A DNA stretch of 64,000 bases, taken from Mesodorylaimus sp. YZB2_4. Lineage: Eukaryota > Nematoda > Enoplea > Dorylaimida > Dorylaimidae. A program made the translations under genes and the position numbers. Each line of letters starts with the position of its first letter. Within the stretch, counting starts at the first letter, position 1. The stretch lies in assembly GCA_030248295.1 (NCBI GenBank), contig JASANH010000622.1, positions 1-64,000 on the forward strand, written 5' to 3'. Under the pieces are notes generated by a model. The model saw only the letters and a program-made list of their open reading frames with translations, was not told the DNA's origin and did not search any database. Shown here piece by piece: positions 1-64,000 of this stretch.

Positions 1-10
1 TCACTTTGCA

Positions 11-470
11 CTGCGCCTTTGACGAGCGTCACTGCTCACCAAAGAAGCCTTCATACACGTATGTCAGTTTATTCTGGCTAAAAAGGACATTTTTCAAAAG
101 AATGTGGCGACGTGGCAATCCTGACTTCATTCTGATGATGGTCGCAAATGTTGCTTGGTGCCATATGGTACGTATACAACACATTTTATGTGTGCTCTGA
201 CGATCTAATAACTCGAGTCAAATATCCAGCGGACATTTGATCTGCGATGAGAGTGACTTTGATCGCTCGCCACAGCTGATCACCTGGCAATCAGCCGCCA
301 ATAATCTCAAAAATGTATTGTATGGTACCAAGGAACATTTGGCGAACATTCTCAACATGAAATCCAGAGTGCCACTTTGGGACATTCCTTTGTAAGATGT
401 CCTTTTATCTGAAATAAATTGACATATCAAGACGTCTTTGGCGAGCAATGACGCTCATCGAAGGCTTACG
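11..470. repeat. Diverged palindromic (fold-back) repeat
   Basis: The segment at about 11-190 and the reverse complement of about 302-470 align along most of their length, roughly 70% by eye. Shared blocks include the 'gagcgtca.tgctc.ccaaaga' region, 'aaaaggaca' and 'cttggt.ccata'. The spacer between the arms is about 110-150 bp. The short ORFs on both strands here are mirror images of each other, so they are by-products of the palindrome and not genes. It could be a fold-back transposon relic or an old inverted duplication. Confidence 0.6.
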
Positions 471-640
471 ATCAGTGCAAAACAAACTTTAAAATAAAAT
501 GTTGAAAGTTTCCAAAAACCTGGAGGCGCGCGCGGGGGCGCACGTGGGGGGGGGGCGGGAGGGCGCTTTGGCGGCGGCGGCTAGAAGCAGGGGGTGCTGT
601 TTCTTTGACAACAAAACATCATTATTGTCCGTCCAAAAAA

Positions 641-1500
641 TCAAAACAAAAAAATCCAGTGATATATCGCACACGAGTTCAATCCAAGATTACTCATACT
701 GTTCTCTTGAGCCATACGCCATAGCTTGAGACAAGCCTCTGGCGATAGCCAAAAGTAAGTAGCTACATCGCATTCAACTAAACCAATCAACAAACCGGCA
801 ACAACGTCAGAAAAATAATGACGACCTAACATAATACGTGACAATCCTAGAGATATTGGAAAACAGATAACCATCATTTTCGTTTTCAACTCCATAACGG
901 TCAATGTGATCAATAGCTTCGTTAGCATTGCAGCTCTCGAACTATGACCAGATGGAAACGAGAATTGATCAACGTATGGTGCCTCAGCAATCATATTTCC
1001 GCGATTGCCGCGCGGTCGAGGACGACGAAAAATTAATTTTAACACGCCGATCACCATTAAATCGAGAAGTAACGCTAGAATGTAAAAGAATATAAGACAT
1101 AATAAACCAAAGTCGATGGACAAAGCAAGCAAACCTTACCGAAAAACAAATTGATCAGCAAATGCGCAGCTACTCGACTATCAGTGACGAAAATAGCAAT
1201 GATAATTCCAGTCAACCATACTAGCCCGTGCATGGACCATTCCATAAGTTTGGCAGCCGGTCGAAAAAGACCGCCCGTTTCACTCCATTCGCTTGCCATC
1301 GAAAAGATATGCTCAGTGATTGCGTTATCGATGTAAAACAGAAATTCCATAGCCATTTCGGACAATCTGCAACCGGACGATGGGTCGTCGCCACCGATCG
1401 CATCGAATGTATTCACCGACTCTGATCGTCGCTGCCGAATGCGCCTATGCGGTTTAGGGGAAGGAAATATACCGTATGGATCGTAGTCAGCTCTGGGCAT
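641..1500 (-). CDS. PLPP6: Polyisoprenoid diphosphate/phosphate phosphohydrolase (PLPP6-like, PAP2 family)
   Basis: Two coding exons, 1500-1140 and 1074-641, join in phase across a 65-bp GT..AG intron and give 264 aa. PLPP6 is a membrane PAP2 phosphatase that removes phosphate from presqualene diphosphate and isoprenoid diphosphates at the ER and nuclear envelope. All three PAP2 signature motifs are visible: K-x6-RP at residues 133-141 (KLIFRRPRP), PSGH at 161-164, and SR-x5-H-x3-D at 199-210 with the catalytic His206 and Asp210. Hydrophobic segments flank the motifs. An N-terminal basic, serine-containing cytosolic stretch of about 45 residues matches the layout of animal PLPP6 (about 295 aa). 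The start is the first in-frame ATG. The last 25 residues are not conserved-looking, so an extra 3' splice cannot be excluded. Confidence 0.85.
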
Positions 1501-2598
1501 TGGTAGGATAGAGCGAACAGACTACGCAAGAACGCATCTGCTTGTCAAACTTTGCTGTATCTGGTGAAGACACCCGAGAGCTCGGAGGCCGACACAAAAT
1601 GGAGAGAAGATTCCATGGGTCAATACGCGCCGGGATGGAGACCTCTTAGCAACAAGTGATACAAAGTTCACAATAACGAGCAAGAAAACAGCAACAAGGC
1701 CATTATAGGATTCTCTCCCATACCATGGGTGGGAAACGAAAAAACAAAAACTTCCGTTGGTCCATGAGACCTAGGGGCCGAGTTAAGCTGGCCGCTTGTA
1801 TGAAAGAAATCGTGAAGTACCAGCTAGATCAAGTAGTACACCACACCGAAAGGACCCTGAATGAGTTCGTCATTTCGGATAGGTTACATATACATACTGT
1901 ACTCACTTTGGGGCATTCCTGCACTTTGGTTCAGGCTACTTTCAGGTAATAAAACAGTGTCTATACAATCAACTATCGGAATGTGTCGGCAAGAAAAAAT
2001 TTCTCTCGGTATGCACCTAAGTCAATGCAGGGTATATTAAAAACTCGATCATAACCGATGCCACTTTAGGGCTCGATTATACGTAGTCACAGACCTGTCC
2101 AGAATAGGTGCAAAGAATCCGACCAATGACTTACCTATGCCAATACCCCAAATAAAACGATATCTCCTCGAGGAATCCCACTTCACAGCGCGCCTTCACC
2201 AAAACTCGGAAATGTTTATCGAATTGGTAATTCAAAATTCAAAGAGGAGTCTTTTCATAAAACTTCACTACTTCCCTCTGACTAGCAGACAATAGAGACG
2301 ACGAAACCGTTTATATCACGTCATCAAGTTTAGGAACTGTGCGCAGTCAAAGTTTTCTCATTTCTGTGGTTTTTCGTCAAGTTTTCAAGGACGTTGAATC
2401 AATCAATTATTGTTCTGTTACAGGTTTGTTGTGTTTACAAAACCAAAAATTGTATCTTCGTCTTCTTATTATATTTTTCATTTGTTTCGCTTGATTTGTT
2501 GCCGTACTTACCCCATTAGATTTGGCCAGGGTATCTTTGGTCTGACAAATCGTTTATACCTATCGAAATATTTTCGATACCTAAATCTCTTTCGTGAA
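1501..2598. other. Intergenic region
   Basis: This is the divergent upstream space between PLPP6 (minus) and YTHDF (plus), so it should hold both promoters. No convincing coding region, RNA gene or repeat was seen. The short plus-strand ORF at 1725-1949 has no recognisable domain. Confidence 0.5.
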
Positions 2599-4787
2599 AT
2601 GTCAACTGCTCGTCGAGACAGCGGTCAAAGTAAGTTGTTCGCCCATTGTTTTCCTTGTTCCCCCTACCTGCTTTGAGTTCTTACCTTTGTCGCATTTTAT
2701 TTTTGAGCCGTCTTATTTTTGTTTGGTTACATGTCGAAATTTGTGCTTTTTTATCCTCTGTGAACTTAATGAATATGACATTTTTGTTTCAGGTCCTAAC
2801 ATATCGTCAGACCGACGAATGGGCGGCTTGGTGAAGAATGGCATTGACTCTGCTCACGGTGGCCCGCCGGCAGGCTCGGGCTACGATCAGCGTCGTTCTC
2901 ATGTACGTATGCATATTGTTTTCGAATGTGCATGTGACTAGAGCATTAGTTTATACCCACTGTAAGCACTGGAATGCACGGAGTAGGTGAAACATTAATT
3001 TCTAGGTGTGGCTGTAGTGAAGAGCTGCACCTATTGACCAGTCTTCTTTTAGGGTTATGATTACGGATTGGGTGGTAATATCACTTCGCAGGCATCAATG
3101 CAAGTGAACGGTGAATATATGAATTATTACGCATCATACGGCGCAAATGATCATTACGGTGGTTGGGCGACAGGCGGTGGAAGTGGCGGATTTTATCATC
3201 ATCCACAAGCCGTCAGTTCGCCCGTTAGCAATGCTTATATGGATAATATGACCTTGTTTAGTGGTGGAGGCAATGGACCACCTCCGTCTGATCATTCCGG
3301 TTATTATTACAATTATTTTGGTCCAACCAACGGCAGCGAGTACAACACTTGGGGTCCAAATTTCGTCACGTCACCGCGAACGGGCGGCTCTTCGAAACAT
3401 ACTGAATTCTATCATAGTCCAGTCAATGATTATGGCGGTGGTGGTGGCGGCGGCTATGGTCGAGGGAATGGTGCGTCGCATCAATTGGAACAGAACATGG
3501 CTCGTATGACCGTATATGACGATCCGTTGCCGGTTACTGGAGGATTGATTGGAACGGGCGGTGGTGGTGGCTATCATCGAGTTTCAAGTTCTTCTGGTGA
3601 TTCCAAAAAGAAATCCTGGGCATCGATAGCCGGCCAACCAGCTAAACAGTCTTCGAGCATCGGACCATTGGGTATTGGACGTGGAAAAGGACGAGGTATA
3701 CCGATCGGCGGTGTGCCGGGGTCGGCAAAGTCTGAACATTATGGTGGATCAGGTGGTGGCGCTTCATCAGTGATTGAAGGCGGAAATTTTTGGCCGTCAT
3801 CACCTCTTCAGAATCAGCAAGCGCCAGTTACTCAACGAGCGACAGCAGTGTCTGTTTCGCTCGGTGGAGACAAACGGTCGCCTCGAAGCAGTGATTCGAC
3901 GAGGAGCATAGATAATGGTGGAAATTGGAACAGTAATTCAACTGGCCGTTCTGCAAGTGGGAAACCTATCAATGATTATATGTCCTATTCGTTGAACGCT
4001 GATTCAGTGACATATTCAAAGCGTCGTGATATGGACGAAATTAATGGGACTGGCGCAACGGGTGACGATGGCTCGTATGATGACAAGCCAATTGAATCAA
4101 AGAAGACCAATGCTTCTAATTTCACTCAACGTCCTGATAACGGAGCTGTATCCAATAAGATATCAGCCGAAGATTATAATCCCAAAGAATTTACGTTGCC
4201 GTTGAAAGGAGCTCGTTTTTTCGTCATAAAATCCTATTCGGAAGACGATGTACATCGATCTATTAAATACGGAATATGGTGTTCGACTGAGCACGGGAAT
4301 AAACGATTGGATGCGGCTTATAGGGAACGTGAAGGCAAAGGACCCATCTACTTATTATTTTCGGTCAATGCTAGCGGTCATTTTTGTGGTGTGGCCCAAA
4401 TGACGTCTCCATTGGACTACGAGAAAAGTAGCGGTGTGTGGGCGCAGGACAAGTGGAAAGGACAATTTACGGTGAAATGGATCTTCGTGAAAGACGTTCC
4501 TAATCAACAATTGCGCCATATTCGATTGGAAAACAACGAGAATAAGCCGGTTACTAATTCGAGAGATACGCAAGAAGTACCGGCGGAGAAGGGTCGTCAA
4601 GTGCTGAAAATTATTCATCAGTATGCCCATTCGACCTCGTTATTCGATGATTTCGCCCATTATGAAAGGAGGCAGGAAGAAGAGGATGCGCGCAAGGTAA
4701 CACGTTTTAACAAATGATGTTTCGATCGGTTTTTATCTGATTTTTAAAATATTTTAGGGGAAACGAGGGAATTACGAGGATTACTAG
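2599..4787 (+). CDS. YTHDF: YTH domain family m6A reader (YTHDF-like)
   Basis: Four exons, 2599-2629, 2793-2902, 3053-4696 and 4758-4787, join in phase to give 604 aa. Family role: cytoplasmic binding of N6-methyladenosine in mRNA, affecting decay and translation. The first 430 or so residues are low-complexity and rich in Gly, Ser, Tyr and Asn, the disordered type that drives granule formation. The YTH domain spans about residues 433-578 and starts at [15 protein letters not shown]. The three aromatic-cage tryptophans are present: KYGIWCS, and the pair in [10 protein letters not shown]. The order and spacing are those of human YTHDF1-3 and not YTHDC1. The start ATG lies in a tiny first exon of 10 codons, as in other YTHDF genes. 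The last 10-codon exon supplies a short basic/acidic tail. It converges on the F-box gene, leaving about 380 bp between stop codons. Confidence 0.92.
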
Positions 4788-5164
4788 ACCAATACGTATC
4801 ATTCGCTGGCCGTCGCATTGTGTGAAAGGTACATTGAAAAGAATTTATGGATTTCTCGATGTTCGCATTTATGCTAGTTGTTTTGTGGAAATGCGATCGG
4901 CCTCATCTGTCTATTCATCGTACTTTGGTCATGTGGGCTACGTCGCTATGGTTTTTTGAATATCGTCACTCTATCTCGCTATTAATTCACAATGAAGGTA
5001 TTAGCATTCTTTGATTTCGCGATGTCAGTGAAAGATTGTTTGGACGTGTTGTAAGGGATGCGTGCAATGTTGGGCACCTCTTTCTGATTGCTTTCCGACA
5101 GACAAATTGTCGTTTTGTGGAGATTATAAAAAAGTTGAAGTGGTTCTTTACTGATACAAGCACA
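4788..5164. other. Short convergent intergenic region
   Basis: This 377-bp stretch lies between the stop codons of the YTHDF gene and the F-box gene, so it should contain both 3' untranslated regions. No canonical AATAAA was recognised with confidence and no other element was seen. Confidence 0.5.
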
Positions 5165-6694
5165 TTAGACGTGGTAGTTATAGTGGTGCCCGTGTTGATG
5201 ACATGGAGACCAATCGAAGTGGAGTCGAGCGCCCCGGAAATGAGGGTTGGAAATTAAGGTGGATACTGTGATCAGGGTCTCGCCGATCAGCAGTGTAAAG
5301 CGATGGCTACGATCGTGTAGAATATCGATCGATCGGCGAATAGCGGTGTCGTCGATTTTGGAACAGGAGTAGACTCCCACGGTGACCAGATTAGGGCAGC
5401 GGGACAGGAAGGCAGCGAGGAATGTGCCGTTGAGATTCTTGCAATAACAGCAATAGAAATGGGTCAGCTTGGTGACGCCTGAACAGACCATTTGGAGCAG
5501 TGACCAATCGTGCATGTGGCTGGTGAAGGAGAGGTCGAGATGGGTGAGGTTGGTGAAGGAGGCCAGATGGAGAATGCCATAGTCTGTGAGTGGATTGGCT
5601 GCTAGGCACAGTGTGTGCAGTGTGCTCGGGTGATTGGTCAGTGAGAGCACTCTGAGGGAGTCGTCGGTCAGGTATGTGGTGGAGTGCGAGGCGTGCAGGT
5701 GTTGCAGGTTGCGTAAGGACCCGATAGCAGTGAATAGGATGGGATGCGAGATGGGGGTGGTAGCATGGAATGTGAGGTGGTTAATATTCACGTGCTGAAG
5801 GTCCCTTGCTCGCTGGCACACGTAGAGCAGGTCATCGAAGTGGATTGTACACGATTCCACAATCAGGACTCGGAGTTGGAGGTCATGGGAGAGTAGTTTG
5901 GATAATGTATTTGGTTCGAGGGTGCAGTCCCGGACTGAGAATTCCATCAAGGACTGTTGCAGGTGACTGAGCAGGCCCGATTGGAGTAGGTGATTGCCTT
6001 TGATGTCCAAGGATTCAAGTCGCGGGCACTGGGCGAGGATTGATGGAAGAACTTCAAGGTCTGGGCTGGAATCTTGGTGGTTGATATTTCGAATTGATAA
6101 TGATGATAAATCTAATAAAAAAAGGATTTATTTAAGTTTCGGACCTAGCTAGGATAGAACCATGGTTATCCAGAACCCCATCCCTGGCTAGAATAGATCA
6201 CATTGCTTCCATCATGTTCTATTATACTTCTTATACTGTACAAGTCTATTGAGGTATCGCAGGGTTGGGGTTGTATGCCATGTTGAGCTGGCCGCGAGAT
6301 AATAACACTCACTCTGAAAATGCTGGGTCAAGGCAACAAAGTTCACTCTGTTTATCGCCACTTTTTCCAAACACAGCTTCCTGAGCTTCCTCGGATGGCA
6401 ATATGTTCGAATCAGTTCGACTGTACGACTGTCGACAAATCGATTGTCCATATCCAGCCGTAAGTGTCTCAGATGACCCCCGCACAGGCGTAGCGCCAAG
6501 TAGAATGGTTCGAGGCAGGTTGAAGATTGGGAGCAGACTGATCGTGAGCATGACATGGACAGCGTGTCAACATCGTTATAGGACGCATCGATCAGCTGAT
6601 TCCATCGTTTGCATACTCTGGCCAGTCTGGGGCGATCAGAGACATTTAAATATTGGAAAATGTGCAAGAGAATATCGTTGGGTAAGCGATCCAT
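5165..6694 (-). CDS. F-box and leucine-rich-repeat protein
   Basis: Two exons, 6694-6313 and 6111-5165, join in phase over a 201-bp intron (GTGAGT donor, TTATTAG acceptor) and give 442 aa. The N-terminus, residues 2-40 (DRLPNDILLHIFQYLNVSD...), is a clear F-box, which would bind Skp1 in an SCF ubiquitin ligase. The rest is a series of leucine-rich repeats with LxxLxLxxx spacing, for example LTHLDLSFTSHMHDWSLLQM and LVTVGVYSCSKIDD, the cysteine-containing type of FBXL proteins, so it should be the substrate receptor. I chose the ATG directly before the F-box. The frame is open upstream to about 6790 but has no other ATG, so a further 5' exon is possible. The specific FBXL orthologue cannot be named and the substrate is unknown. 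Confidence 0.8.
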
Positions 6695-7405
6695 CGGTGC
6701 GTTGGATCGCAGCAGCGGAGAAACGTCTTGATGGAGGTCAACATGGAGTTGCCATGGCAACAAGCACAGGTTGTACAATGGGAGGGAAAATCAAACATCA
6801 GCCATGTCCAAGCGAAGAAGGGTGCATCAAACCAGTTATACCAGCTCACAGTCCATCCTTTGACGATCACATAGTTGGGTAGATGAAACCACAGGATGTA
6901 TGCCAACTACTCACCTACAGTACTAGTAACTACAGTATGTCAGTTAATGCTCGAGTTAACGTGAAAATGATGGAAATTGGCAACGCGACCCTGGGCAGGC
7001 ATATGTCTCACAGGGTATCTCTGTTATGGTTCAAAATATAACCCCGAGTGAGCATAAGCGTTTGGTGATGTGAAAAAAACATGCAAGTAGACATGAAGAT
7101 TCAGCACCGGAGCATCGATCTCCATTACCTCCAGTTTGATCTTTTCGAAGCGACGGATCGCAGATTGGAGAGACGAAAAGCATTGCTTGGTGGCTCTGAC
7201 TGAATAATCTTCGTTCTGACATGTTGTTTGTGAAGGGGAATGTGTGTTATCCTTGGACGTCCTTCTGAAAAAGCAATGGAGCTTCTCCCCACCACGTTAT
7301 TTTCTTTTCAGACACGAATTTCACAGATCAGGCACACATGCATCAGTTCATCAAGGGCGCATCATCTCAACACGTCAGGGCAGGCAGTCATCTTTGATCA
7401 CCAGA
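6695..7405. other. Intergenic region with serpin-flank repeat
   Basis: This lies between the F-box and serpin genes. The part at about 7110-7350 is about 70-75% similar to 29095-29365, which lies beside the serpin pseudogene fragment in the same orientation. Shared blocks include 'gagagacgaaaagc', 'gtgactgaa' and 'cttggac.tcctt.tgaaaaa'. On the minus strand both copies keep a similar, partly open frame (W-G-x4-x-FF-x-R-x-SK), but no known domain was recognised. The rest shows nothing. Confidence 0.55.
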
Positions 7406-8807
7406 TCACTCGGAGGTTGCTGGTATGGGTCCGAGGGCGGAGGGACGAGCGACGTGGGCCATCATCCACACGGCGTTGGTGACGTTGTGGTGGAAGAGGA
7501 CGATGAACGGCTGGTCGCACTCGAACTCGACGGCCTCTTCGCTCCACTCGGATTCCGTCCCGCCCTCATCGCCGTCCTCGTTCATCTTGAGCACGACCTG
7601 GTGGTAGAGTTGGCCGAGGGACACGGCGCCGCCCTTGCTGACGATTCCGCCGAAAGCGGGGTGATGCGTGTTCAGCCAAGAGTCGACTCCGAGATCCGCC
7701 AACGTGCCGCGCAGCTCGGCGTTGAAGGACATGTGCAGCTTGGGGACCGAGAGCCGGACTCGTCGGGGACGACAGTAGCCGATCACACTGGCCGCCCGAT
7801 CACCCGTCAGATGCGTGACCACCTCGGACAAGTAGAACCGCCGGGCAGGGAGCATGAAGTAGACGCTAGCACCCTGGGCTCGACACGGGACACCCACCAC
7901 TCGCACGACCACGCCCGGGCACAGATCGGCTTGCACGAAGGGCAGCGTCGACTCGCGGTGCATCACCTTCAGTCGCCTGGCCTGCAACGAGACAGGAATA
8001 GAGGGGACGAGGAGGGTGATAAACTCTGTCTTACCGTGTCCTCGCTCTCGTAGAAGGTGCCGTCCTTCGTGGCCTTCCTGTTGAACCTCGTTTCCCACCA
8101 AGGGTGCACGTACACGCCCACCGTGCCGACCATGCTGTTGGCGTACTTGAACACGTTCTTGTCGGGGGCGACCATTTCGGTCAGGTGCTTCTGCGACTCC
8201 TCGCGGACGTACTTGTTGATCTCCTCGATCGCCTTCGCCGAGTTCTTCTCCGACGCCAGCAGTTGTATCTTCACGCCGTACCTGAAGGGAGGATGGTGAG
8301 GGGGTGGCCAGATGTCCCTGGGCGAGACCTACATGTCCTCCATCTTCTCCACCAGCTCTTCGTCCAGGCGTCGATTGCAGGGCACGTACAAGGCCGACAC
8401 GACGTTCCACTTGTACGATGCTTGGTCGTTGGACAACTTGGCCATCTCCTTGGCGAGCCTGTCGAGGTTGGACGGGTTGCGAGCGAACAGGGCGTTGCTC
8501 ATTTCTTCCTTGTCCTCGTCGTCCGACACTCGACTCAGAGCCCCCATCAGCACGAACAGTGCGCCAGACGCCACAGCCGCGTTCCCGCTGTTCACCGCCG
8601 AAATCATTTTCCGGAACGTCTGAAATCGAGGACTCATTCTGGGATCGACACGAGGGGAAGGGCACTTACCGAGTAGCCAAAACGGTTCAGCCAGGGCGCG
8701 AAGTTGCGCAGTTGATGACGGACGGTCTCGGCTTGCTTCTTCCTTGGCGCATTCGGTTTCGACTTGGGCTCGTTCGATTCGCGGGCACTGCGCATCACGT
8801 CGGCCAT
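7406..8807 (-). CDS. Intracellular serpin, probably non-inhibitory
   Basis: Four exons, 8807-8670, 8619-8333, 8281-8035 and 7981-7406, join in phase to give 415 aa, a normal serpin length. The ATG has a good context (caagATGg). There is no signal peptide, so the protein should be cytosolic. The serpin core is recognisable: the NxxS-like helical region in exon 2, the W-x-F and 'MMHR..LPF' region (VMHRESTLPFVQADLCPG), the VPKLHMSFNAEL strand and the C-terminal FECDQPFIVLFHH...MAHVARP motif. The reactive-centre region (residues 358-377, NEDGDEGGTESEWSEEAVE) is several residues shorter than usual. It has Glu, Ser and Trp where inhibitory serpins have a run of small residues, so protease inhibition is unlikely. 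The gene is clearly more GC-rich than its surroundings. A partial copy lies at 29.4-29.9 kb. Confidence 0.85.
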
Positions 8808-8989
8808 CTTGACGAGCTGTTCACACGCACACCGACCACTCTCGACCACGACACAACGACGGAATGGTCGTGCGATGCTTCTTTCTTCTGGTTCCGCGGA
8901 GTGTAAAGTTGGACTATGACTGTGCTCGCATGCGCGCTTTACACAACAAGGTCTCGCTCTGCATGGCACAACGTCATTTTCCTCTTTGG

Positions 8990-9330
8990 AGTGCAATTAG
9001 GGAAAACAAGTCTCCTGGTGGTTTGCGACCCACAAACCCTCGCTTACCTTGCACGCCAGACCGTGGGTGACTCACCCGGTACCGTCGAGGTGCTCCGAGT
9101 GGAGAAGCGAAAGCCAAACGAGTAGACAGTCTCGGCTGTCTAAGACCGATAGGGTTTAAAGCCCGCCCGCCATCGTCGAGGAAGGCGGTTTTGTCCAGGA
9201 TGCTCTCGCGTGGAGGTGCTCCTGGTAGAGACACGCAGAGGGACGCTGCCGTGAGAGCTGGTCACTTCCTGGCCTTGCTTATCATATCAAGACTGCTGGC
9301 CGGCTATAGGCAAAAAGGGTTAGAAGTCCC
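8990..9330 (+). mobile_element. tRNA-derived SINE, 5'-truncated copy (copy 1)
   Basis: This segment shares its body with the elements at 20925-21300, 32986-33428 and 44654-45008 (minus). Shared blocks include 'gaggtgctccgagtggag', 'gacagtctcggctgtc', 'cccgcccgccatcgtc', 'gacacgcagagggacgctg' and 'ggccggctata'. The tRNA-like head with A and B boxes is missing, as expected for 5' truncation during reverse transcription. It sits just upstream of the serpin start. Confidence 0.7.
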
Positions 9331-11485
9331 GTGGGGAACTGGGGCGGCGGGGGACCCAACCCACAAAGAACAATTAAAAAAATCTTTTTTAAACGTTATA
9401 TGTCGCATTTGTCCCTGCTCACATAATTCAAACCAAAAATTCAAAATTTGTAGGCGCGACAAAGTAGAGCAACTTTTCTTAAAACCTAAATAAAGCTCGA
9501 TTGTGGGCGATAGGGCACAAATTGAAAAGCGAAATAACAAATAACAGAATCCGGTATTTCTGCCTGAAATTTTTTTGCTTGCCTGCCGTATGACATCTAA
9601 ATTCGAACGCAACTTGGTTCTTACCGATGCTGGACGACTTCCCACTTGCTCGCAATCGGATTTAAGTCATAGGACTGGGTTGGTCAATCATTTCTGGTGA
9701 TTTCTTATGTTCCATCTGATCACGTAGCAGGTTCGACGTGTGCTTTTATCACTACACTATTAAAAATTCCGTCCATTTGGCTCCAACGACGAGCATTTGA
9801 CAGCAGCTGGTCGGCCATATGACCTGGCACCTAAATTGACCTATGATGCCATCGATCTTACAAACTGGGCCCTTCCTGCACCCAAAGAGATAACTCCAGA
9901 CCATGATCAACCCACCATTATGATTAACGATTGGGACTGTACGCTGAGGGTTGCACTTGGCCCTCACAGGACTGCAATTATTATTGATATCATTGCTTAG
10001 GTGCGAACTATGCTCGAATTCGCCGATCTAACGACCTTTCACCACTCTAGTTGGATCCTAGGAAAAGGATTAGTTGGCGAACTGGAAATGCGGTTCTCAG
10101 CTCTTTTTTAAAATCAGTGGTTTCCTTGTTGATCTTTGTCGAAGCAGCCCAGCCTCGTTCAGGCGCTGTTGCACAGTCGTAATAATGATGTCTAGGTTGC
10201 CCACCCAATGTATGTGTAATCCAGTATCAGCAGCAGCTGCAAGTATGACTTGGTGATTCATAGTTATCAGTTTTCTTTGGCCTGGCAGACTCTGGATCAA
10301 TAAAATGATATGGTTTCAAGCTAGTAAATACTGACCATAGCTTTTTGTAAAAAAAAATGGAGTTACAGACCGCCCCGCTGGGTTGTGCAGATTATCCTGG
10401 ATTGCGTCACGGTCTGTTTTAAAGTTAAAATCAGCGGCAATATTTATTCACTCTGGTCGGCCTCTGACTTCCTCAATTCATTTACTTCGCATCCTTCAAA
10501 AGCTCTGTCATATGCAGCACCAATGCAATGGAAGGGAAAGCTGTAGATTCTACCTAGAGAATATAAACGAATCTACTGCAGTTTATAAACTCTGATAGCG
10601 GATGATTGCGAGTTTTGTGCAATGTTGGGGTCGTATGGGGTCATGTACTCAGGGTTGATGCGATAGCTACTTTTGCACCTGCCCAAGCCCCTATCGAGAC
10701 ACTGTAACATGATAAAACCAGACGAGACCCTGCAAGTTGCCCACCGAAATGGTCCCTTTGTATCTTGGCCCCGTACAAGTTTTGCCGGCGCTCTCGGTCG
10801 TACTGACATTCTGAAGCGCACCGCTAAAATTTACATACAATTCGATCTTTTCCAGCGAGTCCTCCCCTCCTTACGGCCCCTGTCTTGAGCCGTTCGCCAT
10901 TAGATGACCCTGGAAGCACTGCAGAAAAATTTTTTCACACAGCTCATGCCCTGCCATAACATTAGTACATGTATGGCGATACCCTGTGCTGGAGAAAATT
11001 TCTGCTGGAGAGAACCAGAACAGTTCTTCCAATGAGCGCGCGCTGCTGAAATGTAGTTGACTTGCGGTGCATGATTCTGCGTGCACCGTTCGTTGGACCT
11101 CCGAAGGGCACATTTCTGTGTGGTCTTGCGGTTTGCGTGAACATATCCGCATCATGTGCGGAAAAATATTCTACGGAATGCTTTTTGCTATGATAGTCGT
11201 GGCACTGTACTGAAAAATTGCGTGACTGGGGGAATTCATTATATTCATGTAGATTGATGTAGATTGTAGATTGACTGTGGCGGTCAGTTTCACACCTTAC
11301 AGTCAGTTTTGAGCTCACGGAGAACAAGTCATGTGCCCAGGCTTCGAACCCCCTACAGTATATATTTATCTGTGAGAACCTTCGTTGTGCCACAAGCATT
11401 CGTGTCAAAATAATCTTTCTGTTCCAAAACAGTCATTTGTAAAGCGGCGTGAAAGCCAAGCCACACGCACTCCCAAACCGGCTAA
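9331..11485. other. Gene-poor intergenic DNA
   Basis: Only short ORFs on both strands with no recognisable domain, scattered AT-rich tracts and A runs. I see no gene, RNA or repeat that can be supported. Confidence 0.5.
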
Positions 11486-11982
11486 GATACCTTATTTTCT
11501 CGAAATTCTCCGCCCCCCTCGAAGTCCTCTCCCCTCTGATTATTCTCCCCCATCTAGACCCCGATCGAACTTTATTCTCCCCCTCTGGAAATCCTCCCCC
11601 GGGGACGAATTTGAATTACCGCACAAGATCATCAGGCGTGGAAAATGTGAAGGATATGAGTGTTGATAGAAAATGTTTTCCTTGAAGGCGCATTTGCAGT
11701 AGACAAATACTACAAATGCGCCTTGAAGAGTCAGATGATGAAAATGAGGTTGAAGACGAAGATATCGTGCATATTGATTGAATTCGGTTATGAGTAGCAT
11801 GAATACGGGACAAGAAGTATTGAAATAAACAAAGTTAGCAGTACTTGTTGTAAAGCAATAGTTTCTTTCTGGCATCCGGAAAATGTTTGAGTTTTATTCT
11901 CCCCCTCTGGTTATTCTCCACCGTCTGGGACCCATTTGAATAAATTTCTCCCCCGGGAAGAATTTCGAGGAAATACGGTATC
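11486..11982. mobile_element. MITE-like non-autonomous DNA transposon
   Basis: About 497 bp bounded by imperfect terminal inverted repeats. The left end reads gataccttattttctcgaaa and the right end, reverse-complemented, reads gataccgtatttcctcgaaa. Sub-terminal C-rich tracts of the type 'ttattctccccctctgg' occur near both ends as direct repeats. The interior holds a short remnant rich in Glu and Asp codons (about 11715-11780), like the acidic tail of some transposases. No intact transposase is present, and I could not settle the target-site duplication or the superfamily. Confidence 0.6.
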
Positions 11983-12569
11983 TCTCAAGAAGATCGTCTC
12001 TGAAATTTAAGGACCGCGCTGTCAATGCCCGAGACTACTGTACTCTTGGCAGCCGCAACAGCAACGAAAGGGTCATCCATTGAAAATCGAGAAGAATTAA
12101 AAAAACGAAAGCAAAAAGACCCAAAACATTTTTTTTAAAAAACGAGCAAGTTTTATCCCCTTTTTAACACTATTGGCTCGCTCTACTGCAGGTTCAAGCA
12201 AAGCAACTTTCGTCTTTGAGTCGTGAGTCGTATGCGCGAGCGAGCTCGTCTCGTTTCTGTTTGTTTAAACAAACACATTCTTGAATCAAGTCTTGGCTTT
12301 AAGATTTTCGCGCTTGTTGTCCTACTACTTCCGCTTTTCTCAGGCACCCCTTCAAAGACGCTGGACATATCAGACGCTGTCGTCTGTTTTCAGACCATCT
12401 TGAAACGCGTTTCAGCATTTGCTCGCACTCTTTATTACTGTCGTTAAAAAGACACTTGAGCAGCGACAGCGGTGTCTCATGATCCGCTTAGAATTTCAGC
12501 CAGTTTCTGGTTACTGCTTACGATTGCTGGCGCACAAAATTATTCGAAGACGAAAGAAATTCAGGTTTA
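11983..12569. other. Upstream region of glutaminase copy A
   Basis: About 590 bp before the first proposed exon of copy A. It should contain the promoter and 5' leader, but no TATA box or other element was recognised with confidence. Confidence 0.4.
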
Positions 12570-15500
12570 ATGTTGCAAATGGCGACTGAAGAAAAACTGC
12601 TTGAATCGATTGCCTCAGATAAAAGTATTCCAGTGTCACAAAATGGCCGTGATCCGTACGGCACTGAGTGGTTTATTTCTTATCACGACCGGGATATTAT
12701 GAGTTCTCCTGACGGTGGAGCGCCCGTGCAAGCGAGGAAGGAGAGCGTTATTGCGGTGAATGGCCAAGCAAAGTAAGAGTGGTGCTATGCATCTTCTTTG
12801 TCGCGTGACCTGATAAGCCCAAACCTCAGTTACATTTCGCATACCAGAACCCTCACTAGGGATCCACACCAAAGGACCGAATTCATGGTTGATGATCAGC
12901 GGTATACAGAAGTATTATCGGCTCATGCTCATACACGGCTCACAGTTACATTTTAAGAAACGTGCCAATGGCAGAAATGCATATCCGGCGGAAATACAGC
13001 TCCCATTGTATTTCCTGCATCATATAATCAAGCTGATCTTGCATTTTGATACATGAATCGTACGACCGACAAGCCACCATTGTGCACTGCATAGGCCACA
13101 ACACAATGGTTCACTTTATACCCTCATTGATCTTCACCACAGCTCGTATTCAGGCTTGGCAGCTCAGCAGTATTGCTCATCCCAGACCCTTATTCTTGAC
13201 CAACTCTCATCTCCAGGCCATCACTCCATGAAGATCCAGCCCGACTATCGACTCTGACCGACACGATATTTGACATTTTCAAAAATCCAAAAGATGGCCG
13301 AGTATCTGTCAGTAATTTTTTGCAGGTCACTACCAACGGCTTTAGCCCATCATGATATAATTAATACATTTTTGCTTTCAGGCACTCATGGCTGTTGGAA
13401 TTCGCAGGAATGATCCCCGCTTGCGAGAAATGATGCTCAAGCTGAAACAGCTTCAACGAGACTTGGGAGCGAACTTCGATGCAACTGATCAACTTCAATT
13501 GAATTCTGCTCACTTCAAAGAGTAAATATTATTTGTTCATATTTCCGCGGATCGTGAGTGACAGTGTGTTGTGACTGGCTGTTAGATGTTCCGCCATGCG
13601 GGCTAATCGGCGTAAGACTGCCTTCATGTATAGATATTCCTTTGAAGGATCATCCAAAGCAATATTGTGTTTATCAACCGTGTCCTCAGAAATACGTTAG
13701 TAATTCGAGAATGGCCACTTTTCTGCAAAAAAATCGAAAGGCTGTACGAAAAGGCTAAAGAAGCTGACGCGGGAGAACTGCCTCGCTACATACCACAGTT
13801 GGCTGGGGCTGATCCGACCTATTGGGGCGTGTCTGTATGTACGATTGATGGACAGAGGTGAGTACAGTAATTAGGCGGTACTTTTCCTCCAAAAAGTTTT
13901 ACTAGCCCTTTAAGTCATCAGCACAGTCCAACAGGTCCATGTCTCCTTTGCGTAGCTCTTACTGCCTGTATGCATAGAATCTTCAGTGCCGCCATCTTGG
14001 CTATTTCGGATTCCGGGGCTACACTTCCAGGGATTCCGAGTACCTCCCCAGATCTACGTTAGGTCTTATTGTATTGTATATTCAGTCCACAGATGTATGT
14101 AGTCGCCGAAGAGGAAAAAAGAGAAATCAGCAGTGAATAGATTTACTGGTTTCAGGATTTTGATGATGCGGGATTAACCAGCTTATACTTTCCCACAGGT
14201 TTTCCACAGGCGATGCCTCAGAGCCATTTTGCCTACAAGCTGCTGCTTTTCCACTGAACTACGCAGTAGCCTTGAACGACCTTGGTTAAGAGATGGTGCA
14301 CAAATACGTGGGCCAAGAACCGTCTGGTCATAATTACAATGCCTTAGTTCTGGATGCCAATAGTAAGTCCATCTATACTTGATCCCGGGTCAGTCATTCT
14401 ATCCCCTGAAGATAACAGATAACATTTTCTGAGTCTATTTTCCATTCTGGGTATTAACCGAGTCGGTGTGCGGAGAAAATCCCTCTGTTGCAAAAGTCTA
14501 GTAGAACCTTCCTGGCTTCATCTTATTACGACACTGGCAGATTGAGGAGGGAGTGGTTTCTTGGCGTCCTAGTTTCTTGACTGGCACGTATCGATTCAAG
14601 CTTTTCATATCGGCTAAGAAAAGCCGACCACCAAGGAGACCTTGTCCCAGCTATTCCAGGAATGCTCGCTAGGTCGTTGGTCTTGGCTTGGAGATGGGCT
14701 TCTCGTGTCGCTAACATCAGGACCAGAGTGATGGCGCGTGTGCGAATAAAAAGAGGCAATTATGTATAGCGATATGTGCTGGCCAAAGACGGGCATAAAT
14801 CTGCATTACTGCTTGGACCTAAGCCAAGCACCATCTTAGGACTGATTAGTCGAGGAGCATGGGTGCATTGAGATTTCAAGTTTAAGTGCTGGCTAAAACG
14901 ATAGGACTTCTTGAAAGGCATTCCGTTTTTGTGCAAGTAACTTTCGCAGAAAGCAAGCGCATGTGAAACGTTGGAAAACACACTACGTACATAACCTTAG
15001 GAGAGCCGACGGAGGTTTCTTGTGGCCAGTGGTCGTACGCACATGCCCAAGTAGGTATAGCTCTACGGCCACGTGCCTGCCACGTGCTCAAATTCTAAAA
15101 CTGAACGACTGATCGATGATCGAGCCGAAGACCCTACTCGTCTAATGCATAGGAAAGTACATATGTACATGGCTAACATGGGAAACCATTTGACCTCTCG
15201 CAGCCTGTCCTTGTCTTTTCAGATAAGCCGCACAACCCTATGATCAATGCGGGTGCCATGGTGATCTGCTCGCTCTTGAAGGTAATGCCATGAATTTCTT
15301 TTACCTACAGTATGACACGGACTCGTCTAGTGCCATTAAGTATTCAGCGGTCTCGTGTGAACAGGACTGACCGTTTCTATATTTCCATGTTAACGCGACC
15401 TTGCTCTTTCGTCGTTATGAAGCAAAGTTTCGCTCGTCGCTCTGGGCACGAGACGCGGGTGGCTGTCGCCATTGCTAGTTCGCTTTTCCTCCTCGGGCTT

Positions 15501-18500
15501 CATCGTCGCATCGACTGGGTCTCCAGCAGGCGAGGCTCCAAGGCGGCGGTGCAATTTCTCTTTCTCTTTCTACTCGACACGCTCGCTGCCTTTCTCTTTC
15601 TCTATCTTCTGCGTCGAACGTACAGGCAGCCTAGCACCCGCACCCAAGCTCGTTCTCGCTTCGACCAGCTGCTACGAAGGGGGGGTGGGGGGTGGCAGCA
15701 GCAATTCTCTTCCTTCCGGCGGCAGCGAGAGTTGGAGAGGAGAGAAAGCTGCTGGCACAGAAGCTTCATACAGCCAACCAGCTGACTCTGTCGACCCGCC
15801 TCTTTCTATAGGTCCTTTCGTTCAGAGCCGGTCTCAGCTGTCTGCCTATTCTGTCGTTGCGTCGTCGTTGTGTCAGTAGTTTCAAAAATGTAGATCCAGT
15901 GCGGCTGCTAGTTTGGGATTTTTAGCCATATATGTACATACTGTATATGCTGTGCGCACATAGTAGCCCTATCCCTTCTATTCACCCATGGTCGCCTACG
16001 TCCTTTTGCTATTTCGCTCATGGACAAGACTTTTCATTTTCTTATGAATATACTCAACGTTTGTAAAGAAGTCGCCCAGTGCGGACTAGTTTCTCAACAT
16101 GCTTCTTGTCGGTAATAAGCGCCTGATTGGACACTGCCTCGAACCGCCCCCACTTTCACGAATACAGTAAGACATGGTCACGGCATTTATTTCTACTGCC
16201 TCCATCCCGTACAACCAGCCACACTTTCCGATTCCATTTCCTAATGGTGCACACTTTCAGAAAGAACTCAAGATCGCAGATCGCTTCGATTACGTAAGTA
16301 TACCTACTTGATATCTAGAACATCAAGAGATCATGGGTCCCTACCCTTATCAGTATTGAAAGCGGGTACGCCGGGTACAAAGTCGAGTCTGGGTAGGGAT
16401 TATGAAGCTGCTATCTTAGATTGATGGCTGCCTCTAATGGTCACGATTGATAGCGAACGATAGAGATATGTACAGACACACATCCGATCTGAAAGATACA
16501 CCCTTGCTAAGTGTATTCACTGCACATAACCTGATCAAGGCGCTATTTCTGTCCCGCCACTTTGAAACATAGTCGATGGCTTGTGATGGACAGGTGCTTC
16601 TTCGCGAGCTGGCCCTCGACTATGGCACCCCACTTCCATACCTAGGGATGCGAGTCACGCTAGGAAGGGAAATTGGTCATATGCTGCCATTACCATAGGT
16701 CTAATGGTCTTTTTGTTTCTCATTAGATCTTCAACTTCTACAGCAAGATCGCTGGTGGCGAGTACGTTGGGTTCAGCAATCAAACGTAAGTGGCTGCCAT
16801 TCTTATGTTTGATGCCGTTGTTATATCGGCTATAAACTAAATGTGTGCTCGCTTTCCGGATTTGTTATTATGAAATATATGAAAAAAGAGAACTAGTCTT
16901 GCGGGTGGGCCGAATATATGATGCCAATAACTGGCTGGCCTCGATTGGGGGCAGTGATGAATTCTATCTTCTCTATGTGCACACTTTGTGCTCCTGCTAT
17001 GTCACATCGCGCAATAGTCTCGTTCGTTTGTTAATGACAGAGTAACAGAGAGCTTTCTATTTTTGCCCGTTAGATACCTGTCCGAACGAGAAACAGCCGA
17101 CAGAAACTTTGCTTTGGGCCATTACATGCGAGAATCAAAGTGCTTTGCGGACGGAGTCAAGTTAGGAGAGATACTGGATCTCTATTTTCAGGTAGGTTCG
17201 TTCAGTCAGGCACCATTTTTTTCCTTTCTCTTGAACCGGATAAGGTTTGAGCGGTGAAAATTCTAGCCGCACCATCCGCAAGTTTGTTCTTTTACTTGCG
17301 CAAAGTAGGTCGCATTACTTTTTTACGTTTTTTTCGCTTTCCTCCTCCTCGTTCAATTGGAGAAAGCCGCGTGTCGTTTTTAGTAAAGTATGCACAAGAA
17401 AATGGCAGCAGGCAGCTAGGCTAAGCAAAAATCATTACCATTCAAGTGCTTCTGAAAAAGCTAAGCGTGAGAGAGAAAAAAAGAAAAAGTTTCGCAAGCA
17501 TTGGCACGTGCAAACGAGGAATGTGATGTGATCGATCGTAAAATCGATATGTACTTAATTAGGCCTACCTTTAGACATGTGCAGTGGAGGTCAATTGCGA
17601 ATCCGGTGCAGTCATAGCAGCCACATTAGCCAATGGGGGCGTGTGCCCGATTACAGGAGAACGAGCCATAGCAAGCGAGTGCGTCAGGGACGTATTATCG
17701 TTGATGTATTCTTGTGGAATGAATAACTATTCTGGCCAGTTCGCCTTTCGGGTAAGCCTTCTATATTCGCGTCCAATTAGGCTATCCTCGTCGACTGGCG
17801 AGGGAACAGTTCATACTTAAGCTGCTTTAAGTCGGGTGCGCAATGTTTATTGTGTCGCGTAGGTAACGTACGCATAATACGATGTGCTCATAGAAAAGTC
17901 GCACCTAAGCCCATCAGATCACATGAGACGAGGATGGGGGTATTCGATGCATTTACATTACTGCAGCCCTTCTGGATTTTCAGGTGGGTCTCCCCGCCAA
18001 ATCGGGCATATCCGGCTGTATCCTGTTGGTGGTACCGGACGTGATGGGCGTGTGCGTGTGGTCACCACTGGTTGATCAGATTGGCAACTCAGTGCGAGGT
18101 GTCCAATTTGCTAACGAATTAGTTGAATCTTGTAATTTCCATACCTATGACAAAATATCTTGTGAAAATGACAAAAAATACGATCCAAGAAGGCCAGAAA
18201 TCGAAACTAAAGCTCAACAAATTGTTGTTCTTTTATTCGCTGCGGCCAATGGTGACGCGACTGCTATGAGAAGGTGGGTGCTGCATCCTGGCTGATTATT
18301 CTCCGGTCATGCAATTACATAAGCTCATTTTCAGATTGCTCTTGCAAGGTATGGATTTGGGATTGGCTGACTACGAAGGACGGACAGCCATGCACATCGC
18401 GGCTGGTGAAGGCCACATCAACTGCGTGCACTTTCTCATGACGAAGGCTCGTGTTTCTCATTTGCCCAGAGACAGGTCAGTGGTGTTGATGGTTGTCGCT

Positions 18501-19268
18501 TCTAAGGTCTAACCTTTCGTTTTTTAACTGTAAGACCCAATTTAATATGGAGGTTGGGCTTATTAGTCTATTTTAAAGGTCAAGATAACAAGGGATCTTA
18601 GGAAACGGACAGTATGCTCATTTAGACATAACGAGTCTTTTCATGCACGCGTCAGTCCGGAATGTGCCCCATAATCATGTGATAACAATGACCGAGGCGG
18701 AGTAGGTGTCAAAAATAGGCACTGTGCGCCTCCTTTTTCTAGTTAATTAGAACTCTTTTTTGGCTTAGCTTGCGTAGAGCATGGCCTCGTATCCTACAGT
18801 ATGCTGAAGATTTTGAGCTATTCGAGGCGGATAATTTCTGTGACATGTTTGGTCGCATCGAGGTTTATGTTTCCATTGACATTTTAGTATGATCATGGGA
18901 AAAGGTCATAGCATGGAAAGCAAGCTATTCCCTTCCCCTGGTGCGACACATGCGTTTGCATAGAAAATGATCCCAGCTTCTTTTTGTGACGGGACCTTGA
19001 GTAAGGCCCTTCTACTTGAAACGTTGGATTAGAGAAAGCAGGGTCGAATCCTGTTGGTGGTACCGCAAATAGCGAACCCGCAATATGAAACAGGTGTTCT
19101 CACTAAAAAGTAGGTCGATTTTTTCATTTCAGATGGGGTCGAACTCCGATCGATGATGCAGCACATCACGGGCACCAGGATGTGGTTCAACTCATTTTGG
19201 ATTGGGACAGCAAGTTGAAGGCAGCGAATCAAGTTCAAGCCCATGGACAGCATGGGGCCACAAAGTAG
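12570..19268 (+). CDS. GLS: Glutaminase-ankyrin paralogue A, catalytic residues lost and one in-frame stop
   Basis: Exons: 12570-12772, 13217-13325, 13382-13521, 13648-13857, 14199-14362, 15223-15281, 16261-16293, 16727-16785, 17074-17191, 17575-17751, 17984-18273, 18335-18475, 19133-19268. All splice sites are GT..AG and all phases agree (612 codons). Order: helical N-terminal region, glutaminase domain, two ankyrin repeats. Active glutaminase makes glutamate from glutamine in mitochondria. Here the Ser-x-x-Lys pair (human KGA Ser286/Lys289) is Ala235 and Phe238 (QAAAF, 14239-14250). Tyr466 is Asn (CGMNNYSG). Equivalents of Tyr249 (RYIPQL), Asn335, Glu381, Asn388 and Tyr414 remain. Codon 251 (14287-14289) is TAA. 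A possible donor (gttaag, 14285) just before it would join in frame to exon 15223 and skip the stop, at the cost of 26 codons. Otherwise this is a recent pseudogene. The first exon is the least certain part. An intron at 16786-17073 is unique to this copy. Confidence 0.75.
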
Positions 19269-20922
19269 CGATCAATGGTAGAATGCATCGACAGTGACTG
19301 CTTGGACGTCTTCTCCAACCTGGACGCAGCTGAACTATCTACTTGATTTACTCTCAGCTTGGTGAAGTGCCCAAATTTTTTCCTTTAGCTTTTGCATCTA
19401 TCATTTTATAAGCAAATAGCACTCTTGAAAAGTACAATGGTTTCCCTTTTCCCGGTGTCCATGGGAGTACACAATATTTAGCGCTTATTGCCTAATTTGG
19501 AGGCTAGCTAGACCATAATTCCCTTTACTCGTACCGGCCGATTTTTGTGGTTGCATTATTTTTCTATTGTCATGTGCGTACTGTGTGACTGCGTCGTCGA
19601 TTCACGCGCGTTCTCTATACAGTGTTTTGAGTGAGCACGGAATGGTCTAGGTGGTAGTAATGGATATCGGCGTTAGATGACTTCACATAACCTTTCACAC
19701 CGTACTACAAGTTCCACGACGCGGGTAATCATGGCGCCGGATCGTTAGAGACACGGCTCTACTAATAGTGCTAAAATTAGTATGTACCCCGTGTCTGAAT
19801 TCAACTGGCGATCCGTACGGGCGCTAATTACTCTACAGCAAAAATTATTATCCGTGTTGTGTTCTGTGTTTTGTTTCGTGCATGTGCGTGTGCTGTCTTG
19901 CGTGTCATTTTTTAAAGATTTTATTTTTGTGGAGAAAGCGCAATTTAAAATGTGTCTTTATCATAGCCCTATATATAGGTCAAAAGAGTACTGTACTGCC
20001 GCGTGGTGGATGTGGACATAAAGTGTGAATGTATTTTTGAACTATTTTTCCTTTAGGCAAGCTTCAAAGAGTGATAGCTGCCGCCTTTGGATGTACCCCT
20101 GATAAGCTCGTTTATGGTTTGCTTTTGTGAGTCGTATCTAATTACACAAGCGTATCTGTGTTATCGTATTGATACAGTATTTTTCTTATCGTTTTATGCT
20201 GGTGCAGGCGCGCAGCGTAAGCGAAGCGAAAAATTACGTTTTATAGGTGAAACTGTGATGAGTGTGAGAAATGGATAGATATTTTTTTATAAAGTTCTAT
20301 ATTTTCAAGAGTTCTAGTTATTTTGCTTTGGTGATGTGCATTGTCTGATGCGAAAAATTTTTATACATTTTTTAACTTTTGCTACGAGAAGTTTTTTAAT
20401 AATTTTATTCAGCGTATGTCGGCCTGATTGTTTTCATTCCCTCTTGCGTACTCGGTTTAGAGTATATGATAGTTTAGTCTGCCGTAGGTAAGATATGGAT
20501 AATCAGTCAATATTTTTTCGACTTGTAGCATTTATTTGAATTCCAAGGAATTATTATCTACAACAAATAAAAAACTGTGTTGATTAGAATGGCGTGCTGA
20601 TTTGAAAGACCACTTGAAATTGGCATTGCAGACCGAGGCAAACATACGCAATCAGCCATATCCACTACAAACCATGACAAAAGTCATAGTACCCTCTCTC
20701 TTGTGTAAGTGCTATCCTCAAAATACTGAGACTAAACTTCAATCACTATTTAGTAAAACTTGACTTATCCGGAGCCCGCAATCAATGCGGTAAAACACAC
20801 AGATTTTCACCTTGCTCCAGTTTTATCAAAAACAGCATTCTAGAAAAATACAAAGTGTAATTATGGTACAGGTGACTTGCCAGTTAAAGAAAATGGCAGA
20901 CTCTTGTTCACCATCCTTACTA
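19269..20922. other. Intergenic DNA after glutaminase A
   Basis: 3' flank of copy A, AT-rich, with candidate AATAAA signals only far downstream (about 20565). No gene or structured RNA was recognised. Confidence 0.4.
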
Positions 20923-20924
20923 GC

Positions 20925-21300
20925 TTGGTACGGCGCAGTGGTTCGGATCGGTCTACCTATATTGCTGTAACTGGCGGCTGGACTCATCGCGGGTTCAATT
21001 CCTGGTGATGGAGGTCGATTTGAGAACCATAAACCCTCGCTGACCTTTCACGCCAGGCCGAGGTGCTCCGAGTGGAGAGACGAGGAGACACTCCCAGTTT
21101 TCGAAAACCGACATGGTTCAGACATCACCTGTCCATTGCCAGAGAGGTGCCAAGTCCAGGATGCCCTCGTGTGGAGGGAGTCCTAGTGGAGACAAAGAGA
21201 AGCTGCTAAGTGCGCTGGTCCCCGCGCAGCCTTGCTTATGAAGCTTTATAAGCAAGGCCGCTTATAGGCAACGAACTTGAGCCTAAACAAATTTTGAAAA
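20925..21300 (+). mobile_element. tRNA-derived SINE (copy 2)
   Basis: The head carries an A-box-like stretch (tacggcgcagtggttcgg) and, about 55 bp on, a B-box-like stretch (gcgggttcaattcctggtg), the arrangement of a pol III internal promoter. The body matches the other three copies ('gatggaggtcgatttgagaaccataaaccctcgc' region, split here by divergence). It has internal deletions relative to copy 3 and ends near an A-rich run. Confidence 0.75.
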
Positions 21301-22816
21301 GGTGGTATAACTTGACCCGGTTTATCAAAAGACATTAAGTATCTGAAATGGATTGGATTGATCGTGAGAACACGGCGCAAAAGGGATTGGCACATGGTCC
21401 TATACCAGCAAAGAGTATGACTCTGTGACTACAGTAGACTGTCTATGTGGTCCTTTTTTTTAAACACCAGATAACAGTTTCTCAAAATGTGGAAATCGCG
21501 TTTTAGTCATGCTGTAGCTCCGTGTTCAAGATGGATTTGCGGCCTTGCTGGGTTTTTACTCTCTTGGACACACCCTTCAGAGAATGTTGTGACCATTTCA
21601 GTATAAACATCAAGTTGTTGCTTTGCTAGTAACAAAAATTCTCTCGAGGGCAAAGTGTGCGATGCTGGATTAGGAAAGAGAAGATTGCTCGCTGGTTCAA
21701 AAAGGCCCACAATGTGTGTCATTTGAACTCCTTTTCAAATTGTAAGCTCGTAAATTATCTGTGGGAATTAACGGTGCTTGCGTGATTCAATCACCTACAC
21801 CCGTTGAGCATGACATAAGCCCCTACAACAACCATGGCCTTATACTGACAAGAATACCGCGGGCCCCTATACTGTACAGGAAAGATGAAAAGCGACGGGA
21901 ACAGGATAACATCGACAGGCACCAGAGAAGGCGTTAGACAGGCTCTTTCAAACTTTTGGAGTGCTGCACTGTTAGGAAAGACAAGCAGGAATAAGCTAGC
22001 TTGCTGCTTCGCCCATAAAGACCCAATTAGTAGCAGTAGAGATATTTTCCTCTGTTATTTTGAATTTCTCCAATATTTATTTGATGAAGATGATTAAGCA
22101 GCAGGAGCATACGAGTAGGAGTAGTTCTGCCAGGGGTTGAGCCGACGTATGGTGCACAGCCAAGGTAGACTTTGTTGGCGCATAAGTGAAGGTAGGTACA
22201 AATAGGATTAGCCTTCACAAACGATCTACTGTAGGCTGCTTAATTTAGAATGATAGATAATTTCACGGTCAAAAAGGCTCTGTTTTATAAAATTACATCT
22301 GTAATCGATCTAGGATCATGAAGTCTGGAAATCTTCTTTGACTCTTCTGAGCATAAGCTGGATAAGGCCTTATTTCATTTGCATAAAAAGTAAAGTTCAA
22401 TGCAATTATCTGGTAGCTGGCTGGCTCGCGCTACTAGATTATACATTAGGGCCAACCAATCTGCCAGATTGCTGCGCCTATCAGAAAAACCTAGTAGTCT
22501 GCCGTCACCCAACTCTTATCACCGTCTCTCGGCAAAACGAAAGTTACTGTTTGTCGCAATGATAAAGTCAAACTGTCACGATGTTTATGCTAGCCCTGCG
22601 CAGATTGTTGTGTCAGTGATAAAGTTTTGTTATCACTGTCTTGGAAACCTTATACGCTGGCTCCGACAGACCCTTGCTACACTTTGCTTGATCGTTGCGG
22701 CTGCGTTGTATTGGCTCGATCTGGGCGACGCTTGTTTTTACGGCCGCAGATCAGGCGGCCAACTCTGGGCCTTGCACCCACGTGTCGGCACGTCAGATGG
22801 CAAGGCGGTAGGGAAA
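21301..22816. other. Intergenic DNA before glutaminase B
   Basis: No gene recognised. Several short ORFs without domains; the last part runs into the proposed promoter of copy B. Confidence 0.4.
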
Positions 22817-22826
22817 ATATAAAAGG
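22817..22826 (+). promoter_or_regulatory. TATA box, candidate promoter of glutaminase B
   Basis: The sequence atataaaagg lies about 580 bp upstream of the first ATG of copy B (23403) in a GC-richer region. Transcription would start near 22850 and give a leader of about 550 bases. Placement is by motif only. Confidence 0.4.
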
Positions 22827-23402
22827 GTGTGGGTTCGATCAAGTTCATGTTTTTCAGTTCATCATATCGCATTCCAGGCCTATCTACGCAACCGCCTCGA
22901 CTTGTCATAAATCAAGGCCGAACTGGCTTAAAGCATTTTGTCTTCTTTCGCACAATGCCGCGACACTTGCGCGTCGGCTTCTCAAGCGAATAGTTTAAAA
23001 CCAGGCCAGATTAATTTTATGTCTTTCCTACCCGCCTCGTGCATCATTTATCTTCTTGTGTTCGGGTGGCAGCATCGCATCGTCGAGCGCAGGCACTCGG
23101 CTGACTTCTGGCGAAGAGACGGGTTTCCGCCGGGATATCTACCTAGTTGCCAGCGTTAAACAAAAACCGTTCTAGCCAGCTTCCCGGTCGACCCGGTCGT
23201 CCGTTTTCTCAGGCTGTCGTGTATAAGTTGGCTCATCCCGAAGTCGAGTTGTAGCTGCGCGCCCGACTGGCAGCATAAGAGGAATAGGTTCTATTGCACT
23301 GGGTCTGTTGACTTGCTCGAGACATATTACGTGCATACGAGATCGTATGCTGGTTCTGTGTGTACATTTAAATTCACCAAGGGCACCTAATCCATTCGTC
23401 TA

Positions 23403-26400
23403 ATGCCAATCCGACGCGTATTTAAGGTTGAAGGTAACCAATCGCAGGTTATCATTCCGCAGCAAGTTGAAGTCGAGATAAAACCATCGAAACCAGTTCA
23501 GCTCGACGTCCAAAAAGAAAGAGAAAAGGAAGTAGAGGAAGCGGAATCTGGAATTGAAGACTTGAAAAACGGTGAAATCGAAAACGAAGAGTCAAAAAAC
23601 GGTGCTCAATTAGCCGAATCTGTGCAGCCCACAAAAACCGTTCTTTTTAATTTGGAAGAACCGAAAAAACCAGCAGCCATGGTCGATCAATCCGATGATG
23701 CAATGTCTTTCATAATGACAGAAGATGAAGATGCTCAAAGTATGATCGGACCCAGCGATATCGACGGACGTATCCGAAAACGATCGATCAGTTATGAAAA
23801 TCCGGAGCTGATGAAACTGATCAAAACGGCTGGTAGACCTGGGAGCAGACATTACTCAGATGCGCCTTTGTCATCTTTGTCCGAAGTCAGGTGAGATGAA
23901 AACAAACACTTTACTTTTTCCTTGTTGCTTTCGGTTTTTTGGAGCGAGAATAGGAAGCCTACGTGGTGTCACTTGCCCGCCCTCTTATCTGCATACTTGC
24001 TCCGAGTCGGGTATGCCATATACATTCGACGTCTCCAGGCTCTCTTGCTATGGGGAAGCGCTTTACTCTAACACACCACCAAGTTAGTCGATGTGTGTTG
24101 TTGCTAGCAGAGGGCTACACATATGCTCCCCCCCCCCCCCCCCCATTCTTAAATACGGCTGCAAAAAGGAGAAGTTTTTCTTTTCTCGAATGTATAGTTA
24201 GTTTAGACACGCTGAGTGGAGCGAGCAGGGCGCATTTCAACAGGTTTTGACTGCACTCAAGCGGAAAGTTATTTTGTTCGCCTGCATAACATTAGATTAG
24301 TCCGCATTGCCTGGCACCTGGCGCAATGCATTTCTCGTGCCAATGCCTAACGCACTTAGCAAAATGCTTTCAGACAAATAGGTAGACAAAAACGAAACAA
24401 GATTTTTCTGAGTGATAAGAACAAACGCCGAGCGGTGGAAGTCACCAAAATCTGGGACTAGAAATGGTAGCGAATGACGAGATGTGAATGATGGATTGCC
24501 AAGAATGTCACAAGTCAGCAGGACGAGCCCGGGAACAGAGACGAACTACAATGTCTTTATTGTTATCGATGATGATCATCGTACCCTAATCGATCACATC
24601 TCTCGCTGTCCTTGTTTTCTTCATTGGCAGTGACTGATTCGATTTCCTTCGCCGTACAGGCGGTGTCGCAGCGCAGCCAAAAATACAAAAAAAGCCTCAG
24701 GCTATACGCTGCTAGGTGAAATGTAGGACCGCGTGATCAGCTGATTGATCGATTGTTGACGGTGGAATGCGCCAGTGACACTTTATAGGCGATTTTTGCC
24801 ACGTGGGCGTTTTCTAGGAACACCCTGTTTTCAGCTGATTGCCCACATTGACACAAACACTTGCGGGTGTCGTTCGGTTAGGCATGGCGCAACGCAAATA
24901 AGAAAACGCGGCAAAAACTTGAGAAAAGGCGGTGACAGTAGGATGAAAAATTTGAAATGCAAATTTTCCGAGTCTTACAAACATTGGCACAATGCCAGCT
25001 GCTTTTGCATCGAGTTAAAAATATTCCACGTTCTTTTAGCGCACCGTCACATCGAACTTCCTCCGTGCCGTTATTCCTTGGTGGCGATCAACCGGAACCC
25101 AAGCAACGTCTCACGCATCAAGTCGTCGAGTAAGCGCTTGCTACAGTATATTTGTCAATGCAGTTCAGATACTAGGTGGACTGTCTTCGACCTTGGCTCT
25201 TCTTCCATGCATAAGAGTGCCCTAAACGTCTAGTTTTATCAGATGGGCTGTTCTGGTGCCACAGAGGTCAGTTTTTCATAGTCATAAACACTCGCTGACC
25301 ACACCTGCCCCTCAGTGATCTCACCGAGTGAAGAGGCGAAGCTTAACGAGTGAAGAGTCATGTCACTTGTCCAATCAAAGATTCGCAGAGGTGGGGTGCT
25401 TCCTCCTGGTCGAGACAGATGTGGGAAGACGGTCATGCTGTAAGATCTGATCCCAAACCCAAACTTGAAATAGACGGACTCCAGAAACGTATCAAACCAA
25501 ATATGGGTAGATTCTTCGGTGACAAACATGCAGCTGCAGTCTCTCAGATTGCCGGTTTAAGGGAAGACACTGAAGTCGAGAACACAGCACCTGGATCGGC
25601 CGCTGCAGCCGCGGCTGATACCATTTTCGAAACTTTCAAGAATTCGGAAACTGGAAAAATCTCTGTTCGCAAGTTCCTCAATGTAAGTTTGTACAAAATC
25701 GTGGATAACTCCGGCCTAAAATTTTAATCTTTGCAGGCTTTGACCGCGAATGGTATAAGAACTACAGACCCGAGGATGGACCAGTCCATGCACAAGTTGA
25801 AACGTATTATGAAGCGATACGGTGCTGACTTCGATGCAGCCAATACCTTGCATTTGGATGAGACCGAGTTCAAAGAGTATGTTCATGTTTTACATCATCA
25901 GACGTAGGTATGCGCGCTGAGGGTGGGTACGCATCACACACAAAGTGATTTACCAGCTGGCTCGGAGAGTCGACCGCCCACCCGCCCCTAACGCACCCCG
26001 CACCCCACCCGCCCCTTACGCACCTCGCATTTGCGGCATGTGGCCTCGTAAAGACCAAATGCAGCTCGGTTTTGAACTGATTATATTTCAGAATGATCAA
26101 ACCTAATGCTATGACTATCAGCCGCTTCTTGCGTACAAATTTTGTTGTTCCTGAATGGAACGAATTCTGTCGTCATATCTTTCGTGTATACTCCCTTTGC
26201 AAAAACAACGATCAAGGAGAACCATCGAATTTCATACCACAGTTGGCAGCCTACGACAAGAAGTTGTGGGGCGTGTCCATATGCTCAGTTGATGGGCAGA
26301 GGTGAGCAGTGATCTCCTCATGTGATTATCTTTATCCCATTATCCTTCCCGCTTGCAGATTTTCCACTGGAGACTACAATGTGCCCTTCTGTCTTCAAGC

Positions 26401-28753
26401 CGTCAGCCGAGTGCTCAACTATGCTATTGCTCTAAACGATTTAGGGTCGGAAAAAGTACACAGTTTTGTTGGTCAGGAGCCATCAGGCCGGAATGCAAAG
26501 GAATTGGTCCTGGATGAAAACAGTAAGCTTCATTTGTAATGCGTCTGGGTCCTTATTGCTGAACGGGGTGACCAGATGGAGATTTTGTTTCCACCTGTAA
26601 CCCTCTGCTGGCAGGCCATGGCGAATGGGAGAGAGTAATCGACACTCTCCCGTGGCTGGGAGACTTTAGCCTCTCGGGTTGATCTTTCACGCGTGAATTG
26701 CCAGCTCCAGTTGGATTTTTTGTCCCGCTGACTTCGGTGGGCAACCTCCTTCCTGCGCCTGCCAGGCTTGGTTACACACCACGCAAAGAACCTAGGGCAG
26801 CCTGCCAAGTCTTCCGACCTGCTCCATGGCTGAAACATCAACCTGATGGGTGACGCTCCCCGCTGCCAACTCTATGCAGAGCATCGATTGGCTTTCGAGC
26901 CTTTACGCTTTTTCATCCAGTTTTGCAGATTTGCAACGTGCCTTTGTTGTTATAGATAAGCCCCATAATCCAATGATCAATGGTGGAGCGATTGTGGTCG
27001 CTTCGCTGTTGAAAGTAAGAACGGCAATTGCATCATCTTTGCCAAGCTGACAAGCTTTTACGTTGTAGGCAGACGAAAAGCACATGGCGGATCGATTTGA
27101 TGCTGTAAGTCCCGTTTTATTTGGTGACTTGTGCATAAACTTCAGGTTTGGTCAGGTGTCATAGCCGAACTGAGACTGGTAATGCTAGGCTGAGTTTACC
27201 TGGTTTCGCCAGGCAAACCACCTTATCAGTGGCGGCAGGTTTGTGGAATGTGTCACTCTTCCTTTTTACACTCGTAAATAACCAGGTGGAACTAATGAAG
27301 GGTTTCTCGGAACAGATGTCCTTGCGTTATACCCGTGCTATCGATGGACACATTCTAGCATTATTCATGCCATGAAAAAAATGACAGCAGCTGTTTCGAC
27401 AAAGTATAATGTTTGAGCAGCCTATGCATTTTCCTTTTTCCAGGTGGACAGCGTTTACAAAAGCATGTCAGGAAACAACGAATTTGTCGGCTTTTGCAAC
27501 CAAGCTTACTTGTCTGAACGGCAAGTCTCGTTCAGAAATTACGCAATGGGTTACTTTTTGCGAGAAAATAAATGTTTGCCCGAACCGGAACGACTGAACG
27601 AAACTCTTGAACTTATGCTTCAAGTATATGCGTTTGGAATTTCTATTTTCACAGACCGTACTATCCCCTCATTCTAGCTGTGTGCTGTTGAAGTATCATG
27701 CGAGTCCTTGGCCGTAATGGCAGCCACCTTAGCCAATGGTGGCGTGTGCCCGATCACTGGTGAATATATGATCGGTAGCCACTGCGTCCGAGATGTCTTG
27801 TCCCTGATGTACGCGACGGGCATGAACGACTACTCTGGTCAGTTCGCCTTCCACGTAAGCATTGCAATGTGCTATCTGTCGTCTGGGCTTCTTTCAAATA
27901 ACATTTTTAGGTCGGCCTTCCGGCTAAGTCGTCGATATCTGGCGCCATCATGCTGGTTATCCCCAATGTCATGGGCATTGCTCTCTGGTCGCCACCACTG
28001 GATACCCGTAACAATTCTGTGCGTGGATTGCAGTTCTGCACCGAACTGGTCAAAGTGTTCAATTTCCACAACTATGACAACTTGCGTTTTACTCAAAGAA
28101 AATTGGACCCGCGTAAAATGCAAGTGGAGAATAAGGCACACCAAGTTGTCCTGTCTTTGTTCTCCGCCGCCAATGGCGATTTGACTGCTTTGAGCAGGTG
28201 GGTGACCACCGGCTAGTGCACAGGACACACCTTTAAACTTTTCTTTGTTGTTTTTAGATTTTTCTTACAAGGCGTGGATTTAACAGTGGCTGACTACGAT
28301 CGTCGTACCCCTCTGCACATAGCTGCTGCTGAGGGTCACTTGAACTGCGTAAAATTCTTGGTCGAAAAGGCGAGAGTGCCTAGCCGTCCTGTTGACAGGT
28401 AAGCCAATAGAAGATTGTGGTTTCTGGGAATGATCAGCAGGGTAATTTGGTTCAGATGGAACAACACGCCAGCCGATGATGCCCGCTATCACAATCATCC
28501 CGAAATAGCTAACTATTTGGAGAACTGGGATTTGAAACGTCAATCGGCGCCACAATTTCCTGGAACCCAGTCTCAGCCAGTGCTGAACGGCATCCCTGCT
28601 TCTAATTCGCCATCCGAAGCCCAGCCGGTCGCTATCAGCACCCGTGTGCCGAAATCTCGTGATGGCTACGATGCTTCACAGAGCGAAGAAGAAGAGTATG
28701 ACAGTGGTGAAGGGTCATCGGTGCCCGGATCCGCGTCTAAGATAACCCATTAG
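23403..28753 (+). CDS. GLS: Glutaminase-ankyrin paralogue B, predicted pseudoenzyme
   Basis: Exons: 23403-23890, about 25445-25682 (start of this exon uncertain), 25737-25876, 26092-26301, 26359-26522, 26956-27014, 27069-27104, 27444-27623, 27678-27854, 27911-28197, 28258-28398, 28456-28753. The frame is open throughout. The N-terminus is acidic and lysine-rich and carries the motif RSISYENPELMKLI shared with copy D. Then come the helical region (DTIFETFKNSETGKISVRKFLN), the glutaminase domain, two ankyrin repeats ([17 protein letters not shown]...) and a disordered Glu/Ser tail. Compared with human KGA: Tyr249 to Phe (NFIPQL), Ser286 to Ala and Lys289 to Arg (QAVSR, 26396-26410), Tyr414 to Met (LELMLQ), Tyr466 to Asn (TGMNDYSG). 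Asn335, Glu381 and Asn388 are kept. Hydrolysis by the known mechanism therefore looks impossible, although the gene looks intact and maintained. Confidence 0.85.
26530..26880. repeat. Dispersed repeat family 2 (copy in glutaminase B intron)
   Basis: Part of this intron segment (about 26700-26780) is the reverse complement of about 59520-59595 in the RNF19 intron. A second block, gctgaaacatcaacc, is present in both places in the same orientation (26831 and 59621). The mixed orientation suggests a composite or rearranged element. Ends and class are unknown. Confidence 0.45.
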
Positions 28754-29094
28754 AAACCATCGAGTGTGGTCACATCTGGAAATACTTATCCTTTCTTGGT
28801 AGCTCGGTGATAACGGATATAGTTGTGGTGATTTTATTTGCTGTGCCTACAATATGTTTCTTGCTCAAATTATTTTCTAATACAGTATTGGCGGAATACA
28901 TCTTTGGCTATTGTTCAGAGGAGCATATCACTAGATAGCATAGCTGTACGCATGCTGTCTCCGTCGTTGACTTACTCACGATGAGACGACCAAAACTTTA
29001 GGACTTGTAACTCAGAATAAACACGATGACTCAGACAGGAGCCCAAGCAATATGCAAATCGACCTGTCACGGTTCAGGGTTTCAGGAGTTTCTA
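28754..29094. other. 3' flank of glutaminase B
   Basis: Contains an AATAAA signal near 29016 that could end the copy B transcript. Nothing else recognised. Confidence 0.4.
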
Positions 29095-29365
29095 TGCCAT
29101 CATTTTCTGCTTGAAACTTGACAAGGGATGGATCACCGATGAGAGACGAAAAGCGATGCTTGTGGGTCGTGTGACTGAACAAAGTCTTCCTTCCAAGTGT
29201 GCCGCTGAAGGGAATTGTGTGATATTCTTGGACATCCTTATGAAAAAGGCAGTATACTCGTACCCCCACCAGGGCAGTTCATCTTTGGCTGTTAAGCCAA
29301 CCACATAATTTTCTTTTTAGACATGAACTTCATGGATCAGGTACACATGCATCGGCTAACCAAAC
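29095..29365. repeat. Duplicate of serpin 3' flank
   Basis: About 70-75% similar to 7110-7350, in the same orientation and in the same position relative to serpin sequence. It is much more diverged than the neighbouring serpin fragment, and the two copies differ by an insertion of about 50 bp here. Confidence 0.55.
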
Positions 29366-29423
29366 TGATCTGGGATCTGACAAAATCTGGGATCGATTTA
29401 GCTGGTTCTACAATAAGTAGATC

Positions 29424-29922
29424 ATCCGCATATGTCAGATGCGTGACCACTTCGGACAAGTAGAACCGCCGGGCAGGGAGCATGAAGTATGTAGACGCTG
29501 GCACCCTGGGCTCGACACGGGACACCCACCACTCGCACGACCACGCCCGGGCACAGATCGGCTTGCACGAAGGGCAGCGTCGACTCGCGGTGCATCATCT
29601 TCAGTCGCCTGGCCTGCAACGAGAGAGGAATAGAGGTAGCCAGGAGAGTGATTAACTCTGTCTTAGCGTGTCCTCGCTCTCGTAGGAGGTGCCGTCCTTC
29701 GTGGCCTTCCTGTTGAACCTCGTTTCCCACCAAGGGTGCACGTACACGCCCACCGCGCCGACCATGCTGTTGGCGTACTTGAACACGTTCTTGTCGGGGG
29801 CGACCATTTCGGTCAGGTGCTTATGCGACTCCTCGCGGACGTACTTGTTGATCTCCTCGATCGCCTTCGCCGAGTTCTTCTCCGACGCCAGCAGTTGTAT
29901 CTTCTCGCCGTTCCTGAAGGGG
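29424..29922 (-). pseudogene. Serpin pseudogene fragment
   Basis: Near-identical (about 97% by eye) to 7806-8290 of the serpin gene: most of exon 3, intron 3 and the first part of exon 4. A 4-bp insertion ('tatg') in the exon-4 part shifts the frame. The exon 3-intron donor context is altered, and the first two exons and the 3' half of the last exon are missing. The ends are abrupt on both sides. It cannot make a serpin. The high similarity implies a recent copy or gene conversion. Confidence 0.85.
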
Positions 29923-30595
29923 GACCTTGCTTAGTGATAATGGGAGTAGCTGCCCAGGCAGCGCATCACCCAATGAAATTTGCGCTCATGGTAATGACAA
30001 GGTGACAATGAAAACCTTATTCGTAGTTCATCAGGTAGTGAGAGTTCTGTGTGAACGTAGTCTGACTGCGAAGTCTAGCTCATGAGGATCGCAAGGTGAT
30101 ATCACTTGAGTTTTGCAGTGCAATATTTCTGGATAATTTGGTTGATACATCTGCTGTGAATCATGGTTCCGGCTGCTTGTCTAAAGTTTGTAAAACATGT
30201 GGCTTGGTTGGAAATGTGCTGAATTGAGGTAAAATCAGAGAATAAGCATTGCGATAGACACACGTTTTGATATCAGCCTAACCTTTCCTTTTAAAGGAGA
30301 TCTCTGGAAATAACCTAGGAACGAAAAGAGGCGCACAAAGAGTGGAGGCGTAACCTCCAAACAGCAAATCGGCCATCAAAAAAATTTTGTCGAATATATG
30401 GTCCACGCGCTTAAATCTATCGTTTTCTAGTTCCTCAATTGCCGCAAAAACAGTCAAGATCTTGTAAAACCGACCTTGACGAGTTAGTCAATCTAAGCAG
30501 TTCGTGTGCAGCGTTGACCGCCAGGCGTTGACTCCTTTGAAATTATTATTTGGTTGATTACCCAGCAGTCAAGTCTTCTTGGCTCGATTACAGAT
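29923..30595. other. Intergenic DNA
   Basis: No gene or element recognised between the serpin fragment and the duplicated segment that begins near 30596. Confidence 0.4.
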
Positions 30596-31340
30596 TCCTT
30601 GTCTTTGGCACTGAGCACATCGCACATTGACATTCAGACAAGAGCGCAGAACCAAATCAGCGAGTACTTCCGTCACTGATATCACGCGGCACGTCATCAG
30701 AGTTCATCGCAGCTCGTCAGGCGACCATGTCCGGCACGATCGGCTCGCACTTCTCGATTTGCCCGTCGTCGGCAAAGTCGCTGAGTGGCCCGCTACGCTG
30801 CGTCTCCATCTGATCGTGAGCGAAGTCGCTGATCACGCTGACCGTGCCGCTGGCGACGCTTTTTCCGTCGACTAATTGCGAGATCTGATTGGCCAACGAC
30901 GCCGCGTCTGGAGGGAACATGCTGACTACGCTGACCGGCGTGGCGGCGTCCTAACCTTCGATGAGGCGAGACGGTGGAGGATCGGCCGCCGATGGAAAGT
31001 CTGGAGCGAACTCGCTGGCTTGCTCGTCTTTAACTTGGTCCGATTGCTGCTCGGGGGGCCTGAAAAGAAGCCTAATTTCACGATACCGAATCCTTATCAT
31101 CCTAACTTCCCGCCTGAATCAACGAAATGTTTCCTTACCGCTTCGACGAGAATCGATTCAACGAAGCTTCCTTGACTTCCACCCATCGTCTTTTCTCGAA
31201 CGTCAATTGCACTTTGGCCCTAATCGACGAAAATCTCAAGCGAGAGCTGCCACACTGAACCGACCAAGCACGACGGAGGCAAGATCACGAATGAGGCCGT
31301 TTTCGTTATTATATCGTTGTTGTTCGCGAGTGCGACAGAT
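30596..31340. repeat. Duplicated segment, copy 1 (partner at 32606-33560)
   Basis: 30596-30720 matches 32606-32720 ('tggcactgagcacatc.cacattgacattcagacaa.agcgcagaacc'). 31280-31330 resembles 33478-33530 ('gatcacgaatgagg.cgtttt'). The order is the same in both, so this looks like one longer duplication. The second copy is interrupted by SINE copy 3. Between the matching ends lie different small ORFs, described separately. Confidence 0.5.
30717..30920 (-). CDS. Possible small ORF (67 aa), unknown
   Basis: ATG-started frame with unusually even, acidic composition (repeated ISDFAHDQ / SDFADDGQ-type phrases) and locally high GC. Its 3' flank is duplicated next to the ORF at 32707-32913. No family is recognised. 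It may be the last exon of a longer minus-strand gene whose upstream exons I could not join without a stop. Confidence 0.25.
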   Translation of the reverse strand: MFPPDAASLANQISQLVDGKSVASGTVSVISDFAHDQMETQRSGPLSDFADDGQIEKCEPIVPDMVA

Positions 31341-32605
31341 CCTCTTCGCTCTCGTTCCGGCGGTTTCGGGCTGATCTTACAAACGAGCGGTCCAAGGTCT
31401 TCGATAGCCCAAGCCTGGTAGAAAGGCTTATTCCTGCAGAGTATCGATCACTAGACCCCGATTCCTCACACAACCCCTCAGGCGTGCTTGCCGCGCCTCC
31501 CAAGGGTGCCTGCAACTGCTCTGTGCAATGGTACACTAGCCTGGCTGCTGGTCGAATGCACCCGGTCCTAAGATACCTACGCTGACGAACAGTTCCACTG
31601 TCGATGGCAGTAAAGACTTCTGTCAACACCAGAGGATCCTTTTACGAAGCACAACAATGCACGACGATGTCTCGCCAGTCCTACGTCTTACCCACAGCCA
31701 AATCCCCAGACCACCCAAGTGCCCGCCCTGGAGTCAACTCCTGGACTATCCCAGTATGAACCGAAGGAAGCGACGACCGCAGGGCCCTTTGAGAGTATGC
31801 TAATCGAAGTCCCTGGCCAGCACCTGGATCGCCCCACAGGTCTGCCAGTGGGGTGGACCACATGGGGTGGGGCTTCCCCGAAGGGAGAGCACTTATCTCA
31901 CCCAGCAGCCTGTTCTCACACTGCCCTGGCTACTCCTCACCGGGCCAACTTCCAAAGCCACACCCCCAAGAACTCCAGGCGCCCCTAAGCGGCAATGGTC
32001 ACAGCATCGTCCAGTGCCATTCTGTATTTCCGGGCGATGTAAAGTCGTCCGTGGGTTCGCAAGATGCCTGCACCACCATTTAGAGACACTAGACTCATGT
32101 CCAATTAATAATAAAGAAAAAGCCAGGATTCTGCCCAGAAAAGGCAGTCTCCCGCAAAGAACATGCTATATTTGAAGGATCTTCGCTATCGGCTGGAAAC
32201 CTCTTGTATCAAAATTTCTAATTATTAATTCCCTGCTGGTCTAATCTGAACAAGAACGAAGAATGACCAAAGGATTACCTGTGCAGTTAGTTGGAGCGCA
32301 GTAAAGGAGCCCCAACAAATTACTTTGCGCATATGTGCTGTACGAGTTCTTGATTCCAGACCCGCAGGAAGAGAATGCAGCTTATTTTTAATGATAAGCA
32401 CAAAAAGGTTCCGTGTACAGTTTGCATGACTAGGTAGGCCAGGGCAGTCAATCTAACGATAAGTGTAACAGCAGCCGGCATTTCATACTTCGGTTCAGCA
32501 ATCTAGTCGTTTTTTATGCTCGGGAGCCCTCAAAACCACATGAACGCTACAGTTACATTGGATCACCACTTATGTAAATCAACGATCATTTGGAAGCCGA
32601 CTCCT
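31341..32605. other. Intergenic DNA
   Basis: Proline-rich short ORFs on the plus strand (31719-32175) show no domain and overlap each other in different frames. Nothing supported. Confidence 0.4.
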
Positions 32606-32706
32606 TTTCTGGCACTGAGCACATCACACATTGACATTCAGACAACAGCGCAGAACCAAATAATCGAATACTTCCGTCACAGAGATCACGCTCACGTCAT
32701 CAGAAC

Positions 32707-32913
32707 TCACAGCATTTCATGGTCACTGCTCTGGGTTGTTTTGATTCCTTTCCTTTTTTGAGCGTCTTCTACACGTTTCATGATCTCTCTGGTCAACTGA
32801 TCACGAGCACGCGGGTTCTGCACGTTCCGATTGGGTTCGGGTTTCTCGCGCTTGTTCTGGCGGTCAGCCATCTTTTTGGTTTGGTCTTTAGAGGACTGGG
32901 CGTTTCGAGACAT
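32707..32913 (-). CDS. Possible small basic ORF (68 aa), unknown
   Basis: ATG-started frame of very hydrophilic, Lys/Arg/Gln-rich sequence ending EDAQKRKGIKTTQSSDHEML, probably disordered or coiled-coil. Its downstream side is duplicated beside the ORF at 30717-30920. No family recognised. It could be an exon of an unknown gene or chance coding potential. Confidence 0.3.
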   Translation of the reverse strand: MSRNAQSSKDQTKKMADRQNKREKPEPNRNVQNPRARDQLTREIMKRVEDAQKRKGIKTTQSSDHEML

Positions 32914-32970
32914 ATCTTTGCCCCAGCGGTCAAGGTTTTCCTACTGGACGGTCGTTAGCCCGACATTGTA

Positions 32971-33443
32971 ATCACGAAGCGAACGGCAGCCGCGGTGGTG
33001 CAGCGGTTCGGCATTCGTCTCTCCGTATTGCTTGGGGCCGAGTGGCTGGACTCGTCCCATGTTCGATCCCCAGCGATGGAGGTCGATTTGAGAACCATAA
33101 ACCCCCTACTGACCTTGCACGCCAGGCCGTGGGTGACTCACCCGGAACCCTAAAGGTGCTCCGAGTGGAGAGACGGACGCCAAACGAGGAGACAGTCTCG
33201 GCTGTCGAACACCGACAGAGTTCAAAGCCCGCCCGCCATCGTCCGAGGAAGTCGGTGTGCAGTCCATGATGCCCTCGCGCGGAGGTGCTCCAAGTGAAGA
33301 CACGCAGAGGGACGCTGCTGTATGTGCCGGTTCCCGCACAGCCTTCCTTATAAGGTTTGCTGCTGGCCGGGCCGGCTATATGCAAAAACGGGCTTCAGCC
33401 CACAAAAATTTAAACAGAAGACAAAAAAATCACGAAGCGAACG
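32971..33443 (+). mobile_element. tRNA-derived SINE, full length with target-site duplication (copy 3)
   Basis: The element occupies 32986-33428. It is flanked by a perfect 15-bp direct repeat, atcacgaagcgaacg, at 32971-32985 and 33429-33443. The head shows an A-box-like stretch (gtggtgcagcggttcgg) and a B-box-like stretch (atgttcgatccccagcg), as in a pol III tRNA-type promoter. A non-tRNA body of about 300 bp ends in an A-rich tail (acaaaaaa). The duplication and tail point to insertion by LINE-type target-primed reverse transcription. Confidence 0.88.
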
Positions 33444-33774
33444 AAGGCAGTAACCGACCGCGTACTGTACAAGCACGATCACGAATGAGGTCGTTTTGCA
33501 ATTGTGTTGTGTGTATGCTTTCGCAATGTAAAGTCGTGCGTTGACTCCTTGAACACTGCCTTTTTTCTGTGATGATCGCTGGCCTCGGAGAAAAAAAAAT
33601 TTGTTTAGTGGGCAAGTTCTCAGGCAAAATGACCTGGCAGCGTGACCGAAGAAGGGGCGACGTGCATAGGAAGGTTTTATATGACTGGAGTGCTGTACTA
33701 TCAAGCTTACACACTTCTTAACGTGGTATTATCAGGAGTTTAGGGACTATTGAAACACTCGAAGCCTCTCAAGG

Positions 33775-36700
33775 CTAATCCTCGCCTTTCGACGCCCAGC
33801 TTTCGATGAATTCGGCAGCCTCGTCGTGCCCTTCGTTACGAGCATCATCCGATGGCGTGTGACCGTATCTACAGTATGATAAGGACGCGTACAGCTCAGC
33901 ATCTACCCTTTAGGTCAGGGGCTTACCTGTCCCTTGGATTCGGAGATACTTGAGCCACTTGCAACAGGAACTTGATGCAGTCCATTCGTCCCTCGGCGGC
34001 TGCTATATGCAGTGGTGTCCGGCCATCGTAATCGGACGCATCCAAGTCCACATGTTCCAGGTAACATCTGAAAGAATTATGGTAGGGTGCGCTAATAAAA
34101 TGCAAAACCTTTCCCGTGCCGGGAATCGAACCCGGGCCGCGCGGGCGCTCCACATATGAGAGCCGCGAATCCTAACCCCTAGACCACACGGGAGATGCTT
34201 AAATGCAGTAAGAAGAAGAAGCGTGGGCACCTGTGCCTGCTCCATAGTCCCTAAATTTGCCGTCATGTCAGTTAAAACACTCACCGTCTTAACGCGACCA
34301 AATCTCCTTTAGCCGCTGCGAACAGTGTGAGAGCCACCCGCAACGTAGGACCGCCTTGGATTTCCACCCGTTTCGGGTCCAGTTTTCGTTCAGTGCCAGT
34401 CTCAACGTCGTAATTGTGCAAACGAAATTTGGTGACGAACTCGCGACAGAACTGTACGCCTCGCACCGAATTGTCATAAACGTCCAGCGGTGGCGACCAT
34501 ACAGCGATCCCCATGACGTTAGGCACGATCAGCATGATAGCACCAGAGATGCTTGAACGAGCTGGAAGGCCGACCTGCAGTCAGACAGCGTTATCGCTTG
34601 GAAAAATGAAGGGAAGTTTGCCCTTACGTAGAACGCAAATTTGCCCGAGTAATCATTCATACCACAGGAATACATCAAGGACAGGACGTCCCGCACACAG
34701 CTGCTGCCGATGACGAATTCGCCTGTGATTGGACATACCCCTCCATTGGCCAACGTGGCTGCGATCACTGATAATGACTCGCAGGTGACTTCCACTGAAT
34801 ACAGCTAAAAGGGGCCTTCGTTATAGATGCATTTTCTGAACATGCATATGCTACGCATCCTGTGCTCGCTTATTGTTACACTTCGAGTGTACCTACTATT
34901 TTTCGGCAACGATGATGCACTAAAAAGTATGGTGCAGCGACAACTTGAGCAAACCTTGCGCTGTCTCACGTGAGGTCCAAAACATGACCCGTCCAGACCG
35001 CTGCTACTGACCCTATCTCCCCCTTGTTCATCTCACGCTGAGCAATAGCTACAAGCACCTGAGGAGCGGCAGATGCAGCCGCACAATCGCGCGCATCAGA
35101 TAAGCCTTTCAGATACCCACTTGCAACAGCAATTCTATAATTTCGTTCAACCGCTCTCCTTTCGGCAAGCACTGATTCTCTCGCAGCAAATAACCCAAGG
35201 CAATGTTCCTAAAAAGTTCAATCCGATGTATCATTCTCAAAAGAGACCGTGCGCTATGCAGCCAGCACCTGTATGAGATGTGCCGCTCGCTCAAATAAGA
35301 CGTGTTGCTGAATCCGACGTGCTCTTTGCCCGCCATTTTCTGATACAAGCTGTAAACCTGATAAGAATGATAAGAATGAGCTTGCACGCGAGTATGGCCA
35401 CTGAATACTGTCCATATTACCGAGTCAAACCTGGTAGCCATGTGGGGGTGCTTGTCCTGAAACAGGCAAGATACAGCGGGTACAGTAAGTCAGATGGGGG
35501 GAAGGCCTACATACTTTCAACAGCGAGGCCACAGCTATGGCGCCAGCATTGATCAGAGGATTGTGAGGCTTATCTGAAACAGCCAGTAATAAGCCTGCTG
35601 GTCATTCGCTCAGATGGTTCAATCGATGTTCATGTTCACGTTTGGCCACATCAGCAAAACCAGGTAGGTGAGGGGATGCGTCATACTCGTATAAGACACG
35701 CTAGCCGCCACTGTCAGCCTAACTGCTCAACACTTTGGAAAAGCGAGTAGACAATAAGGACCACTTCGGTGTGGAGCTTGCACACTCATTTGCCTTGCAT
35801 GCTGCGATAGAGGCTTGGGTAAGTGCAGAAGTATGCAGCTTTAGCTTAGCTCACGATTAGACACGATTTACCCAGCCGCCAGTTGAACACTTACTCTCTT
35901 CATTCAGAATTAAATCCTTGACATTTCGACCGGACGGTTCTTGGCCAACGAAACTGTGTACTTTCTTGGCACCGTAATCATTTAATACGATGGCATAGTT
36001 GAGGACCCGGCAACAAGCTTGCATGCAGAACGGTACGTTGGCGTCTCCAGCAGAAAACCTAGAATTCTCCAAGTTGTTTCCAAAAGTGAAAACTCCTCTG
36101 ATCATAACAGCCGCACCTTTGTCCGTCCACTGAACATACGGCCACTCCCCACATGTCCGGACTGTAGTCGGCCAACTGAGGAATGAAATCGGATATGCGC
36201 CCTTCGCTGATACCTTTGCAATCGGAATAAAGTTCATAGATTTGACGACAAAGGCGCAGCCAGTCAGAAACGGCAAAATTGGTCCTAAGAACGCGATTTA
36301 TGAACATGACGTTTCTGCGAATCACGCTGAAAGCGAAAAGCAAGTCAAGAGCTGATCACGAGACTATGGGGAGGAGCGCACTCCATAAACTGTTGTTCAC
36401 TCAGGTGCAATGTATCAGTTGCTTCGAAATTGGTCCCGTAATGCTTCAACAATTCCTTTAATGTCTGCATGGATTCATGCAAGCGTGGATCTGTCGTTCG
36501 TACTCCTGTCACTGTGATGGCCTGAAATACCGAACTCGCTGACTTCCATATCAGATTCGTATAGCATGCCATACTTACATTCAGAAAGTCATTCACGGGG
36601 ACTTTGCCCGTTTCCTCATTTATGAACATCTCGCATATTGCCTCTTCAGTGGCTCGAAACCCGTCCCAGCTGGCGCCATTGCGATCGTCTTTTTGACATC

Positions 36701-36919
36701 TTCATTGAAAGCATATGCTAATTACAACATGCATACTGTACTGTAAGGACCCCGCAGCTGTGTTTGGTCAACTGTATTGTGGCATGTATTTGGTGCTAGC
36801 ACACACCATAGTGAACCCACAGGTCCTATCCAACATGTCCTTTAAGCCACTTACACGCCCAGCTCGTCGGCTACCAACGTGGCCACATCGTCGTCTTCTC
36901 TATCTTCAGGCTGCGGCAT
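33775..36919 (-). CDS. GLS: Glutaminase-ankyrin paralogue C, predicted pseudoenzyme
   Basis: Exons: 36919-36855, 36699-36579, 36521-36382, 36326-36117, 36058-35895, 35573-35515, 35456-35421, 35357-35269, 35208-35121, 34804-34628, 34574-34285, 34067-33927, 33868-33775. All join in phase to give 557 aa. The N-terminus is short and acidic ([11 protein letters not shown]), without the long first exon of B and D. Active-site changes relative to human KGA: Tyr249 to Phe (DFIPQL), Ser286 to Ala193 and Lys289 to Arg196 (QACCR; Ala codon at 36016-36018), Tyr414 to Leu (IELLLQ), Tyr466 to Asn (CGMNDYSG). Asn335, Glu381 and Asn388 equivalents are kept. Two ankyrin repeats follow ([20 protein letters not shown]). 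A 60-bp intron at 35209-35268 is found only in this copy. The intron 34068-34284 holds a tRNA-Glu gene. Copies C and D are oriented opposite to A and B. Confidence 0.88.
34111..34193 (-). tRNA. tRNA-Glu-CTC: tRNA-Glu (anticodon CUC) with 11-nt intron
   Basis: 83 bp on the minus strand. Acceptor arms TCCCGTG and CACGGGA pair fully and are followed by discriminator A. The D-arm (GTCTAGGGGTTAGGAT) and T-arm (CGGGTTCGATTCCCG) are canonical and carry the A and B boxes. The anticodon stem CGCGG/CCGCG closes a CTCTCA.. loop with anticodon CUC. An 11-nt intron (tatgtggagcg) sits at the standard site after position 37; removing it leaves 72 nt, the normal tRNA-Glu length. It lies inside intron 34068-34284 of glutaminase copy C, on the same strand. 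Confidence 0.93.
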
Positions 36920-38474
36920 TAGTAATTGCTGGAAGATACTTGAAAATGATGCGCTGAAATTGAATCGTGGCCTCACTTTCTAGCTGCTCGCAAATAGCGA
37001 CTAAAACCGAGTCAACACTGGTTTATGGCAGATTTTTGTGGATTTTAGTCGGCGAGCAGTGGGTGATCTCAACGGGACATACCTTTCATGACTAACCAAA
37101 TACACAATCGATCAGAGGCCCAAAAATGGCATACTCGACGGGTGGTTAGAAAGAAGAGGAGACGGACGTGAAAGAAATCTCTCTTTTAAAACTAACCGCC
37201 TACAGAGCGCTTCTATTTCTCAGTGCGACTCAGTGATTGATTTGCACAAACCCACGGTATGATTTATCGCAAATCGGATTAACTTTGACGTAACATGTAC
37301 GCAAAAGATTAGGCATGTCTACTGTAACAGTGGTTCAGAGGCACAGGGGATTCAAATGCAGGAACTGTTTGACTAATGATTGGGCGACGACATCCGTGAG
37401 GTGCTCAGGTCCTGGTGCAGTCTTTTTAACCATACACAATTGGTATCTTCCAGATAGCTACGGCCTGCATAACGTGCTCATGTGGTATCGAATAAAAGTA
37501 AGTATTTCACTTACCTCTCCTCGGCCATCGACTCCGAACTTGCCCTCGTTCGATCAACTGATACCAAAGTCCGGCCCACATCTGGATCAGATGATCTTGC
37601 AGAGGCACAATCGCTTTTTGAGTCAGCACTTGTCAAAGAGAATCGGACATGCATAGCATCTTGTTCAACTTCTGACCACATGATCACGTTCGTTGAGACC
37701 AATTGCAGTTTTGAGGCAAGCAATAGCAAGACTTTTGGCAGTGACCTAGAGAATCAACGTGCATCAAGAGGCAGCAGACGGTTAGCCACTACGTAACCTT
37801 GCTGAATGACGCTTGCAGCAGTTCTAAGCAGGGGAGGAATTGAATTCCGGATTGCGTAAACAAAATCCACGGGGCTCGTTTGGAGGCCACAAGCCTGATT
37901 GACAATGAGCATATTGGTACTGACATAGATTGCCTAAAAGATAATCGATCGAATAGTACCCGGAGAGCAGTCAGGCCTTGAATTCTCATAATTTCTTGTG
38001 TATCGATGCTCCTGCTGTGTTATGTCCTGAGCTCATACCTATAATTGATAAAATTGGTTTGACGCCCGTCATTTGACATTTGTAGATGGTCAGTTTGAAG
38101 GTGTTATGTGGGTTTTTAAAAGTACATACTCCTAACGCACTAGCCCAGTTAATGTTTGTAAACATTAGCCCAGTTAATGTTTCTTCCTTGACTGCATTCC
38201 CCCACGTGCCATACTTTTTTACGAGTTTTATAATTGACAAGTTACTTACACCATCGTGACTGCATTATAAACAAGGCAACGAATAAAAGGCTCGATAAAA
38301 AGGCACACCAGAGGCTACCTAATGGCAAAAGTGCTTTCCACAAGCCCCTCAAAGAAGTGTAAAAGTCAACCAGTCTGAAACGAATGAATCACAATTTCAA
38401 TCACGCGATCTCATACAACCACCAGACAGCAACTAGGAGGCACGAGTGTAACAGAAGCGCACAGTATGGAAGTC
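36920..38474. other. Intergenic DNA between glutaminase C and D
   Basis: 5' flank of C and 3' flank of D. No TATA box or gene recognised. Confidence 0.4.
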
Positions 38475-41400
38475 TCAAGGAGACCCGGTCCAAGACTCAA
38501 CCGTGGACATCCCCTCCCCACTATCGTAATCACTCATGTACTGGGAGCAATCATCAGAGAACGTGTCTGCGATCGATCGTGGTACGTGTCCGCACGAGTG
38601 CCTCGATCGCAATGATGCACTCGATGCTCCTTCGGGGATACTGAACCGTGGACGAGTTTGCGCGAGTGTGTTCCATCGGTCCAAGTAATCAACAATTTCA
38701 TCGAAACCGTGAGCTCTGGCATCATCGGCTGGCGTATTCTGCCATCTGCAGTAGGACAAAGGTGGCTGTGGGATGATGGGAAAGACAACAAAAAGAGGCA
38801 TACCTATCCAAAGGTCTGTGAGGTACTCGAGCCTTTTGCAAAAGGAATTTGACACAGTGCATGTGGCCCTCTGATGCGGCAACGTGCAGCGGAGTCCGGC
38901 CGTCGTAGTCAGCCTGCGTTAGGTCGACGCCTTGAAGGAGGAATCTGAAAGTGCAGGCGGTAAGGCAAGACTGATTTCCTAACAAAGCACGAGATACAAG
39001 ATGAGCAAAGGAAAAGACAAGACAAGACAAGACGGGGGGTGTAGATTCGTGAGGAGGCACATCGCCTACCTTCTCAATGCAGTAATATCTCCATTAGCGG
39101 CAGAAAACAGCGTTAAGACAACCTGCTGAGTTTTGGTCTCCACCTGCATCCGGCGTGGATCCAGTTTTCGCTGCGTGAACCGAAGATTATCGTAGTTATG
39201 AAAATTGAACGTCTTCACCAAGTCTGTGCAGAATCGAATGCCCCGAACCGAGTTGTGATATTGGTCCAATGGTGGCGACCACATGCACACGCCCATGACA
39301 TTCGGTACGACCAACATGATTGCACCCGCAATGCTCGACCTGGCTGGCAAGCCGACCTGAACGTGAAAAATCTCATGATCCAAGTCAAGCTCTCAACCAG
39401 CAGCATACGAGCTTACATGGAATGCGAATTTGCCCGAGTAATCGTTCACACCACACGAGTACATCAAGGACAACACATCTCTCACGCATTGGCTTCCGAT
39501 CACGAAGTCTCCAGTTGTCGGACAGACCCCTCCATTGGCCAACGTAGCTGCCATGACGGCCAGTGACTCGCACGTTACTTCGATTGAGTACAGCTAAAAT
39601 TGAACAAAGTTTAGACGAAATAGCCCTGTGAACGCGTGTCAGCTCGCCCACCTGCAACAATAATTCCATAGTCTCATTCAACTTGGCATTCTCAGGAAAG
39701 CATTTATTTTCGCGCAGGAAGTAACCGAGGGCGTAGTTACGGTATGAAATCTGTCGTTCGGATAGATAGGATGTGTTGCTGAATCCGACGTACTCCTTGC
39801 CCGCCATTTTGCTATAGACATTGAAGATCTAAAAAGACCGATTTGCATGAAGGGTCGCAGCCTGAATCTCTCTAGAGGACTTACCGATTCAAATCGATCA
39901 GCCATATGACTGCACTTATCCTGCGAAAAAAGAGAATGCATCATGCACAGTAGGAGTAAGGGCGACAGATGAGACAAGTCTTACGGTACCTTAACTAATG
40001 ATGTAACAACAATGGCGCCAGCGTTAATCATAGGATTGTGCGGTTTCTCTAAAAAAATATTGCATTATTCAAGGTCAGATGCAAGAATATGGATAGCTTA
40101 CTGTCCTCATCCAGGACCAATTCTCGAATATCTCGTCCCGATGGTTCTTGTCCAACGTACGAGTGCACCTTCTCCGCTCCATGATCGTTCAATGCAATGG
40201 CATAGTTGAGAACACGGCAACAGGCTTGTAAGCAGAACGGAGTATCGGCGTCGCCTGCTGAGAATCTAAAATGGGATCATGTAAATTTTGCCTACAGTAT
40301 GTTTCAAAAAAATACTTCTGTCCATCAACGCTGCAAACTGAGACCGCCCAAAGATTAGGATCGTAATCGGCCAGTTGGGGAATGAATGTGGATACTTTAC
40401 CACCCGCGATTTTCTTGCACGATGAGTACAATGCAAATACGTGTCGACAAAACTCGTGCCATTCCGGTATAACGAAACTGGTGCGAAGAACGCGATCGAT
40501 GAATCCAACGTCCTTGATGATCGAACTGAAAATAAGAAACTTCGCGATTACCGTACTTGTTTATTCGGATTATAGCCAAATAGTTGACGGCTTGAAACTC
40601 GTTTCCACTCCCAGGAGAATCTGCGGGCGTCATCTCCAGCTGCTCGTCAAAGTGCGAACTATATTAGACTAGACAGAAATTACTTTTTGAATTCCTCCGC
40701 CTCCAGTAAACAATTGTTGGTCGAATCAAAGTCTGTGCCCATTCGGCGAAGCACGCGTTTCAAATTGTGCATTGAATCACTGAGACGAATATCTGTCATG
40801 CGAATCCCAGTTTCAGTTAAGGCCTGAAATCGACTAGCATATGACCATCATTGGGGAGGAGGGGGAAGGATACTTACGTTCAAGAACTTATTCACATGGA
40901 CTTTCCCTGTGCCTGGGACCTCGAACATTTTGCTAATACTATCTGCAGTGGACAGAAGGCTTGGTAATTCTTGAGCCTTTCCGTTTTCAACAGACCTAAA
41001 ACGTGGGCCACTTACGATTAGTTGTTATGGGAAAAGGTTGGAGGTCAGGTTGATATGGAATGAAGTGACATACTCTGAGGCACTGCTATGACTACTATCG
41101 ATGCTGTCCTTCTTTCCATCTTTGACATCTGGCAGTTCTTCCAACTCATTTTCGTTCACCATCGACGAAGGCATCAGTTTCTCCAATGCTGTGCGGTATG
41201 ACATTCTAATAAAGAAAGTGAGATTCGTGCGGAGGCATTAATGCGCTTTGGGGGAGACTGGTGGGGTAAAACTATAATGCAACAAAATGACAGCATGGAC
41301 TAAGGATCGTCACTAAAACTCTACTCCACTCACCCCGAGAAAGTGATTGTTTATGACATCAGGATTCAACAAATCTTGTATGGCTGCCAGCCCTACCTGA

Positions 41401-41824
41401 TAGAGCCCACTACCCCATGTTTTGTCCGCAGACCTTACCTTTCATCACTGAATGATCCTAATGCTCTGATATTTCCTAAACTTTTTCGCGAAGGGGCGCA
41501 ACCTTTCCTCGACTCGTCTCCAATGGCCATCAATCGGATAAACTCTGGATTGTCATACTGCACTGATCGTCGAGGCAGACCTACTGCGCGTCCGAAATTA
41601 CGTTGGACAGCCGCTCGAGCCGCGGCTTCTTCTTCAGGCGACAATGTCTCATCGTCGACGTTGCTGGTGGCATTTCCATCATTCTTGTCTTCTACGATGC
41701 TCTCAGGCGGCGATGACCATCTGACAGAGTCCTTACGGATTTGCTTAGCGTCATCTTCATCCTCAACTTCAGCCTCAGCCTCGTTGCCAGCCACTTCCTC
41801 AGTTACACGTTTCAGAATCTTCAT
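38475..41824 (-). CDS. GLS: Glutaminase-ankyrin paralogue D, predicted pseudoenzyme
   Basis: Exons: 41824-41439, 41205-41074, 40995-40878, 40823-40684, 40525-40316, 40265-40102, 40048-39990, 39920-39885, 39828-39652, 39593-39417, 39356-39070, 38944-38804, 38745-38475. All join in phase to give 765 aa. The long acidic N-terminus contains [15 protein letters not shown], the motif shared with copy B and with the alternative first exon at 43.1-43.5 kb. Then come the helical region, glutaminase domain, two ankyrin repeats ([20 protein letters not shown]) and a disordered Ser-rich tail. Changes relative to human KGA: Tyr249 to Phe (TFIPQL), Ser286 to Ala343 and Lys289 to Arg346 (QACCR; Ala codon 40223-40225), Tyr414 to Leu, Tyr466 to Asn (CGVNDYSG). 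Asn335, Glu381 and Asn388 equivalents remain. I chose the first ATG of this exon (41824); a TATA box lies 63 bp upstream. No classical mitochondrial presequence is evident. Confidence 0.9.
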
Positions 41825-41886
41825 TCTACAATTCAAACCAAATTGAGAAGTGACAGGAACAATGTTGGGACGTGTGGTTTCGACTG

Positions 41887-41894
41887 GTATTTAT
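41887..41894 (-). promoter_or_regulatory. TATA box of glutaminase D, proximal promoter
   Basis: TATAAATA on the minus strand, 63 bp upstream of the ATG at 41824, which is the right distance for a short leader starting near 41860. Identified by motif and spacing only. Confidence 0.55.
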
Positions 41895-43102
41895 ATGCCG
41901 ATGCTGTGCTTGGATCATAAGACTCGAGTGTCCGAAGTTTTTGTTTTCGCGAACACAGTAGGAATGCGCCCCCCATCCCACGATCGGGCGGATTAGAGCG
42001 GTTTTATCTGCTTAGTACGTAAGGCCTAGAAACGGAGTGAAAAACGGGACCTGGGCGAGCGCCTCGTGAAAACAGTTGATTAGTCTCAATAAGGCGTGGC
42101 CGTCGGATATAGGATAAAGGTGGTTCAATGGACAAAGAAGGAGGTTGGCTCAGTAAACTTCCAAAATACACTTATGAGCAACGGGTGGATAAATTTGCAC
42201 TGAAGAATTTAGGTCTCACATGTCAACCAGCATGAGGTCTGAGCCAGTCGGCGTGTATCGCATTGGAACTCCTATTTTTAAATTGTCCTTGGACTCATTA
42301 TGGCACATGGCATGCCTTCTTACGTAATCGCAAGCGGTTACAGTAGGCCAGCCAGTGTCACCAGATCCCCAAGGGTGCCCATACCACTTCTGTGACTTAC
42401 CTTCGCTTGAGGGTATTACTAACAATAAGCACAAGTATACTCTGACTGAAAATGAAGTACCGTATGCAAATACAACAGATGCAGAACAAGAGTAATGTTT
42501 AGGACGAAATCGGCAGCCCTTGGCAGCACACCCTTATTTATTGCATCATATAATCGGGGTTTCCACCCGCTGTACATCAGCGGTACCTCCAGCTGAGTTC
42601 CCTTCTAGAACTGTCCATAACATCACCGGGCTGCAAGATCTTTCCTAAAGGCGCACTTGCTTATCGAAGTTTGCGAAAGCCAAAACACCAGTGCATAAAT
42701 GTTGGCCCGCCCACGTGAGCAAACAGATGCCCACCTGATCACTCCTGTTATCGATCAATCAGTCAACTATCATCACCTCGTGCCACCCGGGGTCAACTAT
42801 TGGACAGTACTGCCAATAAACTGTCTCAGCTATCCTCGTGTTGTTAGCCCATCATTTTGGGCGCAACGGGAGACAAAGCGGAATTCGATCGATGAGTGTG
42901 CGCAGTACAAAACGGGCATTCTTGAGATGACGCAGAGAATTATGAACCGGCAGCGCGATTAAAGAAATTTGAGACCGGGAGTGCATTAAATCTATTTGTG
43001 CACGGGCATCGAGTTCGACCGAAAGAGTCAGGGCAGGGTGCAAGAAAGCTTGATTTGCAAGGGTCGGGGCGAGAGATCTGCAATGTGAAAATGATGTCAT
43101 AC

Positions 43103-43461
43103 CTGTCATCAACCAACGATGCCTTTCGTACCGATATCGACGATGCGATCAATCTCATCAAATCGGCATTATCATAGTGCAATGATATGGCGGGCACACT
43201 GAGGCGACCATTTCGGCGAGGATGTGCCATCGGTGGCGAGTCCTGCACTCTAACAGCTTTAACTGGCATTAGTAAGGCATTCAATACATCATCCGAACAT
43301 CCCCATGATGAATCGGTAACAGTGTTCTCCAGTCGATCTTCTCTGTCACCAGTGCCACTGGCACCTCGAAGCACTTCGGCAGGCATCTTCTGACGCAATA
43401 TGATCCGAATCTCGATACAAGTCCAAGTGCGCATTGACATCGAATGCACGGTCAAGACCAT
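43103..43461 (-). CDS. GLS: Alternative first coding exon of glutaminase D
   Basis: Open frame from ATG 43461 (also in-frame ATGs at 43440, 43434 and 43386) to a GTATGA donor after 43103. It ends in the same phase (two bases, 'ag') as the first exon at 41439, so it can splice directly to exon 41205. Near its end it encodes PAISLHYDNADLMRLI, clearly related to the motif in the first exons of B and D. A TATA box at 43472-43478 suggests the transcript starts near 43445, so the real start is probably a downstream ATG such as 43386. It could also be the first exon of a lost gene copy. Confidence 0.6.
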
Positions 43462-43471
43462 ATATGGAGGG

Positions 43472-43478
43472 TTTTATA
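43472..43478 (-). promoter_or_regulatory. TATA box of glutaminase D, distal promoter
   Basis: TATAAAA on the minus strand just upstream of the alternative first exon. A start site about 30 bp downstream would fall inside the open frame, so translation would begin at an internal ATG (43440, 43434 or 43386). Confidence 0.45.
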
Positions 43479-44640
43479 AGAACAGCCCGCCTCCGCGTCG
43501 TACCGCCAAGTACAGTAGCCTCGTCCGCCTCGCTTCATACCTTCGATGAGTGATCATATCCAAAATCGCACTCGACGGTCACGCACACCATGCAGGAACT
43601 TGGCATTGAGACTAGACTTGCTAAATGTACAGTACGAACGACGGGGTTCCATAAAGTGAAGCGAAGATACGAATATACCCGCGAGTTTGAGTCAAGGTGA
43701 ACACAATTTGTCTGCGCCCAGAGATGACGAAAAATGCGAAAATTTGCGCGAGTTTGATTGGAAGGAAGTGATTTGAAAATGCTCTTTGACGTGGTGGAAC
43801 TTGAAGTTTAGTGCAAAATGCCTAATCCTCAAGCAAGACGTACGGACTTTAAGGACATGACGCGCGGAAGATGTCGTGGCGGAGGAACATGGGCTTACAC
43901 GGCTGATGAAAAGTGCTGAGATGAGTGCTTATGCTACTACATCTGTTAGGATTAGGTACCTTCACCTTGTACGGGTAAGCACTTATTTTCTAGCCGCTCG
44001 ATCGATTTATCTCTTGATAGCGTATATATTAGGCTAAAATTCAAATTCCAAGATACCTATAGGTCTTGATCAGTTCGTCTCTTGATCAGTTCGTATTTTC
44101 TGGCACGAATCATCGAACACAAACGTAATGCTTGGAATGGTCCATGACGTATGAATGAGTGCCTCACGCCTCGGAAGCACGGTTACGAGTACGAGATTTC
44201 TGGGACCATACTGTATTTGTACCGTTTATTATTTCGACTTTGCCTCATCACGCGAAGTCCAGCCAGTGTTCAAAAGTTCTGACCGAAATGATACACGCAG
44301 TGTGTGATGTTTTGCATCTTCCCTCACTGAGGTAATCTTCACGTGAGACTCTGGACAGTACAAGGTTTTATTCTTTGAATCCTACTGTCAAAAGCCACGG
44401 TACCATGGTTCAAACTCCAACGCTTCCGACGCTTCCATGGCTGAAACACCGCCCGCTAGTAATTCTCCCAGTGCTTGCTTCTTTGCGGAGGATCGATGGC
44501 CAGAACAAAGCCTCGACCTTTCTGGTGTTTTAAACTTACTGGTGTTTCTATGTACTTCAACAGTGTCAGTTTACCTACTCATTAGCCAGGACCAATCGCG
44601 CAAGGTCAGTGCGAATTCGAATGCTTGCCATCTGGGCTAT
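43479..44640. other. Gene-poor intergenic DNA
   Basis: No gene, RNA or repeat supported. Confidence 0.4.
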
Positions 44641-44644
44641 GAAC

Positions 44645-45013
44645 CCTAATCGCTTTTTTTGCCTCTAGGCGGCCAGCAGTCAAACCTTATAAGCTCGGCT
44701 GTGCGGGGACCGGCTCACACCAGCAGCGTCCCTCTGCGTGTCTCCAATAGAAGTACCTCCGCGCGAGGGATCCTGGACTGGACACTGACTTCCTCAGACG
44801 ATGGCGGCGGGGTGAGGGTGTTCGTCAGCCGAGACTGTCCGTTTGCTTAGCTTCCATCTCTCCACTCGGAGCACCTCAGCCAGGCGGGCAAGGTCAGCGA
44901 GGGTTTATGGTTCGCAAGCAGACCTCCATCACCGGGGATCGAACCCGGGACGAGTCCAGCCACTCGCTCCCAAGCAATGCAGAGGGACAAATGCCGAGCC
45001 GCGGCCGCCTAAT
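44645..45013 (-). mobile_element. tRNA-derived SINE, minus strand, with target-site duplication (copy 4)
   Basis: Read on the minus strand it starts with a tRNA-like head, including a strong B box (cgggttcgatccccggtg), continues with the family body and ends in an A run (gcaaaaaaa). A short direct repeat of about 10 bp (cctaatcgct) flanks the element at about 44646 and 45007. The A-box region is less well preserved than in copy 3. Confidence 0.82.
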
Positions 45014-46030
45014 CGCTATCTGCAAAGCACCGAATCTTTTCTATGCTCTTCACATCAACCCCGTCATGACTATCAAATAATCATCAGGATGCCAGTTCAT
45101 TAATCCTTCCTTTCTGCAAGTTTCTGCTTTCTGGCAATTATTTCAAAACATGACTTCCTTGCGGGCTGGTCTTCCCACCAGCCACGCCTAAACATCCATA
45201 TTAGTCTCATTTGCGTCAAAGTTTTTGCCGTTCCACCCCACATTCCTCCGCCTCTGTGCCCCACAGGATACTTTTTGTATGTGGTCTCGAAATAGGCCCT
45301 CGTGATTTCAAAGCTGCTGTGAAAACCTGTGACGTCAGAACGTGCCATTTGAAATGTCAGTATGGGATGAGCATAGCTTGCTCTGTGTGGGCACTTCCAG
45401 AAGTGAATCTTCGCGAAAGTACATACTTAGAAAACTGAGGCACGACATTGCATGTCGGTGACAGCCATGATCACGCCCGCTAGAGAAAAGACTGCGTGCG
45501 AGGAAGGACGAGTGGATGGGAATATCTCACACTAAAAAATGACTACCCTTTTATCCACATGCGGATTGTCTTGTCAGAAATAACACTAGTGGGGTGGGAT
45601 AACGTGTTTTAACATTTGTGACATCACACGGTGCTAACAGCTCACCTACAGGACTTCCGTCACAAAAACACTCCTATTCCCCACCCACAGACGCCCTATT
45701 TGAATGACAGCCAAAAAAAGGCAAAATAAAATTCATAAGAGGCAAGGCCTTCTCAATAAGAGATCGAAGACAATTAGCGGCCTAGTGGTCGCGTACTGAC
45801 CCCCGGCTCAGTTTCCAAGACCACTTTGGGTTCGGATCGAACAGCATAACACTCACACTAGCTGACACCAATCGATCGATACAACTGACTCAAGCAAAAT
45901 AGTAACTTTACATACTCACAAAGACTGTATACTAGAGGACAAATAGGGTATTTGTGAGCAGGCTCATATAATTGTCCTGTCACCAACCAATCCACATGGC
46001 ACAATCATGAGCTCAGTCCCAAGAGTACAT
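45014..46030. other. Intergenic DNA
   Basis: No supported feature. Short ORFs have no recognisable domain. Confidence 0.4.
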
Positions 46031-46216
46031 TCAAAATGTAACAAAGACCAAAATAAGTAATACACCAAAAACGAATGCAATAGCGAAGGTCAAACAAAAG
46101 GCTCCGATAATAAAATGTCTTTTTCTGACACCTTCTTGTAATCTGTGCCAACGTGATGAGCGATTCGACGAATCGGTAGGATGCAAGGCTTGATGACTTT
46201 CTCTCTCTTTGCTCAT
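46031..46216 (-). CDS. Possible single-pass membrane micro-protein (61 aa)
   Basis: ATG-started frame: about 35 hydrophilic, Ser/Arg-rich residues, a basic stretch (GVRKRHF) and one clear transmembrane helix of about 24 residues (FIIGAFCLTFAIAFVFGVLL...) running almost to the end. That is the layout of a tail-anchored or type II micro-protein with the basic side cytosolic. No known family recognised. It may stand alone or be chance. Confidence 0.4.
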   Translation of the reverse strand: MSKERESHQALHPTDSSNRSSRWHRLQEGVRKRHFIIGAFCLTFAIAFVFGVLLILVFVTF

Positions 46217-46989
46217 TATCGATTGATTCTATTTACTAAATTTGCACACGACAATTCCAAATTGAATGTCCCCACCAAACACTGCCTCGTAGCTCGAGCT
46301 GCACTGCGTCCTGTGCCGACACAAGAGTTCCATTTTCAAAGGCGTCGACGGGGCTTGATTGGATTTCTATGGACAGGGGGCTGCCTGGCCGGTGGTTACT
46401 ATCTAGTTACACCCGCCCTCTCCTCGCGTTCTTGGCCAGTTATAGTGTACACAGTGTCTACCAAAAGAACCAATCAATAACAAGAACTATTCCTTCTTTC
46501 CCTTACATTCGTGCAAGCCGAACATAGCTTATCTCGCACTGGCACTGCCAGCACACTTCACAAAACACGAGTGCCATATTTGCAAGCACATTCGTGTCCA
46601 GCTCAAACCAGCCATGTTCAATGCTGCACAAAAGCGGACATCTAACTAATTCTGCTTTACTCGTAAAATGAGGGGAGGGACAAGTTTTTCCCCTCCTAAT
46701 CCACTTAATGCCATAAAAGCTTTTGACATGCTGTCGAGCAGAATCTTTTTAAATCGATCAAAGCATCTCCCGCAGAGAATAGGAACCCATGCTTACGAGA
46801 TGCACGACTAGAAACTAAGCCGCGGAATTCACCATTAAGTCCCGGAAACCCGCGCGTACTGCCCGCCATTGCGTCCTTTTGCACAACAATTCAAAAAATT
46901 CATGTTTCAAAAGTCATTTCACCGCCTAACATTTATCCGTTCGACACCCGAACTCCGAACCACTCAACAAAATCCAACTTTCAGAAACC
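46217..46989. other. Intergenic DNA after importin-5
   Basis: Includes the presumed 3' untranslated region of the importin gene. No other feature supported. Confidence 0.4.
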
Positions 46990-49900
46990 CTAGTGAGTCG
47001 TCAATTCCTTCTGCAGTGTCATCTTCTGTTCGTCACTCATGCCCGCCAAGCAAGCTTGAAACAGTTGTGCATTGGCCTACAATGAATGAACTCGAGTCGT
47101 AACACAGCACCACCAAAGAACATTCACTCATACCTGAACCTGATGCAAGATAGCCCTCATACGACCAGACACGGCGTTTTGCTGAGTCTCTTCCTCCAAA
47201 GCGTTTTGACGGAACGCCTCGACGAGAATAGCGATCAAATGCGGTACGTTAGCCCCGTTTTCCCCCACCGCCAACGGATTATTGCTAAAATGGCAAACCA
47301 TAAGGCCAATTCGTTTTCCCACCAACAAAACCATACCTCTCGATCAAATCGCACAAATAACCGTAAACGTGCGGACACTCCTCTTTGTCTTCCCAAACTG
47401 GAAGCCACGAGATAAAAGCTGGAATCATGCGCCCTCCGTCGATCAGGCCACTGTTGTACTTCAGAATTTTCGCAACCGCAGCAACCGCATTCTCAGTGGC
47501 CGCTAAATTGGAGTCCGAAGTACGGGCATCCGGACTTTCGATCATTTTAATCAAATATGGTATCGCCTCTGAAAACGTATAGCTCGAAAAGTGATCAGCA
47601 GATCTACAATCACCCTACCACTGGGAATGATTCCAGCACCACCACCACCACCACCCTACAGTTCTCATCGACTCAGCTCGACCGACCCGACCTTGTACTG
47701 TATATCTATTTTCTAGCACGATGACTCTTCCATCCATAAAGGCCATCTGAACTAGGTGGGATGGCAACATCGCTGACTGGGTATCCAAGGTAGTGTAGAC
47801 CCCCCTAAAAAATTTTGGAAAAATTTTGTAAAGGGGGAACCCTTCTCATTTTTTAGACCCCCCTGTCCCGCCCGGCAAGGGTGTGCTTTACTGTGATTGA
47901 CCCCATGCTATTTTTGACAGAAGAAAGTTTTTTTACTTGGCGAAGACACCCCTAAAAAATGTCGGACAAATTTTGTAAAGGGGGGGACCCTTCTCATGTT
48001 TTAGACCCCCTGTCCGCAGTCTGTGCCCTCCACCTTTACTGTGTTTGACCCCCCCCCCCCTACTTGTTTTGCCAGAAGAAAATTTTTTTACATAGCGAAG
48101 ACTCCCCTTCACAGTTTTTAAAAAATTTAGTAAAGGGGACCCTTCTCATTTTTTAGACCCCCCTGTCCCGAACGGCAAGGGTGTGCAGGTACCTTTACTG
48201 TTTTTTACCCCCCACCTATTTTTGGCAGTAGAAAATTTTTTTACATGGCGAAGACCCTCCTGTCCCGCCCGGCGAGGTTGTGGCAGGTACCTTTGCTATT
48301 TTTGACCCCCAACCCCCAAAAGAAAGGTTTCATTTTTTTATAGTAAAAAGACCCAATGTTTTGCCTTGGAAGGCCCAAACCAACTTAAAATTTTCGCGGG
48401 AAAATTTAATTAAAAAAATTCAATTTTTAGAAGCAACCAAAATGGGCCGCAATGTCACCGACCCCCGCCCCCCCCCCCCCTGGAAGAAGATCAGCCCCCC
48501 TCCCCGCAGACGAAGTCAGCGATGTTGTGGGATGGGGAGGGGTTGAAGGATTTCGGATAAAAACCAACAGGGGTCTTCCACAATACAGATGTACATACCT
48601 GCGCAAGCTTGAGCGTATCCGTTTCCTCCGACCATACCCATAATGCCAAATCCATAAGCAGCCGCTTGCCTTACTTCGGGCGCCGAGTGCTGCAAGGCGT
48701 GAACCATCGGGCCCAAGAAAAACTGCTGATATTTCAAAGAAGCCTAAAAATAAAAATTATTATTATTAATCAACCTGAATAAAATCAATTCCCTTACCAA
48801 ACCTCCAAATTCAATCAAATCATCGAACATGCAGATGGCCCATTGATAATCTGGATAGGGTCGATTCGGTTCCAATAATTTCATCAAATGGGGCACTAGT
48901 TTCTCAAAGTACGGTACAACTGCTTCTTGGTGCGTACCGAAAGCGGCGTGAAGAACATCAGACACCTTGCTCAACAGCCAAGTATCCTCATCGTGTTCGT
49001 CTACCAAGTCCTTCTCTAATTGCTCGTCGTAGTCTTCATCCTTCCGCAACTCGTCCCGTTCAGCCGCTTTTTCGAAATGTTTACTCATATGACGTTCCAA
49101 GCTATCCACGATGTTTTGCAAATCCTCTCCACTCAGACAACCTTGCCCGAGACATTCGATACACTAGAAAATTGAATGTACATTTCCAGTAGTCTTATCA
49201 CCTGCCCAACCAAAAACTTGCCATTACCTTAGCCAAACACCACAACAGTTCGGTCAACACATCATTTTCGGGCTCTGTATCGATAGCTTTTAACAGATCC
49301 TTGAACATGAAACGCCACATGCCAGCCACGAAGTCGGCACCTTTCACTTTCGCCACTTCCAATAGTTCTGGCAAGGCCTCAGCCGCCGCCGTTCTCACAC
49401 CATCGTGGAAGTAGAATTTCAACAACGGTACCATCAACTGAGTCGTTTGCTCGACGTAATCAGCGAATCCACCTTTCAATTCACGGGCGTAAGTGACCAG
49501 CATTTGACACGCGGCAGCCTTATCTTCCAAACCAGCCGTCTTTATGCCGAAGCTTTGCTAAAAAAGAATCCCATCCATACAAGCACATCATAGAAAATAA
49601 ACTACAAACATTTCACTTACCTGATCTCCCAAATTCACAAACTGCCAATCATCTTCTTGCAAGTGATCCGCATCTTCGCCTGAAACGAAACCCTTAATTG
49701 CCACCGTTCTATTTCACAAGAAGGCACCACTTCAATCAAGTATCTTCAGAAGTTGCACATGGTTATTTCGAACAAAAGGTTTCAAAGAAACCGTTCTCAT
49801 TAGAAGGACATAATCATCACTCGACTACAATCCATCTACAGTACACTCGCACCAAACAGTAGGACTTACATTCCACGATCGCCACTTCTGGTTTGAACGA

Positions 49901-52900
49901 AGCCACTTTCATAACTGCCGGCATAACCGATGGAAGGTACTGCACAAAATCTTGGCCCAAAATCGTGCAAACCCGAGCCCATGCGCTCATCATATACGAC
50001 ACCTAAAAGAAGCAGATTCAATCCAATCAATCGGAAGAAATCTCGAATAAAAAATAAGTACTTGTGGATCATCGCCCTCTTGTTCTCCGAGTTCCATTTG
50101 CGTTTTCAATAGTAGCTGCATAATTTCGTTAGCATCCGTCACGAACTAAAAAGACTTTGCTTTTGAAAAAGACTGTTCCGTGGTAATCAAACAAGGATTC
50201 CAGCAGCGATCGATCGAGCCCGGAACCTGGTTGGTGCCGATCCGCCGAGACAATTAATGTGGAAGGGATGCCGTAACTAGCGCCACAAAAGACCGATCCA
50301 GAAGTCGGATCAGATCCGGATGAGGTAGGGGGGGGGGGGGGGGGTTGAGAGGAAGGGTTCAGTGTCCAGCCCAGCCGAAAAGGAGGGTCACCCCCTACCC
50401 ATACTTGGATCGATGCTGACAAGGAATGCCCATCTACGTACTTTGACTTTGCCTACGGCCAAACCAATCAACGTGGCGCATTCGATGGTCTTTCCGCGCA
50501 GCAGACGTAATTCGTTTTGGACGGCGTGTTGCAAAATGTACTTCAAACAAGGCATGACACTGAAAAAATCAAGCGCAGGTATCAGAAAACGGAAACAATT
50601 CGCACAAAACGAATTTCTTACCGATCGTAATAGACTGCGAAACGACTTTCCGCAGAATCCGCCACTGAAGCAATTGTGGTCACGATCTGCTCCAATACCA
50701 ACTTCTTTCCCTTCTCCACCAACTAAACAAAAAACTGAACATTAAATACAACACAAGCACGAATGGACAAAGCCCGGATGCGAGGATGCCACCTCTACAA
50801 TTTGACTTTTAGCCCAGAAACTGTATTTGTCTGATACTACTATTTACGTCGTTCACTATTTGGTATGAAGAGACCCAGAGACCAAGGCTGGGGGGGGGGG
50901 GGACTACTAACACTAAGCCCAGAGTGAGGTCCGCACGTGGACACGGGAGGATAACATACCTGATTGAACGTCTGTTCCAAGACCCACAACAACTTCATCA
51001 TGATCGGATCCAAATACGTGGCCATCACAGCTTTAGGAGCATCTTCGCTAAAATTTACCAAAGCGGCACCGGCGTGAGCAGCAACGCGAGGGTTCCCCAG
51101 ATCTTCCAAAACGGCCAAGAGAGCAGGAATGACCTGAAATAACCAATAGTCTCGCTCTATAAACGCGGTCTATAAAGATCCAAAAACGCCGCCAATCTCA
51201 CCTTTTGATGCAATTGTTTTTGAAGTTTAGGAGCGAAATCCGACGACATCTGACCCAAAGCATTGCAAGCGGCATAACGAACGCGAGGATGCTGGAAAGC
51301 CATCAAAATTGCAAAAACCTTGTTTGCAAAAAATACAAACGACATAAAAACTTACAGGGTCCTGCAAAAACGGTAAAATATTGTCGACAATATGGTCCAA
51401 TATAGCTTCCATATGCTTCTGGCAACCTTCGCCGATCGTGGACAAAGCCATTAACGCGGCATGACGGTGTTTCCAATCCTCTAAAACCACAAAATAAAAA
51501 TCACGTCGTCACTAAGTAAAATAAGCAGCGTCGGTCACCTGACTTGGTCATCGGCGATACAGTAGCCAAGCACTGCTGTAGAACCTCTTTGCTAGCCAAA
51601 GCGCAAGCCAAACGATCCAACGAAGTTTCACCAACGGTGGCATTGCTGTCGTCGTCGTCTTCATTTTGATCATCGCTTATGAACCATTCCGGATCTTCTT
51701 CCATATCAACCATAAGCATCAAACACTGATTCACTGTAAAAAAATTCTTTTCGCATTTTTCAAGTCATAAATACAACAGAAACTTACAAATCGCCGGTAG
51801 AAATGCCGAACAATGTTTACGAAACATCGCCCCATTTGCCTCGGCCAAACTAACCAAGACTTCGAGAGAGCTGTGACGAAAATTGTCCTCCATTTCTTCG
51901 TTGGACAAAGTCTTCAGGCACATGTTGCACAGGTCGGATAGATGGTTTCGTAGTAGTTTAGGCGTCGTCGATGCGATCTCCGTCAAGCATTGGAGACAGC
52001 TGTCGTCTTCCTGTTGCTCGATCGTATAGTTGCACACCTGAAAAACAAATAAACGTGTATGTGCCTGCCCTGCTCGCGTCTGAAAGCAGCTGTTCGTGAA
52101 ACATGCGCTGTATTTAGACAGCTTTAGACAAAAACGACGACTTTGTTCCTGGATTAAAGAACTCCTAACGATCCGACTAACTGCAAGTAACTTACGTGCA
52201 AGATGTGAATAATCAATGGCTGCAATATTTTCAAGACCGCTTGATCATCTTCATTGTCGCATATAAACGCCGTAGCTGCTTTGACCGCGGCGACTCGAAC
52301 ACCTGCAGCACCTTTTTCGTCGCCGGCGGATGTATATTGCAGGCTGGCGGCCAACATTTCATGAATAACGGCCATATACTCGCCCTGCTGATTGCCGAAT
52401 ATGGCGGGTACGTTTCTGGAAAAAATTTTATCAAAACGTTATCAAATAACCTATTTAGCAAAAAATCTTACTCGATTATAAGCAGAGCAACTTCTTTTAA
52501 ACGCGCTTCGTGGCTAGTAGCGCAACTGAATAGGAATTTCAATACGTCTTGCCATGTCTGATGAGCATGTTCATCTAAAACAAAGCAAGATAAAAAGAGC
52601 AGTTCCTACAAGCCCATATTTGACCTACCTAACGTATTCCGGGCAACTTCGGCTATCAAATCGCAAAATCGTTTCCGCAAAGCCTCGTTCTGTTCGTTCT
52701 GCGTGGCCAGCAGAACTTCGTTGCAGAAAGTAGTTTGCGTCTCGGGCGGCCAATTCGGCCACAACTCTTGCCAATCGTTACTCAGTAAACGACGCAATAG
52801 TACCAAGGCCAGCTGTCGGTGCTGAAAAAAATTTGTTGATCGTCTGGAAATCAAAAACTTGTAGGCCTACTCATATACTGAAGTTTAAGTTGACCAGCAA

Positions 52901-53447
52901 GGTACAGCACTCGAAGATATGGAACCGAAATTCGAAAGAACTCTAGATTTTTCTGTTACTCCTGTCAGTCGTTAATGTAGGTACTAGGTACTACTACTAG
53001 GTACTAGCCTCCTCAAGCCACTCACTCAGCCCCTTAGTAAATTTAGACCGACAGGATTTGTGATAAGATGCTGTATCCTACATCCCGACTAAGCTAATGA
53101 CCAGAGAAGTCCTGCCCGGTTTATAGGCCCCAGTGTAGCATTTTCATTGACAGAGTACACGCTAAACTTCCCGTTCAAAACTAAAAAAGATCCAGCAGAT
53201 TTACATACGTACAGTATACATAGGCCTATACGTAGGCCTACGATATTAAACAGTTCACAAATGATTCTGTTCTCAGCTTACATACCTCGAAATTGAACTC
53301 CTGTCCTTTCGCCGTCAAAAATAAGAACGATGCTCGCTGCTCTTTCGAGATTGCTTCATATTGCTCTTCCGCCGTTTTTCGTGTCTCATTATCAGGCGCA
53401 AGTAGCTTATCGAGAAGTGACTGGAATTCGGCCAAATGGTCCATCAT
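46990..53447 (-). CDS. IPO5: Importin-5 / RanBP5 (karyopherin beta-3)
   Basis: Twenty exons: 53447-53286, 52821-52629, 52574-52472, 52415-52196, 52037-51788, 51733-51539, 51480-51356, 51291-51202, 51133-50960, 50722-50622, 50559-50442, 50145-50062, 50002-49870, 49679-49621, 49557-49228, 49163-48798, 48743-48599, 47568-47337, 47284-47134, 47076-46990. They join in phase to give 1105 aa, against about 1097 in human IPO5. The product is a HEAT-repeat import receptor that carries ribosomal proteins, histones and other cargo through nuclear pores under RanGTP control. Conserved stretches run in the expected order: LLRRLLS, the acidic [19 protein letters not shown] loop, [70 protein letters not shown]-type [13 protein letters not shown], and the C-terminal [10 protein letters not shown]. 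The start is the first of two adjacent ATGs before [14 protein letters not shown]. The gene is intact. Confidence 0.96.
47790..48330. repeat. Tandem repeat of about 150 bp in importin-5 intron
   Basis: Units begin near 47793, 47941, 48095 and 48248 (periods about 148-155 bp; the last is truncated). Each contains gaaga(c)-C-run, an 'aaattttgtaaaggggg' block, 'acccttctcat.ttttagaccccc', 'tgtcccg...ggcaagggtgtg' and a T-run before the next unit. Units are clearly diverged. It fills most of the 1030-bp intron 47569-48598. Confidence 0.75.
50163..50441. other. Importin-5 intron with long G run
   Basis: Intron between the exons ending at 50442 and starting at 50145. It contains a run of about 14 G (around 50329-50344). 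A second G run of about 12 lies in another importin intron near 50891-50902. No coding signal. Confidence 0.6.
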
Positions 53448-53797
53448 TATGTAGCTATCCAACAAAGATTTCACAAAAATTTTTCAAAACAAAGTTTTAC
53501 TTCAACTAAAAAACGAGTTTTCACTCTCGCACAACGAAACGACTTAATATGCGCGTTGGCAGAGGATAGTAGTGTCGATGACGAAGGAAGTATAGATAGA
53601 ACGAGAACAGTAGAAGCGTACTTTGCCCGCTCCCCCACGCCATTCCGCATTGCGCACAGAACACATAGGTTTGCTAGGAGCCGTCCACATCGCGCGCGAA
53701 ATTCAAATCATACTGGGTCCTTTCCTCGACACACAATCACCTACCGCCTGTTTTCTATTCCACTCAAAACACAAATTGCGCGACACTCAGCAAAACA
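53448..53797. other. Importin-5 upstream region
   Basis: 350 bp between the importin ATG and the GatC stop, both on minus. It should contain the importin promoter and the GatC 3' end. No TATA box recognised. Confidence 0.4.
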
Positions 53798-54307
53798 CTA
53801 GGACGATTTAAAACTACTAGCTAATTTTTTAATCTCCTTGGGCCCAATCTTATCTTGTCTTTCTTCCAGAGGTACATTGCCCACAGGTGCCACGAAATAC
53901 ATCTCTTCTACTGACTTGACAGCATTGGCCAGAATCACCTTTCTCTCAGCCACGTCGCCCACCGATGACTCATCTGATCGAAGTGGTAAGCCCACATCCT
54001 CCAACACTGTGTACATAGGCTGCACATGGCTGGTATCCACTTGGCCCAATCGCTGAGCGTATCGTACAGCAGTGACCAAATGATGCACAGCAGCCTCGTC
54101 ACTGAATCGAACCAACGACAACTGCTCCAAATGATGAATCACATCATCACTGATTTCCGGCATGGCTGGTAATCGATTCTCGTCGATTATCGATTTCGAT
54201 GGCTGATCAGGAAATACGGAAGGCTGGTGAGTATCGATCGGCTTCGAAGACACTGCACGATGCGGCCACAAATCTCGACTGATCAATATTGGTAATCGAC
54301 GAATCAT
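53798..54307 (-). CDS. GATC: Glutamyl-tRNA(Gln) amidotransferase subunit C, mitochondrial
   Basis: A single exon of 169 aa. GatC is the small subunit of mitochondrial GatCAB, which amidates Glu-tRNA(Gln) to Gln-tRNA(Gln) by clamping the GatA and GatB subunits. The GatC domain runs from about residue 53 (ISDDVIHHLEQLSLVRFSDEAAVHHL) through the conserved V-x-P-x-x-T segment (HVQPMYTVLED) to DVAERKVILANA and the FVAP box (MYFVAPVGN). The first 45 or so residues are basic and Ser-containing with few acids at the start (MIRRLPILISRDLWPHR), as expected of a mitochondrial presequence. The length is typical for animal GatC. It lies 134 bp downstream of DTWD1 on the same strand. Confidence 0.88.
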   Translation of the reverse strand: MIRRLPILISRDLWPHRAVSSKPIDTHQPSVFPDQPSKSIIDENRLPAMPEISDDVIHHLEQLSLVRFSDEAAVHHLVTAVRYAQRLGQVDTSHVQPMYTVLEDVGLPLRSDESSVGDVAERKVILANAVKSVEEMYFVAPVGNVPLEERQDKIGPKEIKKLASSFKSS

Positions 54308-54441
54308 GTCTCTGAAATAAACCTAATCGATTGAATCAACAACCGATATATTGTGATCGCAAGTCGCAGAACCCCCGATCATCAGATAAATGATTACTGT
54401 TCACCATATCCACCAAGGCTAGAGAGCACCCAGGACAACGT

Positions 54442-55898
54442 TTACTGATCAGCACGCCTCTTCCTTCGTTGCTGCCTAGCAATCTGTTCACATTCGACTT
54501 TCTGCCGAAAGTACTCGAAAAAGTACAACAAGTCATCGTATCGTCCATCGTACTCCACCCTCTCCTTCCCTTTAGCCCTCCACTCATCATAATCGATACA
54601 AAAGAAATACACAGCTTCCACAGTGGCCAAATTGCCCTCCGGTTCATTGTGCTGGGGTCGCCAGTATCGAGTCCGACGTCCTTCCAAAGCCAATGTCGGC
54701 ACTGATCGCAAATGCTCATGTTTGCGCATACCGCCCACTTGGAACCATGTGCAGTCAATGAACACGAAGCGGGTGGCTTCACGAACACGCTGCTCCAATT
54801 CTATTCTAAGTCCATTCTCCGTTGAACCCGATGGCTCAGTGTCAGTCGACGAGATCAGCTCGGTCAGAGTCATCGTCTTTGGATCAGGGAAAATGAGAAT
54901 CGCCTGCAAGAGAGAAGAGAACTGACGATGAGTCACGCGGCAGGCCCCGGACAGTGACAGTGTTTATTCGAACGGGTCTCGAATATGTCCCGAGGTCTTA
55001 TTTGAAACTTTGGACTTGCAATATTTCCTAAGCTGAAATCGATCATTAGACCAGCTGACTCAGGGTCTGACAGCGAAAGATATCTGACTGAAGAGCTTGC
55101 TCAGAGTAAATGAACATACTGCACTTATTCGAAATTCGCTTTAGTAATTTATGAAATTCGACCAAAAACTGGTCGAAGAGTCCACCTAAAAATTTAAGCT
55201 CCCTCTTCTGGACCGCGATAGAAATTTGATCCCCAGAAGGCTTTCGAGGATGGATGGTAAGCTGGCACCAACAAAACTCCCTGAGATTCTCAACCCGCTA
55301 CAACCTTTTCCCTGACTGAGTATGTTCGCATCGTGATATGCCCCGCCAGGACAAAATCAGTAATGCTCCGGGCACACTTCTATTCTGTGCATTTTCAAAT
55401 CTCCACTGACAACGTTCCCATCACCCCTTGGTCTACTCTGTGAGTACAGCAGCTTTTGCACAAGGCAGCCAAATCAAGTCTTCCGACCAACGGGGTATGG
55501 GCACACATTCTTTCAGACTTTAGGGGCAGGGATACGGGATGACACAAGCATACCCTCTCTACGCCCACACATGATGCTACCATTTCTTCCACGCTCACCT
55601 TCTCCTTCCGATAATCGGGGAAATCCGGATACAAGAACAACCTGACATTATGTGGTGCCAGGATGGCGCACTGCACACCCGTACTCTTTCCGTGTTTCTC
55701 CTTCGGATGCCGCACAATATCGATATCGATCGGCAATAGGATTTGAGGCAGCCGATCGACCAAGGCAGGTACAGGAGTGCAGCACGTATAGCAGAAATAT
55801 TTCCTGGACACGCCTCGACATCGATCACAACACGTTCGTTCCTTCACTTCGTCCAGCACATCAAAACTTGTCAACTTGAGCTTCCCAGATTCGGCCAT
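54442..55898 (-). CDS. DTWD1: DTWD1, tRNA-uridine aminocarboxypropyltransferase
   Basis: Two exons, 55898-55599 and 54903-54442, join in phase over a 695-bp intron and give 253 aa (human about 304). The family adds the acp3 modification to uridine (U20 for DTWD1) in tRNA using S-adenosylmethionine. Near the N-terminus is a Cys cluster of zinc-ribbon type ([18 protein letters not shown], residues 23-40), typical of DTWD1. It is followed by [21 protein letters not shown] and the SAM-related DTW signature, here DCTW at 150-153 (FIDCTW). The conserved RTRYWRPQ and TVEAVYFF segments follow. The sequence is closer to DTWD1 than DTWD2 because of the FID-x-TW form and the CYTC box. The C-terminus is basic. 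Confidence 0.9.
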
Positions 55899-56684
55899 GG
55901 CCTAAAACGAAAGTGGCCCAGGGTTCGGTCATAACCCTGTCCCCAACCCCGTCTCGCCAATACATCGTGCAGTCGACACATCCAAACCCAGTTTAGTCGC
56001 AATCCAATATACCTTTACTAACAAAAACCTTATCAGTGCTCTGGTCGTCTACCCTCGTGTCACACCTACGTCCACCACCTCCCTACTTCCAACTGTACAG
56101 GCAAATATTCATGCACGCTAGCCATCATACATGCGAAACAGTATAGGACTTGTTACGTGCGCGTTGCTGCATACATAAAATAACCCAAGCTCCCCATCTT
56201 CAAACACATCACAAAGAAGACATTGAATCCTATTTGTAAAACAGATGCTGGAGGCAAAGAAAAAGTAACAATCGCGTCAAATCATAAAAGGGCACAACTA
56301 CTTCGTAGGCAAACAGTCCAAGAAGAAAACGTTATTCGGGAAAAATCTGTTCGTATAAGCGACCTGCTATCATTATCACTACTCTGACACCCATACCCTC
56401 ACCACAATAATCTTAGATCAATAACTCTGCAAATACGTGATAGAAAGCCTCGACAAGCAAACAGTCCTACGCATGAAAAATGTGAAAGAAAAGGCCGCAT
56501 GAAAACAAAGACTCGCCATCAGCCAAACCGTGTAATGCCGAGGGCACAATATACAAGACGCCTACACTGGTTACCATCTTTATCAGAACTTGTCACCGCC
56601 ACGGCCACACCGCAGCCCCTTCTTCGATACCATCCCGTCATGGAAACAGCTCCGTTGTGACCACATAACCCCTAACGGTCAGAC
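55899..56684. other. Intergenic region between RNF19 and DTWD1
   Basis: 3' flank of RNF19 and 5' flank of DTWD1. No supported feature. Confidence 0.4.
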
Positions 56685-59600
56685 TCACTTATCGCTGGAC
56701 GATTTGAAGAAATTCACAAGAGTCGATGAAAGTCGTTTATTGCCAGCTACACTGGCCGTAGCCCGCGAAGGCGACGAGTCTGACGGGGCACGCTGACGAC
56801 TAGGCAATGTTATTGATACAGTGGCGCTCGTCTCCGCTCCGCCGCAAGTGCTCATTGGCAACGGACCAGAAGAGTAGGTATCGGGCAGCGACGTGCAACT
56901 CGAGGCGATCTCCACTTTTGGTATCCTACAACCAGACCACATTGTAGCATAACTCTCACACGTCTTATCAAAACACTCACCTTCTTTCATCAACTGAACG
57001 TTTCGAACAGGCAGCCACATTAGCAGCGGACGAACTAACCGTTGCCCGCCTTCCCGGTCTCAATCGTTGCACTAAACCAGCACCAGTGCTCGCTCGTTTT
57101 GCGCCATTCTTATGCGTATGTCGACTATGATAACCAATCTCCAAATCCGCATCGCCACCAGAACTGCCACTAGCGAATGCCCCTCTCACCGTGGACCAAA
57201 TCTCCGCCGCCACTGACGAGGTCGTAGTTTGGCCACCACTGCCATCGAGCAACAATGCCGACCACGACCGCGATTTCTTAATGGCTCCATTCCTAGAAGC
57301 AGACGACAGCCGTCTGCCGCCCACGAAAACCGTACTCGGAAAACGATGATGTTGGACGATGTAGGCGTCGGGAGGCAACAACAAGAACTCGGCATCGTCG
57401 CACTGACATTCATCCCGATGCAGACGACACCGTTTCTCCTCGCCCACCGCACTCGACATGGGTGATCCCACATCCGCGTGATTCACACCACCAACCGTCG
57501 TTGCCATACATTTCAGATCGATAACTGTTGCCGAACTAGAACCATCATTTTCGATTGACGTCGACGAGCGTTGCTTACGCGCAGGTTCATCGCCGGTCGA
57601 CGACGATCCACTGCGCAAGAACAAAAATCGCCGCAAAGACGACGATTTCTCCGTCGACTGACGGAGAGCGAGATTTTCTGTCACCGATTTCGACGGAGCC
57701 AATTCATCGTCGGTTAGCAATTTCGAGGAGGCCTTCAAAAGAGGAATCCATTATGCCACCACTTGCTGTACCTTCCCTGAACTAGCCACTTACTGTATTC
57801 GATTCCTCGTCTATGGGCAATATTCCACAATGTCGGTCCAGCAAATTGATATCGGCGTTATCGATCGGGTACGGATCATCGGCGAATCTGGTTACCCTCG
57901 GTTCCAACGAATGTCGTCCAATACTACTCTCACGTTCCACTCGATCTCGATCATCAGCGCACGATGAATCATCGATGTGCACGTGGTAATGATGATGGTG
58001 ATGGTGAGCAGAATTACGCAACACCGAAGACGACGACCTCCGACCACCGCATCGACTGCACTGACCCGCATTCTCTGCACTGATTGTATTCGAAGTATCC
58101 ACCGTCACGCCACAAATCGAACCAGCCATGGCCACTGTACTGGCATTGTCCACGTTCACATTCGTTCCCGACGTATGACCCAACGCAGCCCCGCTGCTGC
58201 ACACCGACTTGGAACTCTTCGTTTCGGCTTGAGCGCCGCCAACCGACCCGCTCAATCCTTTCATGCTCGTTTGGTCCGGCTCTACATAATACGAACCACC
58301 ACCGCCTTCCAGCAAACTGCCCATCGTATGCACGCTCTAAACAAGACCACACCATTCTGTTAGCGAACACGATTTTACAAAATCTGCCCCTATGATAACC
58401 CATGACTCATACCTTATCATCACAGTAGGTAGACCCTGCCAGAGCTTTGGTACTGGCTTCCTCGTAATTGATAAAACATCGTTCGCCGCACAAACTAGCC
58501 GTTGCACCGGACTCCATCGACGAGCGTCGGTGTTTCGCGTTCGACATCAATCCACCCACTAAAATGGCACCAGTGCCAGTACTGCACACATCGGCTTGAA
58601 TTTGAAGCTTGTGCTGAGTCGAGCCGCTTTGCATGCTGAATCCCGTCACAGTCGACGCATCTTGTTTATCCACATCTTTCAATAATTGAGTCTTCTCAGC
58701 TACGCCGCCCGAATCGCCTGTGCCACCCGTCATTGCCAATATATCGTCGTCCAAATCCAACCGAACGCCGCTTGAACTGGCAGTCACGCCGCAGCTTCCA
58801 TTGCGACACAGCGATAACGGTACAACACCGTAAACGTACGCCAACATTATCGGCACACCGACACCTAAAATTGCAACAACCATTTTCAAATATATTAACC
58901 AAACCTAACCTTCAATCAACTCACCAACAGCCATTGAAGCCAATACAGGGCTCATCAAAACACTCCCTAATACGCTACCAGCAATCGCTAGCCGTCTTTT
59001 CGCTTTCGTACTATCTTTTAATTTCTGATGAACTTTTCGTCCCACCCAAACGGGCACACCGAAAATAATTGCTGGAACTGCCAATCCGGCGACTAAAGCT
59101 ATACCAACGGGTGCTCCTACGAGCATGCCCAACTGCCACAGCAGTTTCTTCTTTCTCGACCACGGCTTCTTTCCCCAAAACGTACAACCGGAAGGACTAC
59201 AACGAAAAAAATTGAAATTTTGAACTTGAAAAAACATGCGCGTATTATTCTTACCTCAAATAATGCAAATCTGATATTTCCCTCAAACACAGCCAACAGA
59301 ATTCTGCTCCGCATAAAGCGCAAATCATATGATTACAAGAACCGTCGTTCATTTTTACAATGTACGTTCGACAACGTGGGCACGCTTTGATATCGCCAGC
59401 TGAAATGACAACCAGTCTTGCTCATCATGTTCACGCTTTACCACATCACTGAACGCACCCAAGGGTGAAGGAACACAAAATGATTTACCCCACCACGACT
59501 CAAACATTGGCTGGTGTGACAGGTCCTGGCAGGCGGAGGAGGGAGGTTGCCAGCCGAACCGAAGTCGGCGAGACAAAAACTCCGACTGGAGCAGGCAAGT

Positions 59601-61012
59601 CTTGCGACTATACCTGCGGCTGAAACATCAACCCGAGGGGTTGACGTTTTATAACCAGGGAAAAAATCGACTCGCAATGACCAGCCAAGCACAAGGGTCA
59701 CATTGGTAACACATCACCCGACGAGAGACCACCTATGACTGATGTGGCGGCTCCCATGTAAGTATGGGCAAGGTCCAGAGGAGAGGGTAATTTGCACACA
59801 CAGCACCAGTAATCAACCAAAATTAGCTTGCTCTCCCCCCCCCCCCAGCCAAATCCTTTTCTTCCCACCCATCCCACCCTCAATCGCACTTACGCCTGAT
59901 CGTCGTATCGATATGGATCGGTGACGTAGCAAATGAACCGCGCTGTGCTCTCGCCTCGTCGCACGTCTGATTGGGATGCCACGTCATTTTGCAGTGATAG
60001 CAAAATAATGTCCCGCATCCAGGTCGCTGACATCGTAGTTCCGGACAAGCGGCACATCCCGTTGCGATGACGGCATAACTAGAAAGAAACATTTTCCGCA
60101 TTAAACGTCAATAAACCGAGCCTTTCGCGTCCAACCAGCACCAGACCAAGTCCTGTCGTGTGTGACCCTCGTGCTTGGTCATGCGGTGAATTATGAAGCT
60201 GAACCTGACTTCTACTCCTCACTACATGTCAAACTCACATACGCGCATCGCCCAGAACCTCAGTCCACGAATGATCTGCTCTAACCTGCAGTCCGGTGCG
60301 GGACACCATCGTGTATCCGGATCAGACATCAAGACGCGCCGTACAGAAAATTCTTCATATTTCTCAATTAAATGAAATCTATGCGAGGCCAAATGACCAC
60401 TGGAATCGTCGCTGGACAAGATTTTGTAAATGTCATTCGGATGCATGGGCTCGTTACATTCGGGACACGTAACATTGACTCGACTCTCGAGAATTTCCAT
60501 ATGCAGGTACTAAAACCAATAGTGAGTCAAAACCCCATTCTTACAAGCTATACTAGAATTCTTACTTGAACCAAACAGGCCTGGCAAGAACGATGATGAC
60601 AATAAGACAATTGTGGAAAATTGATCGAAGGCTGACGAGCTAGACACAATGGGCACTCGCGTAACTTGACCTTCGTTCCGGCCCCACTACTCGAATTCGT
60701 TGTCATTGCGGACATGTTAGCAACACTGTCTTGATCGTGGTCCGATGCTGACCCTGAACGAGAACCGGGGGAATCGTCAGACGGTGCCAAACTTGTCGAC
60801 TTATTGTCCAAGAATACCACACAACGATCGGCCACAATATTAGCCCCATTCGCGGTTTCTATCTTATTATTATTCAAAAGAAGACGTTCAGTCGAGCCAC
60901 TATTATTAATTGTAACATCTGCCGAGACCATGGCAACATTCGATTCCCCTACGTCTTTCGTTGACGTTGCAGCAATCGTAGAATTTTGTAAATCGTTTGT
61001 CGATCGGCTCAT
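56685..61012 (-). CDS. RNF19: RBR-type E3 ubiquitin ligase RNF19 (Dorfin-like)
   Basis: Exons: 61012-60566, 60509-60286, 60078-59894, 59399-59255, 59196-58925, 58864-58413, 58336-57794, 57732-56981, 56925-56685, in phase, 1086 aa. Order: disordered N-terminus; RING1 (from Cys120, CPLC...CHHRSC..C); IBR in exons 2-3 (CPAPDC...[19 protein letters not shown]); RING2 in exon 4 (CPRC...[20 protein letters not shown]) with likely catalytic Cys307 in GSCNHM. Next is the family hallmark [16 protein letters not shown] and two membrane segments (about 352-385 and 402-445, ending [12 protein letters not shown]). A long Ser/Gly/Thr-rich cytosolic tail carries a six-His run. RNF19 proteins are membrane-anchored ligases that pass ubiquitin through a thioester. 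An acceptor directly before the start region (tttcag near 61022) indicates a 5' UTR intron. The tail is longer than in human RNF19A/B. Confidence 0.95.
59440..59700. repeat. Dispersed repeat family 2 (copy in RNF19 intron)
   Basis: Inside the intron 59400-59893. The segment about 59520-59595 ('ctggcaggcg.aggagggaggttgcc...gaagtc.gcg.gacaaaaa') matches the reverse complement of 26700-26780. The block gctgaaacatcaacc at 59621 is shared with 26831. Ends not defined. Confidence 0.45.
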
Positions 61013-61789
61013 TTTCGCTGATCTGAAACGAAAAAAACCTAGCTAGTTGAAAAAGGAGCTAGCTTATATTACACACGACAGCTTATAACAAGAAGCTTCC
61101 ACAAGTGTATGATCGTGCAAAAACAGGAGCGTGTCAGACCAACAACGCTAGGGAAGCCTGCGCAGAGCAAAGTCATCTACGTCGACCATATCCTACTACC
61201 CCTGTACTTGGCCCACGCATTGCGAGACTTGATTTCCGTCTGATAATAAGCCAAACAAAAACACGTTGCGCTCTTCTCACCTGCTCCTGGTCCAATCGCA
61301 GTGTACCTATTTCTAAACGAGACGTAGTCCAAGGCCAGGCAGACTACTCTATCAAATATAGGTCAATAATTTTGGTAAACAGTCGAAAAGAACAAACTTT
61401 GATGATGGCGAAGTTAGAAGGAGAAAAATAAGGCACCGCCCGTCGAAGCCTTACGATCCTTCGAAGTTATCAGGATAAAAGGGAGCTAACAAGGTGGAGC
61501 AGCAGGGGGTTCAGGAGTACGTGACCTGCGCGGCACGAACGGGAAACTAGTCTCAAAGTACAATAAAAATTGGGATGTATACGATCCGGAATGACGGTTG
61601 CCGTGGATCAAAAGAAAGAAAAGAACCAACACGTAAGAAAACTTGAAAAAGCTACGTGCGAGGGTGCGATAAGCAACCAAAGATTCCTACGATATTCAGT
61701 CCAGAAATCGTACCAAATGCCAAAAAGTAATCGTACTAAGCAAAAATAGAGCGACAAAAGCACCACAAACAGCAAAACGGGAAAAAAGA
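61013..61789. other. RNF19 upstream region
   Basis: Contains the 5' UTR intron acceptor near 61022 and presumably the leader exon and promoter of RNF19. Nothing else supported; the short minus-strand ORF at 61486-61680 is probably chance. Confidence 0.4.
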
Positions 61790-62263
61790 TTATCCAGACC
61801 TCTTAGCTTTTTCTTTCGACTGGAATTTAGGTGCTGGAGTCAAAGCAGCGTTAGTAGCATTAGAATGGGCATTGGCGATAGTCGAAGCTCCAGCACCAAC
61901 TGGAGTTGAATAAGCGGACGGGAAAAAAAGCGAATGCACTGATAGCCGCGATCCAAAAGTACTACGGCGCTTATTATTATTAGTAGTACTAGAAAGCGGC
62001 GGCTGCGATTGTTGCACAGCGGCAATGTGTTGGCTATTGGCGGACATTGGAGCGCTAGGTACGTTAGCAATTGGGACTCCACTGATCACATTTCCAGAGT
62101 GAGCCGCCGAGCTTGTACCCCCAGAAGCGGATGAAAAAGAACGTTTTTGAGACTGACTGTTCTTACTCATAGAAGCGCCATAAGATCGACGAAAAAACCT
62201 AGCGATTCCACTCGATGCACCGCTTCTCCCCGCGTTCGCTTTGGAATACGACGAATCTCGCAT
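61790..62263 (-). CDS. Serine/alanine/asparagine-rich ORF (157 aa), unknown
   Basis: ATG-started frame preceded directly by a TTTTAG acceptor-like sequence, so it may be the last exon of a longer minus-strand gene. It is low-complexity (Ser, Ala, Asn, Gln), with a basic start (GIARFFRRSYG) and a basic end (QSKEKAKRSG). No domain is recognised. It lies between RNF19 and the membrane-protein gene; joining it to the latter at the obvious donor would create a stop, so I leave it separate. Confidence 0.4.
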   Translation of the reverse strand: MRDSSYSKANAGRSGASSGIARFFRRSYGASMSKNSQSQKRSFSSASGGTSSAAHSGNVISGVPIANVPSAPMSANSQHIAAVQQSQPPLSSTTNNNKRRSTFGSRLSVHSLFFPSAYSTPVGAGASTIANAHSNATNAALTPAPKFQSKEKAKRSG

Positions 62264-62615
62264 CTAAAATGCCTCGCCGATCACAAATATCCGAAATTAC
62301 TGATCGTCAGTCAGTTTTATCACAATTGATAATATGTACGTGTCGGACAAATAGCCTACAGGCCTGCACTAAAAGGATCGTCTTTTCACAAGGAGGAAGT
62401 CACTTTTACAACATTTTTGTACTTTCGTTTTGGGGCATTTTTATGTTACAGTGACTAACATTCTTGCAACCAAAAAACTTTCCTCGACAAATGTGAAATT
62501 ATCAATTTATTTATCACGAGGCCAAGAAACGCAACACTGGTCCTACCAATCCATGTCGCACGCGTCAAAATGGCCCTTGAAAATCAAGTACATAGTAAAT
62601 GGCGGGAAATTCAAA
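62264..62615. other. Short intergenic stretch
   Basis: 352 bp between the serine-rich ORF and the stop of the membrane-protein gene. No supported feature. Confidence 0.4.
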
Positions 62616-63580
62616 TTACCACTGACGAAAGTACAGAAAATTGCGATCCAATATTATAATAGCTATCAAACAAGCACAAGATATCAATCCGGCCAGAGTG
62701 ACAGGAAGTGTCCATATGGTAAGTAGACACCATCGTATGGCGGCTAACCAACTACCACGATCCGTTTCTGGTGGCATAAAATCCAAAATAGTAGCTGCAA
62801 ATGTTCGATGTCGGACAGAAGTGATCGCATATTCACTGCGTTTGGTCGAGTCACGACATATGGTCTGGCATGTTTTGTACATTGGCCACGTGAACAAGCA
62901 ACATAGAGAACAAGGACAACAGCAAAGACCAAGTGACATTAGCTTGACACACTGCCACACCAATATGGACAGCACGTGCGACACACTCATAGCCAGCAAC
63001 TGCCATCCACAAGCATCTCGTATACTTAGCTTTTTATCGTGTCCAGTCTGCCATCCGATGTTTGTGATAATAAATAGGACACAGACCAAAATTGGGTAGG
63101 CGCAGGTTTGAATGAGCAATGCTAACATCTCCACGACCAAGACCAAGGTCTGACGCCATCTGCCACGCCACAGAGCGGATATATGCATGAAGCATTGCAT
63201 CCAAACAATTAGAGTAGCCGATCCAATCAAGCAACTAAAATATACCCAGCGAATAAGTGTAAAAATCTTCTCTGATTTAGAATCAAAGGTGTGGTCGCTG
63301 GTTTTTCCAGATCGTACGCTGGTTTGATTGTGGGTAGCATCCAGAAGGACTTTCAGAGATGGAAAACACAAAAAGAAGATCCAGTCAAAAGTATAACATA
63401 TAGCGAGTAAAATTGCATTGATTAAAATGAAGAATATTCGCCTCCGACCTGACCAAGGCTTGGGAAGAGTGTTGGATTCGAATATGCAAATGAAGCAGGC
63501 CACGCTCTGGTCACAACACTCCAAAACGGGGCTGTGCACAGGGGCGATCTCAATGCGCCGCATCCTTGGTCGTGAGTAAT
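62616..63580 (-). CDS. Multi-pass membrane protein, last exon (partial gene)
   Basis: Open frame of about 320 codons from a good acceptor (tctcatttcag ending at 63581) to TAA at 62616. About five to seven hydrophobic helices are visible: near IFFILINAILLAICYTF, WVYFSCLIGSATLIVW, a long stretch around LVLVVEMLALLIQ...VLFIITNI, a Cys-rich one (LMSLGLCCCPCSLCCLF) and a last one near the C-terminus (WTLPVTLAGLISCACLIAIII). A hydrophilic loop with an N-glycosylation sequon (NQTS) lies between helices 1 and 2. The exon starts in phase 1, so at least one upstream exon is needed, possibly outside the window. ATG 63563 is a fallback start. I do not recognise the family. Confidence 0.65.
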
Positions 63581-64000
63581 CTGAAATGAGAAGAGGGTAC
63601 TGCAGTCTTTCTCTGCGAGCGGTTTGGAGGTCGTCCAAGCACTGCCCTTGAGTGCGTGGCTGGTCACCGACCGAGGTGCGCACAAAGACAAACCATTACG
63701 AGGGCATGTGCCTGTGAGACAGAGCCTAATCTGCAAGTGCTAGGCTGAGAAGACACTGTTTCTCCCAAGACCCTTGCCAACACCACATCCTCCACAAACT
63801 GGCCAAGCAAGTCAAGTCAATCGAAAACCCACGAGCATGATTCTCAACCACTCACCCATCAAGTGGCACATGAAAACTTACTTTTCAAACTTTCCTTTCT
63901 GACTACCCCTTGAAACAAGTGTCGCGTAAACCACGCGCTGCCGTGGCGACAGTCTTTTCGTCTGACAACAAACCGTTCTTGTCCGATACGTTTCGGCAAT
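63581..64000. other. Window end, upstream of membrane protein
   Basis: Should be intron or upstream exon of the minus-strand membrane-protein gene. The frame remains open to 63736 but without a convincing start, and nothing else is supported. Confidence 0.4.

Follow-up and report, generated by a model that had tools for sequence, protein, structure and literature searches.

Within the first 64,000 bases of contig C224 (bases 1-64000, the whole stretch of DNA analysed here and referred to below as the window) lie four glutaminase-like genes that, according to an earlier note on this DNA, are missing the very residues on which glutamine hydrolysis depends. Such a locus raises the question of whether these genes are relics, enzymes with a rebuilt pocket, or proteins that have been maintained for some purpose other than catalysis, and whether the same genome also retains a glutaminase in which the reaction centre is preserved.

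Glutaminase genes in the window and in the genome

A search of the whole genome (145 Mb in 1067 contigs) with the glutaminase profile PF04960, in which all 29 of 29 candidates were scored, returned 21 exon-level matches: 13 on C224 (all of them within the window), five on contig C254 and three on contig C28. These matches are read as six genes, corresponding to copies A and B on the forward strand and copies C and D on the reverse strand of the window, together with gene E on C254 and gene F on C28. All six were modelled manually from the sequence, exon by exon and with GT-AG introns; for E and F the N-terminal exons are missing from the models. Copy A (12570..19268, +) is described by 13 modelled exons and a 612-residue model that carries a premature TAA in exon 5, while copy B (24957..28753, +; 12 modelled exons, 718 amino acids), copy C (33775..37681, -; 14 modelled exons, 624 amino acids, with an uncertain N-terminal start) and copy D (38475..41824, -; 13 modelled exons, 765 amino acids) are open throughout. 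A tblastn search at E 0.01 detected no glutaminase pieces in the window outside these modelled exons.

All four copies display the KGA-type (GLS) architecture of EF-hand_14, glutaminase domain and ankyrin repeats in a Pfam search for which the stop in A was masked as X and C was represented by a shorter model of 531 amino acids; the domain order of E and F is the same. The glutaminase domains of A, B, C and D score 352.3, 324.9, 328.8 and 336.3 bits against PF04960, for which the curated cut-off is 27, and when the domain sequences only are compared with the NCBIfam equivalog TIGR03814 ('glutaminase A', cut-off 255.4 bits), A (282.0), B (257.6) and D (259.5) are found above the cut-off and C (251.8) below it. 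The proposed first exon of B (24957..25129, +), which is tentatively joined to the following one, might encode a mitochondrial presequence, with five K/R and no D/E among residues 1-40 of the model; D begins with a long acidic, serine-rich N-terminus (11 D/E in 40 residues). These predicted starts hint that B and D may reside in different compartments.

Additional features of the window were recorded alongside the gene models. In the reverse-strand frame upstream of C (37681-37770), an open, leucine-rich stretch follows a possible AG acceptor, such that a further first exon is possible, and a TATA-box-like sequence can be discerned by eye near position 41890 (-), a short distance upstream of the start proposed for D. 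A tRNA-Glu (CTC) gene (34111-34193, -) sits in one of the introns of copy C, in the same orientation, and at 83 bases probably contains an intron of its own. An Rfam search at the gathering threshold gave no match. Approximately 12 kb from copy D, an open reading frame with a GatC domain (Glu-tRNA-Gln amidotransferase subunit C; 53801-54307, -) represents a second glutamine-related gene, in a neighbourhood that is possibly due to chance. Open reading frames with YTH (3068-4714, +), serpin (7409-8665, -), F-box (6215-6778, -) and LRR (5168-6010, -) domains were also noted.

The reaction centre of copies A to D

When the spliced products of A to D are aligned over the domain of human KGA, whose residue numbering is used throughout, the alignment is free of gaps in all four, and the motif Q-S286-x-x-K289 is replaced, as re-read directly from the DNA, by QAAAF in A (14236..14250, +), QAVSR in B (26396..26410, +) and QACCR in both C (36007..36021, -) and D (40214..40228, -). 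The position of Tyr466 is occupied by an Asn codon in every copy (A, 17722..17724, +; B, 27825..27827, +; C, 34655..34657, -; D, 39444..39446, -). The catalytic centre is lost in A to D, and the absence of the Ser-x-x-Lys pair and of Tyr466 that the earlier note had reported for all four holds for the spliced models: Ser286 is Ala in each, Lys289 is Phe in A and Arg in B, C and D, Tyr466 is Asn in each, and Val484, which contributes to the oxyanion hole, is uniformly Ile. N335, E381 and N388, correctly listed in that note as remaining, are retained in all four copies, as is R387.

The alterations go further in B, C and D, in which Tyr249 is Phe and Tyr414 is Met (B) or Leu (C and D), two replacements that had likewise been claimed and that the KGA alignment bears out; both positions are Tyr in A. 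In the same three copies N319 is lost, F318 has become Ala, Val and Ile, Y394 has become Phe, Leu and Phe, and D386 has become Phe, Tyr and Tyr (in B, C and D, respectively), and the changes P290V and G483S are common to all three. The loss of an aromatic lock at F318 was considered for all four copies and was rejected, the aromatic residue being gone only in B to D; copy A has Tyr, the residue that occupies this position in human GLS2 (PMC10912226). A displacement of the Ser-x-x-Lys pair to some other part of the active site was also considered and rejected, as there is no S-x-x-K at 286 in a gap-free alignment and the only such strings in the four domains are found at 343 in all of them (SLLK or SLVK), a position at which SLIK stands in human KGA, E and F, and at 360 in B.

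The genome-wide search for a copy with an intact S-x-x-K, which had been suggested at the outset, yielded two canonical loci, E and F, on contigs other than that of the window. Both carry QSVSK and CGMYDYSG and possess Tyr249, Tyr414, Tyr466, Val484, N335, E381, R387 and N388 as in the human enzyme, such that a single genome would contain two probably active glutaminases and four catalytically stripped copies.

The significance of these replacements was assessed against bacterial relatives: a single scan of prokaryote genomes yielded 184 confirmed loci, of which the best 80 were all translated and aligned. Having been chosen by similarity and by two conserved peptides, these 80 leave the most divergent glutaminases outside the sample. 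Among these best 80 of 184 relatives, 79 carry Ser at position 286, where the other has a gap, and 79 carry Lys at position 289, where the other has Ala; the human residue is present in 80 of 80 at F318, N335, E381, N388, Y466 and V484. The sole exception at both 286 and 289 is one and the same locus (L087), whose match in the scan does not start until query residue 72, past the motif. Because S286, K289 and Y466 are near-invariant among the 80 relatives, the catalytic changes in A to D are not attributable to chance. Across the domain, 56 columns are near-invariant (at least 98% human residue in the 80 bacterial relatives, and the same residue in E and F); 42 of them are kept in all four copies, 14 differ in one or more, and five (S286, K289, F318, Y466 and V484) are changed in all. 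All five fall among the 10 active-site columns of the 56 (hypergeometric 6.6e-5), and seven of the eight columns lost jointly in B, C and D do so as well (hypergeometric 3.9e-6), figures that are descriptive since the active-site set was drawn from the first finding, from PMC10912226 and PMC13204110 and from general background on the enzyme, and was fixed after the data had been seen. The loss in A to D is concentrated at the reaction centre, and the domain, the substrate-site residues N335, E381 and N388 and the accessory domains are retained.

Descent, selection and the stop codon in copy A

Trees computed under LG+G4 with ultrafast bootstrap, from every third of the 80 bacterial loci (27 of 80), human KGA (the only eukaryote from outside this genome) and A to F, group the six genes with human KGA rather than with bacteria (support 100) and set all six apart from human KGA (support 96). 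This grouping, the richness of the genes in introns and their combination of EF-hand_14, glutaminase and ankyrin domains are the grounds for regarding the genome as animal-like. Within the six, A to D are joined with a support of 100, B, C and D with 100, C and D with 97, and E and F with 100. When 16 columns, including every changed catalytic one, are removed, the support for A to D is 81 and that for the six-gene group is 83. Intron positions and phases offer a separate line of support: nine are common to all six genes, one is found only in A to D, three only in E and F, and one in A, E and F. By both measures A to D form one clade, as judged from sequence, and the intron common to A, E and F fits A as its earliest branch. 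The presence of Ala286 and Asn466 in all four copies would, on the simplest reading, place the loss before or early in the duplications.

Copy A is the broken member of this clade in the present assembly. Its in-frame TAA (14287-14289, +), at residue 251 of the model, lies within the 164-base exon 5 and also appears inside the genome-search match at 14194-14364; it is the only interruption of the 612-residue model, and with an exon of 164 bases, skipping of the exon that contains it would shift the frame. Past the stop, copy A is conserved as well as B, C and D, the residue on which E and F agree being present there at 182 of 268 columns in A, 181 in B, 169 in C and 181 in D. The TAA may reflect a gene that was lost recently, a null allele that still segregates, or a mistake in the assembly.

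The four copies share 52-68% amino-acid identity with one another, and synonymous sites are saturated: pairwise dS by NG86 is undefined in 14 of 15 pairs (E-F, 2.54), and YN00 gave no value in 15 of 15. The branch codon model was used solely for tests against omega = 1, since the branches to A, B and D and the internal branch to E/F reached the upper length bound in some fits; omega = 1 was rejected on the terminal branches of A, B, C and D (2dlnL 24.3, 32.2, 14.0 and 51.7) and of E and F (11.9 and 4.6). On the stem of B, C and D it was not rejected in the same model (2dlnL 0.1), and a burst of change at the origin of these three copies is possible. The differences between B and D at codon positions 1, 2 and 3 are 0.29, 0.16 and 0.59, and the three positions rank alike in the remaining 14 pairs. 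The rejection of omega = 1, together with this codon-position pattern, indicates that B, C and D have long been under constraint.

With their domain conserved, their catalytic residues lost and selection maintaining them, B, C and D fit the pattern of pseudoenzymes, and A carries a stop. Part of what had been proposed, namely an expanded family of glutaminase pseudoenzymes with intact folds and ankyrin repeats, stands in that the copies are monophyletic, are devoid of the catalytic residues, retain EF-hand_14, glutaminase and ankyrin domains and are under purifying selection on their terminal branches; the description 'intact' applies only to B, C and D.

Possible roles and comparison with known systems

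The explanation that we favour, and to which we attach moderate confidence, is that A to D are paralogues which no longer hydrolyse glutamine and which have been retained to assemble with, or to regulate, an active glutaminase. One glutaminase would have been stripped of its nucleophile and its catalytic tyrosine, either before the duplications or at an early stage of them, giving rise to the ancestor of A to D, and the dead copies would then have been duplicated and retained by selection. We infer that the resulting proteins are unable to hydrolyse glutamine, may nevertheless bind it or glutamate, and would act by assembly, as non-hydrolysing partners or as subunits of tetramers or filaments that tune E, F or other partners.

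A precedent for such a role is taken from human GAC, in which the mutant Y466W binds glutamine without hydrolysing it and forms filaments that persist instead of dissolving (PMC10912226); A to D replace the same residue. The filament contacts F355, F373, N375 and Q416 are unchanged in all four copies; the human residue occurs at these positions in 68, 70, 55 and 62 of the best 80 of 184 bacterial relatives. All of A to D match the human residue at 24 of 31 columns in which bacterial conservation is 80-95% and at 15 of 36 in which it is 60-80%; at these rates, the retention of all four contacts by chance has a probability of approximately 0.1, and lends weak support to a filament role. Among the remaining published GAC filament contacts, F378Y and Q379L are found in all four copies and D412E in B to D; the first two replacements are also the commonest states among the bacteria, Q379L is present in E and F as well, and D412E matches 46 of 80 bacteria. 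With the lid residue Tyr249, the aromatic residue of the activation loop at 318 and Tyr414 absent from B to D, and Y394 and D386 changed, these copies may be unable to form the human substrate lock, and perhaps also the tetramer. A more specific version, advanced only tentatively, is that A to D serve as 'substrate-trap' glutaminases of natural origin, which enter common assemblies with the active enzymes and set filament lifetime because they cannot hydrolyse the ligand, in the manner of a built-in genetic Y466W; if true, it would describe a conserved clade of such proteins in an animal lineage.

A pure amino-acid sensor or binding protein, operating through EF-hand or ankyrin partners and without co-assembly with an active glutaminase, would also make use of what all four copies retain (N335, E381, N388 and R387, and the EF-hand_14 and ankyrin domains) and of the long acidic, serine-rich N-terminus of D. 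Such a function appears unlikely, as B to D have lost Tyr249 and Tyr414, two residues that were seen to touch a glutamine analogue when human KGA was docked and simulated with it (PMC13204110). It is distinctly less probable that the copies are neofunctionalised enzymes, with a pocket rebuilt for another reaction or substrate through other residues, such as the Cys-Cys pair at 287-288 of C and D: those cysteines, the changes shared by B, C and D beyond simple loss (Y249F, Y414M/L, P290V and G483S) and the rejection of omega = 1 on their terminal branches would all suit such a history, but B has Val-Ser at 287-288 and the motif offers no nucleophile candidate common to the three, Cys287 is already present in human KGA, and none of the copies retains Lys289 or Tyr466. 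That the cluster is decaying and its members are non-functional relics is very unlikely; the premature stop in A and the failure to reject neutrality on the B-C-D stem point in that direction, against which B, C and D have uninterrupted reading frames across their 12, 14 and 13 modelled exons after saturated synonymous divergence, neutrality is rejected on their terminal branches, and A is conserved after its stop like the others. An assembly, haplotype or sequencing artefact, to which the single isolated stop in the otherwise normal gene A might be ascribed, is highly improbable as the source of part of the pattern, since the catalytic changes are common to four diverged genes and are left unexplained by it.

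Non-hydrolysing paralogues kept for assembly or regulation remain our preferred reading. Human glutaminase couples its activity to the assembly of filaments and to the release of product (PMC10912226), and natural copies without a reaction centre, present beside active ones, would make a non-catalytic role of the fold, in assembly or ligand sensing, open to experiment. They also illustrate that naming by profile labels dead proteins as 'glutaminase', the Pfam cut-off having been passed by four of four copies and that of NCBIfam by three of four. Searches of an open-access library directed at this question showed no described glutaminase pseudoenzyme among the papers listed, with which the earlier note's statement that it knew of no family of this kind is consistent; pseudoenzyme paralogues are a known kind, and a clade of them among glutaminases would be new.

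Among known systems, human KGA/GAC (GLS) and GLS2 resemble A to D in that the whole glutaminase domain aligns (D scores 403 bits to 4o7d_A over 289 residues) and that, in KGA and GLS2, ankyrin repeats follow this domain (PMC10912226); A to D differ from KGA/GAC in the absence of S286, K289, Y466 and V484, and B to D additionally in that of Y249, N319, Y414 and the aromatic residue at 318. The GAC mutant Y466W likewise has Tyr466 replaced, and keeps substrate binding and assembly without hydrolysis (PMC10912226); it is a laboratory mutant, whereas A to D are natural, have Asn at 466 and also lack the Ser-Lys pair. Plant PDX1.2 is similarly a non-catalytic paralogue found beside an active enzyme, with a suggested regulatory role (PMC6829848), although it belongs to another enzyme and pathway, and a regulatory role for A to D is our own proposal. 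The paralogues E and F of the same genome share with A to D nine intron positions and the same domain order, and differ from them in having kept QSVSK, Tyr466, Tyr249, Tyr414 and Val484.
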